The position numbers were made by a program, and so were the translations under genes. Positions 1-64,000 of a stretch of 64,000 nucleotides of DNA are shown here, in pieces. Numbering within the stretch: position 1 is the stretch's first letter; every line of letters starts with the position of its first letter. The DNA is from Polaribacter sp. Q13. Lineage in GTDB: Bacteria > Bacteroidota > Bacteroidia > Flavobacteriales > Flavobacteriaceae. The stretch lies in NCBI RefSeq assembly GCF_016858305.2, contig NZ_CP074436.1:578001-642000 (forward strand). The letters are read 5' to 3'. The notes under the pieces are model-generated. The model saw only the letters and a program-made list of their open reading frames with translations. It made no database searches and was not told where the DNA came from.

Positions 1-504
1 TTGTTGATTTATAAAGCTGTGGGTAAAAAATTCCCAATGCCAAATGGTGGTCCAGTTGTGCACATGGTTGCAATTGCAGAAAGTCCGACAGGACCTTTTG
101 TTAAACAGAAAAAATTGGCTTTTGAAATTAAAGGAGAACGTTTTCCTGCAGAAGATCCATATATCTGGTACCAAGACGGAAAATACAGAGCGATTGTAAA
201 AAGAATCAAACATGAAAAGCAAGCGAATGGTAAAGAGAAAAGAATGTTCTCATTAGTACAATACGATTCTAAAGATGGATTAGATTGGAAACCGTCAAAA
301 TATCATGAAATTTCAGAAAGAATCGTTACTTGGGAAAACGGTAGAGTACAACAATTTAAACATCTAGAACGTCCTCAGGTAATTGTTGAAAACGGAGAAG
401 CGATAGCTTTAACGTGTGCTGCAGATACAATTGTAAATAAAGTGAGAAATTCTTTTAATATTCAAATCCCATTAAAAATAACTAAAGAAAATGCTAAAAA
501 ATAA
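1..504 (+). CDS. GH43-like five-bladed propeller protein, 3' part only
   Basis: The window opens inside this gene, so only about the last 167 residues are present and the apparent TTG start is not the true start. The fragment aligns with the C-terminal half of the gene at 3224-4330: both have a YKAVGKK stretch, GGPVVH, ESPTGPF/KSPTGPF, FPAEDP-IWYQDGK and a HLERPQ block near the end. The repeated short beta-strand pattern with SPTGPF and AEDP motifs is typical of GH43/GH117-type propeller glycosidases that act on exported oligosaccharides. The last 14 bases overlap the start of the sulfatase gene that follows, which indicates translational coupling. The substrate cannot be told from sequence. 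The two copies flank a sulfatase and a GH117, so the module looks tandemly duplicated. Confidence 0.7.
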   Translation: MLIYKAVGKKFPMPNGGPVVHMVAIAESPTGPFVKQKKLAFEIKGERFPAEDPYIWYQDGKYRAIVKRIKHEKQANGKEKRMFSLVQYDSKDGLDWKPSKYHEISERIVTWENGRVQQFKHLERPQVIVENGEAIALTCAADTIVNKVRNSFNIQIPLKITKENAKK

Positions 505-1957
505 AATATCTACACTGCTTTTTTGTGCGCTAACTTCTATTGTTTTCGCTCAAAAAAAACCGAATATCGTTTGGATTAATTCTGATGATTTAGGTATAGA
601 ATTAGGATGCTACGGAAACAAGGATGTAAAAACACCTCATATAGATCGTTTGGCAGAAGAAGGAACAATGTTTATCAATTCTTATGCAAACGCACCTATT
701 TGTTCCATAAGTCGTTCGTCTATGATTACAGGGGTTTATGCTCCTACCGTAAACTCTCATGATCATAGAACTATAAATATGACTGAATTGCCTGCCGGAA
801 TTATTCCTGTTACAGAAATATTTAAAAAAGCAGGTTACTATGTTACTAATGGTAGCTCTGAGTACAATTTAAAGAAAAGAGGAAAGGAAGATTATAACTT
901 TAAAACCAAAGTTAAATATGATGGTTTTGATTGGTCTGGTCGTAAAAAAGGACAACCGTTCTTTGCCCAAATTCAGATTAGGGACCCACACAGAAAGTTT
1001 GTTGATAATAGCCAAAATATTGTAGACCCAAGTAAAGTTACTTTACCAGAATGTTATCCTGATTATCCGATACTGCGTGCAGATTGGGCTGCTTATTTAG
1101 CAAGTGTACAACATGCTGATGACCAAGTTGGACAATTTATGGACAGACTTAGAGCAGAAGGAGAATTAGAAAATACTGTTGTTTTCTTTTTTGGAGACAA
1201 TGGTAGACCTCATTTAAGAGACAAGCAATTTTTATATGAAGGTGGTTTAAAAGTACCAATTATTGTACGTTACCCTAAATCGGTAAAAGCCAATGCTGTA
1301 AATAAAAATTTAGCAAGTTTAATTGATGTTACGGTATCGTCTTTAGATATGGCAGGAATTGAAGTGCCTGAATACATGCACGGAAAAGTTATTGTTGGTA
1401 AAAATGCCGTAAAAAGAAAATATGTATATGGATTTAGACAAAGAGCTGGTGATGCTGTAGAAAACATGAGAAGTATTACTGATGGTAAATTCAAATTAAT
1501 ATGGAACAGAACTCCAGATAGACCTTGGATGCAATTAACAAGTTATAAAAAGTTAGAATATCCTGCTTTTGCATTGTACCAAGTTTTAGACAGACAAGGC
1601 AAGTTAGAATATCCTTATAATTTATTTATGAGAATTACCAAGCCTGTCATTGAATTGTACGATTTAAAGAAAGACCCGATGGAATTTAATAATTTGGCGG
1701 ATACTAAAAAATATCAAAAAATTAAAGACGAATTATTTAACAACCTAAAAACGAACATGGTTGTTTGGGAAAAAAACATGATTTCAGAGGATGCAGCTAC
1801 CATCAACAGAGCTAAAGAAGGTTCTAAAAAATATTATAAAAATTCTTTAAAAAAGAATAAACCAGGGTTAAGTCCAGATGCTAGTTATGAAGAAATTTTA
1901 AAAGATTGGGAAGTTCGTCTTTTAGATAAAAAAAACTATTACCACATAAAGAAGTAA
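491..1957 (+). CDS. S1 family sulfatase with a non-canonical active-site motif
   Basis: A 488-residue exported arylsulfatase-type enzyme that would remove sulfate esters (or N-sulfate) from an algal polysaccharide in the periplasm. An N-terminal signal peptide (about residues 1-20, ending VFAQ) precedes the PNIVWINSDD metal-binding strand. GDNGRPH near residue 235 is the second metal-site region. The expected formylglycine motif C-x-P/A-S-R appears as C71-S-I-S-R75, so the nucleophile Cys is present but the Pro/Ala position is Ile. The overall layout resembles heparan N-sulfatase-like subfamilies (S1_8), a tentative placement. The gene overlaps the preceding propeller gene by 14 bases and is followed after one base by the GH117 gene, so all are one operon. 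Confidence 0.85.
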   Translation: MLKNKISTLLFCALTSIVFAQKKPNIVWINSDDLGIELGCYGNKDVKTPHIDRLAEEGTMFINSYANAPICSISRSSMITGVYAPTVNSHDHRTINMTELPAGIIPVTEIFKKAGYYVTNGSSEYNLKKRGKEDYNFKTKVKYDGFDWSGRKKGQPFFAQIQIRDPHRKFVDNSQNIVDPSKVTLPECYPDYPILRADWAAYLASVQHADDQVGQFMDRLRAEGELENTVVFFFGDNGRPHLRDKQFLYEGGLKVPIIVRYPKSVKANAVNKNLASLIDVTVSSLDMAGIEVPEYMHGKVIVGKNAVKRKYVYGFRQRAGDAVENMRSITDGKFKLIWNRTPDRPWMQLTSYKKLEYPAFALYQVLDRQGKLEYPYNLFMRITKPVIELYDLKKDPMEFNNLADTKKYQKIKDELFNNLKTNMVVWEKNMISEDAATINRAKEGSKKYYKNSLKKNKPGLSPDASYEEILKDWEVRLLDKKNYYHIKK

Positions 1958-1958
1958 T

Positions 1959-3221
1959 ATGAGAAAATATGTTAAGCATGTTTTATTTACATCATTTTTA
2001 CTAGTAGTAATAAGTGTGTGTGGTCAGAAAAAAAATACTGCAACAGTTGCGTTTCCATACACGGTTTCCGAAGAAACTGGAAAAAGGGAAATGAGCGAGG
2101 CTATGAAACGTAGTTTTGAAAATTATGAAGGTATTCATCCTGCAGAGAATGAACTGTATTCACAGTTTAAGTACACACAATTAAAAGGGTTTAATTATAA
2201 CGGACACAATGGAACGATTTCGCGTCGTGACCCTTCAAAGATTATTTATGAAAATGGAAAATATTATGTTTGGTATACATATAGAAATACAATAGTTCCT
2301 CCCATTGGTTCAAAAAGAGCAGATGAAAGTACAGAAACCATTCCCTCAACAGATTGGGATTTGTGTGAAATTTGGTATGCAACAAGTGAAGACGGATTTA
2401 CTTGGGAAGAAAAAGGAGTTGCGATTCCTCGTCCTCCAAAACCAGAAGTTGGTTGGCGTTCAGTTTCAACTACCGATATTTTAAAATGGAAAGGTAAATA
2501 TTATTTGTATTATCAAGGGTTTATGGAAGCTAGTGGTAAAAGTGGAGATCATTGTCCGGTTGCAATGTCTTATTCAGATAGTCCAAACGGCCCTTGGACT
2601 GCCGTAAAAGGAGCTGTAATTGAAAATGGGGCAGAAGGAGAATGGGATCAATATGCAATTCACGATCCTTATCCATTAATTCATGATGGAAAAGTATATA
2701 TTTATTACAAATCTGCTTTTAATAGACCAGGAAATGTTTGGGTAGCAGGAGGCTTGGCTATTGCCGATAATCCTATGGGACCTTTTAAAAAACATCCTTT
2801 AAACCCTGTTTTAAATTCAGGACATGAAGTTGCTTTATTTCCCTTTAAGGAAGGTGTTGCAGCTTTTGTAATTAAAGATGGAAATGAGCATAGTACGATT
2901 CAATATGCAAAAGATTGGGTAAATTTTAAAATTGCTGCCGTAAGTGAGCTGTTTCCATATGCACCTGGTCCTTATGTTCCGGATGCTTTTACAGATACTA
3001 AAGATGGTAGAGGTATTACTTGGGGATTGAGTCATTTTATCAATGCTAGCGGAAGCTCAAAGACTGCGCATTCAATTTTAGCAAGATTTGATTGTGATTT
3101 GAGTAGAGATATCAATGATAAAGAAATGAAACATACTAGAAATAATTTTAGACCAGAGATTTATTTTTCAAAAGGATTATCTAGAAAGCAAAAAGAAAGA
3201 ATTTTAAAGAATAACAAATAG
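1959..3221 (+). CDS. GH117 family glycosidase
   Basis: A 420-residue exported propeller enzyme. After a signal peptide (residues 1-22, ending VCGQ) it carries GH117 hallmarks in order: SRRDPSKII then GKYYVWYT (about 85-110), WDLCEIWYATSEDG, SVSTTDILKWKGKYYLYYQG, WDQYAIHDPYP, and NSGHEVALFPFKEG (about 287-300). The His-Glu pair in that last block matches the region carrying the unusual histidine acid of characterised GH117 enzymes. Characterised members release 3,6-anhydro-L-galactose from neoagaro-oligosaccharides, but many uncharacterised GH117 proteins sit in fucoidan, carrageenan or other sulfated-glycan loci, so agar is not implied. It lies 1 base after the sulfatase and 2 bases before the next propeller gene. 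A C-terminal fragment of a related gene survives at 6052-6201. Confidence 0.8.
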   Translation: MRKYVKHVLFTSFLLVVISVCGQKKNTATVAFPYTVSEETGKREMSEAMKRSFENYEGIHPAENELYSQFKYTQLKGFNYNGHNGTISRRDPSKIIYENGKYYVWYTYRNTIVPPIGSKRADESTETIPSTDWDLCEIWYATSEDGFTWEEKGVAIPRPPKPEVGWRSVSTTDILKWKGKYYLYYQGFMEASGKSGDHCPVAMSYSDSPNGPWTAVKGAVIENGAEGEWDQYAIHDPYPLIHDGKVYIYYKSAFNRPGNVWVAGGLAIADNPMGPFKKHPLNPVLNSGHEVALFPFKEGVAAFVIKDGNEHSTIQYAKDWVNFKIAAVSELFPYAPGPYVPDAFTDTKDGRGITWGLSHFINASGSSKTAHSILARFDCDLSRDINDKEMKHTRNNFRPEIYFSKGLSRKQKERILKNNK

Positions 3222-3223
3222 TT

Positions 3224-4330
3224 ATGAAGCATTTCGTTTTTACGTTAATTATTGGTGGTTTACTAAATTTTACAATTTCTTGTAAGGGGCAAAAAGAATC
3301 TACAGATTTTAAAATTGAATTGGGAGAAGTTGCTTTAAAATCAAAATTTGTGAGCGATACCATGAGTATTTGGGGAGGCTCTATTGTTAAGGGTGATGAC
3401 GGATTGTATCATATGTTTTATTCTCGATGGAAAAAAGAATTGGGTTGGGCTTGGGTAACACATTCCGAAATAGCGCACTCTGTTTCTGAAAGCCTTTTTG
3501 GGACTTTCAAATTTAAAGACGTAGCATTACCAATTAGAGGTGCTGAGTTCTGGGATGGTTTGTGTACGCACAATCCCACGATACACAAATATGACAATAA
3601 ATATTATCTGTATTATATGGGGAATACAGGAGATGGCGTAGTTACAGGAGAACCTGGAAAAATAAAGCTAAATGTATCTCATAGAAATGGTCAACGTATT
3701 GGTGTTGCCGTTGCAGATAATCCAAGTGGACCATGGGAAAGACTAGATACACCTATTATAGATGTAACTAATGATGACAATGCTTTAGATGCCTTAATGA
3801 CAAGTAATCCATCAATAACTCAAAAACCAGATGGCACTTACCTAATGGTTTATAAAGCGGTGGGTAAAAAGAAACCAGGAAAGTTTGGAGGACCTGTTGT
3901 GCATTGTGTTGCAACCTCTAAAAGTCCTACGGGGCCGTTTGTGAAATATAATAAACCTGTGTTTTTAGCAAAAGGGTATGATTTTCCTGCAGAAGACCCT
4001 TTTATTTGGTATCAAGATGGAAAATTTAGAGCAATTTTAAAAGATATGCATGGTGCATTTACAGATGCTGGTCAGGCTTTAGTATTGTTTGAATCAGTAG
4101 ATGGTTTTGATTGGACTTTGTCTAAAAACGCACTGGTTTCAACATTACAAATAAAATGGGAAGATGGAACAGTTCAAAAAGTAGATCATCTAGAACGACC
4201 TCAGATTTATATTGAAAACGGTAAACCTATAGCATTGGTGTGTGCGTCTGATATAAAAGATGAAAATGGAGTTCTACACTCATTTAACGTACAAATTCCT
4301 ATAAAAGTAACAAAAGAAGAACGTAAATAA
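3224..4330 (+). CDS. GH43-like five-bladed propeller lipoprotein
   Basis: A 368-residue protein with a signal peptide ending in a lipobox-like ISC (Cys about residue 20), so probably a periplasmic or outer-membrane lipoprotein. Repeated propeller blades are visible (SIVKGDDGLYHMFYS, THNPTIHKYDNKYYLYYMG, SNPSITQKPDGTYLMVYKA, FPAEDPFIWYQDGKFRAIL), each with an Asp/Asn-Pro turn, as in clan GH-F/GH43-type glycosidases. It is the full-length relative of the truncated gene at 1-504. It is tightly packed between GH117 and GH2 (2 and 1 base gaps), so it is probably cotranscribed and acts on the same oligosaccharide. The family number is not certain; annotation pipelines often call these simply 'glycoside hydrolase family protein'. 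Confidence 0.7.
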   Translation: MKHFVFTLIIGGLLNFTISCKGQKESTDFKIELGEVALKSKFVSDTMSIWGGSIVKGDDGLYHMFYSRWKKELGWAWVTHSEIAHSVSESLFGTFKFKDVALPIRGAEFWDGLCTHNPTIHKYDNKYYLYYMGNTGDGVVTGEPGKIKLNVSHRNGQRIGVAVADNPSGPWERLDTPIIDVTNDDNALDALMTSNPSITQKPDGTYLMVYKAVGKKKPGKFGGPVVHCVATSKSPTGPFVKYNKPVFLAKGYDFPAEDPFIWYQDGKFRAILKDMHGAFTDAGQALVLFESVDGFDWTLSKNALVSTLQIKWEDGTVQKVDHLERPQIYIENGKPIALVCASDIKDENGVLHSFNVQIPIKVTKEERK

Positions 4331-4331
4331 T

Positions 4332-6050
4332 ATGAAAACGCTTTATTATCTTTTAATCCTATTTTTTATCCTTTCATCTTGTCAAAATTCACAAGAAAAA
4401 AATACTGAAACTAAGATTTCATTGAATGGAACATGGCAGTTCTTAGCTTCAAACGAGGTGAATGAAAGTGATGTGTTTAAAGAACAGAGTATTCAGTTGG
4501 ATACGATTAAGGTTCCTGGGAATTGGGATACTCGTAAGCGTTATTCAGAATATGTAGGTAAAGGATATTACCAAAAGCAATTTGAAATACCTAAAAATTG
4601 GAACGGAAAGCAAATACGCTTAAAATTTAATGCAGTTTATGAAACAGCTAAAGTTTGGTTAAACGGCAATTTGTTAGGAGTGCATGTTGGCGGTTATACT
4701 CCGTTTGATTTTAATATTACAGATAAAATAGATTTTAATAAATCCAATTCTATTGTTGTAATGGCAGACAATACCTATAAACGAGGTGCTTGGTGGGCTT
4801 GGGGAGGAATTAGTAGAGATGTAACTTTATATGCAAATGAAGAGGTAAGAATTGTTTATCAACATATAACTTCTGTGCCAAACTTTGAAACAAAAAAAGT
4901 AGATTTTACCATTAAGTATAAATTAGAAAATAGTAGTAAAAAGGATATTTTAACAAAGATATATGCTAGTATTGATGGTATATATGCTGATTCTTTAGCA
5001 ATTAGTGTTAAGGAAAATTCGACAACTATTTCCGAAGTTAAATTTCAAAAGGAACTTTCTAAAGTAAAACTTTGGGGTTTTAATTCTCCTAACTTGTATC
5101 AATTAAATAGCGCTCTAAAGATATTTGGAAATGAGGTTGATTTGGCTCAGGATAAATTTGGCGTTCGCAAATTTGAAGTTCGTGGTGAGCAATTTTATTT
5201 AAATAATATAGCGGTTAGAATGAATGGTGTAAATAGAGTACACGACCATCCGGATTATGGAAATACAGAGCCAGACCATTTGGTTAAAAGTGATTTGTTG
5301 GATATAAAATCTTTAGGTTGTAATTTTTCAAGATTGATGCATGCACCGCTTTCAAAAAACATCTTGAAGTTTTGTGATAGTATTGGATTTTTATTGGTTG
5401 AAGAAATTCCTGTTTGGGGAGATAATGATCCACAATCTTATCCTAATAACCCACAAACAAAACAATGGTTAAAAGAAATGATTGAAAGAGATTATAATCA
5501 CCCAAGTATTGTAGGGTGGAGTGTTGGTAACGAATTACACGACACAAATTCATCTTGGAAAGAAAAGGTTTTATCAGAAGGACAATATGGTTATGTCAAT
5601 TCAATGTTAGATTATATTGACGAATTAGATACTTCAAGATTAAAAACATATGCATCTTTAAGTGCATACAGAGGAGGTACTCTTGAAAACGAACCATTTG
5701 ATAAGATAGATTTTATATCCATAAATAGTTATGGTGATGCTGTTGAGCATGCACAAACTACACATGAGAAATTTCCAGGGAAACCAATTTTTATTTCAGA
5801 AATTGGAAAAGGTCAAATTGGGCCTGCTCCAGAAGCTAAATTAAGTGATGAACTTGTGGGATATATAAAAGGACTTAAAGATTTACCTTACGTAACAGGA
5901 TTGTCAATTTGGAGTTATAACGATTATAGAAGTAATTATAAAGGAACTCCAGAATCAGGTTTTAGAGAATGGGGTATTGTTGATGAGCGACGAAATAAAA
6001 AGAAAGCTTATTATCAATTGAAAGAAGTTTATAAAGCGTGGCAAGAATAA
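4332..6050 (+). CDS. GH2 glycoside hydrolase lipoprotein (beta-galactosidase/beta-glucuronidase type)
   Basis: A 572-residue GH2 enzyme. A lipoprotein signal ends at LSSC (Cys about 17). Next come the sugar-binding jelly-roll domain (GTWQFL, VPGNWD, GYYQKQFEIP, VWLNGNLLGVHVGGYTPF), an immunoglobulin-like domain, and a TIM barrel from about residue 285. The barrel shows VNRVHDHPDYG, SVGNELH with the general acid/base Glu, and PIFISEIGKG with the likely nucleophile Glu. The protein is short for the family and lacks the C-terminal domains of LacZ, which fits exo-acting beta-galactosidase or glucuronidase forms. It is the last gene of the 1-6050 operon. GH117 and sulfatase debris follow its stop codon directly. 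Confidence 0.85.
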   Translation: MKTLYYLLILFFILSSCQNSQEKNTETKISLNGTWQFLASNEVNESDVFKEQSIQLDTIKVPGNWDTRKRYSEYVGKGYYQKQFEIPKNWNGKQIRLKFNAVYETAKVWLNGNLLGVHVGGYTPFDFNITDKIDFNKSNSIVVMADNTYKRGAWWAWGGISRDVTLYANEEVRIVYQHITSVPNFETKKVDFTIKYKLENSSKKDILTKIYASIDGIYADSLAISVKENSTTISEVKFQKELSKVKLWGFNSPNLYQLNSALKIFGNEVDLAQDKFGVRKFEVRGEQFYLNNIAVRMNGVNRVHDHPDYGNTEPDHLVKSDLLDIKSLGCNFSRLMHAPLSKNILKFCDSIGFLLVEEIPVWGDNDPQSYPNNPQTKQWLKEMIERDYNHPSIVGWSVGNELHDTNSSWKEKVLSEGQYGYVNSMLDYIDELDTSRLKTYASLSAYRGGTLENEPFDKIDFISINSYGDAVEHAQTTHEKFPGKPIFISEIGKGQIGPAPEAKLSDELVGYIKGLKDLPYVTGLSIWSYNDYRSNYKGTPESGFREWGIVDERRNKKKAYYQLKEVYKAWQE

Positions 6051-6051
6051 A

Positions 6052-6201
6052 AAAGGATATTCAATTATGGCACGTTTTGATTGCGATTTAAGTTTAGATT
6101 ACCACGAACCATTGTTAAAGAAAACAGGTGTTTGGCACAATCCAGAAGTTTATTTTAAACAAGGAATGGGAAGCATTGGTAAAAATCCAGAAGGGAGGTA
6201 A
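6052..6201 (+). pseudogene. C-terminal remnant of a GH117 gene
   Basis: Starting two bases after the GH2 stop, one frame reads KGYSIMARFDCDLS, then 35 more residues to a TAA at 6199. It matches the C-terminus of the GH117 at 1959-3221, which has AHSILARFDCDLS followed by PEIYFSKG, here PEVYFKQG. Everything upstream of this tail (about 370 residues) is missing. The copy differs enough from the intact gene to be an independent paralogue and not a recent duplicate. The in-frame ATG at 6067 could start a 44-residue peptide, but there is no reason to think it functions. Confidence 0.75.
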
Positions 6202-6240
6202 TTAAGTTCTTTAACTAGAAAAAAGTCATTTTAATCGTAA

Positions 6241-6384
6241 CAATATGAGGGTTTTAAATACTAAAATAGTGCGATTCCTTTAACGAATGCCTTTTTGGTG
6301 AAAGGTTTAAAGAAAAAGGGTTTGCCTAAAGATGCTACTAATGAAGAAATACTAAAAGACTGGGAAAGAGTGATTTTTAACTAA
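6241..6384 (+). pseudogene. C-terminal remnant of a sulfatase gene
   Basis: The frame beginning at 6241 reads a degenerate EGFKY, a stop at 6262, then NS and GLKKKGLPKDATNEEILKDW to a TAA at 6382. This matches the end of the sulfatase at 491-1957 (KKNKPGLSPDASYEEILKDW), including the preceding EGSKKYYKNS block. Only about 45 residues survive and a nonsense codon interrupts them. With the GH117 tail just before it, it suggests a lost second sulfatase/GH117 pair. Confidence 0.7.
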
Positions 6385-6391
6385 TAAAGTT

Positions 6392-6436
6392 CATTTGTTA
6401 TCCTTTTCGGATCATTTATGTGGTTGTTTCTTCGTT
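6392..6436 (+). promoter_or_regulatory. Putative promoter/operator module upstream of sulfatase operon
   Basis: A segment starting CATTTGTT and ending ATGTGGTTGT closely matches, without gaps, the segment at 13442-13478 before another sulfatase. Related segments lie before the fucosidase and fucP. CATTTG may be the -33 element of the Bacteroidota sigma factor. The site is about 65 bases before the sulfatase ATG. Confidence 0.45.
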
Positions 6437-6499
6437 GTCTGCTTAAACCTTTTATTAAATTACATTGTCTAATTAATGATAAATAAAAACATTAAATTT

Positions 6500-8341
6500 A
6501 TGAAAAAATTAGTACAAGCTTTAGTATTGTTCCTTTTTGTGTTTAATTTAAATGCTCAAAAAAATAAACCAAATATTCTTTGGATTATGACAGATGATCA
6601 AAGAAAAGATTCGAATGCCTATTTTAATGAAATAACGACTGGTACAAAAGAAAGCCCACTTGGGTATGTAGAATCGCCAAGTTTAGATAAGTTGGCTAAA
6701 GAAGGAGTTGTTTATCCAAATATGCATTGTCAATCTCCTGGTTGTGCACCTTCAAGAGCGGGAATAATTATGGGGAAATATTCTTTTAGATCGGGAGTTT
6801 ATGGTTTTGAATATTTTCATAACAATCCAGATTTCTTTTCTCAATTATTACCAGATGCGATGGTAGATCAAGGATATCAAACAGTTTTGTTTGGTAAAAC
6901 AGGTGTTCGATTAAAAGGATACAAGTCTAAAAAGCCTAAAGAAGAAATGGGCTATTATCAACAATATGTAGATTACGGACAAGATTTAAGACGTACAGGA
7001 AATACAGATTGGGATAATACTTCTGTTTGGGGAAAAGTTAACGGAAAAGGACAAAAAGTAGATTCTAGAGTTAATTTTTATTATCCTGATGGTACGCATA
7101 AATCTTTTTCGAGGTATGAAACCATTTCCGATGCAGAGAAAAAAGTAAAAGCAGAAGTAGAAAAAGAGTTAGATATTTTATATGCGTATACTAGAAGTAC
7201 AGAAGATTTGATTATTGGTGGGGTAAATTCTATGCCAGCAGGAAAAACATTAGACGGAAACATACTAACGGAGTTTGTGAGTTATTTAAAGAATGAAAAT
7301 AAAGGCTATAAAATTTTAAATGGTAGAAATTTTCAAGGAGTTGATTCTAGTAAACCAGTTTTTGCAAATTTAAGTTTCCATTTTCCGCATACGCCAGTAA
7401 TGCCTCCAAAAGAATTTAGAGATCGTTTTAAGGATAAGGTGTATGAAATTCCTGAATTCGATAAAAAGGAACTAAAAAAACTTCCGAAGCAATTACAAGA
7501 CTACTATAAGAAAACCAAAATTGACGGTTTAAAATACGAAGAAAAGCAACAAGCCATTAGAGATTATTATGCGTTTTGTGCTTATGGCGATGATTTAATT
7601 GGAAAAGCGGTTGAAGAATTTAAAGCATATAGTAAAAAACATAAACAAGAATATGTAATTGTCTATGTCTGCGGAGACCATGGATGGCAATTAGGAGAAC
7701 AAGGTGTAGAAGGAAAGTTTTCTCCTTGGGATTTATCAACACATACAACTGCAATTGTGGTTGCTTCTGATAAAAAAACATTTCCGGCAGGCAAAGTATA
7801 TGATGGTTTTACAGAATATGTAGACATCATGCCTACAATACTTGCTGCAGGTGGAGCAGATTTATCAGAAAAGAAATTCGACTTTTTAGATGGTTATGAT
7901 ATGGGAGCTGTTTTAAGTGATAAAAAATTAAAACGAGATTATATTATTGGTGAAATAAATCATGTTGTTGGGCCAAGAGCCTATATCAAAACAAAAGATT
8001 TTACTTTTTCTATGCAAACCAGACCTCATAGAGGTAAAGCGAGTAAAAAATATCCGCCAAATGTAAATATCAAATGGGGAATAGATGCGCCTAGAGAAGA
8101 AGTGCAAATGGCTTTGTATGATTTACGAGTGGATAGCAAAGAAAGAAATAATGTTGCCAACGATAAAGAGTATGTTGCATTGGCAGATTGGTTTCGTAAA
8201 AAATTAGGGAATATTGTTTTGGGTGATGGTAGAGTAGAATGCGATTGGACAAAAGGAAATGACTTTAATATAAGCAATTTTGCTAAAGGAGCTGATGATA
8301 AAAGAATTGATATTCCAAATAAAATAATTCCAAAAAAATAA
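6500..8341 (+). CDS. S1 family sulfatase
   Basis: A 613-residue exported sulfatase. The start at 6500 is preferred over an in-frame ATG at 6476 because it gives a clean signal peptide (MKKLVQALVL through NLNAQ, cleavage near 20). KPNILWIMTDDQ carries the first metal-binding Asp pair and C82-A-P-S-R86 is a canonical formylglycine motif, so an anaerobic or oxygen-dependent maturase must exist elsewhere in the genome. HFPHTPVMPP and CGDHGWQLGEQG are further conserved blocks. It is first in a three-sulfatase operon (gaps of 6 and 2 bases) and follows a shared promoter-like module. The exact sulfate position cannot be predicted. Confidence 0.9.
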   Translation: MKKLVQALVLFLFVFNLNAQKNKPNILWIMTDDQRKDSNAYFNEITTGTKESPLGYVESPSLDKLAKEGVVYPNMHCQSPGCAPSRAGIIMGKYSFRSGVYGFEYFHNNPDFFSQLLPDAMVDQGYQTVLFGKTGVRLKGYKSKKPKEEMGYYQQYVDYGQDLRRTGNTDWDNTSVWGKVNGKGQKVDSRVNFYYPDGTHKSFSRYETISDAEKKVKAEVEKELDILYAYTRSTEDLIIGGVNSMPAGKTLDGNILTEFVSYLKNENKGYKILNGRNFQGVDSSKPVFANLSFHFPHTPVMPPKEFRDRFKDKVYEIPEFDKKELKKLPKQLQDYYKKTKIDGLKYEEKQQAIRDYYAFCAYGDDLIGKAVEEFKAYSKKHKQEYVIVYVCGDHGWQLGEQGVEGKFSPWDLSTHTTAIVVASDKKTFPAGKVYDGFTEYVDIMPTILAAGGADLSEKKFDFLDGYDMGAVLSDKKLKRDYIIGEINHVVGPRAYIKTKDFTFSMQTRPHRGKASKKYPPNVNIKWGIDAPREEVQMALYDLRVDSKERNNVANDKEYVALADWFRKKLGNIVLGDGRVECDWTKGNDFNISNFAKGADDKRIDIPNKIIPKK

Positions 8342-8347
8342 TTAGAT

Positions 8348-9775
8348 ATGAAATTTAAAGCGATAACATCAATACTATTTTTTACAATTTTCACGAGCGC
8401 AGTTTTTGCTCAAAAAGACAAACGACCTAATATTTTAATCATACTTTCTGATGATCAAGGTTGGGGAGATGTTGGTTTTAACGGAGGAAAAGACATTCCA
8501 ACTAAAAACTTAGATAAATTGGCTAACGAGGGAGTTATTTTTAGTCAAGGTTATTCGTCACACCCATATTGTAGTCCGAGTAGAGCGGGTTTAATGTCGG
8601 GAAGATATCAACAAAGATTTGGACACGAAAACAATCCTGAAAACACTAAACAAGGAGAAGATACCGTAATTGGTTTGCCTGTTAATGAGTTGATGATTTC
8701 AGAATTGCTTCAAAAAAACAATTATGAAACTTGTGCTATCGGAAAATGGCATTTAGGAAATGCTAAGAAGTTTTTACCAAATAATAGAGGGTTTGACGAT
8801 TGGTTTGGTTTTAGCGGTGGTGGTTTTAATTACTGGGGAAAAACAAATCCAAAGAATAGAGAACTTGGAGTAATGAGAGATGGAAAATTGGTTCCAGAAG
8901 ATCAATTAACATATCTAACAGATGATTTTTCTAATGAAGCCGTAAAATATATCGATGGATATTCGAAAAGCGAAAAACCATTTTTTATGTATTTAGCATA
9001 TAATGCGCCTCATGGACCTATTCAAGCCACAAAGGAATATACTGATATGGTAAAACATATAGAGTTTGGTGATAGAGCGGCTTATGCTGCTATGGTTGCA
9101 GGTATGGATGTTGGTATTGGTAAGGTTATTGCTAAACTAAAGGAAACTGGAGAGTATGAAAATACGTTAATATTTTTCTACAGTGATAATGGAGGACATT
9201 CTAACGGAGCAAGTAGTGCTCCTTATCGTGGACATAAAGGAATGATGTTTGAAGGTGGAATTCGTGAACCGTTTGTAATCTCTTGGCCTAAAAAAATAAA
9301 AGGGAATAGAGTGTATGACAAACCAATTATTGCCTTGGATATTTTTCCTACAATTTTAGCCGCAGCAGGAATTGAAAAACCAGCAACTAAAGAATTAGAC
9401 GGAGTAGATTTACTACCAATTTTAACAAAAAAGAACAAGTCTTTAAAAGAAAGAACTTTGTATTGGCGTTATGCTGGTGGCGAAGGATATGCTGTTAGAG
9501 ATAAAAATTATAAATTAATTTATTCGTATTATAAAAAAGATATTTTTCTGTTTGATATGGAAAAAGACGAATTAGAAAATAATAATTTGGCAAGTCAATT
9601 TCCGGATGTCGTAAACAGATTAAAAGCTAAATATGAAATCTGGTCTAAAGACAATATTGCTCCTTTATGGGAAGATGCACATTTACAGAACTGTGATAAA
9701 CAAGAAGCAATAAGACAAGCTTTTATAGACAAGGCTATTTCTGGTGATAAAAATAAAAAGAATTTAAAACATTAG
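8348..9775 (+). CDS. S1 family sulfatase
   Basis: A 475-residue periplasmic sulfatase with a signal peptide ending VFAQ (about residue 22), RPNILIILSDDQGWGDVGFNGG as the N-terminal metal site, C75-S-P-S-R79 as the formylglycine motif, GKWHLG (about 137-142) with the active-site Lys and His, APHGP, and FFYSDNGGH with the second metal ligands. This is the most typical arylsulfatase A/GalNAc-6-sulfatase-like sequence in the window. It is six bases downstream of one sulfatase and two bases upstream of another, in one operon, so different sulfate positions on one glycan are probably attacked in sequence. Confidence 0.92.
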   Translation: MKFKAITSILFFTIFTSAVFAQKDKRPNILIILSDDQGWGDVGFNGGKDIPTKNLDKLANEGVIFSQGYSSHPYCSPSRAGLMSGRYQQRFGHENNPENTKQGEDTVIGLPVNELMISELLQKNNYETCAIGKWHLGNAKKFLPNNRGFDDWFGFSGGGFNYWGKTNPKNRELGVMRDGKLVPEDQLTYLTDDFSNEAVKYIDGYSKSEKPFFMYLAYNAPHGPIQATKEYTDMVKHIEFGDRAAYAAMVAGMDVGIGKVIAKLKETGEYENTLIFFYSDNGGHSNGASSAPYRGHKGMMFEGGIREPFVISWPKKIKGNRVYDKPIIALDIFPTILAAAGIEKPATKELDGVDLLPILTKKNKSLKERTLYWRYAGGEGYAVRDKNYKLIYSYYKKDIFLFDMEKDELENNNLASQFPDVVNRLKAKYEIWSKDNIAPLWEDAHLQNCDKQEAIRQAFIDKAISGDKNKKNLKH

Positions 9776-9777
9776 AA

Positions 9778-11487
9778 ATGAAAAATATTGTAACAAGTTT
9801 GTTTTTTGCGGCTACTTTATTAGCAGCTGCACAACAGAAACAAAAGCCAAACATTATTGTTATTTTGGCTGACGATATTAGTGCAAGAGAAATGCCTATT
9901 TACAAATCAGATACATGGAGTCCACCGACTGGAGGAGACACGCAAGATGTAAAATACAGAGCAAACACACCTGTTTTAGATAGAATTGCAGAAGAAGGTT
10001 TATACATAAAAACTGCTTGGGCCGCTGTCGTTTGTTCTCCAAGTAGAGCAATGATGATGACAGGTCGTTATGCACATTTGCACAAATGGTGGGGGAATAA
10101 AACCACAGGAAAATATAGTGATGAAAACGGAAAAGTAGGAACTTATCCTTTTTACGAAAGTTCTCCCTTAAATATTGGTGTAATTGCCAAAAAAGGAGGT
10201 TATACTTCTATTTGGGCAGGGAAAACGCAAATGCGTAATCCTAATTTAGACAAATATGGATTTGATGAAGGAGTATTTACTCCAGGAGAATCTAGTATGG
10301 AAGGAGAAAATCCTTACACAGATTTTAAAATTGAATTGAAAAAAATAGATGGGAAGAAACAAATAATCAATAATGATACAGGAGAAGAATCTACAACCTA
10401 TGCACAATCTGGTTGGTATTGGAAACCTCACGTAATGTTAATGAACAATCCAACATCTAAAAAAGAATTTGAATGGTGGCCAAACACTAAAGAATCTAAA
10501 AAAGAATACGGTTTAAACACGTATGGTCCAGATGTAGAATTAGAGTTTATTTTTGATTTTATGGAACGTAAAACCAAAGAAAAGAAGCCGTTTTTTGTGT
10601 ACCATACCACGCATTTAGGTCACGATGGATTTGATTTTTATCACCCAGAAACAAAAACTAAATGGCCTGGAACTCCAAAAATTGAATGGAAAAACGGTAA
10701 ATACGTAAGGACTCAACCAAATGTTACCGGAGATAAAGGTGTTTACAATACACATAATACGGTAACAGAACCGGGAATTCACAATCATATCAATTACTTA
10801 GATTATCAAATGTCTTTGTATTTACAGAAGTTAAAAGACTTGAAAATTGATAAAAATACCATTGTTATTTTTTGTGCTGATAACGGAACAAGTGGTTATG
10901 GTAAAAATAGTGCCGAGTCTCAAAAAGGAACACATGTTCCATTTATAGTATATGCTCCGGGTTTAAATTTAACCAAAAAAGGAGAACAAGATGTGTTGGT
11001 TAACTTAGCAGATGTATTGCCAACAATTGCTGAAATTGGAGGTGTTACGATTCCTGAAGATTATGAAATTAATGGCGTTAGTTTGCTACCTTTTTTAACA
11101 ACCAATAAAAAAGAACATAGAGAATGGATTTATGGTTACAAAGACGGACAACAAATTATTAGAAGTAAAAACGTGTTAAAGGACGGATTTGATAAATGGT
11201 ATGATGTAAGTAGTACACCATCAGATTTAATTTTCTATCCTGTGATTAAAGATTGGAGTGCTGTTTCTAAGGATTTAAAGAATGAAAAAGCAGTATTAGA
11301 AAAAGTATTACCACAATTCAACACATTTAAAACTGCTAGACACGGACCGTTAACAGAGAAGCAAAAGCTACAAGTTGAAAAACAGGAAGCACAAAAAATA
11401 GCACAGAAAAAAGCGTTAAAAGCAAAAAATAAAGCGAAGAACAAAGGCAAAAAAAATAAAGGAAAAAAGAAACATTTAAACGAATAA
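9778..11487 (+). CDS. S1 family sulfatase with lysine-rich C-terminal tail
   Basis: A 569-residue exported sulfatase with signal peptide (about 1-19, ending LAAAQQ), [17 protein letters not shown] metal site, C86-S-P-S-R90 formylglycine motif, GKTQMRN in place of the usual GKWH block, and IFCADNGTSGYG as the C-terminal metal site. The last ~45 residues are a run of Lys, Ala, Asn and Gly rather than a folded domain. It is clearly paralogous to the next gene (11583-13301) along nearly its whole length. It is third in the 6500-11487 operon and is followed by a terminator at 11509-11537. Confidence 0.9.
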   Translation: MKNIVTSLFFAATLLAAAQQKQKPNIIVILADDISAREMPIYKSDTWSPPTGGDTQDVKYRANTPVLDRIAEEGLYIKTAWAAVVCSPSRAMMMTGRYAHLHKWWGNKTTGKYSDENGKVGTYPFYESSPLNIGVIAKKGGYTSIWAGKTQMRNPNLDKYGFDEGVFTPGESSMEGENPYTDFKIELKKIDGKKQIINNDTGEESTTYAQSGWYWKPHVMLMNNPTSKKEFEWWPNTKESKKEYGLNTYGPDVELEFIFDFMERKTKEKKPFFVYHTTHLGHDGFDFYHPETKTKWPGTPKIEWKNGKYVRTQPNVTGDKGVYNTHNTVTEPGIHNHINYLDYQMSLYLQKLKDLKIDKNTIVIFCADNGTSGYGKNSAESQKGTHVPFIVYAPGLNLTKKGEQDVLVNLADVLPTIAEIGGVTIPEDYEINGVSLLPFLTTNKKEHREWIYGYKDGQQIIRSKNVLKDGFDKWYDVSSTPSDLIFYPVIKDWSAVSKDLKNEKAVLEKVLPQFNTFKTARHGPLTEKQKLQVEKQEAQKIAQKKALKAKNKAKNKGKKNKGKKKHLNE

Positions 11488-11508
11488 ATATATAAAATCA
11501 TCAAAAAG

Positions 11509-11537
11509 AATCTGTAATTAATATTGCAGATTTTTTT
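11509..11537 (+). terminator. Rho-independent terminator after the three-sulfatase operon
   Basis: AATCTGTAAT and ATTGCAGATT form a 10-bp stem with one G-T pair and a four-base loop, followed by a run of T. It separates the operon from the next sulfatase, which has its own operator. Confidence 0.65.
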
Positions 11538-11550
11538 AAGTTTAAACCCC

Positions 11551-11566
11551 TCGGAAACGTTTCCGA
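11551..11566 (+). promoter_or_regulatory. LacI-type operator palindrome before sulfatase
   Basis: TCGGAAACGTTTCCGA is a perfect 16-bp palindrome with a central CG, the classic form of LacI/GalR family operators. It lies 16 bases before the ATG of the sulfatase at 11583, where a bound repressor would block initiation. Its half-site differs from the palindromes beside the LacI gene at 17345-18367, so a different regulator probably reads it. Confidence 0.6.
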
Positions 11567-11582
11567 AGATAAAATTAAAATC

Positions 11583-13301
11583 ATGAAGAAAATAACCTTA
11601 TTATTTTTTCTAGCTACTTTATCAGTATTAGCTCAGAAAACGAAGAAGCCTAATATTATATTAGTATTAGCAGATGATATTAGCGCACGAGAGTTTCCTA
11701 TTTATAAGTCTGACACGTGGAGTTCTGTAAAGGGAAATAAAGATTCTAAAGACCCTAAAATAAGAGCAAAAACGCCAGTTTTAGATAAATTAGCAAAAGA
11801 AGGAATGTACGTAAAAACAGCTTGGGCTTCTGTGGTTTGTTCTCCGAGTAGAGCCATGTTAATGACGGGTAGATATCCGCATTTACACAAATGGTGGGGA
11901 AATAGTACAATAGGCCAATATACAGATGAAGATGGAAACTTAGGAGCCTATCCTTTATTTGCAAGTTCTCCGTTAACTATTGGTATAATTGCTAAAAAAG
12001 GAGGGTATGCTACCATGTGGTCTGGTAAAACTCAAATGAGAAACAAAAATTTACAAAATTTTGGTTTTGATGAAGGGGTGTTTACTCCAGGCGAAGCGGC
12101 AATTACAGAAATTGGAGAAAATCCATATTCAAACTTTAGGCTAGAACAGAAGAAAGAAAATGGTAAAAAGGAATTGATAAATCTAGATACAGGAAAACCA
12201 TTAGACTTTTCATATTATCCATCTTCTAGTTGGTACTGGAAACCAGGTGTAATGTTAATGAATCACCCTTCTTCTAAACAACAATTTGAATGGTGGCCAA
12301 ATACCAAAGAATCTAAAAAAGAATACGGAGTAAATACTTATGGACCAGATGTTGAGTTAGATTTTATTTTCGACTTTATGGAAAGGAAAGTAAAAGAGGA
12401 TAAACCCTTTTTTGTGTATCACACTACGCATTTAGGTCATGCTTCTATGAATTATTTAAATCCAAAGCAACATGAATATAAATGGATAGAAACTCCAAAA
12501 ATCACCTATAAAGACGGAAAATACACAAGAGAAGAGCCTAATATTACAGGAGAAAAAGGAGTCTACGATACGCATAATTCGTTATCAGCAAGTGGAATTC
12601 ATTCACATGTAAACTATTTAGATTATCAAATGTCTTTGTATTTAGAAAAGTTAAAAGAGTTAAATATTGATGACAATACTTTAATAATCTTTTGTGCAGA
12701 TAATGGCTCTAGTAAATACGGTAAAAACAGTCCAGATTCTCAAAAAGGAACACACGTTCCATTTATGGTGTACGGTCCTGGATTTGATTTTACCAAAAAA
12801 GGAGAACAAGATGTTTTAATGAATTTATCGGATATATTACCAACAATTGCAGAAATAGCCGGTGTTAAAATTCCGGAAGATTATGAAATTAATGGAGTAA
12901 GTATGATGCCTTTTTTAACAACAGAAAAGAAAACGCATAGAGACTGGGTGTATGGTTACAAAGACAATATGCAATTAATAAGAGGAACAAATGTTTTAAA
13001 AGATGGTATGGATAAATGGTATGATGTAAGAGAATATCCATCAGATTTAATCAGTTTTCCTGAAATTAATGACTGGGAAAAAGCTGACAAAGAATTAGTG
13101 AAAGAACGCGATTATTTAAATGAAATTTTACCAAGATTTAACAAGTTTGATGAAGCACAAAATGGACCACTTTCTGAAGCTCATAAAAAGAAAATAGCTA
13201 AGGATATAGCTAGAAAAGCAGCTCAAAAATTAGCTAAGAAAGCAGCAAAATCTGGAAAGAATAAAAATAAAAAATCTTCTAAAAAAAATAAGAAAGATTA
13301 A
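11583..13301 (+). CDS. S1 family sulfatase with lysine-rich C-terminal tail (paralogue)
   Basis: A 572-residue exported sulfatase with signal peptide (1-17, ending VLAQ), [18 protein letters not shown]86-S-P-S-R90, GKTQMRN and [12 protein letters not shown]. It is collinear with the preceding sulfatase and shares long identical stretches ([29 protein letters not shown]), so the pair arose by tandem duplication. The last ~40 residues are again a Lys/Ala/Asn-rich tail of different exact sequence, so polycationic character is conserved more than sequence. It has its own terminator-operator-gene arrangement, so it is separately controlled. A hairpin terminator follows at 13333-13386. Confidence 0.9.
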
Positions 13302-13332
13302 CAGCATAATATCATTTTAGAACCATCTATTT

Positions 13333-13386
13333 AAATATCATTTTTAAAATTCAATCTTTATTGGAGTTTGAAAATGATATTTTTTT
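13333..13386 (+). terminator. Terminator after sulfatase 11583
   Basis: AAATATCATTTT and AAAATGATATTT form a 12-bp inverted repeat around a ~25-base loop, followed by T-rich sequence. Confidence 0.6.
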
Positions 13387-13441
13387 ATATAACGAATCTT
13401 AAACAGCGTAATGTTTATGCACTAGGTAGTAAATATTAGAA

Positions 13442-13472
13442 CATTTGTTTTACAGATTAAATCATATGTTTG
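13442..13472 (+). promoter_or_regulatory. Putative promoter of sulfatase 13581
   Basis: TTTG at 13444 and TATGTTTG at 13465 match the Bacteroidota -33 (TTTG) and -7 (TAnnTTTG) elements with a 17-base spacer. The segment ATTTGTTTTACAGATTAAAT is nearly identical to that before the fucosidase (15596) and related to those at 6392 and 24397. The gene starts about 110 bases downstream. Confidence 0.55.
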
Positions 13473-13580
13473 GTTGTATTCGTTTTAAAAACGATTACTT
13501 TGTTAATGCTTTTAATAGCGGTTTTAAGTTTCGTGAATAAAAGTTAAAAAAGAATTTGAAATAAATAAATAAATCATAAT

Positions 13581-15263
13581 ATGTCCTTTAATAAAATAAC
13601 CTATGCCGTTTTGGTTTTAAGTTTTTTTTCATGTAAAAATGTAAAAAGTCAACAACCGGAAGCGGAAAAACAAAGACCGAATATTATTTATATCATGGCA
13701 GATGATCATACATCGCAAGCTTTTGGTATTTATAATAGTCGCTTATCAAAATTAAACCCTACACCAACTTTAGATAAAATAGCGAATGAAGGTATTATTT
13801 TCGACAACTGTTTTGTAAACAATTCTATTTGTACACCTAGTAGAGCAGCCATTTTATCTGGACAACACAGTCAAGCAAATGGAGTTTTAGACTTGGAGGG
13901 AGCATTGCCTAAAGACCATCAATATTTACCAATAGAGATGAAAAAGTTAGGGTACCAAACAGCAATGATTGGTAAATATCATTTAAAAGATGAACCAAAT
14001 TTTGATTATTACAATGTGTTTACAAAACACGGTCAACAAGGTTCTTATTTCGATCCATATTTAACCGAAACAGGAATGCATTTTGCTGAAGAAAAGGATC
14101 CTGCGTATGAAGGTAAACAATATAAAGGTTACAGTTCTGATATTGTTACAAATATTAGTTTAGACTGGTTAAAAAACAAAAGAGATAAAACCAAACCATT
14201 TATTTTGTTTCATCAATACAAAGCACCTCATGATGATTTTGAATATGCACCTAGGTATAAAGATTATTTAGCAGATACTTTTATTCCTGAACCAGCAAGT
14301 CTGTATGATAATGGTAATAATGGTTCTATTGCTACAAGAGGTAAAAACGATTCTTTAATTCATGTAATTGGTTCTTCTGTTTCTAAAAGAAATACAATTA
14401 GAAATATGGGGATGAGAATTTGGAGTAAACAATATACTAAACATAACAACCCAGATTTTGATATTCATCAAGCTGATAAGCTAACAGGAGATGCTTATAC
14501 AAGTGCTACGTATCAAGAATACATAAAAAGATATTTAAGATGTGTAAAAGGAGTGGATGATAATGTTGCTCGTTTAATAAAATACTTAAAAGAAGAAGGT
14601 TTGTATGATAATACAATTATAGTGTATACTGGAGACCAGGGTTTTATGTTGGGGGAACATGATTATATTGATAAAAGATGGATGTATGAAGAGTCTTTTA
14701 GAATGCCGTTTTTTGTTAGATATCCAGAGAAAATAAAAGCAGGTATGAGAACAGATGCAATTATCAACAACACAGATTTTGCACCTACTTTAATTGAAAT
14801 GGCAGGCGGTACTCCACCAGAAAAAATGCAAGGTCATAGTTTTAAACATATTTTAGAAACAGGGCAAGAACCAGAAGGTTGGCAACAATCTACGTACTAC
14901 AGATATTGGATGCACATGGCACATGCACATGCAAATCCTGCTCATTTTGGTATTAGAACAAAACAATACAAATTAATATTTTTCTATGGAAGATATTGGG
15001 TAGATACAGACAAGCCAGGAGCCGTATGGAATAAAAAAAGTTGGGGAAATCGTTTTACGATGCATACGCCAGCTGCTTGGGAATTTTATGATTTAACAAA
15101 AGATCCTAAAGAGATGAATAATACGTATTCAGATCCTGCTAACAAAGAAATTATTGCCAATTTAAAAGAGCAATTAATTGCAAAACGTAAAGAGTTGAAT
15201 GAAGAAGATGGAGAGAAATTTCCACACATTCAAAAAGTGATTGATGCACATTGGAATGATTAA
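13581..15263 (+). CDS. S1 family sulfatase, lipoprotein
   Basis: A 560-residue sulfatase. The N-terminus MSFNKITYAVLVLSFFSC is a lipoprotein signal with Cys18, so the enzyme is probably membrane-anchored, unlike the other five. RPNIIYIMADDHTSQAFG is the first metal site, C84-T-P-S-R88 the formylglycine motif, GKYHLKD (about 133-139) the active-site Lys/His block, KAPHDDFEYAP a substrate-pocket segment, and TGDQGFMLGEHDYIDKRWMYE the C-terminal metal site. The layout resembles iduronate-2-sulfatase/S1_7-like or S1_15-like enzymes, a tentative placement. It is a single-gene unit with its own promoter-like module. A decayed sulfatase tail follows at 15361. Confidence 0.9.
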   Translation: MSFNKITYAVLVLSFFSCKNVKSQQPEAEKQRPNIIYIMADDHTSQAFGIYNSRLSKLNPTPTLDKIANEGIIFDNCFVNNSICTPSRAAILSGQHSQANGVLDLEGALPKDHQYLPIEMKKLGYQTAMIGKYHLKDEPNFDYYNVFTKHGQQGSYFDPYLTETGMHFAEEKDPAYEGKQYKGYSSDIVTNISLDWLKNKRDKTKPFILFHQYKAPHDDFEYAPRYKDYLADTFIPEPASLYDNGNNGSIATRGKNDSLIHVIGSSVSKRNTIRNMGMRIWSKQYTKHNNPDFDIHQADKLTGDAYTSATYQEYIKRYLRCVKGVDDNVARLIKYLKEEGLYDNTIIVYTGDQGFMLGEHDYIDKRWMYEESFRMPFFVRYPEKIKAGMRTDAIINNTDFAPTLIEMAGGTPPEKMQGHSFKHILETGQEPEGWQQSTYYRYWMHMAHAHANPAHFGIRTKQYKLIFFYGRYWVDTDKPGAVWNKKSWGNRFTMHTPAAWEFYDLTKDPKEMNNTYSDPANKEIIANLKEQLIAKRKELNEEDGEKFPHIQKVIDAHWND

Positions 15264-15360
15264 AATCATTAAAAATAATAGATAAACATAGTGACAAATC
15301 ATTAATGATTATTCGTGTTTTATGGAGGGCAGTCGCTTAGGTTTCTTAAAGTTTTATTTT

Positions 15361-15477
15361 TTATACTTTGGCGTAAAAGAGTATGATTAGCATTTTAAGA
15401 ATGTTGTTAATTATAAGGATGTTCCTAAAATAAAAAGGAATAGCTTATAAGAAATAGAAGCCTTAAGGAAAAAATAA
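15361..15477 (+). pseudogene. Possible decayed sulfatase C-terminus
   Basis: One frame from 15361 reads LYFGVKEYD, stop, HFKNVVNYKDVPKIKRNSL, stop, EIEALRKK, stop. The pattern (ELYDL...KNVxN...xLEALRKK) resembles the usual sulfatase C-terminus, for example YDLTKDPKEMNNTY in the gene just upstream. Two in-frame stops make it non-functional. The match is short and judged by eye only. Confidence 0.4.
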
Positions 15478-15501
15478 TTTAGAATAAATATTTATGATAT
15501 T

Positions 15502-15541
15502 AAAACAAGTCTAATAGTAGTATAACTATTAGGCTTGTTTT
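15502..15541 (+). terminator. Hairpin terminator upstream of fucosidase gene
   Basis: AAAACAAGTCTAATAGT pairs with ACTATTAGGCTTGTTTT (one G-T pair) around a short loop. It probably ends transcription from the 13581 sulfatase; flanking T/A runs are short. Confidence 0.6.
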
Positions 15542-15593
15542 ATGTTAAGAAGTAAGATTTATTTTAACATAACCAAAAAAAATAAACATTTAA

Positions 15594-15626
15594 CTATTTG
15601 TTATACAAATTAAAACATACGGACAA
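15594..15626 (+). promoter_or_regulatory. Putative promoter/operator of fucosidase gene
   Basis: ATTTGTTATACAAATTAAAA from 15596, followed by CATACGG, matches the segment at 13443-13468 at all but a few positions and resembles the one before fucP at 24398. It starts about 100 bases before the ATG. Confidence 0.5.
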
Positions 15627-15695
15627 AGGAATTAATTAAAAATACACCTAATTTGTATTAGAATTAAAAATTATTTTTAACCAACAAAAAGTCAG

Positions 15696-17219
15696 ATGAA
15701 AAAAAGAGTATCAACTTTAATTTTACTATCTATTTTGGCTCTTGTTTCTTGTAAGAAGGAAGAGAAAAAAGTAGTTGAAAAAAAACAAGAAAGCGTAAAA
15801 GTTTTCGAGCCAAATTGGGAATCCATAAAAAAACATTATAAAGACCCAGCGTGGTTTAATAATAAAAAGTTTGGTATTTTTATTCATTGGGGAGCTTATT
15901 CTGTTCCTGCTTTTGGTTCTGAATGGTATCCTAGAAATATGTATATGGATTCAGCTCAGTTTACAGCGCAGTTAAAACATCAGAAAGATGGCCCTTCAAA
16001 AGAGTTTTTACATCATCAAAAGAACTTTGGAGATCAGAAAAAATTTGGATATAAAGACTTTATTCCAATGTTTAAAGCTGAAAAATTTAATGCTGAAGAA
16101 TGGATAGATTTATTTAAAAAAGCGGGTGCTAAATATGTGGTTCCTGTGGCAGATCATCATGATGGTTTTGCTATGTATAAATCGAATACCACTCGTTGGA
16201 ACTCTGTTAATATGGGACCAAAACGAGATGTTTTAGGAGAATTAATGAAAGCAGGTCGTGCTAAAGGAATGATTATGGGAGCTTCTTCTCATTATGCTTT
16301 TAACTGGTCTTTCTATAATAAAAAAGATAAATTTGATACTACAGATCCTGCGTATGCAGATTTATACTCTCCAAAAGGAAAAAATTTAAGAGAACCGGTT
16401 TCTGCAGAATTTAAAGAAATGTGGTGGAAAAGAACGAAAGATTTAATAGATAATTATCAACCAGATATTCTTTGGTTCGATTTTATGTTAGATACTCCAG
16501 ATTTTAGAGAATACCGTCCAAAATTAGCGGCATACTACTATAATAAAGGAATAGAATGGGGTAAAGAAGTAGTTTTACAAGATAAAAACTTTTACGAAGA
16601 AGCTTTTCCTGCTGGTACTGTAATTTACGATTTAGAAAGAGGTAAATTACCAGGAATAAGAAAATTGCCTTGGCAAACAGATACTTCTATTGGTACAAAT
16701 TCTTGGTCTTATGTAACGAATTGGAAGTCAAAAACAACAAATTCTTTGATAGATGATTTAATTGATATAGTTTCTAAAAATGGAAATTTACTTCTAAATG
16801 TTGGTCCAAAATCAGATGGAACAATTCCGGATGACCAAAAAGATATTTTATTAGAAATGGGTGCTTGGTTAGATATGAATGGTGACGCTATATACGATAC
16901 CAAATATTGGAGAACTTTTGGAGAAGGACCTACAGAAGTTAAAAAAGGACATCATTCAGAAGGGAAAAACAAGGCTTTTACTGGTCAAGATATTCGTTTT
17001 ACTCAAAAGGATGGAAAGGTCTATGCAATTTTAATGGCTTGGCCCAAGAATGGAAAAGTACTTATAAAATCTATTACGAATGATGATAAAGTGAAATCTG
17101 TAAAAATGTTAGGTACAGATGCTAAGATAAAATGGTCGCAAAATAACAATGGTTTAGAGGTAGTAATGCCTAAGAAAAAACCTTGTGACTATGCATTTGT
17201 TTTAGAACTTAGTTTATAA
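15696..17219 (+). CDS. GH29 alpha-L-fucosidase, lipoprotein
   Basis: A 507-residue exo-alpha-L-fucosidase that would release L-fucose in the periplasm. A lipobox (ALVSC, Cys about 19) is followed by the GH29 barrel with KFGIFIHWGAYSVPAFGSEWYPRNMY (about 57-82), YVVPVADHHDGFAMY (about 145-160) with the substrate-binding His pair, and DILWFDF (about 259-265) whose Asp fits the nucleophile position. NGNLLLNVGPKSDG near 363 ends the barrel, and a C-terminal beta-sandwich follows. Length is normal for GH29. It is a monocistronic unit between two terminators and adjoins the fucose catabolic block, which supports fucose as the released sugar. Confidence 0.92.
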   Translation: MKKRVSTLILLSILALVSCKKEEKKVVEKKQESVKVFEPNWESIKKHYKDPAWFNNKKFGIFIHWGAYSVPAFGSEWYPRNMYMDSAQFTAQLKHQKDGPSKEFLHHQKNFGDQKKFGYKDFIPMFKAEKFNAEEWIDLFKKAGAKYVVPVADHHDGFAMYKSNTTRWNSVNMGPKRDVLGELMKAGRAKGMIMGASSHYAFNWSFYNKKDKFDTTDPAYADLYSPKGKNLREPVSAEFKEMWWKRTKDLIDNYQPDILWFDFMLDTPDFREYRPKLAAYYYNKGIEWGKEVVLQDKNFYEEAFPAGTVIYDLERGKLPGIRKLPWQTDTSIGTNSWSYVTNWKSKTTNSLIDDLIDIVSKNGNLLLNVGPKSDGTIPDDQKDILLEMGAWLDMNGDAIYDTKYWRTFGEGPTEVKKGHHSEGKNKAFTGQDIRFTQKDGKVYAILMAWPKNGKVLIKSITNDDKVKSVKMLGTDAKIKWSQNNNGLEVVMPKKKPCDYAFVLELSL

Positions 17220-17253
17220 AGATAATTAGTAAATTTGATTTGATTTGTTTTGT

Positions 17254-17288
17254 AAGAGTACACCTTTTTAAGGTGTACTCTTTTTTTA
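17254..17288 (+). terminator. Strong terminator between fucosidase and LacI genes
   Basis: GAGTACACCTT and AAGGTGTACTC form an 11-bp perfect stem with a short T/A loop and a T run. It lies between convergent genes; A runs on the other side could let it serve both strands. Confidence 0.85.
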
Positions 17289-17344
17289 TTCTAAATTATT
17301 GAGAGAAAATAAGTTGTTCTTGTAAATTAGTAATGTCTGTAGTT

Positions 17345-18367
17345 TTATTTTTTTGAAGTTTCTCTAATAATCAAGTCAATATCCAATACCGTTTTAGATG
17401 GTTCTGTTGTTTTATTAGGATTTTTTAATTTGTCTAATAAAATTTCAGCTGCAAGTTGTCCAATTGTATTACTGTGTTGTTCTATACTAGAAATTGTTGG
17501 CGTAACTAAAGATGTAAACAATTCATTACTAAAGCCAACTAAGGCAATATCTTGTGGAATAGCGATGTTATTTTCTTTTAATACTTGTAATGCTCCTAGA
17601 GCAGCAAAATCACCTGCCGCATATACTGCGTCTGGTTTTTTATCTAATTTTAGAAATTGAGTCATAGCTTGTCGTCCATCTTCAATTTTTAAAGTACTTT
17701 CAATTATTAAATTATTTTCTATGGGTAGATTGTATTTTTTTAAGGCGTCTAAATACCCCTCTAATCGTTGGTTATAAATCCGCGTGTGTTTGTATCCACC
17801 TATATGTGCAATACGGCGGCAACCTTGTTTATAAAGGTGATCAATCACTTTAAAACTACTTTGATAATCATCAATACCAATATAATCGGCTTCTAATCTT
17901 TCATCACTTCTATCAAACATCACTAAAGGGATTCCTGTAGAAATTATTTTGTTATAATAGGTTAAATCTACAGTATCACTAGCCATAGAAGCTATTATGC
18001 CGCAAACTTGCGTATCGATTAAAGCATCAATATTTCGGCATTCTTTTTCAAAAGATTCGTTAGATTGGGTCATTATTATATTGTACCCTTCTTTATTTAA
18101 AACATCTTCTAGTTTTTCTACAACAGAAGAGAAGAAGTTACTTTTAGCTCTTGGAATAATTACTCCAATTAAATTACTCCGGCCTTTTCGTAAGGCACTA
18201 GCTAATAAATTAGGTTGGTAGTTTAGTTCTCTCGCTTTTTCTTTTACCGCTTTTTTAGTGGCGTCGCTAATTCTAGGATGATTATTTAGCGCTTTGGAAA
18301 CCCCGGATGGCGTTAAATTTAATGCCTCAGCTATATCTTTTAATGTTATTTTCTTTTTTTTATCCAA
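17345..18367 (-). CDS. LacI/GalR family transcriptional regulator
   Basis: A 340-residue regulator. The N-terminal helix-turn-helix (ITLKDIAEALNLTPSGVSKALNNHPRIS, about 7-34) is followed by the hinge helix segment (PNLLASALRKGRS) and a periplasmic-binding-protein-like sensor domain (LIGVIIP, GIPLVMFDRSD, RIAHIGGY, PDAVYAAGDFAALGAL, ALVGFSNE) to residue 340. It is transcribed away from the dehydrogenase at 18509. The shared gap contains two identical perfect palindromes, so it probably represses itself and the catabolic operon until a fucose-related ligand binds. The ligand is inferred from neighbours only. Confidence 0.93.
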   Translation of the reverse strand: MDKKKKITLKDIAEALNLTPSGVSKALNNHPRISDATKKAVKEKARELNYQPNLLASALRKGRSNLIGVIIPRAKSNFFSSVVEKLEDVLNKEGYNIIMTQSNESFEKECRNIDALIDTQVCGIIASMASDTVDLTYYNKIISTGIPLVMFDRSDERLEADYIGIDDYQSSFKVIDHLYKQGCRRIAHIGGYKHTRIYNQRLEGYLDALKKYNLPIENNLIIESTLKIEDGRQAMTQFLKLDKKPDAVYAAGDFAALGALQVLKENNIAIPQDIALVGFSNELFTSLVTPTISSIEQHSNTIGQLAAEILLDKLKNPNKTTEPSKTVLDIDLIIRETSKK

Positions 18368-18383
18368 AAAAAATGTATAAGTT

Positions 18384-18401
18384 TGTTCAATCGATTGAAC
18401 A
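18384..18401 (+). promoter_or_regulatory. LacI operator, copy 1
   Basis: TGTTCAATCGATTGAACA is a perfect 18-bp palindrome with central CG, 17 bases upstream of the LacI start codon. The same sequence recurs at 18473. LacI-family regulators bind such even, CG-centred palindromes. Confidence 0.8.
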
Positions 18402-18472
18402 AATATAGTTTTTAATTAAAAATATATCGATATGAAAGGAAAGAAAGTTATAAAACTTTTTTTTTAACGAAC

Positions 18473-18490
18473 TGTTCAATCGATTGAACA
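18473..18490 (+). promoter_or_regulatory. LacI operator, copy 2
   Basis: The second identical copy of TGTTCAATCGATTGAACA, 18 bases before the dehydrogenase ATG at 18509. The two copies are centred 89 bases apart, about 8.5 helical turns, which would permit looping by a tetramer or independent control of each promoter. Confidence 0.8.
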
Positions 18491-18508
18491 ATAAAATTAT
18501 TGATAGAT

Positions 18509-19528
18509 ATGAAATACATCGTTTGTGAAAAGCCAGGAGAATTCCTTTTAAAAGAAAAAGAAGCTCCAATAAGAAAAGAAGGAGAAGCATTATTACAGAT
18601 TAACAAAGTAGGAATTTGTGGTACGGATTTACATGCATATGCAGGTAACCAAGCATTTTTTACATATCCAAGAATTTTAGGACACGAATTGGCGTCTGTG
18701 GTTTTAGAAATAGGCGAAAATGAAAGCGGAATTAAAGCTGGAGACAAAGTAGTTGTAATGCCTTATATAAGTTGTGGAACTTGTATTGCGTGTAGAAATG
18801 GTAAAACTAATTGTTGTACCAATATTTCTGTATTAGGTGTTCATGGAGATGGAGGAATGCAAGAGCAAATTACGGTTCCTGCTAATATTTTAATAAAAGC
18901 TAATCACCTTTCAGATAATGAAATGGCTATTGTAGAACCTTTGGCAATTGGTGCACATGCAGTTAGAAGAGCAGCCATTCAAAAAGGAGAAATTGTTGCC
19001 GTAGTAGGAGCAGGACCAATTGGAATTGGAATTATGAAATTAGCTCAAATAGCAGGTGCAAAAGTAATTGCTATAGACATGAATGAAGAACGTTTGCAAT
19101 ATGCTAAAGAAAAAATTGGTGTAGATTATATTGTAAAAGCAGGAGAAAATGCTGTTGAAGAAATTTCTAAAATTACAAACGGAGATTTATGTACTGCAGT
19201 TTTTGATGCTTCAGGAAATAAATACGCTATAGAAGCATGTCCGAATTATATGTCTCACGGTGGACGTTTTGTTTTGGTAGGATTGTCTAAAGGAGAATTA
19301 ACGTATACGCATCCAAAGATACATGCAAAAGAAATGACTTTAATGTGCAGTAGAAATGCAACTACAGAAGATTTTGAACATGTTATTAATGTGTTAGATC
19401 AATTTCCTACGGATTCATTTATTACGCATTCTGTTCCTTTTACAGAAATGATTCAGAATTTTGATAGTTGGTTAGATCCAAAAACAGGAGTTATAAAAGC
19501 AACAGTAAGTTTTAATTCAGAAAAATAA
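18509..19528 (+). CDS. Zinc-dependent medium-chain alcohol/sugar dehydrogenase
   Basis: A 339-residue MDR dehydrogenase. The ATG at 18509 is preferred over an upstream TTG at 18500 because MKYIVCEKPGEF is the usual N-terminus. CGTDLHAY and GHELASVV supply the catalytic zinc ligands (Cys, His, Glu), and the C-x2-C-x2-C-x7-C cluster in SCGTCIACRNGKTNCC is the structural zinc site. VGAGPIGIGIMKLAQ is the NAD(P) Rossmann motif. It heads the catabolic operon, directly abutting the UxaA-type gene, and sits behind a LacI operator. Role inferred from context: oxidation of L-fucose or of a deoxy-keto-acid intermediate. L-galactose or galactonate-type substrates are alternatives. Confidence 0.85.
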   Translation: MKYIVCEKPGEFLLKEKEAPIRKEGEALLQINKVGICGTDLHAYAGNQAFFTYPRILGHELASVVLEIGENESGIKAGDKVVVMPYISCGTCIACRNGKTNCCTNISVLGVHGDGGMQEQITVPANILIKANHLSDNEMAIVEPLAIGAHAVRRAAIQKGEIVAVVGAGPIGIGIMKLAQIAGAKVIAIDMNEERLQYAKEKIGVDYIVKAGENAVEEISKITNGDLCTAVFDASGNKYAIEACPNYMSHGGRFVLVGLSKGELTYTHPKIHAKEMTLMCSRNATTEDFEHVINVLDQFPTDSFITHSVPFTEMIQNFDSWLDPKTGVIKATVSFNSEK

Positions 19529-21181
19529 ATGTCTAAGAATTACGTACAAATAGATCCTAAGGATAATATTATAGTTGCCATAACTCCTTTAGAAAAAGGA
19601 ATGGTAACAGATGTTGCTGGAAAAAAAGTTGTTTTAAAAGAAAACATCAAACAGAAACATAAATATGCATTAAACGATTTTAATGTTGACGATGAAATTT
19701 ATATGTATGGTGTGTTAATTGGTAAAGCAATGAAACCTATTTTAGAAGGCTGCGCCATTACCATAGAGAATGTAAAGCATGCATCAGCAGAATATAATGA
19801 TGCAAAAGAAAAATTTACTTGGACTGCTCCAGATGCATCAAACTTTAAGGACAGAACTTTTAACGGATTTCATAGAGAAGACGGAAAAGTAGGAACAGCT
19901 AATTATTGGTTGGTAATTCCTTTAACTTTTTGTGAAAACAGAAATGTTGATGTACTAGAAGGTGCGCTTACTGAGAAATTAGGGTATGAAACCAAGAAGG
20001 ATTTTGCTGTAGATACAGATGCTTTAATCAAACAATATAAAGCAGGAGCTTCTAATGACGAAATTTTTAATACACCTATCATTACTACAAAAGAAGAATT
20101 GTCTAAAAATAGATTGTTTCCGAATGTAGATGGAATTAAGTTTTTAAAACACGATGGTGGTTGTGGCGGAATTCGTCAAGATTCTGAAACTTTATGCAAA
20201 TTATTAGCCGGTTATATTACCAACCCTAATGTTGCAGGTGCTACTATTTTTAGTTTGGGTTGCCAAAATGCACAAATTAGCATGTTACAAGATGCTATTG
20301 ATGCAATTGCACCAAACAATACAAAACCTGTTCATTATCTAGAACAACAACAAAGTGCTAGTGAAAGACATTTAATAGAAGAAGCGGTTAAACATACTTT
20401 TTTAGGTTTGGTTGATGCGAATAAATTAGTCCGTAAACCAGCTCCATTAAGCAAACTTGTTTTAGGTTTAGAATGTGGTGGTTCAGACGGATTTTCAGGA
20501 ATCTCTGCAAATCCTGCTTTAGGATATGCTTCTGATTTATTGGTTGCATTGGGCGGAAGTCCTGTGTTATCAGAATTCCCGGAATTGAATGGAGTTGAGC
20601 AAGAAATGATTACAAGATGTAATACGGAAAAGGATTCTAAAAAATTCTATGATTTAATGAGAGCGTATTCAGCATCTGCTGTCGCTGTTGGATCTGGTTT
20701 TGAAAATAATCCATCACCAGGAAACATTAAAGATGGTTTAATTACCGATGCAATGAAATCTGCAGGAGCCGCTAAAAAAGGAGGGACCTCGCCAGTTGTA
20801 GAAGTATTAGATTATACAGAACAAGTTACAAAACCTGGTTTAAACTTATTATGTACACCAGGAAACGACGTAGAATCTACTACTGGTTTAGTTGGTTCTG
20901 GTTGTAATGTGGTTGTTTTTACCACAGGATTGGGAACTCCAACCGGAAACCCAGTTGCACCGGTTTTAAAAATGTCTAGTAATACCAATTTATACGAACG
21001 TATGAATGATATTATTGATATTAACGCAGGAACTGTAATTACCGGAGAAGACTCTATTGAGTCTATGGGTGAAAAAATTCTAGATCATATTATTAGAGTG
21101 GCAAGTGGAATTACACCATCGAAAGCAGTTTTACACGGAAATAACGATTTTATTCCTTGGAAAAGAGGCGTTTCATTATAA
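19529..21181 (+). CDS. UxaA-type altronate/sugar-acid dehydratase
   Basis: A 550-residue full-length UxaA-family protein. An N-terminal SAF-like domain (about 1-95) is followed by the dehydratase core with NGFHREDGKVGTANYWLV, KHDGGCGGIRQDSETLCKL, LGLECGGSDGFSGISANPA and a C-terminal GSGCNVVVFTTGLGTPTGNP region. Family members dehydrate D-altronate or galactarate. In the C. jejuni fucose locus a UxaA homologue is assigned as L-fuconate dehydratase giving 2-keto-3-deoxy-L-fuconate, the role suggested here by FucP, the lactonase and the fucosidase nearby. It starts right after the dehydrogenase stop. A large hairpin follows before the next gene. Confidence 0.88.
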   Translation: MSKNYVQIDPKDNIIVAITPLEKGMVTDVAGKKVVLKENIKQKHKYALNDFNVDDEIYMYGVLIGKAMKPILEGCAITIENVKHASAEYNDAKEKFTWTAPDASNFKDRTFNGFHREDGKVGTANYWLVIPLTFCENRNVDVLEGALTEKLGYETKKDFAVDTDALIKQYKAGASNDEIFNTPIITTKEELSKNRLFPNVDGIKFLKHDGGCGGIRQDSETLCKLLAGYITNPNVAGATIFSLGCQNAQISMLQDAIDAIAPNNTKPVHYLEQQQSASERHLIEEAVKHTFLGLVDANKLVRKPAPLSKLVLGLECGGSDGFSGISANPALGYASDLLVALGGSPVLSEFPELNGVEQEMITRCNTEKDSKKFYDLMRAYSASAVAVGSGFENNPSPGNIKDGLITDAMKSAGAAKKGGTSPVVEVLDYTEQVTKPGLNLLCTPGNDVESTTGLVGSGCNVVVFTTGLGTPTGNPVAPVLKMSSNTNLYERMNDIIDINAGTVITGEDSIESMGEKILDHIIRVASGITPSKAVLHGNNDFIPWKRGVSL

Positions 21182-21242
21182 AATGGCTTTTTGCTATTGG
21201 CCTTTAGCCATTGGCAAAAAACATAAAAAAACAAAAATTTAG

Positions 21243-21292
21243 ACCAACAAGGTTATATACTGAAATAAATTCAGCACAAGAACCTTGTTGGT
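21243..21292 (+). repeat. Nested inverted repeat between uxaA-like and uxaB-like genes
   Basis: ACCAACAAGGTT (21243) and AACCTTGTTGGT (21281) are perfect 12-base complements. Inside the loop CTGAA and TTCAG form a second stem. No T run follows, so an RNA-processing or stability element is as likely as a terminator. A weaker hairpin lies just upstream (TTTTGC...GCAAAA, near 21189-21222). Confidence 0.6.
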
Positions 21293-21317
21293 TACTTAGC
21301 AAAATCACAATTACCAA

Positions 21318-22754
21318 ATGAACAATTTAAGCAGAAGTACCGTAAAAGCAAATACTTATACAGAACGAATAATACAATTTGGAGAAGGTAATTTTTTAAG
21401 AGCCTTTGCAAATTGGATGATTCATGAAATGAATAAACAAGCTAATTTTGATGCTGGTGTTGTTGCGATTCAGCCAATTAATCAAGGTTTAATTAAAATG
21501 TTAAACGATCAAGATGGATTGTACACGTTATATTTAAACGGAATTAAAAACGGAAAAGCAATTAGTGAACATCAAATTATCGATTGTATTCAAAGAGGAA
21601 TCAATCCGTATGAAAACCCTTCAGATTATTTAGCGGTTGCAGAAAATCCTGATTTAAGATTCATGATTTCAAATACCACAGAAGCTGGTATTGCGTATAA
21701 TGCAGATGATAAATTAGACGATGCTCCACAAAGTAGTTTTCCAGGGAAATTAACAGCCTTATTATACAAGAGATTCCAAACTTTTGGAGGTGCATCAGAC
21801 AAAGGATTGATTTTAATTCCTTGTGAATTGATTAATGACAACGGAGCAAACCTAAAAAAAATAATTTTACAATATGCAGATGATTGGGCTTTAGGCGCTG
21901 AGTTTGTTGAGTGGATAAATGAAGATAATATTTTCTGTAATACATTAGTTGATAGAATTGTACCAGGATATCCAAGAGATAAAATGGATGCAATTACGGC
22001 GGAATTAGGGTACAAAGATAATTTGGTTGTAGAAGGAGAGCAATTCCACTTGTGGGTAATTGAAGCACCAGCAGCTGTAAAAGAAGAAATTCCAGCAGAA
22101 ATGTGCGGATTAAATGTTGTTTTTACAGACAATCAAGAACCATACAGAACACGTAAAGTAAGAATCTTAAACGGAGCGCATACAAGTTTAGTGCCTGTTG
22201 GATATTTATACGGAATAGATAAAGTACGCGAATCTTTAGAAGATGAAGTTGTAGGTAAATTTTTAAAGGACGCCATCTTTGAAGAAATTTGTCCGACACT
22301 AGATTTATCAAAAGAAGAATTAGATCAATTTTCTAATGATGTTTTAGACCGTTTTAGAAACCCTTATTTAGAGCATGCTTTAATGAGTATTTCTTTAAAC
22401 TCAACTTCTAAATATAAGACAAGAGTATTGCCTTCAGTTTTAGAATACATCAAAAGAAAAAATAAAAATCCAGAACATTTATTATTCTCTTTAGCGGCAT
22501 TAATTGCTTTTTATAAAGGGGAAAGAGGTACAGAAACGTACGAAGTAAAAGATGATCAATCTGCTTTAGATTTCTTTGCAACACAATGGGCAACAGGAAA
22601 TCCTGCATCAATTGTAAAAGCAACTTTAGCAAATACAGATTTCTGGGGAACAGATTTAACTCAGTATGACGGTTTAGAAGCAATTTTGACAAAGAACTTA
22701 GAAGGTATTATTAAAAACGGAATGAAAGCAACATTAGATGCTTTTGTAAAATAG
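21318..22754 (+). CDS. UxaB-type tagaturonate reductase / mannitol dehydrogenase family
   Basis: A 478-residue polyol/sugar-acid dehydrogenase of the long-chain mannitol dehydrogenase family. IIQFGEGNFLRAFANWMIHEMN (about 18-40) is the nucleotide-binding start used by UxaB, and RKVRILNGAHTSLVPVGYLYG (about 277-297) carries the conserved catalytic Lys/Asn region. Known UxaB enzymes reduce D-tagaturonate to D-altronate with NADH. Beside a UxaA-type protein this would suit hexuronate breakdown, but the isomerase UxaC is absent and neighbours point to fucose, so it may act on another keto-acid. It is separated from the upstream gene by a 137-base gap with hairpins and followed closely by the lactonase. 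Confidence 0.85.
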   Translation: MNNLSRSTVKANTYTERIIQFGEGNFLRAFANWMIHEMNKQANFDAGVVAIQPINQGLIKMLNDQDGLYTLYLNGIKNGKAISEHQIIDCIQRGINPYENPSDYLAVAENPDLRFMISNTTEAGIAYNADDKLDDAPQSSFPGKLTALLYKRFQTFGGASDKGLILIPCELINDNGANLKKIILQYADDWALGAEFVEWINEDNIFCNTLVDRIVPGYPRDKMDAITAELGYKDNLVVEGEQFHLWVIEAPAAVKEEIPAEMCGLNVVFTDNQEPYRTRKVRILNGAHTSLVPVGYLYGIDKVRESLEDEVVGKFLKDAIFEEICPTLDLSKEELDQFSNDVLDRFRNPYLEHALMSISLNSTSKYKTRVLPSVLEYIKRKNKNPEHLLFSLAALIAFYKGERGTETYEVKDDQSALDFFATQWATGNPASIVKATLANTDFWGTDLTQYDGLEAILTKNLEGIIKNGMKATLDAFVK

Positions 22755-22765
22755 TTTTAAGCAGT

Positions 22766-23596
22766 ATGACAATAGATTCACATCAACATTTTTGGAAATA
22801 TGAAGCTGTAAAACACAGTTGGATAGACGATGAAATGTCTGTTATTCGTAGAGATTTTTTACCTTCAGATTTATCTAAAGTATACAAAGAAAACGGTATT
22901 GATGGTTGTGTTGCTGTTCAGGCAGACCAAACTTTAGAAGAAACCAATTTTTTAATCGACTTAGCGGCAGAAAACAGCTTTATAAAAGGAATTGTTGGTT
23001 GGGTAGATTTACGTGCAGAAAACATAGAAGAAGTTCTAGAAAAATACAGTAAAAACACTATTGTAAAAGGTTTTAGGCATGTTGTTCAAGGAGAAGCGGA
23101 TCATAATTTTTTATTACGTCCAAACTTTTTAAGAGGAATTACAGCCTTAGAAAAATACAATTTTACGTACGATATTTTGGTGTTTCCTCATCAATTAGGC
23201 GCTGTTTTAGAATTTGTACAACGTTTTCCAAATCAGAAATTTGTGATAGATCATATTGCAAAACCATATATAAAAGATGGTTTTTTTGACGGATGGGCTT
23301 TACAAATGAAAGAAATAGCAACGTATAAAAATGTGCTTTGCAAAGTATCAGGAATGATTACAGAAGCAGATTACAACACATGGACAGAGGCACAATTAAA
23401 CCCTTATTTAGAGGTGGTTTTTAATGCGTTTGGTACTAATAGAACCATGTTTGGTTCTGATTGGCCAGTTTGTTTGGTGGCAGGTAATTACACAGAAGTA
23501 AAAAATATAGTAACAAATTATATAAGCAAATTTTCTGAAGCTGAACAAAAAGCTATTATGGGAGAAAATGCTATTGATTTTTACAACATAAAATAA
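22766..23596 (+). CDS. Amidohydrolase family lactonase (probable L-fuconolactonase)
   Basis: A 276-residue amidohydrolase-2 family enzyme. IDSHQHFW (3-10) gives the metal-binding His-x-His, and later blocks are VGWVDLRA, GFRHVVQGE, FVIDHIAKPYI and MFGSDWPVCL, whose Asp is the usual catalytic or metal ligand. Close family members hydrolyse L-fucono-1,5-lactone or L-rhamnono-lactone to the acid, including the C. jejuni fucose-locus enzyme. No signal peptide, so cytoplasmic. It lies 11 bases after the UxaB gene and 6 bases before the SDR gene. Confidence 0.85.
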   Translation: MTIDSHQHFWKYEAVKHSWIDDEMSVIRRDFLPSDLSKVYKENGIDGCVAVQADQTLEETNFLIDLAAENSFIKGIVGWVDLRAENIEEVLEKYSKNTIVKGFRHVVQGEADHNFLLRPNFLRGITALEKYNFTYDILVFPHQLGAVLEFVQRFPNQKFVIDHIAKPYIKDGFFDGWALQMKEIATYKNVLCKVSGMITEADYNTWTEAQLNPYLEVVFNAFGTNRTMFGSDWPVCLVAGNYTEVKNIVTNYISKFSEAEQKAIMGENAIDFYNIK

Positions 23597-23602
23597 CACA
23601 AA

Positions 23603-24394
23603 ATGGATTTAGGATTAAAAGGAAAAGTTGTTGTTATCACGGGAGCAGCAGGAATTAAAGGAAGTATTGGGGAAACAATTTTACAACATTTAGCTGCAGA
23701 AGGAGCAATACCAGCCATTATAGATAGAAATGATAGAGGTTTTGGATATGCAGAAGAATTACAAGCAAAAGGAATTGATGCTATTTTTTGTAAAACGGAT
23801 GTAACAAACCCAGATCAGATAGAAAGCGCTATTAAAACAATTACAGAAAAATATGGTAAAATTGATGCTGTAATTAATAATGTTGGTGTTAATGATGGTG
23901 TTGGTTTAGACGCTTCTTACGAAGATTTTATGTGGTCTTTAAAATTGAACATGGTGAGTTACTTTTTAGTAGTAAAACATGCTTTGCCATTTTTAAAAAC
24001 ATCCAAAGGAAATATTTTAAACATTGGTTCTAAAGTAGGATTAACAGGTCAGGGAGGAACTTCTGGTTATGCTGCTTCTAAAGGAGGAGTTTTAGGTTTA
24101 ACAAGAGAATGGGCTGTAGATTTAATCAAATATAGAATTCGTTCTAATGCAATTATTATAGCAGAAAGTTGGACGCCTGCTTATGAGGCTTGGATTAAAA
24201 CTTTAGAAAACGGAGAAGAAAAACTAAAATCTATTGTAAAGAAAATTCCATTAGAAAATAGAATGACAACTCCCGCAGAAATTGCAGATCAATGTTTGTT
24301 TACAATCTCAGAAAAATCATCACATACAACAGGTCAGTTTATAGCTGTTGATGGAGGTTATGTAAACTTAGATCGATCTTTATTATCAGAATAG
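23603..24394 (+). CDS. Short-chain dehydrogenase (probable L-fucose or keto-deoxyfuconate dehydrogenase)
   Basis: A 263-residue classical SDR. GKVVVITGAAGIKGSIGE (about 6-23) is the nucleotide-binding glycine motif, here enlarged, NNVGVND the structural NNxG motif, and YAASKGG (about 155) the catalytic Tyr-x3-Lys. In C. jejuni a comparable SDR (FucX) oxidises L-fucose to the lactone. In other organisms SDRs of this locus act on 2-keto-3-deoxy-L-fuconate. With both an MDR and an SDR present here, which takes which step is open. It is the last gene before a terminator-like hairpin. Confidence 0.85.
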   Translation: MDLGLKGKVVVITGAAGIKGSIGETILQHLAAEGAIPAIIDRNDRGFGYAEELQAKGIDAIFCKTDVTNPDQIESAIKTITEKYGKIDAVINNVGVNDGVGLDASYEDFMWSLKLNMVSYFLVVKHALPFLKTSKGNILNIGSKVGLTGQGGTSGYAASKGGVLGLTREWAVDLIKYRIRSNAIIIAESWTPAYEAWIKTLENGEEKLKSIVKKIPLENRMTTPAEIADQCLFTISEKSSHTTGQFIAVDGGYVNLDRSLLSE

Positions 24395-24396
24395 AA

Positions 24397-24430
24397 CATT
24401 TGTTATACAATATAAGACAATATGGACCTA
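24397..24430 (+). promoter_or_regulatory. Putative promoter/operator of fucP
   Basis: ATTTGTTATACAATATAAGA from 24398, followed by CAATATGG, resembles the modules before the fucosidase (15596) and sulfatase (13443) with one inserted base. It lies about 70-95 bases before the fucP start and overlaps the hairpin at 24414. Confidence 0.45.
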
Positions 24431-24450
24431 GAGTTTGTATTGTCTTTTTT
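24414..24450 (+). terminator. Terminator between SDR gene and fucP
   Basis: AAGACAATA and TATTGTCTT form a 9-bp stem, followed by six T. It would end the LacI-controlled operon, leaving fucP and the mutarotase on a separate transcript. Confidence 0.6.
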
Positions 24451-24495
24451 AATTTGCACCTATAAATTAACAACTAAACACTTTATTACATTATT

Positions 24496-25818
24496 ATGGA
24501 TAACAAAAATATACCTGTAGTAGCCAAGTCGGTTATAGTACCATTTATTTTGATTACTTCGCTTTTCGCTTTATGGGGATTTGCAAATGATATAACAAAC
24601 CCAATGGTTAGAGCTTTTCAAAAAGTATTAGAGCTTTCTAATGTTGAAGCTTCTTATGTGCAACTTGCTTTTTATGGTGGATATGGTTGTATGGCTATTC
24701 CTGCTGCTTTATTTGTCAATAGATTTTCATATAAAAAAGGTATTTTGGTAGGTTTAGCACTATACTCTATAGGTGCTCTATTATTTTTTCCTGCTGCGCA
24801 ATATGAAAGTTATGCATTCTTTTTAGCTTCATATTATATTTTAACTTTTGGATTGGCTTTTTTAGAAACTACTTCAAACCCATATATTTTATCAATGGGA
24901 GCAGAGGAAACAGCTACAAGACGTTTAAATTTTGCTCAAATGTTTAATCCAATGGGATCTATTGGAGGATTACTTATTGCTCAGAATTTTGTTTTAAATG
25001 CATTAAAATCTGATGATACTACTGCAGACGGAACTCCTATTTTTGATACATTATCAGAATCTGCTAAAACAGTTATTAAAACTTCTGATTTAGAAGTAAT
25101 ACGTAACCCTTATGTAATTTTAGGATTTGTTGTTTTGGCTTTTTTTATTATGATTTCTATATTAAAGATGCCAGAAAACAAAGACCAAGAAGTTACTGTT
25201 AACTTCTTTGATTCTGTTAAAAGATTATGGAAACAACCTAAATTTTCTTTTGGTGTAATTGCTCAAGTTTTTTATGTTGGAGCACAAATTATGTGTTGGA
25301 CTTATGTATACCAATATGCAGAAACTTTAGGAATAGACAGTAAATCTGCCGTTTGGTTTGGATTAGCTGGTTATATAGTCTTTTTATTAGGAAGAATGAT
25401 TGGTACTGCATTAATGAAAGATATTGATTCTGGTAAATTATTAATGTATTTTGCTATTGGAGCTTCGGTTACTACTGTTGGTGCAATTATCTTACCAGGA
25501 ACATCCGGTATTTATTCTCTAATTGCAACTTCTGTATTTATGTCTATCATGTTCCCTACTATTTATGGGATTGCTTTAGAAGGCCAAGGTCAAGATACTA
25601 AATTTGGAGCGGCCTTTTTAGTAATGGCAATTGTAGGTGGGGCTTTATTAACACCTCTTCAAGGAAGATTACTAGATTTAGGTGGTTCTGGATATGAAGA
25701 TGTTTCCTACTTAGGACTAACTGAAATGCGTTTTTCATTTTTAATAACACTTGTTTGTTTTGTTGTTATTGGCGTTTATGGAAGATTGGTATATTCAAAG
25801 TATAATAAACAAGCTTAA
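24496..25818 (+). CDS. fucP: FucP-type L-fucose:H+ symporter
   Basis: A 440-residue major facilitator of the FHS family with about 12 hydrophobic helices. LFALWGFANDITNPMV (about 19-34), the segment TFGLAFLETTSNPYILSMG (about 114-132) and RRLNFAQMFNPMGSIGG (about 138-154) are the family signature regions around the sugar-binding Asp/Glu sites of FucP. It would import free fucose released by the GH29 enzyme across the inner membrane. A RhaM-type mutarotase follows after 10 bases, a pairing also seen in fucose loci. Other FHS members carry glucose, galactose or N-acetylglucosamine, so fucose rests on context. Confidence 0.85.
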   Translation: MDNKNIPVVAKSVIVPFILITSLFALWGFANDITNPMVRAFQKVLELSNVEASYVQLAFYGGYGCMAIPAALFVNRFSYKKGILVGLALYSIGALLFFPAAQYESYAFFLASYYILTFGLAFLETTSNPYILSMGAEETATRRLNFAQMFNPMGSIGGLLIAQNFVLNALKSDDTTADGTPIFDTLSESAKTVIKTSDLEVIRNPYVILGFVVLAFFIMISILKMPENKDQEVTVNFFDSVKRLWKQPKFSFGVIAQVFYVGAQIMCWTYVYQYAETLGIDSKSAVWFGLAGYIVFLLGRMIGTALMKDIDSGKLLMYFAIGASVTTVGAIILPGTSGIYSLIATSVFMSIMFPTIYGIALEGQGQDTKFGAAFLVMAIVGGALLTPLQGRLLDLGGSGYEDVSYLGLTEMRFSFLITLVCFVVIGVYGRLVYSKYNKQA

Positions 25819-25828
25819 TTAAAAAAAA

Positions 25829-26170
25829 ATGAGTGTAAAAAGATATTGTTATTCTTGCGATTTAAAAGACGATTCTAAATTAATTGCTGAATATAAGGCA
25901 TATCATGCAGCAGGAAATGCATGGCCAGAAATTACAAAAAGTATTAAAGATGCTGGTATTGTAGATATGCAAATCTATTTAACAGGTAACAGAATGTTTA
26001 TGATCATGGAAGTTGATGAAACTTTTGATCCTGTTAAAAAGGCAGAAATGGATGCTAATAATCCTAAAGTACAAGAATGGGAAAACTTAATGTGGGATTA
26101 TCAACAAGAGTTACCATGGGCAAAAGATGGCGAAAAATGGATTGAACTTGAAAAGGTCTTTCAATTATAA
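25829..26170 (+). CDS. RhaM-type mutarotase (probable L-fucose mutarotase)
   Basis: A 113-residue cytoplasmic protein of the L-rhamnose mutarotase family (dimeric ferredoxin-like fold). CYSCDLKDD at the start, HAAGNAWPEI (about 31-40), IYLTGNRMFMIMEVD (about 52-66) and the C-terminal LPWAKDGEKWIELEKVF are family-conserved. Such proteins interconvert alpha and beta sugar anomers. Beside fucP, L-fucose is the likely substrate, as proposed for the related gene in the C. jejuni fucose locus. A decayed copy of its C-terminal half lies at 29412-29549. Confidence 0.88.
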   Translation: MSVKRYCYSCDLKDDSKLIAEYKAYHAAGNAWPEITKSIKDAGIVDMQIYLTGNRMFMIMEVDETFDPVKKAEMDANNPKVQEWENLMWDYQQELPWAKDGEKWIELEKVFQL

Positions 26171-26193
26171 TAAATAATATATTTATTGTCAAT

Positions 26194-26239
26194 AAAAGCA
26201 GTTGTTTAGAATTATACTCTAAACAACTGCTTTTTTTTT
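26194..26239 (+). terminator. Strong terminator after the mutarotase gene
   Basis: AAAAGCAGTTGTTTAGA and TCTAAACAACTGCTTTT form a perfect 17-bp stem with a 7-base loop, followed by a run of T. It marks the end of the fucose block. Confidence 0.92.
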
Positions 26240-26799
26240 ACGACGAGTTTTATTCAGAAATATATTAAACTTAACTATTGGTTGGCTGTCGTTTTTTTAT
26301 GACGATTCTTCTTTTCGTGATTCGTGATTTTGAACAGGATGATGTAATTTACTTTTTTCCAGTTGAGTTTGTTCAATATTAGAGAAGTATAAAAATTTGT
26401 TTGAGTCTCCAGATTATTATAAACAAACATTCACCTCAAGTTTAATGTGATAAAGTTTTTTGTATTGATAATAAAAGAGATGTTTTAAGTAGATGGCATT
26501 AAACTCCCTGTTATTTTTAAAAAGATGCTAAATTAACCTTTATGTATGTTAAATTATCACAAACTCTTCTTTGTTTTTTTTTATATAAATATATAATTTA
26601 TTGATTTTTAGTATTTTGCGTTTTTTGTTGCTTTTTGTAAATAAGACATATGTTTTAGTCTGTAGCCCATATGTGTAACTAATATGTTAAGTGTTTCTTT
26701 AATTTTGGAGCATTGTACATGTTAATAAACAATGCTAATGTGTTAATTAACAAGTACAACTGTAAATCAATTATTAATTAACAAAAAACAAAAAACAAA
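26240..26799. other. Intergenic region without a recognised gene
   Basis: About 560 bases of very AT-rich sequence with no convincing open reading frame. CATATG occurs twice (near 26647 and 26668) with partial resemblance to the modules before fucP and the sulfatases. It probably contains the promoter of the surface-protein gene at 26800, but no element was certain. Confidence 0.4.
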
Positions 26800-28933
26800 A
26801 TGTTTAAAAAATTACTTTTTTCAGGGATATTCCTAATGGGGGTGTCTCTAACGGCACAAACTAGTTTGGCTGATATGGAAGACAATGGTGGTGATTTAGA
26901 AGATGCTATACCCACTGTTTCTTGGACAGGAGATCCAAACGCACCAGTATCAACTAAAGTTGCCAACCCAAATCAGTCAGGCATTAATACCACGGCAAAT
27001 GTTGTGCAATTTGTAAAAAACTTCTGGCTCAGGTGCAGGAAATGCCATGCAATTGTCTTATAATAATTCAACAGCAACTACAGGTTTTAATCTTAATAAT
27101 TTTAGACATTTAAAATTTATGGTTTACTCGGCTACTGCAAAAACTATTAATTTAGATTTAGAAACTGCGATTAATGTATCGAACGTACGATTAGCAAAAA
27201 GTTATGCATTACCCGCAGCAACTTGGACTCAGGTTACTTTTGATTTTACAGGAAATAATGCAAGCGCTACCTTAAGTAACCCTAATGGTTGGAATTCAAT
27301 TATTAGAGTACGTGTAGATAATGGAACTAATGGAGATGGATCTACTTATTATTTTGATGAATTCACTATGGAACCTGCAACTTATGAAACAGTAGCAGAT
27401 GGAGATTGGGGTACTGGAGCAAATTGGTCTCCTGCCAATGCACCTAAACAAATAGGCGACGATATAGACGTTAAGCACAATATGACATATACAGGTAACT
27501 TATCCCTCAAAAAAGTACTAGTTCGTAATAATAAATCATTAGATATAACGGGAGATTTAACCGTAGCAGAGCAATCAAGTTTATGGGGAGGTTCTTCTTT
27601 AAAGGTTTCTGGAACTTCTACTGGTAATTGGGCTTATTTTAGACCTATAGAGTTACCTGGAGCAGCTGGAGATTTAGAAGGTTGGCATTTGGTATCTTCT
27701 CCGGTTTCTGGAGAACAATATAATGATGCTTGGATATCAGCTTTTAATATTGCTTCAAGTACAACAGTTGCAACTAGAAGAGGTATTGGTACTTATAACC
27801 AAACCACTGCCGAAGGTAGTTTTACTTATGTCGTAGATGGCGTTGCAGATACAGATTTTACTGAAGGTAAAGGGTATATTATGAAAACTGATGGTACGCA
27901 AGTTGTTCAATTTATTGGAGGTATAAGAACTACTAATATTACAGATATAGCATTAACTGTTGATGGAACAAATGGTTATAATTTACTTGGAAATCCTTTT
28001 TCTTCTTATGTTTCTTTATCAGATTTAATGATGGCAAATGATGATGGAGGAAATGATTTATTAACAGAATCTACAATTTGGATATGGAATGCAACTTCGA
28101 AAATGTATGAGCCAAAAACTGGGGCTTATCAAATTGCTCCTGGTCAGGGATTCTTCGTGGAAGCAACTGCAGCTGCAAGTACTTTTACAGTTAATACTTC
28201 TATGCTAAGTGCACAAACTACAGATACTTTTCAGAAATCAGCAAATACTGAAATACAATTAAATATTTCTGATGGAGATTTAACAAGATATGCAAAAGTA
28301 AATTACTCCTCAGATGCTACTACAGAATTTGATAATGGTAAGGATGCCAAATTATTTGGTGGTATTGCTCAGCCTTTTGCTGTGTATACAAACTTATTAA
28401 CGAACAATAATGGTAAAAAATATCAAATACAAGCTATACCAAATTCAGATTATGAATCTATGGTTGTTCCTGTAGGTGTAAATGCAGAGGCTGGCAAAGA
28501 AATTACTTTTACGGCAGAAGCTTTAAACTTACCTGATGGTATTAACGTAATTTTAGAAGATAGAGAGGCAAATACATTTACTATTTTAGATGAAGAAGAC
28601 GCTTCTTATAAAGTTACTTTAACGGAAGCTATAGATGGAGTTGGAAGGTTTTATTTACATACAACAGAACAACAAGCTTTAAGTACGGCTAATTTTAATG
28701 TTGATAATATTAGTGTTTATAAATCGAATGCGTCTACTTTAAAAATTGTTGGTTTACAACAAGGGAATGCAACAATTAGTTTGTATAATATTCTTGGTAA
28801 GCAAGTGTTAAGAAATTCATTTACTACTAATGGAGTGCAAAATATTAATTTACCAAAATTAGCAAAAGGAGTATATGTAGTTAAAATTGAGTCTGCTGCA
28901 GGTAAATTAAACAAGAAAATTATTTTAGAATAA
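26800..28933 (+). CDS. T9SS type A sorting-domain surface protein, interrupted by a one-base frameshift
   Basis: Two frames together make one protein of about 710 residues. The first (26800-27063) has a signal peptide (MFKKLLFSGIFLMGVSLTAQ) and a jelly-roll start reading to VVQFVKN. The second frame continues SGSGAGNAMQLSYNNS and runs to 28933. The switch falls in a run of six A at 27015-27020, where removing one A restores continuity (VKTSGSG). Next come a predicted carbohydrate-binding-like beta domain ending YYFDEFTMEP, a large beta-rich central part, and a C-terminal sorting domain (NATISLYNILGKQV, LAKGVYVVKIES, KKIILE) that directs export through the type IX system and surface attachment. 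No catalytic motif was recognised. It is either a real inactivation, phase variation at the A run, or a sequence error. Confidence 0.75.
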
Positions 28934-28954
28934 CCAACTTATAAAAGCGATACA

Positions 28955-29125
28955 ATGAAAAAAAATATAACTAATACACAAGAAGAGATTTCTCGTAAAG
29001 ACGCTCTTAAAAAGATTGGAAATTACGGAAAGTATGCTGCTCTTACGGCTTTAGGAACTTATCTAATTTTAAATCCACAGAAAGCACAAGCAGCTTCTCC
29101 AGAAGCTCCTGGAACAGGGTTTTAA
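28955..29125 (+). CDS. Small exported-type peptide of 56 residues
   Basis: An ATG at 28955 opens MKKNITNTQEEISRKDALKK, then GNYGKYAALTALGTYLILNP, QKAQAAS and a PEAPGTGF end. A charged start with SRKDALKK, a hydrophobic stretch (about 28-40) and a possible AQA-A cleavage site resemble a signal sequence. Short proteins of this kind are common in flavobacteria beside surface-protein genes. It starts 21 bases after the T9SS protein and is followed by a strong terminator, so the pair is one transcript. Function unknown. Confidence 0.7.
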   Translation: MKKNITNTQEEISRKDALKKIGNYGKYAALTALGTYLILNPQKAQAASPEAPGTGF

Positions 29126-29144
29126 CATCATAATTTATTTTATT

Positions 29145-29182
29145 AAAAAGCGTTGTAAATTATTTTACAACGCTTTTTTTTT
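29145..29182 (+). terminator. Strong terminator after small peptide gene
   Basis: AAAAAGCGTTGTAAA and TTTACAACGCTTTTT form a perfect 15-bp stem with a 4-base loop and continuing T run. Confidence 0.92.
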
Positions 29183-29411
29183 GATAAAACCTTAGTGTTT
29201 CAATCTGGTATTTTTGGTTATTATAATTTTTTTGCAACACTTTCGTTTCTGTAAATTTTTATGAGTATATTGTCTTTTAAAAAATATGCGGGAACGTGTT
29301 ACGAGAAATTTTATAATAATGAGATTCCTTTTCAAAACTCATTTTTAAAGACAGATTATCTTTGAAAAGTATTTCATACTATAATTTTCAAATCTATATA
29401 GGTTTATTCTA

Positions 29412-29549
29412 GTTAAGAAAGTAGAAATGGATGTTAATAATCCAAAAGTAAAAGAATGAGAAAACCTAATTTGGGAATATCAACAAGAACTACCATGGGC
29501 AAAAGATGGCGAAAAATGGATTGCTTTAGAGCAAGTTTTTCAACTTTAA
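29412..29549 (+). pseudogene. C-terminal remnant of a RhaM-type mutarotase gene
   Basis: The frame from 29412 reads VKKVEMDVNNPKVKE, a TGA where the intact gene has Trp, then ENLIWEYQQELPWAKDGEKW and IALEQVFQL to TAA at 29547. It matches residues about 70-113 of the mutarotase at 25829-26170 with few differences. The N-terminal 70 residues are missing. It lies on the same strand as the intact gene, so the T9SS protein and small peptide genes are flanked by direct copies of the mutarotase 3' end. Confidence 0.85.
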
Positions 29550-30712
29550 AAAAAGACGTATATATTTTACCAGTTTTAGTGTTTTTATTAGCAAGTTGTA
29601 CCTCGAATACGAATAAAACAGCAAAATACACAAAAATAGATAGACGCGTAAATGCATTACCATTAAAAGTTAAATCACCCAATAATAACAAAACTACTGA
29701 TCAAAAAGTAATTTTAGGTCGATTGCTTTTTTTTGATCCAGTATTGTCTGGAAATAAAGATGTAGCTTGTGCTACTTGTCATCATCCTTCAAGTGGTTTT
29801 GCAGAATTTAGAGATGTTTCTATTGGTGTAAATGGAGCTGGTTTTGGAGCTACACGTACTTTTAATACTCCTAATAAAATTCCTTTTGTAAAGCGAAATG
29901 CACATACTATTTTAAACACCGCATTTAACGGAATAGATTCTTTAAACAATTATAACCCAGAAAAAGCGCCTATGTTTTGGGATATGCGTGCCAATAGTTT
30001 AGAAGAACAAGCCATAGAACCCATAAAAACGATGGAAGAAATGAGAGGATTACAATTTTCGGAAACAGAAATTTTAGTAGAAGTTGTAGAGAGATTAAAT
30101 GGAATTCCAGAATATAAAACTTTATTTAAAAATGTTTTTAATGTAGAACATTCAATTACTATTGAAAATATAGGAAAAGCCATTGCTGCTTATGAAAGAA
30201 CATTGATTACTAATAATTCTCGTTTCGATAAATATATGCGAGGTAATGACACTATTATGTCATTATCAGAAAAAGAAGGTTTTAAATTATTTAAAAAAGT
30301 AGGCTGTATAAATTGTCATAGCGGTCCTATGTTTTCTGATTTTAAAACACATGTTTTAAGTGTGCCAGAAAATGATAAAATTACTTTTATAGATGATGGT
30401 TTTGAAAAACAATTTGGTTTTAGAACACCAACACTTAGAAATTTAAGATTTACAAAACCTTATATGCATAACGGTACTTTGCCAACCTTAGAAAAAGTAT
30501 TAGAATTTTATGAAGATTTAAGACTCAATAAATCTAGAAACTCTAATGTGGCACAAGATAATATAGATAGTTTAGCCCAAGGTTTATCAATTAAAATGAA
30601 AGATTTTAGTCTTATTATTTCATTTTTAAATACATTAAATGATGATAGTTTTGATAAAACCATTCCCGATAACGTGCCAAGTAAATTAAGGGTAGGAGGT
30701 GAAATTAATTAA
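29516..30712 (+). CDS. Di-haem cytochrome c peroxidase (MauG/CCP family)
   Basis: A di-haem peroxidase-like protein, probably a periplasmic lipoprotein. LPVLVFLLASC gives a lipobox Cys, followed by LGRLLFFDPVLSG, the first haem motif CATCH with HPSSGF, the FWDMRANSLEEQA segment, a second haem motif CINCH with SGPMFSD, and FRTPTLRNL and YMHNGTLPTL, which are standard CCP blocks. The start is unclear: no ATG lies next to the signal peptide and the nearest (29516, also 29495 and 29456) lie inside the mutarotase remnant, read in another frame. The family reduces peroxide or oxidises partner proteins; the physiological partner is unknown. Confidence 0.8.
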   Translation: MDCFRASFSTLKKDVYILPVLVFLLASCTSNTNKTAKYTKIDRRVNALPLKVKSPNNNKTTDQKVILGRLLFFDPVLSGNKDVACATCHHPSSGFAEFRDVSIGVNGAGFGATRTFNTPNKIPFVKRNAHTILNTAFNGIDSLNNYNPEKAPMFWDMRANSLEEQAIEPIKTMEEMRGLQFSETEILVEVVERLNGIPEYKTLFKNVFNVEHSITIENIGKAIAAYERTLITNNSRFDKYMRGNDTIMSLSEKEGFKLFKKVGCINCHSGPMFSDFKTHVLSVPENDKITFIDDGFEKQFGFRTPTLRNLRFTKPYMHNGTLPTLEKVLEFYEDLRLNKSRNSNVAQDNIDSLAQGLSIKMKDFSLIISFLNTLNDDSFDKTIPDNVPSKLRVGGEIN

Positions 30713-30869
30713 TAAATTCTTTTTAGTTAATGAGAGGAACTTGTAACTTCTTTATTTTATGATGTATGCAGAAATTATAGGTTGATTAGGTGTTTTATTT
30801 ATTACTGAGTTTAGAAAATTTAGATGCTAAAAAACAGCACTGTCTCATAAAGTGTATATGTTATAAAAT

Positions 30870-31235
30870 CTATAAAGCACTTTTATAGACCCAATAATTA
30901 TTTTCTTTAACAAAAAAGGAATTTTCATGTATTACATTTAAAGATCCATTTTCGTAAAAAAAAGCTTTAAACTCGACCGTGTTTTCTGTGGATTTTAAAA
31001 CATCTAATTTTACCCATTCTACAGATTTTGTCCAAGCTAATATTTCTTTTTTTTCAGAATTTGATGGTCTTTTTTTACTATGATGACTTTTTAGTAAATA
31101 GTCAATATTAGCCATCACAAATGCACTATACCTAGAACGCATTAATTCTTCTGGAGTAGTTACACTTTTAATATTAATGTGGGCTTTCTGACAACAATCA
31201 GCATATAATTTTGAAGGATTACAAGGACATTTCAT
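30870..31235 (-). CDS. YchJ-like SEC-C motif protein
   Basis: A 121-residue cytoplasmic protein. MKCPCNPSKLYADCCQ (1-16) is an N-terminal SEC-C zinc-binding motif (C-x-C...C-C), followed by the YchJ/UPF0225 core (PEELMRSRYSAFVMANIDYLLKSHH, about 29-53) and a beta-rich nuclear-transport-factor-2-like half. The family has no well established role. It is transcribed toward the cytochrome peroxidase gene and is apparently monocistronic. Confidence 0.85.
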   Translation of the reverse strand: MKCPCNPSKLYADCCQKAHINIKSVTTPEELMRSRYSAFVMANIDYLLKSHHSKKRPSNSEKKEILAWTKSVEWVKLDVLKSTENTVEFKAFFYENGSLNVIHENSFFVKENNYWVYKSAL

Positions 31236-31813
31236 TTTTTGCTTAATAATATGATTTAAAAATAACGAACTGATAATTAGTATTTTAATTATCAGTACAA
31301 TAGGTGATATTTACGTATTCTATTGGGGTTGTGGCTGTTTTATTAAAGTAGTACACATTTCTATTCTTTTAGCTATAGTTAAGTGAATAAATGTACAAAT
31401 ATTTATTAAGTTGACTCTAGTTATTCTAATCTTACTCTTGGTAGTTTCTTATATTTTATTAAGAATCTTCAAAACCTATTCCGCTCCCGACATCGACTAA
31501 GCTGCACCTCGCTATTTTTTTTAGAAACTCTATAAAATTAATAAATTTCTTTTTAGATAGGTGACTTATTAAGACTGGTTTAATTAAAATATTTAACTTT
31601 ATATGGTTTCGGAATTATCAATTAAATACTTTGATTGAAAAACTGTGAGATTATATGAACTTTAAACTTTATTAGATAATCACTTTACTAATTACTGTGA
31701 TAAAACGAATATAAAAGCATCGGTTTTTATATATCTAAATTACTTTAGAAATAGTTTTGTTTAACTAAATATAGAATATGTTAAACATTTTGTATCTTTA
31801 CAAAAAAATAAAG
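31236..31813. other. Intergenic region without a recognised gene
   Basis: About 580 bases, AT-rich, with a short more GC-rich patch near 31480-31512. No reading frame, tRNA or clear hairpin was recognised. It presumably contains the divergent promoters of the YchJ-like gene and the light-response cluster. Confidence 0.4.
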
Positions 31814-31981
31814 ATGTTCGGAATATTTAAAAAGAAATCAGCAAAGGAAAAATTACAGAATAAATATGAGAAATTGTTAAAAGAAGCGCATTCGTTATCT
31901 ACTGTAGATAGAAAAAAGAGCGATGGTAAAATAGTTGAAGCAGAAGAAATCATGAAGCAACTTGAAAAATTAAATGTTTAG
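31814..31981 (+). CDS. Lacal_2735 family small protein
   Basis: A 55-residue protein starting MFGIFKKKSAKEKLQNKYEK and continuing with LLKEAHSLSTVDRKKSDGKI and an EAEEIMKQLEKL helix. The ATG at 31814 is preferred over one at 31778 because MFG-F-KKK is the standard start. It is highly charged, probably helical and cytoplasmic, and typical of flavobacterial genomes. Function unknown. It is the first gene of the light/UV cluster. Confidence 0.75.
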   Translation: MFGIFKKKSAKEKLQNKYEKLLKEAHSLSTVDRKKSDGKIVEAEEIMKQLEKLNV

Positions 31982-31993
31982 ATTTCTTTAAGA

Positions 31994-32398
31994 ATGATGA
32001 AAGAAGATAAAAAACCAGATAATGTAGTTTTTAATACAGAAACGCAAAAATATGATGCTTCGCTAAAGCCATACGCAACTTCTGTTAGTGCTCCGGTAAT
32101 AACAACTTCTGATAGTATAGCTTGGAAAAACAGAAGCATTAATAAGGTGAATCATAAAATGAAATCGAAGTATTTAGAACTAAAAGCTGAATATGAAAAT
32201 ATGATGAAGGAGTATGAGTATAATAAAATGATTTTTGATGCAGAATTTATTTTTGAACCTATTCTTGGAGAAATATATCATTTGTACAAAAGAGATAACG
32301 AAAAAACTTTTTTATCAATTATAGCCCCCGAAGAATGTCGTTTTAATTCTTTAGGAAGTTTTTATTTAAATGCCGATCAAATTTGGCAAAAGGTATAA
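31994..32398 (+). CDS. DUF2452 family protein
   Basis: A 134-residue cytoplasmic protein. KPDNVVFNTETQKYDASLKPYATSVSAPVI near the start and the KVNHKMKSKYLELKAEYENM helix followed by FEPILGEIYHLY are DUF2452 features. Translation may start at the first or second of two adjacent ATGs. It ends one base before the next gene, indicating coupling. The family has no known function but recurs with photolyase genes in marine Bacteroidota, from memory. Confidence 0.8.
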   Translation: MMKEDKKPDNVVFNTETQKYDASLKPYATSVSAPVITTSDSIAWKNRSINKVNHKMKSKYLELKAEYENMMKEYEYNKMIFDAEFIFEPILGEIYHLYKRDNEKTFLSIIAPEECRFNSLGSFYLNADQIWQKV

Positions 32399-32399
32399 T

Positions 32400-32690
32400 A
32401 TGAAATTAGATACAAAACAATTTACAGAAAGGGAGTTAGACCGTATTATAGAAATGGCTTGGGAAGATAGAACTCCTTTTGAAGCGATTGAATTTCAATT
32501 TGGATTACCAGAAAAGCAAGTGATATTGGTAATGCGAGGCAATTTAAAAGAATCTAGTTTTAAGCGTTGGCGTAAACGAGTGCATAGTGGTGTTAGTCAA
32601 AAACACTTAAAAAAACGCAATCCAGATATTACACGTTTTAAATGTTCTCGTCAAAAAGCAATTTCGGGGAATAGAATAAGTAAACGTTAA
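32400..32690 (+). CDS. TIGR03643 family small DNA-binding-like protein
   Basis: A 96-residue basic protein with an ERELDRIIEMAWEDRTPFEAIEFQFGLPE block (about 8-36), a helix-turn-helix-like region, then SSFKRWRKRV and a Lys/Arg-rich tail. The ATG at 32400 is chosen over an in-frame upstream ATG at 32370 that would overlap the previous gene. The family is commonly found next to photolyases and carotenoid genes. A role as a regulator or photolyase accessory protein is inference. Confidence 0.8.
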   Translation: MKLDTKQFTERELDRIIEMAWEDRTPFEAIEFQFGLPEKQVILVMRGNLKESSFKRWRKRVHSGVSQKHLKKRNPDITRFKCSRQKAISGNRISKR

Positions 32691-32793
32691 TAAGAAGTTG
32701 ATAGCAAAGTCTTTAATTCCTATATTTTTTAAGGCTAAAAATAATATCTAAAAAACTCGTGTTTTATATCGAGTTAATTTACTTAAATATCTA

Positions 32794-34251
32794 TTGAAAA
32801 AACAACTTATAAATATTGTTTGGTTAAAACGAGATATTCGTTCACAAGATCACGAAGCTTTGCATAAAGCTGAGCAATCTGGTATTCCGTACAAAATAAT
32901 TTATGTGTTTGAACCTTCAATTATTGAATACCCAGATACCAGTCCAAGACATTTAAAGTTTATCTATAATTCTATTCAATCCTTAAATAATAGTCTAAAA
33001 CCTTTTAACAGAAACGTAAGTGTATTTTATGTAGAAGCGCTGGAGGTGTATCATTATTTGAATGAAGAATTTAATGTACAAAATGTTTTTAGCTATCAAG
33101 AAAGTGGAATTCAAATTACTTGGCAACGAGATAAAATAATGAATTCATTTTTCAAGAAAAATAAAATAGTTTGGCAAGAGTTTCAACGTGACGGTATTTT
33201 ACGAGGTATTAAAAATAGAGATAATTGGAATAAGCAATGGCATATAACCATGCATGCTACTGTAATTCAAAATACCTATTCAATCTCTAAAGAAGCAACG
33301 CTGAAACATCCTTTTTTGTTACCTGAAACATTGGAAACAACATGGAAAGAATATCCAAAACAATTTCAACCCGCAGGAGAGCAAAATGCTTGGCGTTATT
33401 TAAAATCATTTGCAGCAGAAAGAGGCAAAAATTACCAAAATCATATTTCAAAACCTACAGAAAGTAGAGTAGGATGTAGCAGATTGTCACCATATTTAGC
33501 TTGGGGAAACATTACAATAAAGCAAGCTTTTCAGTTTGTAGGTACACATCCTAATGGAACAAAAAACGATAAAGCATTTTCTGCAATGTTAACACGTTTA
33601 CATTGGCATTGTCATTTTATTCAAAAATTTGAGGTAGAATGCAGGTATGAAACGGCTTGTATTAACCAAGGGTATGAGTTATTAGTACATCAAAAAAATG
33701 AAACATTTATTAAAGCGTGGAAAACAGGTACGACTGGTTTTCCATTAATTGATGCTTGTATGCGTGCCGTTGAACAAACAGGTTGGATTAATTTTAGAAT
33801 GAGAGCAATGGTCGTTTCATTTTTAACATTGAATTTAGATCAAGATTGGCGAGATGGAGTGTACCATTTGGCACGACAGTTTTTAGATTACGACCCAGGT
33901 ATTCATTATCCGCAGTTTCAAATGCAAGCTGGTACTACAGGTATTAATACAGTACGTTTATATAATCCTGTAAAAAATTCTGAAGAACACGATCCAGAAG
34001 GTGTTTTTATAAAAAAATGGATTCCAGAATTAGCAAATGTTCCAATAGCATATATTCACGAACCTTGGAAAATGACCAGTATGGAGCAAACTTTTTGCGA
34101 AGTTGTTATTGGTGAAGATTACCCGTTGCCAATTGTAGATTTACAAGAAAGTGCCAGATTAGCAAGAGATAAAATTTGGGGACATAAAAAGCATCCTGCT
34201 GTGCAAAAAGAAAAGAATAGAATTTTAAATATGCACGTAAATAGAAAATGA
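32794..34251 (+). CDS. Cryptochrome/DNA photolyase family protein
   Basis: A 485-residue flavoprotein. The N-terminal Rossmann photolyase domain begins [18 protein letters not shown] (about 6-23), and the FAD-binding helical domain contains [16 protein letters not shown] (about 225-240), [26 protein letters not shown] (about 310-335), [24 protein letters not shown] and the [16 protein letters not shown] segment. The only sensible start is TTG at 32794, since no ATG lies nearby. It probably repairs pyrimidine dimers with blue light or senses light. It overlaps the flavin reductase gene by 4 bases (ATGA), a sign of coupling. Confidence 0.9.
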
Positions 34252-34877
34252 TGATTTACAATAAAGAAGATATAGAAGGATTTGACCGTGTAACTAAATT
34301 AAAAATTATTAATTCGGTAACCGGCATAAAACCAGCAAACCTTATAGGTACCATAAATAATAAAGGGCAAAGTAATTTAGCTATTATTAGTTCTATAGTT
34401 CATTTAGGTAGTAGCCCAGCATTGTTAGGTTTTGTTACAAGACCACAAACAGCAGAAGTAGGGCATACGTATGCTAATATCCAAGAAAACGAAGTATATA
34501 CGATTAATCATATTCATCAAGGTTTTATAAAGAACGCCCATTATACCTCAGGAAAGTTTGATGCAGATATTTCAGAATTTAAGCGCTGTAATCTTACCGA
34601 AGAATATATTAAAGATTTTAAGGCGCCTTTTGTAAAAGAAAGTAATTTTAAAATAGGGATGTGTTTTGTAGAAGCTATTGATATAAAACATAACGGAACG
34701 AAGTTAGTTATAGGAGAAATAGAACAGCTTATTTTTCCAGATGATGCTATCGTGGATGGTGATATTGATTTAGAAGCTACGGAAAGCATCGGTATTTCTG
34801 GTTTAAATAGTTATTATTCCTTAAAAAAGGTAGCGAAGCATCCGTATGTACGAATAGATGAAGTGCCTGAGTTTTAA
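34248..34877 (+). CDS. Flavin reductase-like domain protein
   Basis: A 209-residue protein of the flavin reductase/FMN-binding split-barrel fold: [44 protein letters not shown] (about 23-66) is the flavin-binding front, with EVYTINHI further on. It overlaps the photolyase by 4 bases. A role in supplying reduced flavin to the neighbouring photolyases is plausible but unproven. Confidence 0.85.
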
Positions 34878-34879
34878 GA

Positions 34880-35008
34880 ATGAAGAAAGAGCATCTACCC
34901 GAAAAAATATGTGTGGTTTGTAAGCGACCATTTACGTGGCGCAAAAAATGGGATAAGAATTGGGAAACGGTAAAATATTGCAGCGAACGCTGTAGAAGAA
35001 ATAAATGA
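34880..35008 (+). CDS. DUF2256 zinc-ribbon-like small protein
   Basis: A 42-residue protein beginning MKKEHLPEKICVVCKRPFTW. Cys-x2-Cys in ICVVCKRPF and Cys-x3-Cys in YCSERCRR form a likely zinc ribbon. The length and sequence match DUF2256, which typically neighbours photolyase-related genes. It starts two bases after the flavin reductase stop and overlaps the next gene by 4 bases. Confidence 0.85.
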   Translation: MKKEHLPEKICVVCKRPFTWRKKWDKNWETVKYCSERCRRNK

Positions 35009-36486
35009 AAACAATCAACTTAATATTTCCACATCAATTATTTGAAGAATCACCAATTTTTCAAATAGATTCCCCTGTCTATTTAGTAGAAGAATATTTG
35101 TTTTTTAGGCAGTATTCTTTTCATAAACAGAAAATAGCTTTCCATAGAGCTACTATGAAACGGTATGCTGATTTTCTTCAGAAAGAAAAAAATGTTGATG
35201 TTCATTATATTGAGGCAATAACAGAAATTTCCGATATTAGAGCATTGATTCCTGCTTTGAAGCAAAAAGGAATTGAACATATTAATTATATAGATCCTAC
35301 GGATAATTGGCTTCAGAAAAGAATAGAAAAAGGATGTTTAGAACAAAATATTAGCACTACAGTTTATAACTCGCCTTTGTTTTTAAATTCGAAAGAAGAA
35401 TTACAAGTTTTCTTTAGAAAGGATAAAAAGAAATATCATCAAACCACTTTTTATACGGAGCAACGTAAAAAAAGAAATATTCTTTTAGAACCTGATGGGA
35501 AACCAACAGGAGGAAAGTGGACTTTTGATGCTGAGAATAGAAAAAAATACCCTTCAAAAAAAACACCTCCATCAATTCAGTTTCCTGATGTTGATGGATA
35601 TTTTAAAGAGGCGCAAGAATATGTTAATATTAATTTTTCAAAGAATTTAGGAAGTTTGACGGATTATGCTTTATATCCAACAAGTTTTAAAACGAGTAAA
35701 GACTGGTTAATTCAATTTTTTGAACAACGTTTTATGGAATTTGGAATGTATGAAGATGCTATCGTTTCTGAAAATTCAATATTAAACCATAGTGTGTTAA
35801 CTCCAATGCTTAATGTTGGTTTAATAACGCCTAAATATATAATTGATACTTGTTTGGTGTATGCTGAAGAAAATAACGTTCCTATTAATTCTACAGAAGG
35901 ATTTGTAAGACAAATTATTGGTTGGCGAGAGTTTATAAGAGGTATTTACGAATTGAGAGGAAGTGAAGAACGCACTACTAATTTTTGGAAATTCACGAAG
36001 AAGATTCCAAAATCGTTTTATGACGGAACGACAGGTATTGCACCAATTGATCAGACGATAAAAAAAGTATTAAAAACAGGATATTGTAATCATATAGAAC
36101 GTTTAATGGTTTTAGGTAATTTTATGATGTTGTGTGAATTTGATCCAGATGAAGTATATAAGTGGTTTATGGAATTATTTATAGATGCTTACGATTGGGT
36201 TATGGTAACTAATATTTATGGAATGAGTCAGTTTGCAGATGGTGGTTTAATGGCTACGAAACCTTATATTAGTGGTAGTAATTATCTAATGAAAATGAGC
36301 AACTATAAAAAGGGAGATTGGCAAGCCACTTGGGATGGTCTTTTTTGGCGATTTATGGATACACATCGTGATTTCTTTTTGTCGAATCCAAGATTAGGAA
36401 TGTTGGTTAGAATGTTTGATAAAATGCCTGATGAAAAGAAAGAAAATCATATAAAAAACGGAGAAGTATATTTATTAAAGCTTTAA
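35005..36486 (+). CDS. Photolyase-related protein of the FeS-BCP / (6-4) photolyase class
   Basis: A 493-residue protein of the deoxyribodipyrimidine photolyase-related family. It starts with INLIFPHQLFEESPIF and continues YLVEEYLFFRQYSFHKQKI, IDPTDNWLQKRIE, PTGGKWTFDAENRKKYP, WREFIRGIYELRG, GYCNHIERLMVLGNFMMLCEF and YGMSQFADGGLMATKPYISG. These match the bacterial (6-4) photolyases that carry a 4Fe-4S cluster, with Cys in the CNHIER and LCEF segments as cluster ligand candidates. It would repair (6-4) photoproducts, complementing the first photolyase. Coupled by overlap to DUF2256. Confidence 0.88.
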   Translation: MKTINLIFPHQLFEESPIFQIDSPVYLVEEYLFFRQYSFHKQKIAFHRATMKRYADFLQKEKNVDVHYIEAITEISDIRALIPALKQKGIEHINYIDPTDNWLQKRIEKGCLEQNISTTVYNSPLFLNSKEELQVFFRKDKKKYHQTTFYTEQRKKRNILLEPDGKPTGGKWTFDAENRKKYPSKKTPPSIQFPDVDGYFKEAQEYVNINFSKNLGSLTDYALYPTSFKTSKDWLIQFFEQRFMEFGMYEDAIVSENSILNHSVLTPMLNVGLITPKYIIDTCLVYAEENNVPINSTEGFVRQIIGWREFIRGIYELRGSEERTTNFWKFTKKIPKSFYDGTTGIAPIDQTIKKVLKTGYCNHIERLMVLGNFMMLCEFDPDEVYKWFMELFIDAYDWVMVTNIYGMSQFADGGLMATKPYISGSNYLMKMSNYKKGDWQATWDGLFWRFMDTHRDFFLSNPRLGMLVRMFDKMPDEKKENHIKNGEVYLLKL

Positions 36487-36496
36487 AACAAAAGAT

Positions 36497-36985
36497 ATGG
36501 AATCGTTAGTTGTTTTTAATTTAGAAAAGAACAGTCCAGATAATTGGAAAATTATTAATGATGCTGTTATGGGAGGGAAGTCCTTAGGTAGTTTCTATTT
36601 TAATGAAAAAGGAAATTGTGTTTTTGAAGGAAATGTATCCTTAGAAAATAACGGAGGTTTTTCTTTGTTGAGGTATCGTTTTGCTAAAATTGTACCTAAA
36701 GAATATTCTAAAGTTATTATCAGAGTTAAAGGAGACGGAAAACAATATCAATTTAGAATAAGAAGTAAGGTAACTGATGATCATGTTTATATTACTTATT
36801 TTGAAACGTCTAATGAATGGGAGGATATTGAAATATTATTATCAGATATGTATCCTACATTTAGAGGTAATAAATTACAAAAGCCAAATTATGCTAAAGA
36901 AAGTCTTGAAGAAATAGCTTTTTTAATTGGAAATAAAAGAGCAGAAGGTTTTAAATTAGAGATAGACAGTATTATTCTAACTTAA
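36497..36985 (+). CDS. CIA30 family protein (NDUFAF1-like)
   Basis: A 162-residue beta-sandwich protein. WKIINDAVMGGKSLGSF (about 17-33), FEGNVSLENNGGFSLLRYRF (about 43-62) and YQFRIRSKVTDDHVYITYFET are hallmarks of the complex I intermediate-associated protein 30 domain. In mitochondria this family assembles complex I; in bacteria the role is unknown and it is often encoded near photolyases. It is the last gene of the light cluster, 10 bases after the photolyase. Confidence 0.85.
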   Translation: MESLVVFNLEKNSPDNWKIINDAVMGGKSLGSFYFNEKGNCVFEGNVSLENNGGFSLLRYRFAKIVPKEYSKVIIRVKGDGKQYQFRIRSKVTDDHVYITYFETSNEWEDIEILLSDMYPTFRGNKLQKPNYAKESLEEIAFLIGNKRAEGFKLEIDSIILT

Positions 36986-37048
36986 ATAAGTTTTAAAATC
37001 TCAGGTTAACAAATTAACGATACTATCCTAAAATAGGTGTAAGTTGAA

Positions 37049-37978
37049 AAAATAGTATTGTAATTTGTTTGTATATCTTTAATTTCAATCTCTTCTAATA
37101 CTGAAAACTCTTTTTTCAGTGCACGTTTTGATAGAATACCTTCATTCTGTTCTAAAAATCGAACAAGTATTGCAACTGTTTTATCAGGCATTTCAAAATG
37201 ATTATCTAAGTATTTTTTAAATTCATCATACTTTTGCCGATAACTAACATCTTCAGGTATAATTCTTACTAAAGTGTCTTCTACACAATCGTATAAAAAT
37301 TCTGCTAGTTTTGTAGCGTCAAAATAACGATAAAAATCAATGGTATTATTTGTAACTTTAATGTTATGATTTTCCGTTTCTTTCCATGTTATTTAATCTA
37401 ATAATGGATGTGAATAAGATTCTAAAACATCTTTGTAATCATTAATATGTTCTAGAATTGAAGCAGAAACAGGGAAAATAACTCCTTGCTGTGTAAATTT
37501 CTTTTTCGCTAAAATGTGATGTATTATATAGCGGTGTAAACGACCATTACCGTCTATAAAAGGGTGTATGAATACAAAACCAAATGATATGGTTGCGGCG
37601 GCTAAAACGGCATCATAACTATCGTCTTGTAATAGTGTGTTTGTTTCTATTACTCCATTTAATAACTTAGGAATATCTTGTTCTTTTGCAGAAATATGAT
37701 CCGGAATAGGTTCTCCTGAACTTCTATCATGTGCTCCCACAAAACGACCTTCTTTCCTTAGACCCATTTCTATAAATCTACTGTTTTCTATAACTATTTG
37801 CTGTAAGCGTTCAAGTTCGGTAATACTTAATGATTTACCACCTGCTTGACCAATTGCTTTACCCCATCGCATAGCTCTATTATTACCAGGATTTTCACCC
37901 TCTATGGTAAAAGATGCTTTAGAGTCTTTTAATAATAATAATAATAATAAAGCGCGTATGCTATTTAGAATTGTATTA
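37049..37978 (-). pseudogene. Truncated and mutated fic gene copy
   Basis: The DNA matches the intact fic gene at 58412-59947 nearly base for base over about 930 bases. About the first 190 residues are missing. The Fic motif HPFIDGNGR is still readable. Damage seen: a stop (TAA, read from 37395-37393) where the intact gene has Tyr in DYITWKE, an 18-base in-frame loss (HKDILQ), and a TTA triplet expanded to seven copies (37930-37950) where the intact gene has FLLLK. The original stop codon region is also changed. Both copies lie on the minus strand, so they form direct repeats around the whole 38-58 kb locus. Confidence 0.9.
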
Positions 37979-38145
37979 TTTTTATTTTGTAATAAGAGAA
38001 CCCTTTGTGATTTGGATGATTTGGATGATTTTGAGGTTGTTAGTTTTTCTTCAGAATGTTGAATTAATTAAATAATTATTAGTCTCTCTTGCGTTTATTT
38101 ATGATTAAATAATACATCTAATTTGAATTTTAAACTCAATTATTT

Positions 38146-39003
38146 TTATTGAATTTGCTTATGATAATTAGATTTAAACTCTTTCGGAGATATTTTATGT
38201 TTTCTTTTAAAAACTCTATTAAAATTAGAAAGTGAGTTAAATCCAGCTAAATAACAGATTTCATTAATAGACATATTAGTTTCTGTTAGTAATTTAGTAA
38301 CAACACCTAACCTATATTCTTGAAGGTATTGTGTAAAACTCTGACCAGTTCTTTTTTTAAAATAATGACTAAAAGCAGACTCAGACATACTAACTATTTC
38401 TGCTATTTTGGTTAACTTAATTTCTTCTTGATAATGATTTTGTATATGGTCCATTACTAAAGAGATTCTTCTACTTTCTCTTTTTTGATTGTAATTAGCA
38501 CTTGGTGGACTACTTAATAATTTAATGTCTTTAGAAATTGATAATGTGTGTAGCATTTCTAAAAAAGTTAGAAAGGATTTAAAGGTGTTATTGTTTTCTA
38601 AAGAAAATAACAAATTACTAATTTGATCTTTTGTTGGGTTAGAGAACGAAAGACCTAACTTAGATAATTCTAAAAGCTTCTTTATATCTTTAGATACAGA
38701 ATAACTCATTATTTTTGAATGCAAGAAATGTTCTTGAAATTGAATGGTTATTACACTTGCATTACTAATAGTTTTACAAGATTTCCAAAAATGTTTTAGT
38801 TCAGGTCCTAATAAAACTAAATCAACTCCTTCTATTTCTTCAACGGAATCACCAACTGTTCTTTTTCCTTTAAAATTGGTAATTAAATTGATTTCATATT
38901 CATTATGAAAATGAAGAGGATAATCAAATAATGCATTCTCATGTCTTAAAATAACAAAAGGATCATCAGTTTTTATAGGTGTTATTTCTTTAATTGATTT
39001 CAT
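38146..39003 (-). CDS. AraC family transcriptional regulator
   Basis: A 285-residue regulator with an N-terminal cupin-type sensor domain (FVILRHENALFDYPLHFHNEYEINLI, about 17-42) and two C-terminal helix-turn-helix motifs (IKLTKIAEIVSMSESAFSHYFKKRTGQSF, then MSINEICYLAGFNSLSNFNRVFKRKHKISPKEF, about 190-275). It is divergent from susC with a 216-base gap, the usual place for the local regulator of a utilisation locus. It would sense a mannan-derived oligosaccharide or mannose and activate susC onward; the ligand is inference. Confidence 0.9.
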   Translation of the reverse strand: MKSIKEITPIKTDDPFVILRHENALFDYPLHFHNEYEINLITNFKGKRTVGDSVEEIEGVDLVLLGPELKHFWKSCKTISNASVITIQFQEHFLHSKIMSYSVSKDIKKLLELSKLGLSFSNPTKDQISNLLFSLENNNTFKSFLTFLEMLHTLSISKDIKLLSSPPSANYNQKRESRRISLVMDHIQNHYQEEIKLTKIAEIVSMSESAFSHYFKKRTGQSFTQYLQEYRLGVVTKLLTETNMSINEICYLAGFNSLSNFNRVFKRKHKISPKEFKSNYHKQIQ

Positions 39004-39179
39004 TTATAAAAATATTTTTTTTATAATAAATATCTACAAATTTAAGAATAATAAATTATTCGGCAGTTATTTAATTTATTGATAATAAAAATAGTCTTAT
39101 TTAATGAATAATTGATTTATAATTCAAAAAACGCATAGTATTAAACATAATTTGGTCATTTTAAATCATAAATCTTGTA

Positions 39180-39187
39180 TAATTTTG
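39180..39187 (+). promoter_or_regulatory. Putative -7 element of the susC promoter
   Basis: TAATTTTG fits the Bacteroidota TAnnTTTG -7 consensus, 32 bases before the susC ATG. A TTTG at 39151 is a possible -33 element but the spacing (25 bases) is longer than usual. Confidence 0.35.
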
Positions 39188-39219
39188 AACCATAATTAAA
39201 TTTATAAAAATTAAACTCA

Positions 39220-42200
39220 ATGAATAAAAAAAATCGAATATGGCTTTTCTCTGCTATTTTGACGGTTTTATGTTTTACAAACATAAGCGCTCAAATTAGT
39301 ATTGATGGTGTTATTACAGATGGAAGTGGTATGACATTACCTGGTGCATCTGTAGTTGAAATTGGAACAAGTAATGGGACTACTACAGATTTTGATGGTA
39401 AATTTAAAATTACTGTTAAAAATGAAGAATCTCATATAGAGATAACTTATATAGGTTATGATAATGTTGTAACTAAAATAGGAGTTAAAAGAACATTTAA
39501 CATTATTTTAAAAGAAAACATAGCAGCTTTAGATGAAATTGTAGTTGTTGGTTATGGTTCTGTTAAAAAAAGTGATTTAACAGGTTCTGTATCAAGTGTA
39601 AAAATGAAGGCGTTAGAATCAATCCCTGCAAATTCTGTTGATGGGTTGTTACAAGGTAGAGTTGCCGGGTTACAAGTGGTAACAGCTTCTCAAGAACCTG
39701 GAGCTGGTGCTACTATACGTATTAGAGGAGGAAGTTCTTTTAGTGGAAGTAATGATCCACTTGTTGTTGTTGATGGATTTCCTATTGGTGGAGCCGGAGA
39801 TATAAAGCAAATTAACCCAGCTGATATTGCTTCTGTAGAGGTTTTAAAAGATGCTTCTGCATCTGCTATTTATGGTTCTAGAGGAGCTAATGGTGTAATA
39901 ATGATTACTACCAAGAGAGCTAAGTCTGGTAAAGCATCAGTAGAAATTAACCATCAAACTTCAGTAAAGAGTTTTACTTCAAACTTAATTAACTGGAAAG
40001 ATCCTTTGTTAATGGCAGAGTTAAGTAATGAACGTAGTATAAATGACGGTATGGTTCCTAACTATACGGGGAGAACTATTGCCGGTGTATATTATCCATC
40101 ATTATCAGAAATCGCAAGCGGTGCTTGGCCACACAATACAGATTGGGGAGATGTTGTTTTTAGGGATGCTCCGACATCTACAAATACAACTGTTTCAGTT
40201 AGAGGGGCAAATGATACTACGTCGTTTAATATAAGTGGTAATTTTTTGAAGGAACAAGGGGTTTATATTGAAGATGATTATCAAAAACAAATTATTAATT
40301 TAGGTGTATCTCATAAATTTAGTGATTGGCTTAAAATTAATACCTCTAATATTATTTCAAAAAATAAAAGAGATAGTAATAGCGGACTAGCATATTATAG
40401 AAATCCACTTTGGCCAGTATATGATGATAATGGTGATTATTTTAGAACTTCATCTCAAGATTTTGATCATCCGTTAGCTTATACAGAAAATGTTTTAAAT
40501 ACATCTAAAGGATTAGATATCATTTCATCTTATTTATTTGATTTTACATTAAACGAACATTTAAGTGTTAAAACGCAGCTTAACTATAAATTTGGTTCTA
40601 CAATAGGCGATAGGTATTTACCAAGTGCATATACTTTAGAAGGTAATTATTATGATGGTGTGGCTTACATTACTAATTGGGAAAGTGAAGATATTTTATC
40701 AGAAACTTTTGTAACCTATAACAATACTTTTAAAGATTTACATAAATTAAATGTAATGGTAGGTCAGTCATACCAAACAACTGTAAGTCGTTCATCAGAA
40801 CTTAAAGCTAAAGGTTTTATAAATGAAACATTAGGTAATGAAAATATGAGTGCTGGAGATCCAGAAGCCAATGAAATATCTAATGGTAAATCAGAAACGA
40901 AGTTACTTTCTTACTACGGACGTATAAATTATACCTATAATAATAAGTATTTATTTACAGGAACTATGCGTGCAGATGGTTCTTCTAAATTTGGGGAAAA
41001 TAATAAATGGGCATATTTTCCTTCAGGAGCTATAAGCTGGAAAGCTCATAAAGAAAAATTTATAAGTGATTTAGATGTTTTTAATGAACTAAAAGCACGT
41101 TTAAGTTATGGTATTTCTGGTAATCAAGGTATTGCTCCTTATCAAACTTTAAGTAGATACGGTATAGAAAATTATTATGATGATGGTCAGTTTAAAACAA
41201 CTATTGGTCCAGGATATATAAGTGGGCAATATGGTCCAGATTATCGTTATAATTACTGGTCTGGTATCCCTAATAAAGATTTAAAGTGGGAATCTACAGC
41301 GCAGTTAAACTTTGGGTTAGATATGGCTTTCTTAAACAACAGACTTAAGACCACAGTAGATTTTTATAGAAAGAAAACAACAGATTTATTACGTCAAAAA
41401 TTCTTACCGCTATCATCTAGTTATAGTAGAATTTGGGTAAATGATGGCGAAATTCTTAATAAAGGAATAGAAGTTTCTATTAGTGGAGACATTATTAATA
41501 AGGATGACTTTACGATGTCTACCAACTTAATGCTTTCTATTAATCGAAATGAAGTTACAAGTTTGGGAGATGGAGTTTCTATGGGGTTATTAAAAGATCC
41601 TAACACCGGAATGGATTACGAATTTCAAGGTTCTGGTTTTGATACTTTTGGAATGGCAACTTCTAATATTTATGGAGTAGGTAAACCTTTAAATGTATTC
41701 TATGGTTATAAAACCGATGGTATTATTCAAAATTTAGAAGAAGGGCTTACATCTGGGCTTACTGGGAATATGGCACTACCTGGTGAGTTTAAATATGTAG
41801 ACATTAATAATGATGGAGTTATAGATGAGGGGGATAGAACGATTATAGGAGATCCAAATCCAGATTTTAATGCAAGCTTAGGTCTTAATTTTAATTATAA
41901 AGGTTTCGATTTATCTATGTTCTTTAACGGAGTTTTTGGAAACGATATTTTTTATCCAGGAAAACTAGATCAGGCTAATATTATGCCCTTAAGATGGACA
42001 CAAGATAACCCAAACAATAGTTTTCCAAAATTAAGATCAGTTAGAAACTTATTGTTAAGTGATTGGTTTGTAGAGGATGGGTCTTTTGTAAGATTACAAA
42101 ACCTAACAGTTGGTTACACTTTAGATTCTGATAAAATATCATTTCTATCTAAAGCACGACTTTATATAAATGCAACCAATTTGTACACATTTACTTCAAA

Positions 42201-42303
42201 AGACTTTAATGGGTACGATCCAGAAGTGGGTTTAGATGGAGTGTATTGGGGTGGTTATCCACGTACAAAAAGTGTTACCCTTGGTTTAAATTTAACTTTT
42301 TAA
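39220..42303 (+). CDS. SusC-like TonB-dependent outer-membrane transporter
   Basis: A 1027-residue outer-membrane receptor: signal peptide (about 1-25, ending ISAQ), carboxypeptidase-regulatory-like domain (GVITDGSGMTLPGASVVEIGTSNGTTTDFDGKF, about 30-62), TonB box region and plug domain (LDEIVVVGYGSVKKSDLTGSV; LQGRVAGLQVV; GSSFSGSNDPLVVVDGFPI; VEVLKDASASAIYGSRGANGVIMITTK, to about 230), then a 22-strand barrel ending with the aromatic TLGLNLTF. It forms the import channel with the SusD partner downstream and would take up beta-manno-oligosaccharides. First gene of the locus on the plus strand. Confidence 0.95.
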   Translation: MNKKNRIWLFSAILTVLCFTNISAQISIDGVITDGSGMTLPGASVVEIGTSNGTTTDFDGKFKITVKNEESHIEITYIGYDNVVTKIGVKRTFNIILKENIAALDEIVVVGYGSVKKSDLTGSVSSVKMKALESIPANSVDGLLQGRVAGLQVVTASQEPGAGATIRIRGGSSFSGSNDPLVVVDGFPIGGAGDIKQINPADIASVEVLKDASASAIYGSRGANGVIMITTKRAKSGKASVEINHQTSVKSFTSNLINWKDPLLMAELSNERSINDGMVPNYTGRTIAGVYYPSLSEIASGAWPHNTDWGDVVFRDAPTSTNTTVSVRGANDTTSFNISGNFLKEQGVYIEDDYQKQIINLGVSHKFSDWLKINTSNIISKNKRDSNSGLAYYRNPLWPVYDDNGDYFRTSSQDFDHPLAYTENVLNTSKGLDIISSYLFDFTLNEHLSVKTQLNYKFGSTIGDRYLPSAYTLEGNYYDGVAYITNWESEDILSETFVTYNNTFKDLHKLNVMVGQSYQTTVSRSSELKAKGFINETLGNENMSAGDPEANEISNGKSETKLLSYYGRINYTYNNKYLFTGTMRADGSSKFGENNKWAYFPSGAISWKAHKEKFISDLDVFNELKARLSYGISGNQGIAPYQTLSRYGIENYYDDGQFKTTIGPGYISGQYGPDYRYNYWSGIPNKDLKWESTAQLNFGLDMAFLNNRLKTTVDFYRKKTTDLLRQKFLPLSSSYSRIWVNDGEILNKGIEVSISGDIINKDDFTMSTNLMLSINRNEVTSLGDGVSMGLLKDPNTGMDYEFQGSGFDTFGMATSNIYGVGKPLNVFYGYKTDGIIQNLEEGLTSGLTGNMALPGEFKYVDINNDGVIDEGDRTIIGDPNPDFNASLGLNFNYKGFDLSMFFNGVFGNDIFYPGKLDQANIMPLRWTQDNPNNSFPKLRSVRNLLLSDWFVEDGSFVRLQNLTVGYTLDSDKISFLSKARLYINATNLYTFTSKDFNGYDPEVGLDGVYWGGYPRTKSVTLGLNLTF

Positions 42304-42314
42304 TCTAGAAAATC

Positions 42315-43814
42315 ATGAAAAAAAGATTTATATATATAGTAAGTATTATAGTATTGGGTTTTTACTCTTGCGATTTAACGGAAGAACCATATGGTTTTTA
42401 TTCTGATGATAATTTTTATAAAACTGTAGAAGATGCAGATGCTGCACTTCTATATGCTTATAGAGCATTTAATTACCTTGGGTATAATAGAGGTATGATT
42501 GATATTGGTGATTTGTCAACAGAAATTATGTCTGTAAAGGCAGGAGAAGGAAATGGTGTTCAAGAATTAGATCAATGGAAATCTACTAAAAGTAATGGTA
42601 CATTGTCCGATTTCTTTCAATATTGTTACATCGCTATCAATAGAGCTAATGGGGTTATTGAAAACGTCGTAGATCAAGACTTTAATCAAGCCGATAAAGA
42701 ACGAATTTTAGGAGAAGCATATACTATTAGAGCTTGGAGTTACTTTAGCTTGGTACGTGTTTTTGGTAAAGTGCCAATGCAAAAGCAATTGGTAAGTACA
42801 GAGGCTCAAACTACACCTGCGTTGGCTAAAGATTTAGATGAGGTTTACAATTTTATTCTAGAAGATTTAAATACAGCAGAGTCTTTTCTTTCTATGGATA
42901 GAAAAGTTGGGCATTTCGATAAAGTAGCAAGTTGGGCTATTTTAGCTAAAGTATATTTAAATATAGCATCTGGTAAAGATAACAACGCAGCCGGATATCG
43001 TGATATGGTTGTAGATGCAAATGAAATGTATACTCAATCAGCAAAATGGTCGGCAAAAGTATTAAATGAGCAAGCAGAATTTAGTTTAGATACTTCAATT
43101 GGAAATATTTATGATGTAGAAAAAGCAGATGGTCCAGAGCATATTTGGCTTATCAGTATGGATAGAACGGGCGATAATACAGAAGAATTTGGTTCTTTTA
43201 TGTTAATGTGGATGCCTTGGGGACCAGGGGCTTCGTATTATGTGAAAAATGCAAAAGGAGTAATGGAACCAACTCAAAATGGTTGGGAAGTGTATCATAT
43301 AGAAACGGCATTTAGAGATTCTTTTGGAAGTACAGATAAGCGTGAAACAGATTTAATCGGTAATGAAATATTTGATGTAGATGGTAATAGCATTGGAAGT
43401 GTTGCCGACGGAAATATTATTGCGCCTTTTAGTACTAAATATTTAGACCCTAAATTTAATGGAAACCGAACTAGTACCAGACCTTTAATGATTCGTTTTT
43501 CTGATATCGCATTAACATATGCAGAAGCTGTAGGGCCAACTGCAGATGGAGAAATGTGGTTAAATAAAATTCGTTCTCGTGCAGGTATAGATCCTGTTAC
43601 TACAGGAATGAGTATTACTGATTTTAGAAAAACAGTATTACAAGAAAGAAAGTGGGAGTTAGCATTTGAAGGCCATCATTTATTTGATCTAAGAAGAACA
43701 GCAACTGTGCTTTCTAATATCTCAGAAGCTCAAAGCTCTGGTTTAACAGAAGATGAAGCTGCATTTTATCCTATTCCATTAAGAGAATTAGATTTAAATC
43801 CAAATGCAAAGTAA
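42315..43814 (+). CDS. SusD-like glycan-binding lipoprotein
   Basis: A 499-residue surface lipoprotein: lipobox YSC (Cys about 19), TPR-rich SusD/RagB fold with AYTIRAWSYFSLVRVFGKVPM (about 137-157), KASWAILAKVYLNIA (about 207-220) and the C-terminal LQERKWELAFEGHHLFDLRR segment (about 447-466) typical of SusD. It caps the SusC channel and recruits the polysaccharide chain. It starts 12 bases after susC. Confidence 0.94.
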   Translation: MKKRFIYIVSIIVLGFYSCDLTEEPYGFYSDDNFYKTVEDADAALLYAYRAFNYLGYNRGMIDIGDLSTEIMSVKAGEGNGVQELDQWKSTKSNGTLSDFFQYCYIAINRANGVIENVVDQDFNQADKERILGEAYTIRAWSYFSLVRVFGKVPMQKQLVSTEAQTTPALAKDLDEVYNFILEDLNTAESFLSMDRKVGHFDKVASWAILAKVYLNIASGKDNNAAGYRDMVVDANEMYTQSAKWSAKVLNEQAEFSLDTSIGNIYDVEKADGPEHIWLISMDRTGDNTEEFGSFMLMWMPWGPGASYYVKNAKGVMEPTQNGWEVYHIETAFRDSFGSTDKRETDLIGNEIFDVDGNSIGSVADGNIIAPFSTKYLDPKFNGNRTSTRPLMIRFSDIALTYAEAVGPTADGEMWLNKIRSRAGIDPVTTGMSITDFRKTVLQERKWELAFEGHHLFDLRRTATVLSNISEAQSSGLTEDEAAFYPIPLRELDLNPNAK

Positions 43815-43839
43815 TTATTAATACTTAAAAGATATAAAG

Positions 43840-44733
43840 ATGAAAAAAATAATATATAGCATCTTCTTAATAACCTTAGTATCTGTCTTTTCTTCATGTG
43901 AAAAAGATTTGATGGAAGAGGTTAATGAAGGAAACTGGAATAGTGAACGTAATATTATAGATTTTGGTTTAAAACAACAGATTGGTTTAGCACGTATAGA
44001 ACGATCTGGAAACCAGGCGACCATCAATATTACAATTAATGCAAGCAATCTAGATTTAGCAGCAGTAGATATTACAGATATGGTTTTATCTTATGACGCT
44101 CAAGCAAATGTTACTCGTGGAGATAAATTAAACTTTGATAATCCTGAGAATAAATCAACAGTGATGGTAACTTCAAAAAAAGGAGAAACTTTAGAGTGGA
44201 CTATTTTTATAGAACCTTTTATTAATGAATTAGAAGGGAGTTGGGCAATATCTAGTTATTCTATAAAGTGGGATGATGGTAATGGATGGGGAAATGCAGG
44301 AGAATCTGAACTATCAGACTTATTAACAGAGTCTTCTTCAGGTCTTGATGATATTATAACTATTGGTGCAGTGAAAGGAGCAAATGATGAAGGACTGGTA
44401 TATGGAGATTATGAGCGTACTATGGGAGAAGATGGTTTAGCTGCTTCTTATATTTATGCAAGAACAAGTGAAGATTGGGCTGTTAGGTTTAACCAATTGC
44501 CTATAGGATCTGGAGAGTGGATTTTAAACAAAGACAACTCTGTTACTTTTGTTGTAAATAAAAAATCTTACACTACTAAAACATTCGATAAAATTGATGA
44601 AACCATTCTAAAATTATCGTTAGACCCAGGAGTAAAAGAACTAGGCAGAACTAATTGGGATGATTATTATGGAGATAATACTAATAAATTTGTAGCCGCT
44701 ACAGATTTGTGGTACACACTAACAAAACAATAA
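43840..44733 (+). CDS. SusE-position surface lipoprotein of unknown fold
   Basis: A 297-residue lipoprotein with lipobox SSC (Cys about 20), a region resembling an immunoglobulin or bacterial Ig-like fold (TINITINASNLDLAAVDITDMVLSYDA; ETLEWTIFIEPF), then a lipocalin-like C-terminal part with LEGSWAISSYSIKWDDG. The position directly after susD is where surface glycan-binding proteins (SusE/F-like) are encoded. The family was not identified. It may be a mannan-binding protein. Confidence 0.6.
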   Translation: MKKIIYSIFLITLVSVFSSCEKDLMEEVNEGNWNSERNIIDFGLKQQIGLARIERSGNQATINITINASNLDLAAVDITDMVLSYDAQANVTRGDKLNFDNPENKSTVMVTSKKGETLEWTIFIEPFINELEGSWAISSYSIKWDDGNGWGNAGESELSDLLTESSSGLDDIITIGAVKGANDEGLVYGDYERTMGEDGLAASYIYARTSEDWAVRFNQLPIGSGEWILNKDNSVTFVVNKKSYTTKTFDKIDETILKLSLDPGVKELGRTNWDDYYGDNTNKFVAATDLWYTLTKQ

Positions 44734-44758
44734 TAAATAAGAAAAGGAATGTTAGATA

Positions 44759-44789
44759 TACAAGAGGTCTTAATGTATTTTCTCTTGTA
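44759..44789 (+). terminator. Hairpin between the Sus genes and the glycosidase genes
   Basis: TACAAGAG and CTCTTGTA form an 8-bp stem, followed by weakly T-rich sequence. It may lower expression of the downstream enzymes relative to susCD. Confidence 0.4.
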
Positions 44790-44874
44790 AATTTATGTTC
44801 TTTTTAAATTTTTAATTCAATGATGTGTTAGTTAAAGCCACTATTGTATAACAGTAAATAAAATATAAATAACT

Positions 44875-46407
44875 ATGAATAAATTTATAATAAATTTTTT
44901 ATTAATCTTTATTTCTTCGGGTTTTGTAGCGTGTTCAGAAAATAATACTGAATTACCAAAACCATCAGGAGATTTAATTATAAAAAATGAAACAACAGTT
45001 TCAACCAATTTTATTGGTAATGGAGCACAATGGGGTGGTTTCGATATAATAGAAAGTTGGACAGGCAAAGATGATTTTACGGATGCAGATTGGGCTAAGC
45101 TTAAAGAACGAATAGATTTTATGCATCCTCCATTCATCAGAATTATGATTAGTGCAGGATGGAATTATCTAGACGATGGAAATATATATAACCCAGCAAA
45201 AGCTAATAAAGCATTTCATAGAATGATGCAATATTGTACAGATAACCAAATAACAGTAATGTTTGGTGAGTGGGGACATGTTTTCTTAAATGGCGATAAA
45301 AATCAAATTGATTATAAATGGATGGATTATACCGTAGATTATCTAGATTATTTAATTAAAGAGAAAGGATATACCTGTATTAAATATTACAATATGATTA
45401 ATGAACCTAATGGAGATTGGTCTACAACTAAAGGAGATTATAACCTATGGAAAACCGTTACTTCAGAATTCCTTACAAGAATGGAAACAGCAGGAGTAGA
45501 TCAGTTAGTTAAGTTAGCAGGTCCAGATTTAGCTGTTTTTGGTGATGCAAATGATACCGATTGGGTAGCAAAAGCAGAAAGTGATTTTGGCAATCAAATG
45601 GCACTGTATGATATTCATTCTTACGCAACAAAAAGTTTTGTAAATGGTAATAATTATTTAAGTGTTCTTAAAGCTTATAAAAATGCAATTCCTGCAGGTA
45701 AACAAATAGTAGTTGGAGAAATCGGGCTAAAATATTATGACAGTGATATAGAGTTGCAGAAAGAAAATGAAAGAAGAATAGCGGCAGATCCATATGCTTC
45801 TAAAGATAGTAATATGTTTGTGTACGATGGCTTTTATGGGGTTGATGTGAGCGATGCTATTGTACAGACTATGATGGCAGGGTTTTCTGGTGCTCTAATT
45901 TGGGATATGGATGATGCAATGTATAATGAGACAGGTTCAAAAAGTGGTGTAGATTCTAACAAATTGAAGAGATGGGGATTTTGGAATATTTTGGGTGAAG
46001 AGGCTTTCGATAGCAGTTCAGACGAAGAAATAAGACCATTTTTCTATCCTGTATCACTGCTTTGTAGATACTTTCCTCAAGGATCTGATATTATAGAAAT
46101 AGAGCTTCCAAACAAAAAAGGGCTAAAGGCAATTGCAGCAAGAAAAGGAGATCAATATACAGTTGCTATTGTAAATTCAAACTATGTAAGTTATACTAAC
46201 CTATCTCTTTTTGCGGATAAAAATTTTGTTTTTGATAATGTTTCTAAATATCAATATACTTCTAAGTTTGATGGAGGTTTTGTAGGTGAAACAGATACAA
46301 AAGGATTTCCTGTTCCAAATGAAAATAATGTTTTAGTAGCGTTAGATGGAACTTACAAAATGGATATTCCTGGTCAGTCAGTTACCATTTTTACAAATAT
46401 GATTTAA
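44875..46407 (+). CDS. Clan GH-A glycosidase lipoprotein, probable beta-mannanase (paralogue 1 of 3)
   Basis: A 510-residue lipoprotein (lipobox FVAC, Cys20) with a TIM-barrel glycosidase. NMINEPNG holds the general acid/base Glu177 and VVGEIGLKY the nucleophile Glu282, the pattern of clan GH-A families such as GH5 and GH39. FIRIMISAGWNY and VMFGEWGH are substrate-cleft segments, and a beta domain ends the protein. It closely parallels the genes at 47569 and 54764. Exact family not resolved. Mannan is inferred from GH130, beta-mannosidase and ManA in the same locus. Confidence 0.7.
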   Translation: MNKFIINFLLIFISSGFVACSENNTELPKPSGDLIIKNETTVSTNFIGNGAQWGGFDIIESWTGKDDFTDADWAKLKERIDFMHPPFIRIMISAGWNYLDDGNIYNPAKANKAFHRMMQYCTDNQITVMFGEWGHVFLNGDKNQIDYKWMDYTVDYLDYLIKEKGYTCIKYYNMINEPNGDWSTTKGDYNLWKTVTSEFLTRMETAGVDQLVKLAGPDLAVFGDANDTDWVAKAESDFGNQMALYDIHSYATKSFVNGNNYLSVLKAYKNAIPAGKQIVVGEIGLKYYDSDIELQKENERRIAADPYASKDSNMFVYDGFYGVDVSDAIVQTMMAGFSGALIWDMDDAMYNETGSKSGVDSNKLKRWGFWNILGEEAFDSSSDEEIRPFFYPVSLLCRYFPQGSDIIEIELPNKKGLKAIAARKGDQYTVAIVNSNYVSYTNLSLFADKNFVFDNVSKYQYTSKFDGGFVGETDTKGFPVPNENNVLVALDGTYKMDIPGQSVTIFTNMI

Positions 46408-46419
46408 TAAATTTAAATA

Positions 46420-46450
46420 CAATACTTATAAGTATTGGTAGTTGTTTTTT
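46420..46450 (+). terminator. Weak terminator after first GH-A gene
   Basis: CAATACTT and AGTATTG form a 7-8 bp stem with a 3-base loop; a T run follows after several bases. Confidence 0.4.
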
Positions 46451-46523
46451 TGTTATAAATATAAAAGGAGAGGTGTTTTTTATACCTATTTAAAATATTA
46501 GTTTAAAATTAGAGAAGAATAGA

Positions 46524-47576
46524 ATGAATATTATTGAAAAAAATAAAACAGGATTATTACGTCTAAAAAAGCACGAAAAAAATCCTATTTTTAGTCCAAA
46601 TCCAGATAATTACTGGGAAAACATAGTAGTTTGTAACCCTGGAGTTTGGTATGAAAACGGAAAATTTTCTATGTTATATAGGGCGGCCGGAGATGATAAA
46701 GAACATTTTATTAGATTCGGATTAGCAGAGAGTACAGATGGTGTTAATTTTACAAGAGTTTCGGATAAACCTGTATTTTCACCAAGTATAGATGGTCCAG
46801 ATATGGGAGGTGTAGAAGATCCTAGGATAGCAAAGTTTGGAGATGAATTTTACGTTACTTATGCGTATAGACCATTTCCTCCAGGACAATATTGGAAATT
46901 TGCACATGATGTAATTTTATTACCAGAATCAGGAGAAGATACACCGTTGGTTTATAAAAATAATGTAGCAAATTCTGGTTTAGCTATCTCAAAAGATTTG
47001 AAAACTTTTAAACGATTAGGTCGTATTACAACAGCTAATTTAGATGATAGAGATGTTATTCTTTTTCCAGAGAAAATCAATGGAAAATTTGCCATGCTGC
47101 ACAGACCAAAAGAATGGATTGGCAAAAAATATGGTACGGAAAAACCAGCAATTTGGATTCGTTTTACAGATGATTTAATGGTTTGGGAAGAAGAAAGTAC
47201 TCTTTTAATTTCTGGTATAAACGGCACTTGGGAAGAAAAAGTAGGCGGTAGTACTCCGCCTTTAAAAACAAAAGAGGGTTGGTTAGTAATTTATCACGGA
47301 GTAGAAAATGGAGGTTTAGGGTATTATAGAGCAGGAGCAGCTTTATTAGATTTAGATGATCCAACAAAAGTAATTGGGCGTTTAAAAAACTGGATTATGG
47401 AACCAGAACATGACTATGAAATAGAAGGATATTACAAAGGATGTGTTTTTCCAACAGGTAATGTAATTATAGAGGATACATTACACGTGTATTATGGTGC
47501 AGCTGATAAATATATTGGTTTAGCAACATGTAGTGTAAATGAATTATTACAAGCATTAAAAGCATCTAATGATTAA
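46524..47576 (+). CDS. GH130 beta-mannoside phosphorylase
   Basis: A 350-residue five-bladed propeller enzyme without signal peptide, so cytoplasmic. HEKNPIFSPNP (about 17-27), VCNPGVWYENGKFSMLYRA, GVEDPRIAKFGDEFYVTYA with the conserved Asp, LDDRDVILFPEKINGKFAMLHRP (with phosphate-binding Arg and His residues) and LLDLDDPTKVIGR are GH130 blocks. Members phosphorolyse beta-1,4-mannobiose, mannosyl-glucose or mannosyl-N-acetylglucosamine to mannose-1-phosphate. This fits intracellular use of imported manno-oligosaccharides. It overlaps the next gene by 8 bases. Confidence 0.9.
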   Translation: MNIIEKNKTGLLRLKKHEKNPIFSPNPDNYWENIVVCNPGVWYENGKFSMLYRAAGDDKEHFIRFGLAESTDGVNFTRVSDKPVFSPSIDGPDMGGVEDPRIAKFGDEFYVTYAYRPFPPGQYWKFAHDVILLPESGEDTPLVYKNNVANSGLAISKDLKTFKRLGRITTANLDDRDVILFPEKINGKFAMLHRPKEWIGKKYGTEKPAIWIRFTDDLMVWEEESTLLISGINGTWEEKVGGSTPPLKTKEGWLVIYHGVENGGLGYYRAGAALLDLDDPTKVIGRLKNWIMEPEHDYEIEGYYKGCVFPTGNVIIEDTLHVYYGAADKYIGLATCSVNELLQALKASND

Positions 47577-49137
47577 AAAAGTGATTGTATTTTTATTATT
47601 GATAACATCCACTTTTTTATTAAGTGGGTGTTCTTCTAAAATAAAACCTAAAACTGCAGATATTACAGTAACATTTAATAAAAAAAACACTGTAAATACA
47701 CCTTTTATAGGTCATGGTGTGCAATGGTCAGCTTATCCACATGCTGATTCTAAAGACGCAGAATGGGGTTTTTTAATGACTGATGAAAAGTGGAATGAAC
47801 TTTATAAACGTATAGATTTTGTAAAACCACATATTATTAGAGTCATGGATGTTTCTACATGGCGTTATTACAAAGGTCTAGATAAAAAAGGGGAACCTAT
47901 TTTAGATTTTAATACACAAGAAATAAAAAGTCTTTATAAGCTTTTAGATTATTGTCAAAAAAGAAAGATTAAGGTTCTTTTTGGAGAATGGGGAGCACCA
48001 GGTTTATGGAATTTAGATGAATCTATTCCAGAAATAGAAAGAGCAGACGATCCACGTTGGACGAATATGATTGTTAAATATTTAGAACATTTAATAATCG
48101 AAAAAGGCTATACCTGTATTCAATATTATAATTTGGTAAATGAACCAAACGGATATTGGGCATCAACCGATGGCGATTGGGAGCAATGGAAAGCTGGATA
48201 TATTCAGTTAGACAAAGCTTTAAAAACAGCTGGTTTAGATAAATATGTATCACTTTCCGGGCCAGATGCTGTAACACAATGGGATCATCCAAAACATCCG
48301 AAAAAAGCACACGATTGGGTATATTCTACCGTAAACGAGCTTGATACTATTACAGGTTTATATGATTTTCATATTTATGCAGATCAAGATTTAATTAGAA
48401 CTGGAAATTTTATTCCGTATTTAGAACCCTTTACTTCAGAAATAAATAAAACGAATAAACCTTTGATTTTAGGGGAATTAGGAATGAAATATAGTGGCGA
48501 TTTAAAAGAAGAAAATACACGTCGAGGAAAAGCAGATCCGTTTGCAGGGCCAGATGACTCTTCTATGTTTGTATATGACTATTTTTACGGAGTAGATATG
48601 GCAGATGCAGCAATTCAAAGTATGTTGGCAGGTGTTGGTGGTGCTATTGCTTGGGATTTAGATGATGCTATGCATACCGTAGGTGATTTAGGTGAAAAAA
48701 ATCAATTAAAAAAATGGGGGATGTGGAATATTTTAACCGAAGAATTTGGGGATTTGGAGGTGGATAAAAAACCACGTCCCTGGTCGTATTCTTGGACATT
48801 ACTTTGCAATTTGTTTCCGCCAGAATCTAAAATTTACAAGCCAGCTTATTCCGTTGTAAATGATAGTATTCGTGCAGTTGCATCAACATATAAAAATACA
48901 TTTAGTGCTGCAATTGTAAATCAGTCTAAAAACTCAAAAATAATTAGTTTGTCTTCAGAAATGTTTTCAAAAGATAAAATACTTTATTTGTATGAATATT
49001 CAGAACACAATAGACCTGTTAATTCTGATGGTTTTCCAATAATTACAAAGAGCATAAATTTAGATTTACAAGAAGATATTATTGTTGAGGTTAAAGGCAA
49101 TAGTGTGGTGTTTCTAAGTACAATTTTAATTAAATAA
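47569..49137 (+). CDS. Clan GH-A glycosidase lipoprotein, probable beta-mannanase (paralogue 2 of 3)
   Basis: A 522-residue lipoprotein (lipobox LSGC, Cys21) with Glu192 in NLVNEPNG as acid/base and Glu303 in LGELGMKY as nucleophile. IGHGVQWSAYPHADSKDAEWG near the start is nearly the same as in the 54764 copy, so those two are closer to each other than to the first. GAIAWDLDDAMHT precedes a C-terminal beta domain. It overlaps GH130 by 8 bases and is followed by the symporter gene after 31 bases. Substrate inferred from locus. Confidence 0.7.
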   Translation: MIKKVIVFLLLITSTFLLSGCSSKIKPKTADITVTFNKKNTVNTPFIGHGVQWSAYPHADSKDAEWGFLMTDEKWNELYKRIDFVKPHIIRVMDVSTWRYYKGLDKKGEPILDFNTQEIKSLYKLLDYCQKRKIKVLFGEWGAPGLWNLDESIPEIERADDPRWTNMIVKYLEHLIIEKGYTCIQYYNLVNEPNGYWASTDGDWEQWKAGYIQLDKALKTAGLDKYVSLSGPDAVTQWDHPKHPKKAHDWVYSTVNELDTITGLYDFHIYADQDLIRTGNFIPYLEPFTSEINKTNKPLILGELGMKYSGDLKEENTRRGKADPFAGPDDSSMFVYDYFYGVDMADAAIQSMLAGVGGAIAWDLDDAMHTVGDLGEKNQLKKWGMWNILTEEFGDLEVDKKPRPWSYSWTLLCNLFPPESKIYKPAYSVVNDSIRAVASTYKNTFSAAIVNQSKNSKIISLSSEMFSKDKILYLYEYSEHNRPVNSDGFPIITKSINLDLQEDIIVEVKGNSVVFLSTILIK

Positions 49138-49168
49138 CCCTTTTAAAAAGAAATTATCAAAATATATT

Positions 49169-50764
49169 ATGGAATATAATTTAGGAATTATAGATATAAC
49201 AGTACTAGTTGTGTACTTTATATTTATTGTATGGTTTGGACTTAAATCTTCTAAAAAAGGAAGTGATTCTACAAGCGATTATTTTCTTGCAGGTCGAAAT
49301 ATGACGTGGCCAGTTATTGGTTTTTCTTTATTCGCTGCAAGTATTTCTAGCACAACTTTAATTGGTAAAAGTGGTGATGCTTATTCTACAGGAATTGCCG
49401 TTTTTAACTACGATTTAATTTCGGTATTGGTTATGGTGTTTTTTGCAATGTTTTTCTTACCATTTTATATAAAATCTGGAATTTTTACGATTCCTGAGTT
49501 TTTAGAAAAAAGATTTGATAAACGTTCTCGGTATTATTTTTCATTTATAACCTTAATGGGGTCAACGTTTTTAGATGCTGCAGGTGCTTTGTATGCAGCT
49601 TCCTTGTTAATGAAGTTGGTTTTTCCAGAGATGTCTATCATGGAGTTATCCGTTATATTTGCTGTCGTTGTTGCAGCTTATACAATTCCAGGTGGTTTAT
49701 CTGCGGCCATAAAAGTCGATTTAATTCAAGGGATATTATTATTGGTAGGAACTTTTATTTTAACATTTTTAGCCATGAATAATGGTGGATTAGATTATTT
49801 AAAGAACCTACTTTTAGAAGGAGATTCTATGATGAAATTAATCCGTCCTATGGATGATTCGTCCGTACCTTGGTTGGGTATGATAGTCGGTATTCCCATA
49901 TTAGGATTTTATTTCTGGGGAAATAATCAAGTATTGGTGCAGCGTGTACTTACGGCAAAATCGATAGATCATGGTAGAAAAGGGATTCTTTTAGTTGGTT
50001 TTTTAACAGTGTCATTAATCTTCATTATTATATTTCCCGCGGTTATAGGTAAGCACTTATTTCCAGATTTACCTAAAAACGATATGGTGTATCCTAAATT
50101 GGTTATAGAATTGATGCCAACAGGATTATTAGGTCTTATGTTAGCTGCAATGGTAGCCGCATTAACGTCTACTTTAAGTGCATTATTAAATTCTGTAGCA
50201 ACATTATTTACAATGGATTTTTACACGAAATTTAAAAAAGAACCATCTCAAAAAGAACAAGTATATGTTGGTAAAATTGTATCTGTAGTTGTTTTAATTT
50301 TAGCAGTATTATGGGTGCCTTTTGTATCTAAATTTGATTCTTTATTAAAATATTATCAAGAAATGCTAACCTATATTGCACCTCCAGTTGTAGCAGTATT
50401 CTTTTTAGGAGTCTTTTGGAGACGTATTAATAGACATGGTGCTTTTTGGGGATTAATGGGAGGTGCTTTAGCAGCTATTACCACAATTGTAGCTAAAGTA
50501 GCATTCGATTATGAACTTTTAGGAGATATTCATTTTTTACTTAAAGTACCATTTTATTTTATGTTTAGTGCCGTAATTATCATTGTAGTAAGTTTATTTA
50601 CCAAACCAGATGATCCTTCTCAAATAGATGAATTAATTTGGACCAAAAAGATTTACCAAGAAGAATCTAAGGAACTTATTGGCGTTCCTTTTTATAAAAA
50701 CTTTAGAGTTTGGTCTTTAATATTGATAGGTTTCTGTTTTTTGGTATTGTATATGTATCAATAG
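49169..50764 (+). CDS. Sodium:solute symporter (SSS/SLC5 family), probable sugar transporter
   Basis: A 531-residue inner-membrane protein with about 14 helices. SDYFLAGRNMTWPVIGFSLFAASISSTTLIGKSGDAYSTG (about 36-75) is the sodium/substrate core of SSS transporters, with GGLSAAIKVDLIQGILLLVG (about 176-195) and MLAAMVAALTSTLSALLNSVATLFTMDFY (about 327-355) as further signature regions. It would carry mannose or short manno-oligosaccharides into the cytoplasm. A strong terminator follows. Confidence 0.9.
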   Translation: MEYNLGIIDITVLVVYFIFIVWFGLKSSKKGSDSTSDYFLAGRNMTWPVIGFSLFAASISSTTLIGKSGDAYSTGIAVFNYDLISVLVMVFFAMFFLPFYIKSGIFTIPEFLEKRFDKRSRYYFSFITLMGSTFLDAAGALYAASLLMKLVFPEMSIMELSVIFAVVVAAYTIPGGLSAAIKVDLIQGILLLVGTFILTFLAMNNGGLDYLKNLLLEGDSMMKLIRPMDDSSVPWLGMIVGIPILGFYFWGNNQVLVQRVLTAKSIDHGRKGILLVGFLTVSLIFIIIFPAVIGKHLFPDLPKNDMVYPKLVIELMPTGLLGLMLAAMVAALTSTLSALLNSVATLFTMDFYTKFKKEPSQKEQVYVGKIVSVVVLILAVLWVPFVSKFDSLLKYYQEMLTYIAPPVVAVFFLGVFWRRINRHGAFWGLMGGALAAITTIVAKVAFDYELLGDIHFLLKVPFYFMFSAVIIIVVSLFTKPDDPSQIDELIWTKKIYQEESKELIGVPFYKNFRVWSLILIGFCFLVLYMYQ

Positions 50765-50785
50765 TATTATCGAAATAATTTTAAC

Positions 50786-50840
50786 ACTGAGCTAACCTTA
50801 TTTTTGAATTTTTTATTTAAGAGGTTAGCTCATTTTTTTA
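50786..50840 (+). terminator. Terminator after the symporter gene
   Basis: TGAGCTAACCT (50788) and AGGTTAGCTCA (50822) are perfect 11-bp complements with a ~23-base loop and a T run after the stem. It divides the locus into at least two transcripts. Confidence 0.8.
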
Positions 50841-50972
50841 GCTACGTGTTTTTTTTTTTTTAGAAATTATTAAAATTTCATAAAACAATAAGTTTTCAAC
50901 ATTATGTAGTTATAATATTTTAATAGAGGTAATTATATTTGAAGTGAAGTAATATTTATTAATTAAAATAGA

Positions 50973-53567
50973 ATGATGTTTTATAAAAGTTATAGGTATT
51001 TAATACTGATAATAGCAACGTGTTTTTTTACATCTTGTGATAATTCTCCTAATTTTATTTCAAAAGAAATAAAAACTAACTGGCAATTTAAAGCAGTAAA
51101 AGACACACTTTGGTTAAAAGCGAGTATACCAAGTTCTATTCACACAAACTTAATTGCGAATAAAATTATAGAAGATCCATTTTATCGATTAAATGAGCAT
51201 GATCTACAATGGATTGACAAAAAAGATTGGGAATATAAAACTGTTTTTACTGTTGATGAAACTCTTTTTGATAAAGAAAAAATAGCATTCAATTTTAAAG
51301 GATTAGATACTTATGCAAATATTTATTTAAACGATTCACTTATTTTAAAGACCGATAATATGTTTGTTGGTTATAAAGTGAATGCCAAAAAATATTTAAA
51401 AATTGGCAAAAATAGTTTGAATATTATTTTTGATTCACCAATAAAAATAGGTTTACTAAAAAGAGAAGCATTAGGCTATCAATTGCCGAATGCTGTAAAT
51501 GACCAATCAGAAAATGGAGGATTAGGTAAAAAACAAGTAGCGGTTTTTAGTAGAAAAGCAGGCTATCATTTTGGTTGGGATTGGGGACCAAGATTGGTTA
51601 CTTCTGGTATTTGGCAAGAGATTCAATTAAATGCATGGAACACCGCAACTATAAATGATGTGTATGTGCTACAACAAAATTTATCTAAAGAAAGTGCACA
51701 GTTAAATACTAAAATAGAAATTGAGACTACAAGAGCTATAACTACTCAAATTTATATTAAGATCGATGAAAAGCAATATTTAGAAAAGGAAATTGAACTT
51801 AAAAAAGGAGTCAATAAAATTGAAATTCCTATAAAAATTAATAACCCAGAATTTTGGTGGACGAATGGTTTAGGGAATCAAAAACTTTATAAAATAGATG
51901 TTCAACTAAAAGAAGGAACTAAATTATTAGCTTCTAATTCTCATAAAATAGGATTAAAAACATTAAAAGTAATTCAACAAAAAGACAGTGTTGGAGAAAG
52001 TTTTTACTTTAAATTAAATGGACATGCCGTTTTTATGAAAGGTGCTAATTATATTCCTCAAGATGTTTTTTTAGACAGAGTTACCACAAAGGATTACGAA
52101 AAAGTTATAAAAAATATGGTTGATGCCAATTATAATATGATTCGTGTTTGGGGTGGAGGTATTTATGAGAATGATATTTTTTATGACTTATGTGATAAAA
52201 ACGGAATCTTAGTTTGGCAAGACTTTATGTTTGCTTGTGCAATGTATCCTGGAGATACATCTTTTTTAGAAAACGTAAAAAAAGAAGCAAAATACAATGT
52301 TAAAAGGTTAAGAAGTCATACAAGTATTGCACTGTGGTGTGGTAATAATGAAAATTTTGTGGCATGGAAAAATTGGGGTTGGATAGATCAAATAAAGAAT
52401 AGTCAAGGACAAGAAACTGTAGATGTTATTTGGAAAGGATATCAAGATGTATTTCACAAAATCTTACCAGAAGTAGTTGCTGAATTAGATAGTGATACTT
52501 TTTATTGGGCTTCTTCACCAACATCTGCAAAAGGAGAAGATGCAACGTTAACTTCTGGAGATTATCATTATTGGAGAGTTTGGGGAAATCAGGAATCTAT
52601 TTTAACGTATAACGAAGCAATTCCCCGTTTTATGTCGGAATATGGTTTTCAATCTTTTCCAGATTTTCAATCGGTAGAAAAATATACAGAAGAACAAGAT
52701 TGGAGTATTTATTCTGAGGTAATGCAATCTCATCAACGTTCAAATATAGGTAACAAGAACATAGAAATGTATATGGAATCTTGGTATAAAAAACCGAAAG
52801 ATTTTAAATCATTTTTGTACGTAAGTCAGTTATTACAAAGCAAAGCGATGCAAATTGCTATTGAGGCTCATAGAAGAAATATGCCTTATTGTATGGGGAG
52901 TTTATATTGGCAAATTAACGATTGTTGGCCAGTTGCTTCTTGGTCTACAATAGATTATTATGGGAATTGGAAAGCAGCACATTACCATGTAAAAGACCTG
53001 TATAAACCCATAAAAACAATGTTTTTTAAGAATGATAAAAAACTTGAAGTACATATTGTTTCAGATAAATTAAAAGATAAGAACGCTGTATTAAGAATAA
53101 AATTATTCAATTTTAAAGGTGAAATTTTAGATCAAGTTGAAAAAAACATTACTATAAAATCAAATACAAGTGCTATTTATTTTGATGTAAATAAAACTGG
53201 TTTTACCAACCTAAATAATAATAGTAATAACACTTTTTTAGTTGCAGAATTGGTTGCTGAAAATGATGTTGTTTTTGATGAAACCATCTTCTATTTAGAA
53301 AAACCAAATCAATTAGAATTATCGAAACCTACAATAAAGTATTCGGTTTTAGGGAGTAATAAAAATGGAGTGGAAATAGAAATTTCTACAAACACGTTAG
53401 TAAAAAACATCAACTTAAAAAGTAGTGTAAAAGGTCATTTTTCTAATAATTATTTTGATGTTTTACCGAATAAAAGATACTACATAAAGTTTGATTCTGA
53501 AACAGAAATCAACATAGAACAGTTTACAAAAGAATTAAAAATCACATCACTTTTTGATACTTATTAA
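50973..53567 (+). CDS. GH2 beta-mannosidase lipoprotein
   Basis: An 864-residue exo-beta-mannosidase. A lipobox (TSC, Cys about 22) is followed by the sugar-binding domain (NWQFKAVKDTLWLKASIPSSIHTNL), AGYHFGWDWGPRLVTSGIW (about 192-210), the barrel with MKGANYIPQDVF, MIRVWGGGIYENDIFYDLCDKNGILVWQDFMFACAMYPGD (about 388-427), LWCGNNENFVAW with the acid/base Glu and FMSEYGFQSFP with the nucleophile Glu. The long WGGGIYE...FACAMYP block is characteristic of GH2 beta-mannosidases rather than LacZ. It frees mannose from oligosaccharide ends in the periplasm. Nine bases before manA. Confidence 0.93.
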   Translation: MMFYKSYRYLILIIATCFFTSCDNSPNFISKEIKTNWQFKAVKDTLWLKASIPSSIHTNLIANKIIEDPFYRLNEHDLQWIDKKDWEYKTVFTVDETLFDKEKIAFNFKGLDTYANIYLNDSLILKTDNMFVGYKVNAKKYLKIGKNSLNIIFDSPIKIGLLKREALGYQLPNAVNDQSENGGLGKKQVAVFSRKAGYHFGWDWGPRLVTSGIWQEIQLNAWNTATINDVYVLQQNLSKESAQLNTKIEIETTRAITTQIYIKIDEKQYLEKEIELKKGVNKIEIPIKINNPEFWWTNGLGNQKLYKIDVQLKEGTKLLASNSHKIGLKTLKVIQQKDSVGESFYFKLNGHAVFMKGANYIPQDVFLDRVTTKDYEKVIKNMVDANYNMIRVWGGGIYENDIFYDLCDKNGILVWQDFMFACAMYPGDTSFLENVKKEAKYNVKRLRSHTSIALWCGNNENFVAWKNWGWIDQIKNSQGQETVDVIWKGYQDVFHKILPEVVAELDSDTFYWASSPTSAKGEDATLTSGDYHYWRVWGNQESILTYNEAIPRFMSEYGFQSFPDFQSVEKYTEEQDWSIYSEVMQSHQRSNIGNKNIEMYMESWYKKPKDFKSFLYVSQLLQSKAMQIAIEAHRRNMPYCMGSLYWQINDCWPVASWSTIDYYGNWKAAHYHVKDLYKPIKTMFFKNDKKLEVHIVSDKLKDKNAVLRIKLFNFKGEILDQVEKNITIKSNTSAIYFDVNKTGFTNLNNNSNNTFLVAELVAENDVVFDETIFYLEKPNQLELSKPTIKYSVLGSNKNGVEIEISTNTLVKNINLKSSVKGHFSNNYFDVLPNKRYYIKFDSETEINIEQFTKELKITSLFDTY

Positions 53568-53576
53568 AAGAATAAT

Positions 53577-54545
53577 ATGAAAGCATATCCAATTAAATTT
53601 GAGCCCATTTTAAAAGAAAGAATTTGGGGAGGAGAAAAATTAATAAACATATTTAAAAAGAAATCAGATAAACTAAATATTGGTGAAAGTTGGGAGATTT
53701 CTGATGTAGAAGGAGATGTTTCTGTGGTATCAAATGGACTTTTAAAAGGACAAACATTAAAAGATTTAATAATCAATTTTAAGGAAGAATTTTTAGGGTA
53801 TAAGGTCTATGAAAGGTTTGGTGATAACTTTCCTGTTTTAATAAAATTTATTGATGCAAAAACGCCATTATCAATTCAGGTTCATCCTAATAACGAGTTG
53901 GCTAAAGAGCGTCATAATTCGTTTGGAAAAAACGAAATGTGGTATGTTATGGATGTTGATAAAGATGCCGAATTAATAGTTGGTTTTAATCAAAAGGTAG
54001 ACGAAGAAAAGTATGTTAAGGCTCTGAATAATGGAAAGGTTTTAGATATTTTAAATTCAGAAAAAACAGAAAAAGGAGATACTTTTTACATTCCTACAGG
54101 TAGAGTTCATGCAATTGGCGCAGGTATTGTGTTGGCCGAAATTCAGCAAACATCAGACGTAACCTACAGAATTTATGATTATGAAAGAACTGATGCAGCA
54201 GGAAATCAAAGAGAATTACACACTGAGTTAGCTTTAGATGCTATTGATTATAATTTGTACAATAATTACAAAACAACTTATCAATTAAAAGAAAACCAGT
54301 CGTCAGAATTGGTCCATTCTCCATATTTTAAAACAGATATTATTCAATTAACAAATCAATTAGAAAAAAACTATGAAAAATTAGATTCATTTGTAATTTA
54401 TATGTGTGTAGAAGGTTCTTTTACTCTTGAGTGTAATAATGAATTAATGATGGTAAATAAAGGTGAAACTGTTTTGTTACCGGCTTCAATTAAGGCCGTA
54501 AAATTAAATTCTGAACAAGCAACCCTATTAGAGGTTTATCTATAA
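53577..54545 (+). CDS. manA: Mannose-6-phosphate isomerase, class I
   Basis: A 322-residue cytoplasmic cupin enzyme converting mannose-6-phosphate to fructose-6-phosphate. FEPILKERIWGGEKL (about 7-21), LIKFIDAKTPLSIQVHPNNELAKERH (about 84-109) with zinc-binding Gln/His, GKNEMWYVMD with the zinc Glu, and YIPTGRVHAIGAG (about 165-177) match class I ManA, short bacterial form. It is needed to feed mannose from the beta-mannosidase into glycolysis; the required mannokinase is not in the window. A decayed transporter gene follows. Confidence 0.92.
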   Translation: MKAYPIKFEPILKERIWGGEKLINIFKKKSDKLNIGESWEISDVEGDVSVVSNGLLKGQTLKDLIINFKEEFLGYKVYERFGDNFPVLIKFIDAKTPLSIQVHPNNELAKERHNSFGKNEMWYVMDVDKDAELIVGFNQKVDEEKYVKALNNGKVLDILNSEKTEKGDTFYIPTGRVHAIGAGIVLAEIQQTSDVTYRIYDYERTDAAGNQRELHTELALDAIDYNLYNNYKTTYQLKENQSSELVHSPYFKTDIIQLTNQLEKNYEKLDSFVIYMCVEGSFTLECNNELMMVNKGETVLLPASIKAVKLNSEQATLLEVYL

Positions 54546-54558
54546 AAATATTTTCATA

Positions 54559-54764
54559 ATAAAACCTCTGAATAAGGTATTAACATGGTTTATTACAGCT
54601 GCAATTGCTGGTTTTTTATTTGGTTTTGATACCGTAGTAATTTCTGGAGCAGATAAACATTGTAGCATTATGGGGTTCTTCAACTATTGTTTGTATTTTT
54701 TATGATGCCAGAAACAAAAGGAATGAAATTAGAAGAATTAACTAAAAAATTAATGAATAGATAA
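54559..54764 (+). pseudogene. Remnant of a sugar-porter MFS transporter gene
   Basis: The first piece (54559-54660) reads KPLNKVLTWFITAAIAGFLF then GFDTVVISGADK, the first-helix signature of sugar porters (GxLFGYDxxVISG). The second, in other frames (54662-54764), reads VALWGSSTIVCIF and then MMPETKGMKLEEL to a TAA at 54762. PETKG is the sugar porter C-terminal signature. About 400 residues between are deleted. The stop codon overlaps the ATG of the next gene by one base, so the remnant keeps its original junction with the downstream gene. Confidence 0.85.
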
Positions 54765-56287
54765 TGAATAACAGGGTAAAGTTTTGTGTATTACTTGTTT
54801 TAATAAGTTTTTTTGGTTGTAATACAACACCAGAAAACATCGTTAAAATATATTCAGATCAAATAATTTCTTCCAATTTTATTGGTAATGGAGTACAATG
54901 GTCTGCATATCCTCATGCCGATTCAGAAAATGCAGAATGGGGTAATCTAATGACTGCAGAAAAATGGGACATGAATTTTAAAAGATTAGACTTTATGAAA
55001 CCTAAACTGTTTAGAGTAATGGACCAGGCTAATTGGCGGTATTTAGTTGGCTTTGATAAAGAGGACAATCCTATTTTAAGTTTTGATAATCCAGAAGTTA
55101 AGGCAGTAGAAAAAATACTAGATTATGCACAGCAGAATAATATTTCTGTCCTTTTTGGAGAATGGGGAACTCCATACAAGGTTCATGACAAAAAGGAGGG
55201 GTTTTCGGATAAGTTTACAGGAGCAAATGATCCAAAATGGATTAACTGTATTGTTGAATATTTAGATTATTTAATAATAGAAAAAGGATACACATGTATT
55301 AAATATTACAATTTAATAAATGAACCAAATGGAGATTGGGCATCCACAAAAGGAGATTTTAATGAATGGAAAGAAGGTGTTGTATTACTTTCTAAAGCGA
55401 TAAAAGAAAAAGGATTAGATACATTTATTACTGTTGCCGGACCAGATGCTGTACATCGTTATAATAATCCTAATTCTACTTATTCGGGTATTGGCTGGAT
55501 AGAGCAATCTGCAAAACAATTAACTGAAGAGATAGGTATTTATGAGGTGCATGACTATGCAAAACCATCAATGGTTAAAAGTGGCGAATTTCAGGTTTTT
55601 AATGAGAAAGCAGCTAAAATCCCTAAAGCGTTAAACAAGCAAATTATTTTTGGAGAAATAGGGTTGGGGAAAAGCAATGCTACAAATCAAGAAAGAGCAA
55701 AAAACGATCCGTTTGCAAGTAAAGATAGTCAGATGATGGTGTATGATTATAGTTATGGCATTTATATGGCAGATGCTGCAATACAAATTATGAATGCTGG
55801 TTATTCTGGTGCAGCAGCTTGGGCTTTGGATGATGCAATGCATACTTTAGATGATATTGGGAATAAAAATGAATTGAAAAGATGGGGAATGTGGAATAGT
55901 TTAGGAACCGAAATTTGTAACAATCCAGAAGACGAAAATATAAGGCCTTGGTTTTATTCTTGGTCTTTATTATGTCGTTATTTTCCTACAGGAAGCTCAA
56001 TAATAAAAACGGATGAAACAAAAATAGCAGGAATCCGTTTAACTGCGGCTACTTATAAAGATGATATTACCGTTGCACTTATAAATAATTCAGACATTCC
56101 TAATAAAATAACATTAGATCTTTCAACTTCGAAAACACTACGCAAGTATGTTTATACAGCTCAAGATAGAAAAACTGATAAAAATAATTTTCCTGTTCCG
56201 GTTGCAACAAATATAATCTGTAAAGATTTTTTAAATATAGAATTACCAGCAAATAGCTTTTTATTACTTACAACCATAAAATATTAA
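54764..56287 (+). CDS. Clan GH-A glycosidase lipoprotein, probable beta-mannanase (paralogue 3 of 3)
   Basis: A 507-residue lipoprotein (lipobox FFGC, Cys19) with Glu187 in NLINEPNG as acid/base and Glu298 in FGEIGLGK as nucleophile. It shares SAYPHADS-x-AEWG and AWALDDAMHT with the 47569 copy. It begins at the last base of the transporter remnant and is followed five bases later by the esterase gene, so glycosidase and esterase are probably coexpressed to open acetylated mannan. Family assignment beyond clan GH-A is not certain. Confidence 0.7.
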   Translation: MNNRVKFCVLLVLISFFGCNTTPENIVKIYSDQIISSNFIGNGVQWSAYPHADSENAEWGNLMTAEKWDMNFKRLDFMKPKLFRVMDQANWRYLVGFDKEDNPILSFDNPEVKAVEKILDYAQQNNISVLFGEWGTPYKVHDKKEGFSDKFTGANDPKWINCIVEYLDYLIIEKGYTCIKYYNLINEPNGDWASTKGDFNEWKEGVVLLSKAIKEKGLDTFITVAGPDAVHRYNNPNSTYSGIGWIEQSAKQLTEEIGIYEVHDYAKPSMVKSGEFQVFNEKAAKIPKALNKQIIFGEIGLGKSNATNQERAKNDPFASKDSQMMVYDYSYGIYMADAAIQIMNAGYSGAAAWALDDAMHTLDDIGNKNELKRWGMWNSLGTEICNNPEDENIRPWFYSWSLLCRYFPTGSSIIKTDETKIAGIRLTAATYKDDITVALINNSDIPNKITLDLSTSKTLRKYVYTAQDRKTDKNNFPVPVATNIICKDFLNIELPANSFLLLTTIKY

Positions 56288-56292
56288 TTAAG

Positions 56293-58185
56293 ATGAAAAC
56301 AAATAGACTCGTAGTATTAACACTTCTTTTTTTAAGTATGAATTTATTTTCACAAGACCCTAATTTTCATATTTATTTGGCCTTTGGTCAATCTAATATG
56401 GAAGGTTCAGCAGAAATTGAAGCTCAAGATAAAATTGGTGATGAACGTTTTAAAGTATTACAATCTTTAGACTGCTCTAATTTAGGATTTACAAAAAATG
56501 AATGGAGAGTGGCAACACCGCCATTAACACAATGTTATACAGGCCTTTCTCCTGCAGATTATTTTGGAAAAACGATGATTAAATATTTACCTAAAAAGGT
56601 AAAGGTTGGTATTATAAATGTAGCTGTTGGAGGTAGTGATATTAGATTGTTTGATAAAGAAAATTATAAAAAGTATACAAAGACCTATCCTGAAGATTGG
56701 TTTCAAAAGAAGATTGAAGATTATGGAGGAAATCCATATGAGCATTTTATTAAATTAGCTAAAAAAGCTCAGAAAGATGGTGTTATAAAAGGGATTATTT
56801 TACATCAAGGAGAATCAAATCAAGATGATAAAAATTGGCCAGAATATGTAAAAAAAGTGTATTATAATATGTTAGCAGACCTGTCTTTAGATGCAAATAA
56901 AGTTCCTTTAATAGCGTCGGAACTGGTAGATAAAGAACAAAATGGAGTTTGTGCAAGTATGAATCCAATTATAAATACATTACCAAACGTTATCTCTACA
57001 GCGCATGTAGTTTCATCAAAAGGATGTAAACCAAGAAAAGATCATACTCATTTTAATTCTGCAGGAGTTAGAGAGCTAGGAAAACGATATGCTTTAAAAA
57101 TGCTTTCTATAAAAGGATATAAGGTTAAGGATTACAATCCGAATAAAGATTTAAAATCAGTTGAAATATTACCAAATAATAAAGTAGTATTTAGAATTTA
57201 CGCTCCAAATGCAACTACGGTTAAATTATATTCTGATGATAAATGGGATTATGTAGCCTTTAAAAAAGATAATAATGGAGTTTGGGAAGGATTTTGGAAT
57301 GATGCAAAACCAGGAGTTTATAGTTATAAGTTTATTGTTGATGGAGTAGAAGTACAGGACAGTAAAGCGGTGTCTATAACTGATAATATTCCTGTTATAA
57401 AAATAGCTTCGGATAAAGATTTCTTTTACAAAAGAAATACGATTTCTCATGGAGCAATTACAATTCAAAATTATTATTCAAAAACACTTCAAAAAAACAG
57501 AAGATTAAGAGTTTGGTCTCCTCCAGGTTATGAAAAATCAAAAAAGAAGTTGCCTGTTTTATATTTAATTCATGGCGGTGGTGGTTCAGAAACCTCTTGG
57601 TCTAATATTGGTGCTGTTGGCGATATTTTAGACAATCTTTTTTCTGAAGGTAAAATTAAACCAATGTTGGTTGTTATGCCAAATGGAACTATAGAAACAG
57701 CAGAAATTTTAGATAGAGTTCCGCTTTTTGCAAAAGATTTAATGAATGATATTATTCCTTTTATAGAGAAAACATATAAAGTAAAAACCAAACAGAATGA
57801 TAGAGCTATTATGGGCCTTTCTATGGGCGGTTTAGAAACACTTGAAGCTGTTACCTTTCATCCTAATAAATTTGGTTATGTAGGTGTTTTAAGTTCTGGT
57901 TGGTGGTTAAGTGATTCTTGGAAAGAAAAAAGAGGAATTGTAGATAATTCAGAAAATAGATTAAAGCAATTAAATTTAATAGCTCCTAATTTTAATAAAT
58001 CTGTTAAGATGTTACATTTTACACAAGGAGGTTCAGAAGATATTGCTTTTGAGAATGGAAATGAAACCTTAAAACTATTTAAAAAGGCTAAAATTAATTT
58101 TACATATAGTGAAATGTCAGGCGGACATACTTGGATGGTTTGGCGTAAAAATTTAAGAGATTTAGCTCCAAAGTTATTTAAATAG
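56293..58185 (+). CDS. Two-domain carbohydrate acetylesterase: SASA-type plus CE1-type
   Basis: A 630-residue exported protein (signal peptide 1-20). Domain 1 (about 22-275) is a SASA/SGNH-type esterase: FGQSNMEG with Ser34, HQGESN (171-176) and the KDHTHFNSAG catalytic Asp/His segment, similar to CE6 and sialate O-acetylesterases. Residues about 285-375 form an E-set/CBM48-like domain (VVFRIYAPNATTVKLYSDD, GVYSYKFIVDG). Domain 3 (about 385-630) is a CE1-type alpha/beta hydrolase: YLIHGGGGSETSW, GLSMGG with Ser510 and SGGHTW with the catalytic His. It probably removes acetyl groups from mannan so the GH-A and GH2 enzymes can act. Last gene of the locus. Confidence 0.85.
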   Translation: MKTNRLVVLTLLFLSMNLFSQDPNFHIYLAFGQSNMEGSAEIEAQDKIGDERFKVLQSLDCSNLGFTKNEWRVATPPLTQCYTGLSPADYFGKTMIKYLPKKVKVGIINVAVGGSDIRLFDKENYKKYTKTYPEDWFQKKIEDYGGNPYEHFIKLAKKAQKDGVIKGIILHQGESNQDDKNWPEYVKKVYYNMLADLSLDANKVPLIASELVDKEQNGVCASMNPIINTLPNVISTAHVVSSKGCKPRKDHTHFNSAGVRELGKRYALKMLSIKGYKVKDYNPNKDLKSVEILPNNKVVFRIYAPNATTVKLYSDDKWDYVAFKKDNNGVWEGFWNDAKPGVYSYKFIVDGVEVQDSKAVSITDNIPVIKIASDKDFFYKRNTISHGAITIQNYYSKTLQKNRRLRVWSPPGYEKSKKKLPVLYLIHGGGGSETSWSNIGAVGDILDNLFSEGKIKPMLVVMPNGTIETAEILDRVPLFAKDLMNDIIPFIEKTYKVKTKQNDRAIMGLSMGGLETLEAVTFHPNKFGYVGVLSSGWWLSDSWKEKRGIVDNSENRLKQLNLIAPNFNKSVKMLHFTQGGSEDIAFENGNETLKLFKKAKINFTYSEMSGGHTWMVWRKNLRDLAPKLFK

Positions 58186-58197
58186 TATTTTAAAAAC

Positions 58198-58257
58198 TCC
58201 TTTAGCTTTCTTTGTTCGACTTTCTCATTCTAAAGTCGAACAAAGGAAGCTAAAGGA
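58198..58257. repeat. Long 26-bp hairpin at the end of the mannan locus
   Basis: TCCTTTAGCTTTCTTTGTTC onward to 58223 pairs with 58232-58257, with one G-T pair and an 8-base loop. A T run follows on the minus-strand side, so it could end fic transcription on the minus strand and esterase transcription on the plus strand. Confidence 0.7.
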
Positions 58258-58348
58258 AAACAAATCTATTTACCTAATACAATATGTAATAATCTCTTTA
58301 TTTAAAGGGTTTAAGGTGTGTGGGGCGGAGTAGTGGTGTAGTATTTTG

Positions 58349-58393
58349 TCTTCTTTTGATTGATTTAGTCAAGTAAAAGAAGATGACTTTTTT
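58349..58393 (+). terminator. Second hairpin terminator after the esterase
   Basis: TCTTCTTTT and AAAAGAAGA form a 9-bp stem around a 17-base loop, with a run of T after a short spacer. It is a backup stop for plus-strand transcripts running toward fic. Confidence 0.5.
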
Positions 58394-58411
58394 ATCTAGA
58401 GTTGTTCCGTT

Positions 58412-59947
58412 TTATAAAAAAATAGTATTGTAATTTGTTTGTATATCTTTAATTTCAATCTCTTCTAATACTGAAAACTCTTTTTTCAGTGCACGTTTTG
58501 ATAGAATACCTTTATTCTGTTCTAAAAATCGAACAAGTATTGCAACTGTTTTATCAGGCATTTCAAAATGATTATCTAGGTATTTTTTAAATTCATCATA
58601 CTTTTGAAGATAACTAACTTCTTCTGGTATAATTCTTACTAAGGTGTCTTCTACACAATCGTATAAAAATTCTGCTTGTTTTGTAGCGTCAAAATAACGA
58701 TAAAAATCAATGGTATTATTTGTAACTTTAATGTTATGATTTTCCGTTTCTTTCCATGTTATGTAATCTAATAATGTATGTGAATATGATTCTAAAACGA
58801 TTTTGTAATCATTAATATGTTCTAAAATTGAAGCAGAAACAGGAAAAATAACTCCTTGCTGCGTAAATTTCTTTTTAGCTAAAATATGATGCATTATATA
58901 GCGATGTAAACGACCATTGCCATCTATAAAAGGGTGTATGAATACAAAACCAAATGATATGGTTGCAGCTGCTAAAACGGCATCGTAACTATCGTCTTGT
59001 AATAGGATATTTGTATCCATTACTCCTTTTAATAACTTGGGAATATCTTGTTCTTTTGCAGAAATATGATTCGGAATAGGTTCTCCTGAACTTCTATCAT
59101 GTTCTCCCACAAAACCACCTTCTTTCCTTAGACCCATTTCTATAAATCTACTGTTTTCTATAACTATTTGTTGTAAGCGTTCAAGTTCGGTAATACTTAA
59201 TGATTTACCACCTGCTTGACCAATTGCTTTACCCCATCGCATAGCTCTATTATTACCAGGATTTTCACCCTCTATGGTAAAAGATGCTTTAGAGTCTTTT
59301 AATAATAAAAAAGAAGAAGCGCGTTGCAATATGTCTTTATGTATGCTATTTAGAATTGTGTTTTTTCGGCTAGATAAATTAGCATTAATATAGTTTTCTA
59401 ACTTTTGAGTTTTAAAAATTAATGGACAAAAATCTACAGTTCCTGGTAGGTTGTTAATAATTTTATGCCTTGCAGATTCTTCTCCTTTTATTGTGTATTG
59501 GATATTAGAGTCAAGTAGTTGAATGTATTTACGTTTTTTTAAATCTATTGCTACATCAATTTTTTTTTGTTGAAGCCATTCGTATATAAACCAAATCTTT
59601 CGACTATATTGACCAGATGGTTCTATATGTAGAATTTCTTTTATTTGATCTTTTGTAATTACTTTAAATAACGCTTTAAATAATAGTAAATTAATACCTT
59701 CATATTTAATAGCAAATACCAGTTGTTTGTACAATGTCTCTTCTGGTTGATATGAGGTCGGAAATACTTTCCAATAGGTATTATTATACTTTTTACTTTT
59801 TTGGGTTATTAGCGATAGTGTATTTGGAAAGGGTATTGGTAATTTTAAACTTTCTATTATAGCACCATAACCCACTATTTTTCCTCTTTCAGGTGTGTTT
59901 CTTCCTTGAAAAAATGAAGTTTCATTTAATGGTATTATTATTTCCAT
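58412..59947 (-). CDS. Fic family protein with N-terminal inhibitory motif
   Basis: A 511-residue cytoplasmic Fic-domain protein. The Fic core carries HPFIDGNGRLHR (338-349), the complete catalytic H-P-F-x-x-G-N-G-R motif for adenylylation. SFTIEG (222-227) matches the [S/T]-x-x-x-E-[G/N] inhibitory motif upstream of the core, so this is a self-inhibited class II-type enzyme. The N-terminal ~190 residues look like a Fic-associated domain and the C-terminal ~100 like a winged helix (LSKRALKKEFSV). The target protein is unknown. A truncated copy lies at 37049-37978. Direct repeats rich in GCGC lie upstream of its start. Toxin-antitoxin, stress or phage-defence roles are all possible. Confidence 0.92.
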   Translation of the reverse strand: MEIIIPLNETSFFQGRNTPERGKIVGYGAIIESLKLPIPFPNTLSLITQKSKKYNNTYWKVFPTSYQPEETLYKQLVFAIKYEGINLLLFKALFKVITKDQIKEILHIEPSGQYSRKIWFIYEWLQQKKIDVAIDLKKRKYIQLLDSNIQYTIKGEESARHKIINNLPGTVDFCPLIFKTQKLENYINANLSSRKNTILNSIHKDILQRASSFLLLKDSKASFTIEGENPGNNRAMRWGKAIGQAGGKSLSITELERLQQIVIENSRFIEMGLRKEGGFVGEHDRSSGEPIPNHISAKEQDIPKLLKGVMDTNILLQDDSYDAVLAAATISFGFVFIHPFIDGNGRLHRYIMHHILAKKKFTQQGVIFPVSASILEHINDYKIVLESYSHTLLDYITWKETENHNIKVTNNTIDFYRYFDATKQAEFLYDCVEDTLVRIIPEEVSYLQKYDEFKKYLDNHFEMPDKTVAILVRFLEQNKGILSKRALKKEFSVLEEIEIKDIQTNYNTIFL

Positions 59948-59990
59948 ACTATAAAGTTATTTAAATTATAATCAAAGATAATTAAAAAAC

Positions 59991-60093
59991 ATGCGCAAAT
60001 TAAAAATAATGCGCGCATAGGTGTTTGTTTTAAAAATAATGCGCGCAAAGTTCTAGGAGTAAAAAGATGCGCAATCTAAAAAAAATGTGCGCA
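59991..60093 (-). repeat. Five spaced ATGCGCRCA-like repeats upstream of fic
   Basis: ATGCGCAAA (59991), ATGCGCGCA (60009), ATGCGCGCA (60039), ATGCGCAAT (60067) and ATGTGCGCA (60085) repeat in the same orientation, mostly after A-rich stretches, with start-to-start spacings of 18, 30, 28 and 18 bases. GC-rich words stand out in this AT-rich DNA. The array begins about 45 bases before the fic start codon (minus strand), so it may be an operator array. Confidence 0.55.
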
Positions 60094-60333
60094 AAATTTA
60101 ATTCTACAGAAAAACGAGCGCCTTTATAAATTAAAATTTGGGTATTATAGTAAATACGGCTTAGAAAAGATAAGAAATGTACAGATCCCTTTTTTAATGC
60201 TAAAGTTTCAATATAAGAACCAATCTGCCGCAAAAAAAATCTCTTATCTAATGCAATTCTTGATAAAAAAAATCGAATATTTTATCCAAAACTCAAACAA
60301 AATACTACCAAAAGAAACTAAAAGCAAACAAAT

Positions 60334-61728
60334 CTATTTCCCAATACAAAAATTCCCAAAAATATGCCCAAGGATATCCTTATCAACATCATACTCACCA
60401 GTAATATTACCTAAATGACGCAAACACTCTCTAATATCGATAGAAAACAAATCAGTTCCAATTTCTAGGTCAATACCTTCTTGTACAGAAGAAATAGCGA
60501 TTAAAGCGTTGTTTAGCGCTTCAAAATGACGCGAATTGGTTACAATCGTTTCGTTGTTACTCAAAGCACCAATATTAACCAAAGAAGTCAATTCGTTTTT
60601 GAGTTCTTCAATTCCGGTTTTGTTTTTAGCAGAAAGTAGAATTAAATTCTCGATTTCAGATTGTAAAATAGACGAATCAGAACAAGATAAGGTATCAACT
60701 TTGTTGGCAATCACTAATAAGCGCTTGTTAGGGAAGCGAGTTTTTATAGTTTCTATTTCATCTAAAAATTCGTCACTAGAGTAGGAGTACTTATTAGAAT
60801 CGATTAAGAAAATGATCAACTGAGCATTCTCTGCTTTTTCGTACGCTTTTTTAATCCCGATACTCTCTACAATGTCTTCCGTTTCTCTAATTCCGGCAGT
60901 ATCAATAAAACGGAAAGCAACACCATCAATAATCATTTCGTCTTCAATAGCATCACGAGTTGTACCAGCAATATCAGAAACAATGGCTTTTTCTTCGTTT
61001 AAAAGTGTGTTTAATAAAGTAGATTTCCCCACATTTGGTTCTCCGATAATAGCAACCGGAATTCCGTTTTTCATCGCATTTCCAAAAGAAAAGCTATCAA
61101 TTAAACGCTTTAGAACAAAAGTAATTTTTGCAACCAGTTCTTTAAACTTCGTTCTGTCTGCAAACTCTACGTCTTCACCAGAAAAATCGAGTTCTAACTC
61201 AATTAAAGCAGCAAAATCTAGTAATTGCACACGTAAATCTTTCAATTCATTGGTAATTCCACCACGCATTTGCTGAATCGCCATTTGGTGACTTGCAGCC
61301 GAATTAGAAGCAATAACATCGGCAACAGCTTCGGCTTGACTTAAATCCATCTTGCCATTTAAAAAAGCACGCATGGTAAACTCACCATTATCAGCCATTC
61401 TGCAACCATTTTGTAAAAATAACTGAATAATTTCTTGCTGAATAAAGCTAGAACCATGACAAGAAATTTCAACTACATTTTCTCCAGTATACGAATTCGG
61501 ATTCTTAAAAATAGATACTAAAACTTCATCAATAAGGATATCATTTTGTACAATATGCCCTAAATGAATGGTGTGCGTTTTCTGATTTTTTAAAGTTTTT
61601 CCTTTTTTAATCGATTTAAAAAAAGCATCAACTATAGTTATAGCATTTTCACCAGAAAGTCTAATTACAGAAATAGCGCCAACACCAGCAGGAGTTGCCA
61701 AAGCAATAATAGTATCGTTATTAATCAT
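60334..61728 (-). CDS. mnmE: tRNA modification GTPase MnmE
   Basis: A 464-residue GTPase. The start at 61728 gives the standard N-terminus MINNDTIIALATPAGVGAIS; a longer reading to 61776 adds 16 residues with no family support. NPNSYTGENVVEISCHGS is the formyl-THF-binding region. The G domain contains GEPNVGKSTLLNTLLNEEKAIVSDIAGTTRD (P-loop and switch I), DTAGIRETED and NKVD, and the protein ends with CIGK, the invariant C-terminal Cys motif. With MnmG it makes 5-carboxymethylaminomethyl-uridine at the tRNA wobble position. It is a chromosomal housekeeping gene beyond the right edge of the accessory locus. Confidence 0.96.
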   Translation of the reverse strand: MINNDTIIALATPAGVGAISVIRLSGENAITIVDAFFKSIKKGKTLKNQKTHTIHLGHIVQNDILIDEVLVSIFKNPNSYTGENVVEISCHGSSFIQQEIIQLFLQNGCRMADNGEFTMRAFLNGKMDLSQAEAVADVIASNSAASHQMAIQQMRGGITNELKDLRVQLLDFAALIELELDFSGEDVEFADRTKFKELVAKITFVLKRLIDSFSFGNAMKNGIPVAIIGEPNVGKSTLLNTLLNEEKAIVSDIAGTTRDAIEDEMIIDGVAFRFIDTAGIRETEDIVESIGIKKAYEKAENAQLIIFLIDSNKYSYSSDEFLDEIETIKTRFPNKRLLVIANKVDTLSCSDSSILQSEIENLILLSAKNKTGIEELKNELTSLVNIGALSNNETIVTNSRHFEALNNALIAISSVQEGIDLEIGTDLFSIDIRECLRHLGNITGEYDVDKDILGHIFGNFCIGK

Positions 61729-61761
61729 GTTGCAAAAATACGTAAAGATTTTTACAGAAAA

Positions 61762-61796
61762 ATAAAAGCTGAACACAAATTGTATTCAGCTTTTTA
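61762..61796 (-). terminator. Terminator for the mechanosensitive channel gene
   Basis: AAAAGCTGAA (61764) and TTCAGCTTTT (61785) form a 10-bp stem with an 11-base loop, followed on the minus strand by T-rich sequence. Confidence 0.7.
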
Positions 61797-61827
61797 AGCA
61801 ATAGGGAAGGGGGTATACTAAAAGTTC

Positions 61828-62703
61828 TTAAGAAACTTCTTTGTCCGCAACTTTATGAATATCTAAGCTTTGGTTTGGTAAAATCTCCAAAGTTCTCATA
61901 GGGAATGGTATACTAATGTTTTCTTTATCAAACGCTTGTTTAATTTTTATAATAGCATCACTCTTAGCTTTTAATTTTTCTAGTGCATTTTTAGAATCTA
62001 CCCAAAATCTGCATAAAAAATTAATAGAACTGTCTCCAAACTCGGTATAATAGAACTCCACATTTTTATTTAATTCATTTTGATTAAAATTAGTAGAAAT
62101 AACCTCTTTTGTTAAAGATTCTACCTTTTCTAAATCGGCACCATATTCTACACCACATGTAATAGATATTCTCATTTTAGTAGTTAAAGAATAATTTTTA
62201 AAAGGGTTTTCTAAAATGGTTTTATTGGGTATGACCACCATATTATTATCAGCCTCTCTAATTACAAAGTAATTTAAATTAATATCTATTACTTGGCCAG
62301 AAAAACCGTTAGTTTCTATCCAATTACCAATATTTAGATTTTCTCTAAAAGATAAAACAACTCCAGAAATGGTGTTAGACAAAGTACCTTGCAAGGCCAA
62401 ACCAATTACAATACCAGATACACCAGCTGCAGAAATAATAGCCTTTAAAGTATCATCAAACTTTAAAATTGTCATTGCCAAATATAAACCGGTTAAGAAT
62501 ATAAAGGCAGAGGCAACTCTAGAAACTAAGTTTCTTACCGATTCTTGTTTAATTTTTTTACCTAAATTCTTAGTAATAAAAGTATTGATAGCTCTCGATG
62601 CAAAATAAGCTATAAATATTACCACCAAAGCAATGGCTATATTGGGTATGTTTTTTATAAAAATGTCTTTCCAGATTTCTAGTTTGTTTGTTATTTTATC
62701 CAT
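61828..62703 (-). CDS. Small-conductance mechanosensitive channel (MscS family)
   Basis: A 291-residue inner-membrane channel. Three N-terminal hydrophobic segments (about 15-35, 60-80, 85-115) include the pore helix SAAGVSGIVIGLALQGTLSNTISGVVL (about 91-118) with the Gly/Ala packing pattern of MscS TM3. The beta domain (LNIGNWIETNGFSGQVIDINLNYFVIREADNNMVVIPNK, about 126-165) follows. It opens on hypo-osmotic shock to release solutes. It is 54 bases downstream of the Dps-like gene on the same strand, perhaps cotranscribed. Confidence 0.92.
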   Translation of the reverse strand: MDKITNKLEIWKDIFIKNIPNIAIALVVIFIAYFASRAINTFITKNLGKKIKQESVRNLVSRVASAFIFLTGLYLAMTILKFDDTLKAIISAAGVSGIVIGLALQGTLSNTISGVVLSFRENLNIGNWIETNGFSGQVIDINLNYFVIREADNNMVVIPNKTILENPFKNYSLTTKMRISITCGVEYGADLEKVESLTKEVISTNFNQNELNKNVEFYYTEFGDSSINFLCRFWVDSKNALEKLKAKSDAIIKIKQAFDKENISIPFPMRTLEILPNQSLDIHKVADKEVS

Positions 62704-62757
62704 GTTTTGTTTTAAAGTTTAATATTGATTATTTTATCTGTTTATTAAAAATAATCA

Positions 62758-63258
62758 CTATTTCACAAAACTACTATCTAACACATCGCTAGTGTTTTTA
62801 GACCATGCATTTAACATCCAAGAAGATTTTTCTAACTCTCTAATATAAGCTCCTATTAAATCTACAGTACCTTCGTCTTCAGCTATATTTGCTTTTTCTA
62901 TAACTCTAGAAAGCTGATTTAAAATAATATCCTGGTCGTTTTTTAAAATGTCTACCATTTCTACGTCTGTTAATAACGGACTCGATTCTTTAATGTTAGA
63001 AACCTCTATATAATCAGATAATTTACTAATTGGGTGGTATTTTAAGGTTACTATTCTTTCTGCAATATCATCAATTTTAATTTTGGTATCATTATACATG
63101 TCTTCAAACTGATTGTGTAATTCGAAAAAGTTTTTACCTAAAACATTCCAATGAAAATTTCTTAATTTCTGATAATACACTTGGTAATCTGCCAAAAGCA
63201 CATTTAATTCTGTTACAACTGGTAATACTCGGTCTTTGTCAATATTTAAGTAATTCAT
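62758..63258 (-). CDS. dps: Dps family DNA-binding ferritin-like protein
   Basis: A 166-residue ferritin-like four-helix protein. The start at 63258 gives MNYLNIDKDRVLPVVTELN; a longer reading to 63306 adds 16 residues lacking family support. LRNFHWNVLGKNFFELHNQFEDMYNDTKIKIDDIAERI (about 32-70) holds the inter-subunit ferroxidase ligands (His in NFHW, Asp in FEDMYND, Glu). It protects DNA and stores iron under oxidative or starvation stress. Confidence 0.93.
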   Translation of the reverse strand: MNYLNIDKDRVLPVVTELNVLLADYQVYYQKLRNFHWNVLGKNFFELHNQFEDMYNDTKIKIDDIAERIVTLKYHPISKLSDYIEVSNIKESSPLLTDVEMVDILKNDQDIILNQLSRVIEKANIAEDEGTVDLIGAYIRELEKSSWMLNAWSKNTSDVLDSSFVK

Positions 63259-63436
63259 AATTTTATATGTTTTTAAGTTCCATACAAAACTACAAGCAAT
63301 GCTCAATTAGTCTTTGCTCAAATGGAGTATATCTTAACTCAAATACTTATTTAACAAAAAATTAATAATTAAAAAGCGGTAACATAATTGGTTAATTATC
63401 GTCTAATGAATACCAACTAAAACTTTAATTATAAAA

Positions 63437-63775
63437 ATGAAAGAAGACAAACAATTATTAGTTCTAACACATTTAAGTCAATTATTAGATTTTGTAACCG
63501 TCATAGGCGGCTTTGTCGTTCCGTTAATTTTATGGTTGACAAAAAAGGATGAAATTTTTGGAATGGACGCACACGGAAAAGCAATTCTAAATTTTAGAAT
63601 TTCTATGTTTATCTATATTTTAATTTGTATCCCTTTAATTTTTCTTTTTGGATTAGGAATTTTAGGGTTCATTGTAATCGGAATTTTCTATTTAATTTTC
63701 CCAATTATAAACGCCATAAAAGCAAGTAATAACGAACCAATTAATTACCCGTTTAGTATCACTTTTATAAAATAG
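63437..63775 (+). CDS. DUF4870 small membrane protein
   Basis: A 112-residue protein with about three hydrophobic segments (VTVIGGFVVPLILWLT; FRISMFIYILICIPLIFLFGLGILGFIVIGIFYLIFPIINAI), a polar DAHGKAILNF connector and the ITFIK end, which is the DUF4870 architecture. Inner-membrane protein of unknown function. It is divergent from dps and followed by a terminator. Confidence 0.85.
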   Translation: MKEDKQLLVLTHLSQLLDFVTVIGGFVVPLILWLTKKDEIFGMDAHGKAILNFRISMFIYILICIPLIFLFGLGILGFIVIGIFYLIFPIINAIKASNNEPINYPFSITFIK

Positions 63776-63797
63776 AAAAAGAAGAAAGTAGTGTGTT

Positions 63798-63830
63798 AAA
63801 ATCGTCTTTTTTTAGGGCGATTTTTTTTTT
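63798..63830 (+). terminator. Terminator after the DUF4870 gene
   Basis: AAAATCGTC and GGGCGATTTT form a stem with G-T pairing and a T/A loop, followed by a long run of T. Confidence 0.8.
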
Positions 63831-63851
63831 GTAATATAAGTGTAAGTAAGT

Positions 63852-63934
63852 TGGGCGTTCCCTAAAAAGGGCAGGCTTTCCACTATATCTTTTTGCGAAA
63901 AACAAAAAGGATGTCGTTGCAATCCTTAACGCAT
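63852..63934. repeat. Folded intergenic element resembling a flavobacterial dispersed repeat
   Basis: GCGTT near the left end pairs with AACGC near the right end, and CTTTTTG pairs with CAAAAAG inside. Words such as GGGCGTTCCC, GGGCAGGCTTTCC and GGATGTCGTTGCAATCC resemble an intergenic repeat I recall from flavobacterial genomes. There is no second copy in the window to confirm it. Confidence 0.4.
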
Positions 63935-64000
63935 AAAAATATAGACTATAAGAAAAATTGATAGTTTATTTTTAGATAAGTATTTTTAGTTTTATTTACT

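Follow-up and report, generated by a model that had tools for sequence, protein, structure and literature searches.

Genomic islands of the SGI1 family are described in sections of PMC8409611 as integrating at the 3' end of trmE (also named mnmE or thdF) in Gammaproteobacteria by means of a tyrosine integrase, and SGI1-related islands are reported there with tandem neighbours. CIMEs and accretion arrays, as presented in parts of PMC5704250, keep att sites without integration genes and are stacked in tandem, because later arrivals enter through the att site with the gene end. The stretch of DNA analysed here (64,000 nucleotides, referred to as the window) contains an array of units at the 3' end of mnmE. 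As far as the family is covered in those sections, the array shares with SGI1 the target gene, the end of the gene, and the tyrosine integrase, which is here found in relatives. Unlike the SGI1 family, it belongs to another phylum, the array in this genome has no integrase, and the cargo combines a locus for mannan use with a candidate defence gene.

The mannan locus and the flanking fic copies

The mannan locus starts with the gene of an AraC-type regulator (38146..39003, minus strand; PF12833, 83.8 bits). All of the following genes are on the plus strand. The SusC-type TonB-dependent transporter (39220..42303; TIGR04056, 824 bits) and the SusD-type lipoprotein (42315..43814; PF07980, PF14322) precede a 297-amino-acid protein that matches no Pfam or NCBIfam model (43840..44733), which has a 38% homologue in the corresponding locus of G166, a genome of another genus. 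Next are a GH5-like glycoside hydrolase (44875..46407; PF00150, 38.2 bits), a GH130 mannoside phosphorylase-like protein (46524..47576; PF04041, 188.6 bits), a second GH5-like glycoside hydrolase with a weak match (47569..49137; PF00150, 27.8 bits, cut-off 23.5), and a sodium:solute symporter (SSS; 49169..50764; PF00474, 263.5 bits). The locus is completed by a GH2 beta-mannosidase-like protein (50973..53567; PF22666, PF17753, PF17786), a mannose-6-phosphate isomerase (phosphomannose isomerase; 53577..54545; TIGR00218, 152 bits over a cut-off of 116), a third GH5-like glycoside hydrolase (54764..56287; PF00150, 36.4 bits), and a SASA plus esterase protein (56293..58185; PF03629, PF00756). An inverted repeat past the last gene (58198..58257) matches its own complement with 86.7% identity over 60 bp.

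The earlier note had described one coherent locus with its own regulator between fic copies. The SusC/SusD pair, the mannan-type enzymes, and the AraC-type regulator, recognized by profile matches and by synteny with G166, bear this description out, and mannan is the predicted substrate. The identities to the syntenic G166 proteins are 45% for AraC, 70% for SusC, 67% for SusD, 62% for GH5, 76% for GH130, 54% for the symporter, and 64% for the esterase part. The G166 locus has one GH5-like gene compared to three here, and no fic is present within the 40 kb read. The gene content is otherwise ordinary for mannan utilisation loci of Flavobacteriaceae. SusC-SusD DNA was matched in just two of the 165 other genomes of the genus (537 and 584 bp, 69–72%), in a search that scored two candidates per genome, and the locus therefore looks acquired, as had been implied before.

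The fic gene to the right of the locus is intact (58412..59947, minus strand; PF02661). Its product matches the phage-defence model PDC-S24 over nearly the full length (622 bits, residues 23–510 to model positions 5–489 of 497), which makes Fic a candidate phage-defence protein by profile similarity; the name PDC-S24 was not found in the open-licence literature. The left copy (37047..37981, minus strand), delimited by the self-match and the alignment with the right copy, is truncated to the 3' part of the gene and decayed. It keeps approximately the last 320 codons, which contain one in-frame TAA and an expanded AAT run. Self-BLAST directly aligns positions 58417–59311 with 37047–37941 on the same strand, with an identity of 95.754% over 895 bp, 38 mismatches, zero gaps, and an E-value of 0.0, and the match extends with gaps beyond 37941 to about 37981. 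The near-identical same-strand repeats and the decay of the left copy by a stop codon and triplet expansion, both reported previously, are thus real. A search of the genome located fic sequence at these two places only. The distance from the end of the left fic to the start of the mannan locus is 165 bp, and that from the end of the locus to the stop of the right fic is 226 bp. Deletion of the mannan locus through recombination between the two copies is possible.

An end of an insertion sequence, approximately 30 bp long and absent from the earlier note, adjoins the left fic copy. The remnant (37016..37046) belongs to one end of a dispersed element and is 88–92% identical to eight further places in the genome (query positions 15–52). 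Full copies of this element encode a Transposase_mut protein, and their ends were aligned. A plasmid or phage as the carrier of fic was rejected: Fic matched 286 of 72,556 plasmid records, the best with 56% identity, and none of 50,697 phage records.

The variable interval at the mnmE 3' end

The array is positioned between a CIA30-family gene on the left (36497..36985, plus strand; PF08547, 122.6 bits) and the target gene mnmE (trmE; 60334..61776, minus strand; PF12631, PF10396, PF01926). This genome (G000) is one of a set of 166 genomes of the genus. The variability of the CIA30–mnmE interval is directly visible in the related Tenacibaculum genomes G034, G037, and G110; across the relatives, stretches of 5, 54, and 59 kb with other content occupy it. 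The expectation of an unoccupied site in relatives held in part, since in G110 fic adjoins the CIA30 gene and the mannan locus is absent, but a truly empty CIA30–mnmE site was seen in none of the compared genomes. Neither two fic copies without the locus nor the locus at this site without a fic duplication, arrangements that the earlier note had named as contradicting it, was seen. The CIA30 protein had no match in G004, G018, and G040 in a search run without a positive control. The left backbone of G034, G110, and G037 has no match in positions 500000–609710 of G000, and the part of the window up to about 31.7 kb, rejected as shared chromosome, is therefore rearranged or holds a second insert.

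Units at the hotspot are bordered by a core, which is a repeat of the mnmE 3' end, and an arm of approximately 120 bp. The core at the mnmE end was delimited by sequence comparison (60330..60351, plus strand). The mnmE 3' end, followed by the conserved arm, recurs between the mannan locus and the right fic (58262..58385, plus strand; nhmmer E-value 7e-37, with the copy inside the profile alignment), a feature not mentioned in the earlier note. Its best other match in G000 is the mnmE end, weak at an E-value of 0.04. A diverged core-plus-arm copy is positioned left of the CIA30 block (31262..31437, plus strand; nhmmer 83 bits, E-value 4.6e-24, copy also inside the alignment), and the core is degenerate at this window position 31262 as well as at the G110 site 859947–860094. 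Ten of the 13 matches of the core-arm profile belong to its own alignment, and the right arm copy was first spotted by eye; the matches beyond the alignment are in G043 (E-value 1.2e-29), G037 at 407722 (5e-11), and G070 (1.5e-5). The exact 18-base internal core had zero matches in IMG/VR viral contigs. The repetition of the mnmE-end core at the unit boundary points to integration at the trmE/mnmE 3' end, as in SGI1. The mannan island has a core on its right side only, and no left att core was found at 37000–38150.

The right fic forms a core-to-core unit of 2.08 kb. Window positions 58273–60349 correspond to G110 positions 863879–861803 with 97.06% identity; the match starts and stops in the cores, and the neighbours in G110 are different on both sides. 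The only ORF of at least 100 amino acids listed between the cores at 58273 and 60349 is fic. Like the CIMEs of the sections cited above, the unit has an att-like site at each end without integration genes and is stacked in tandem. In contrast to them, it is just 2.08 kb long, contains one gene, and has no sign of decay from a larger element. Horizontal movement of the unit between species is directly indicated by fourfold-site differences between G000 and G110, which amount to 10/161 (6.2%) in fic compared to 54/160 (33.8%) in mnmE; a photolyase-like gene differs at 40/127 sites. In six of the eight genomes of the genus that carry this fic, G000 included, it is within 60 kb of mnmE; the most distant carriers, G040 and G069, have it far from mnmE.

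Linear DNA from a relative could have been exchanged through two homologous flank crossovers, for example by transformation, with the array already built in the donor. Any import would account for the much smaller divergence of fic from G110 compared to that of mnmE and the photolyase-like gene, and it fits this history that the donor locus is in none of the genus genomes searched. However, the cores, rather than random flank positions, delimit the match to G110, and the origin of the array would merely be shifted to the donor, where site-specific build-up is compatible with it. We regard such an import as decidedly improbable.

A tyrosine integrase is encoded past mnmE, within 1.1 kb, in 25 of the 32 listed genus matches with at least 37% identity; three of the 32 are located elsewhere and three are unplaceable. 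In all 12 matches with at least 68% identity, the integrase is 163–173 bp beyond mnmE. G043 has a second integrase approximately 600 bp from its internal core, of a subtype whose spacing to mnmE is 580–602 bp in seven other genomes. No member of this integrase family was found in G000, PF00589 has no match in the window, and the array carries no tyrosine integrase of its own.

Probable serial accretion and competing histories

Serial site-specific accretion at the mnmE 3' end, followed by deletions that left the pseudo-fic, is the probable origin of the array. Tyrosine integrases of the family found in relatives would recombine the mnmE-end core with the same core carried by incoming circles, a catalysis that we infer. 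Each insert would restore the mnmE end and leave a core with its arm at the opposite boundary, which would permit tandem stacking of further inserts. The intact fic would be one small unit of the array, without its own integrase. A fic unit may first have been present beside CIA30, as in G110; the mannan island would then have entered at the mnmE-side core, and a second fic unit would have followed nearest to mnmE. Deletions, one of them next to the insertion sequence end, would afterwards have taken away the core and arm on the left side, stripped the old fic of its 5' third, and eliminated the att site at the left end of the mannan island. We only infer that the mannan island arrived via an integrase, since the island lacks a left att site of its own and no integrase of this family was found in G000. 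No excised circle was seen.

The earlier note had proposed a single homologous crossover between the chromosomal fic and a partial fic on a circle that carried the mannan locus. The 895-bp direct repeats with 95.75% identity, the G110 fic at CIA30 without the locus, and the lack of an integrase in G000 agree with this proposal, as do the differences between the right fic and G110, which are concentrated in positions 58513–59071 (27/559 compared to 25/1461 outside). However, the clustering is not clean, because the stretch was picked after inspection and the control pair G110–G018 clusters too (permutation values 0.019 versus 0.002), and a mosaic right fic as proof of recombination was dropped. 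After a single crossover, CIA30 should adjoin the resident 3' flank, composed of core and arm like that of G110. The right fic has this flank and the left fic lacks it, which the proposal could accommodate only through a subsequent deletion. The core between the locus and fic is left unexplained as well. The right fic, as a core-to-core unit, has moved between species in its own right, and homology at fic is not needed as an entry route because relatives have the integrase at the mnmE end. Entry by a single crossover is thus not the best reading and appears unlikely.

The left fic differs from that of G110 at 21 of 892 columns and from the right fic at 37 of 892; both kinds of resident-plus-import history are compatible with this. 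If fic had been duplicated locally in this lineage and the mannan locus placed between the copies by another route, two same-orientation copies in one genome would result, but this history is disfavoured by these distances. The site patterns disfavour it weakly: the sites uniting the left and right fic number 2 versus 5 and 9 with outgroup G018, and 4 versus 3 and 7 with outgroup G004, which are small numbers. Local duplication is accordingly given a very slight chance, and serial accretion at mnmE is the preferred history.

The mnmE hotspot and integrons

In integrons, an integrase adjoins a unidirectional series of small units whose boundaries resemble each other. The mnmE hotspot similarly has an integrase adjoining a one-way array of units with like boundaries. 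However, its integrase is not of the integron type, scoring 54.7 bits against TIGR02249, far under the NCBIfam cut-off of 265; its units measure from 2 to 24 kb or more, and the boundary is a repeat of the end of a housekeeping gene. Searches of the open-licence literature found no integrative element at mnmE in Bacteroidetes and no integrase with mnmE in Flavobacteri, which is weak evidence of novelty, and a search for a trmE integrase hotspot in the Bacteroid literature returned PMC5704250 only. For genomic islands with an integrase and polysaccharide utilization loci in Tenacibaculum, the same literature yielded one paper, PMC10013915.

An odd gene duplication has led to a mapped integration hotspot in a marine bacterial genus, with a sugar-use island and candidate phage-defence units at one common site. 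We tentatively suggest that the mnmE end of Tenacibaculum may be an integron-like capture platform outside integrons, at which an mnmE-specific island integrase might move in trans units of approximately 1.8–2.1 kb, each with nothing but a single defence candidate, alongside large islands for polysaccharide use; phage defence and diet would then be exchanged at a single address. If the small units were moved in trans, they would form a cassette system based on an ordinary island integrase.

Fic repeats around the mannan-type locus

The two fic copies of the window (positions 578001-642000 of C1, the single contig of the 4.42-Mb source genome G000) are the only fic places in G000 at the sensitivity used. 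As the earlier note claimed, they form near-identical same-strand repeats: self-comparison of the window aligned the truncated left copy (37047-37981, minus strand) with the intact right gene (58412..59947, minus strand) at 95.75% identity over 895 bp, without gaps and on one strand only. The decay described for the left copy was also recovered: its reading frame is interrupted by one TAA, its AAT run is expanded, and its first ~190 codons are missing. A coherent mannan-type locus occupies the interval between the copies, again as proposed. A syntenic locus is present in G166, from another genus of the same family, with no fic within the 40 kb examined there. The SusC-SusD DNA has matches in two of the 165 other genus genomes (E <= 1e-50; 537 bp at 72% in G060 and 584 bp at 69% in G158), and SusD is matched (E <= 1e-60) in 7 of 397 sampled family genomes, G000 counted, with G166 the best other at 67%.

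The fic gene was found (E <= 1e-60) in 8 of 166 genus genomes, including G000. In G110, it adjoins CIA30, the left neighbour gene; the mannan locus is absent, and CIA30 lies ~59 kb from mnmE (60334..61776, minus strand, in the window). The CIA30-mnmE interval measures 5 kb in G034 and 54 kb in G037, both without fic. In G004, fic adjoins mnmE, and the contig stops 3 kb past fic. The distance from fic to mnmE is 20-36 kb in G018, G070, and G068, and large in the most distant fic carriers, G040 and G069. The G040 gene (L027:12318-15191) adjoins a type I restriction subunit.

Core-plus-arm boundaries and movement of the fic unit

The 3' end of mnmE (60330-60351) is repeated as an att-like core at ~58262-58290; a conserved arm comes next and reaches ~58385. 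At its end (58340-58385) the arm has a short inverted repeat, which from its sequence could fold into a hairpin. A core-plus-arm profile built from ten sites gave 13 matches in the regions examined: four in G110, three in G037, two in the window, and one each in G004, G043, G068, and G070. Ten of the 13 are the profile's own rows. The independent matches are in G043 (E 1.2e-29), G037 (407722; 5.2e-11), and G070 (1.5e-5). No core-plus-arm was detected elsewhere at E <= 0.01 in 204 loci (1.52 Mb, many from the mnmE/CIA30 region), and the best non-self match in G000 is the mnmE end, a weak one (E 0.04). Degenerate cores lie at 859947-860094 in G110 and at 31262 in the window.

The fic unit, the 2.08-kb core-to-core segment holding the right fic, moves between genomes. 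Window positions 58273-60349 align with 863879-861803 of G110 at 97.06% identity, and the alignment starts and stops inside the cores. The neighbours of the unit are the mannan locus and mnmE in G000, and CIA30 and a two-gene unit in G110. Fourfold-site differences between G000 and G110 number 10/161 in fic, 54/160 in mnmE, and 40/127 in a photolyase-like gene (35005-36486). Against G018, they are 31/150 in fic and 78/142 in mnmE; against G004, 57/136 and 68/149, with no clear gap. The left fic differs from the G110 copy in 21 of 892 columns and from the right copy in 37; over 940 columns, including the gapped tail, private changes number 29 in the left copy, 24 in the right, and 7 in G110.

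The Fic protein scores 622 bits against PDC-S24, a PADLOC candidate model, in a match that spans its length. The two-gene unit of G110 (L042:369-1347, equivalent to C1:860368-861346) matches PDC-M21A (171.6 bits) and PDC-M21B (93.4 bits). Judged from sequence, these three labels denote candidate defence functions only. The G110 array includes a type I restriction subunit, and a unit in G037 encodes SusC and SusD together with a hybrid two-component regulator.

Integrases at mnmE

G110 carries a tyrosine integrase (PF00589, PF13102) 172 bp beyond mnmE. Integrase matches (E <= 1e-20) occur in 53 of 166 genus genomes, many of them distant. Among the 32 matches listed, at 37% identity or more, 25 share the strand of mnmE and sit 163-1083 bp beyond its stop codon, the gap being measured to the matched part for the partial matches of G008, G067, G038, and G087; all 12 listed with at least 68% identity lie at 163-173 bp. 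Three are elsewhere (in G071, and on a different contig from mnmE in G079 and G022), three are unplaced (G118 and G142 have no mnmE match, and the mnmE place is not given for G101), and one is a second integrase of G043, ~600 bp from an internal core. The two related G043 integrases are separated by ~15 kb that includes a core-plus-arm (L185:2864-3004, equivalent to C22:141863-142003); we read this arrangement as a tandem pair of islands at mnmE, each with an integrase. A genome search of G000 (E <= 1e-20) found no match to the mnmE-associated integrase; its five PF00589 matches are all outside the window.

The left end and the proposed order of arrival

The CIA30-fic gap is ~285 bp in G110 and contains core and arm. 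In G000 it is 61 bp and contains one end of an insertion sequence that is present at other places in the genome, full copies of which encode a Mutator-family transposase. The simplest reading is an IS-adjacent deletion, which would have removed the core and arm there. The left fic is also missing its 5' third, and the mannan island would have lost its left att site. Farther left, G034, G110, and G037 have a common backbone beyond the CIA30 block, and window 1-31700 shows no collinearity with it. An insert of 33.7 kb occupies that place in G037, with a core-plus-arm near its right end; a second insertion site left of the CIA30 block is likely. The same flank of the window holds paralogous neighbour genes (9799-11256 and 11601-13076; 74% DNA identity) and a direct repeat (26033-26187 and 29412-29566; 155 bp, 82% identity).

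The earlier note had the mannan locus enter on a circle with a partial fic, by one homologous crossover at the chromosomal gene. This origin of the repeats is unlikely, since a single crossover predicts the native fic flank at the opposite copy from where it is seen. We favour, with moderate confidence, serial site-specific accretion at mnmE. Its chief weakness is that none of the att sites records the mannan island's own integration. Accretion relies on events of a known kind: as described in PMC5704250, decayed elements retain att sites and later arrivals enter at the site holding the gene end, and PMC8409611 gives trmE, which is mnmE, as the target of SGI1. The order of accretion would also fit the state of the repeats, because the fic copy nearest to mnmE is intact and the far copy is decayed.
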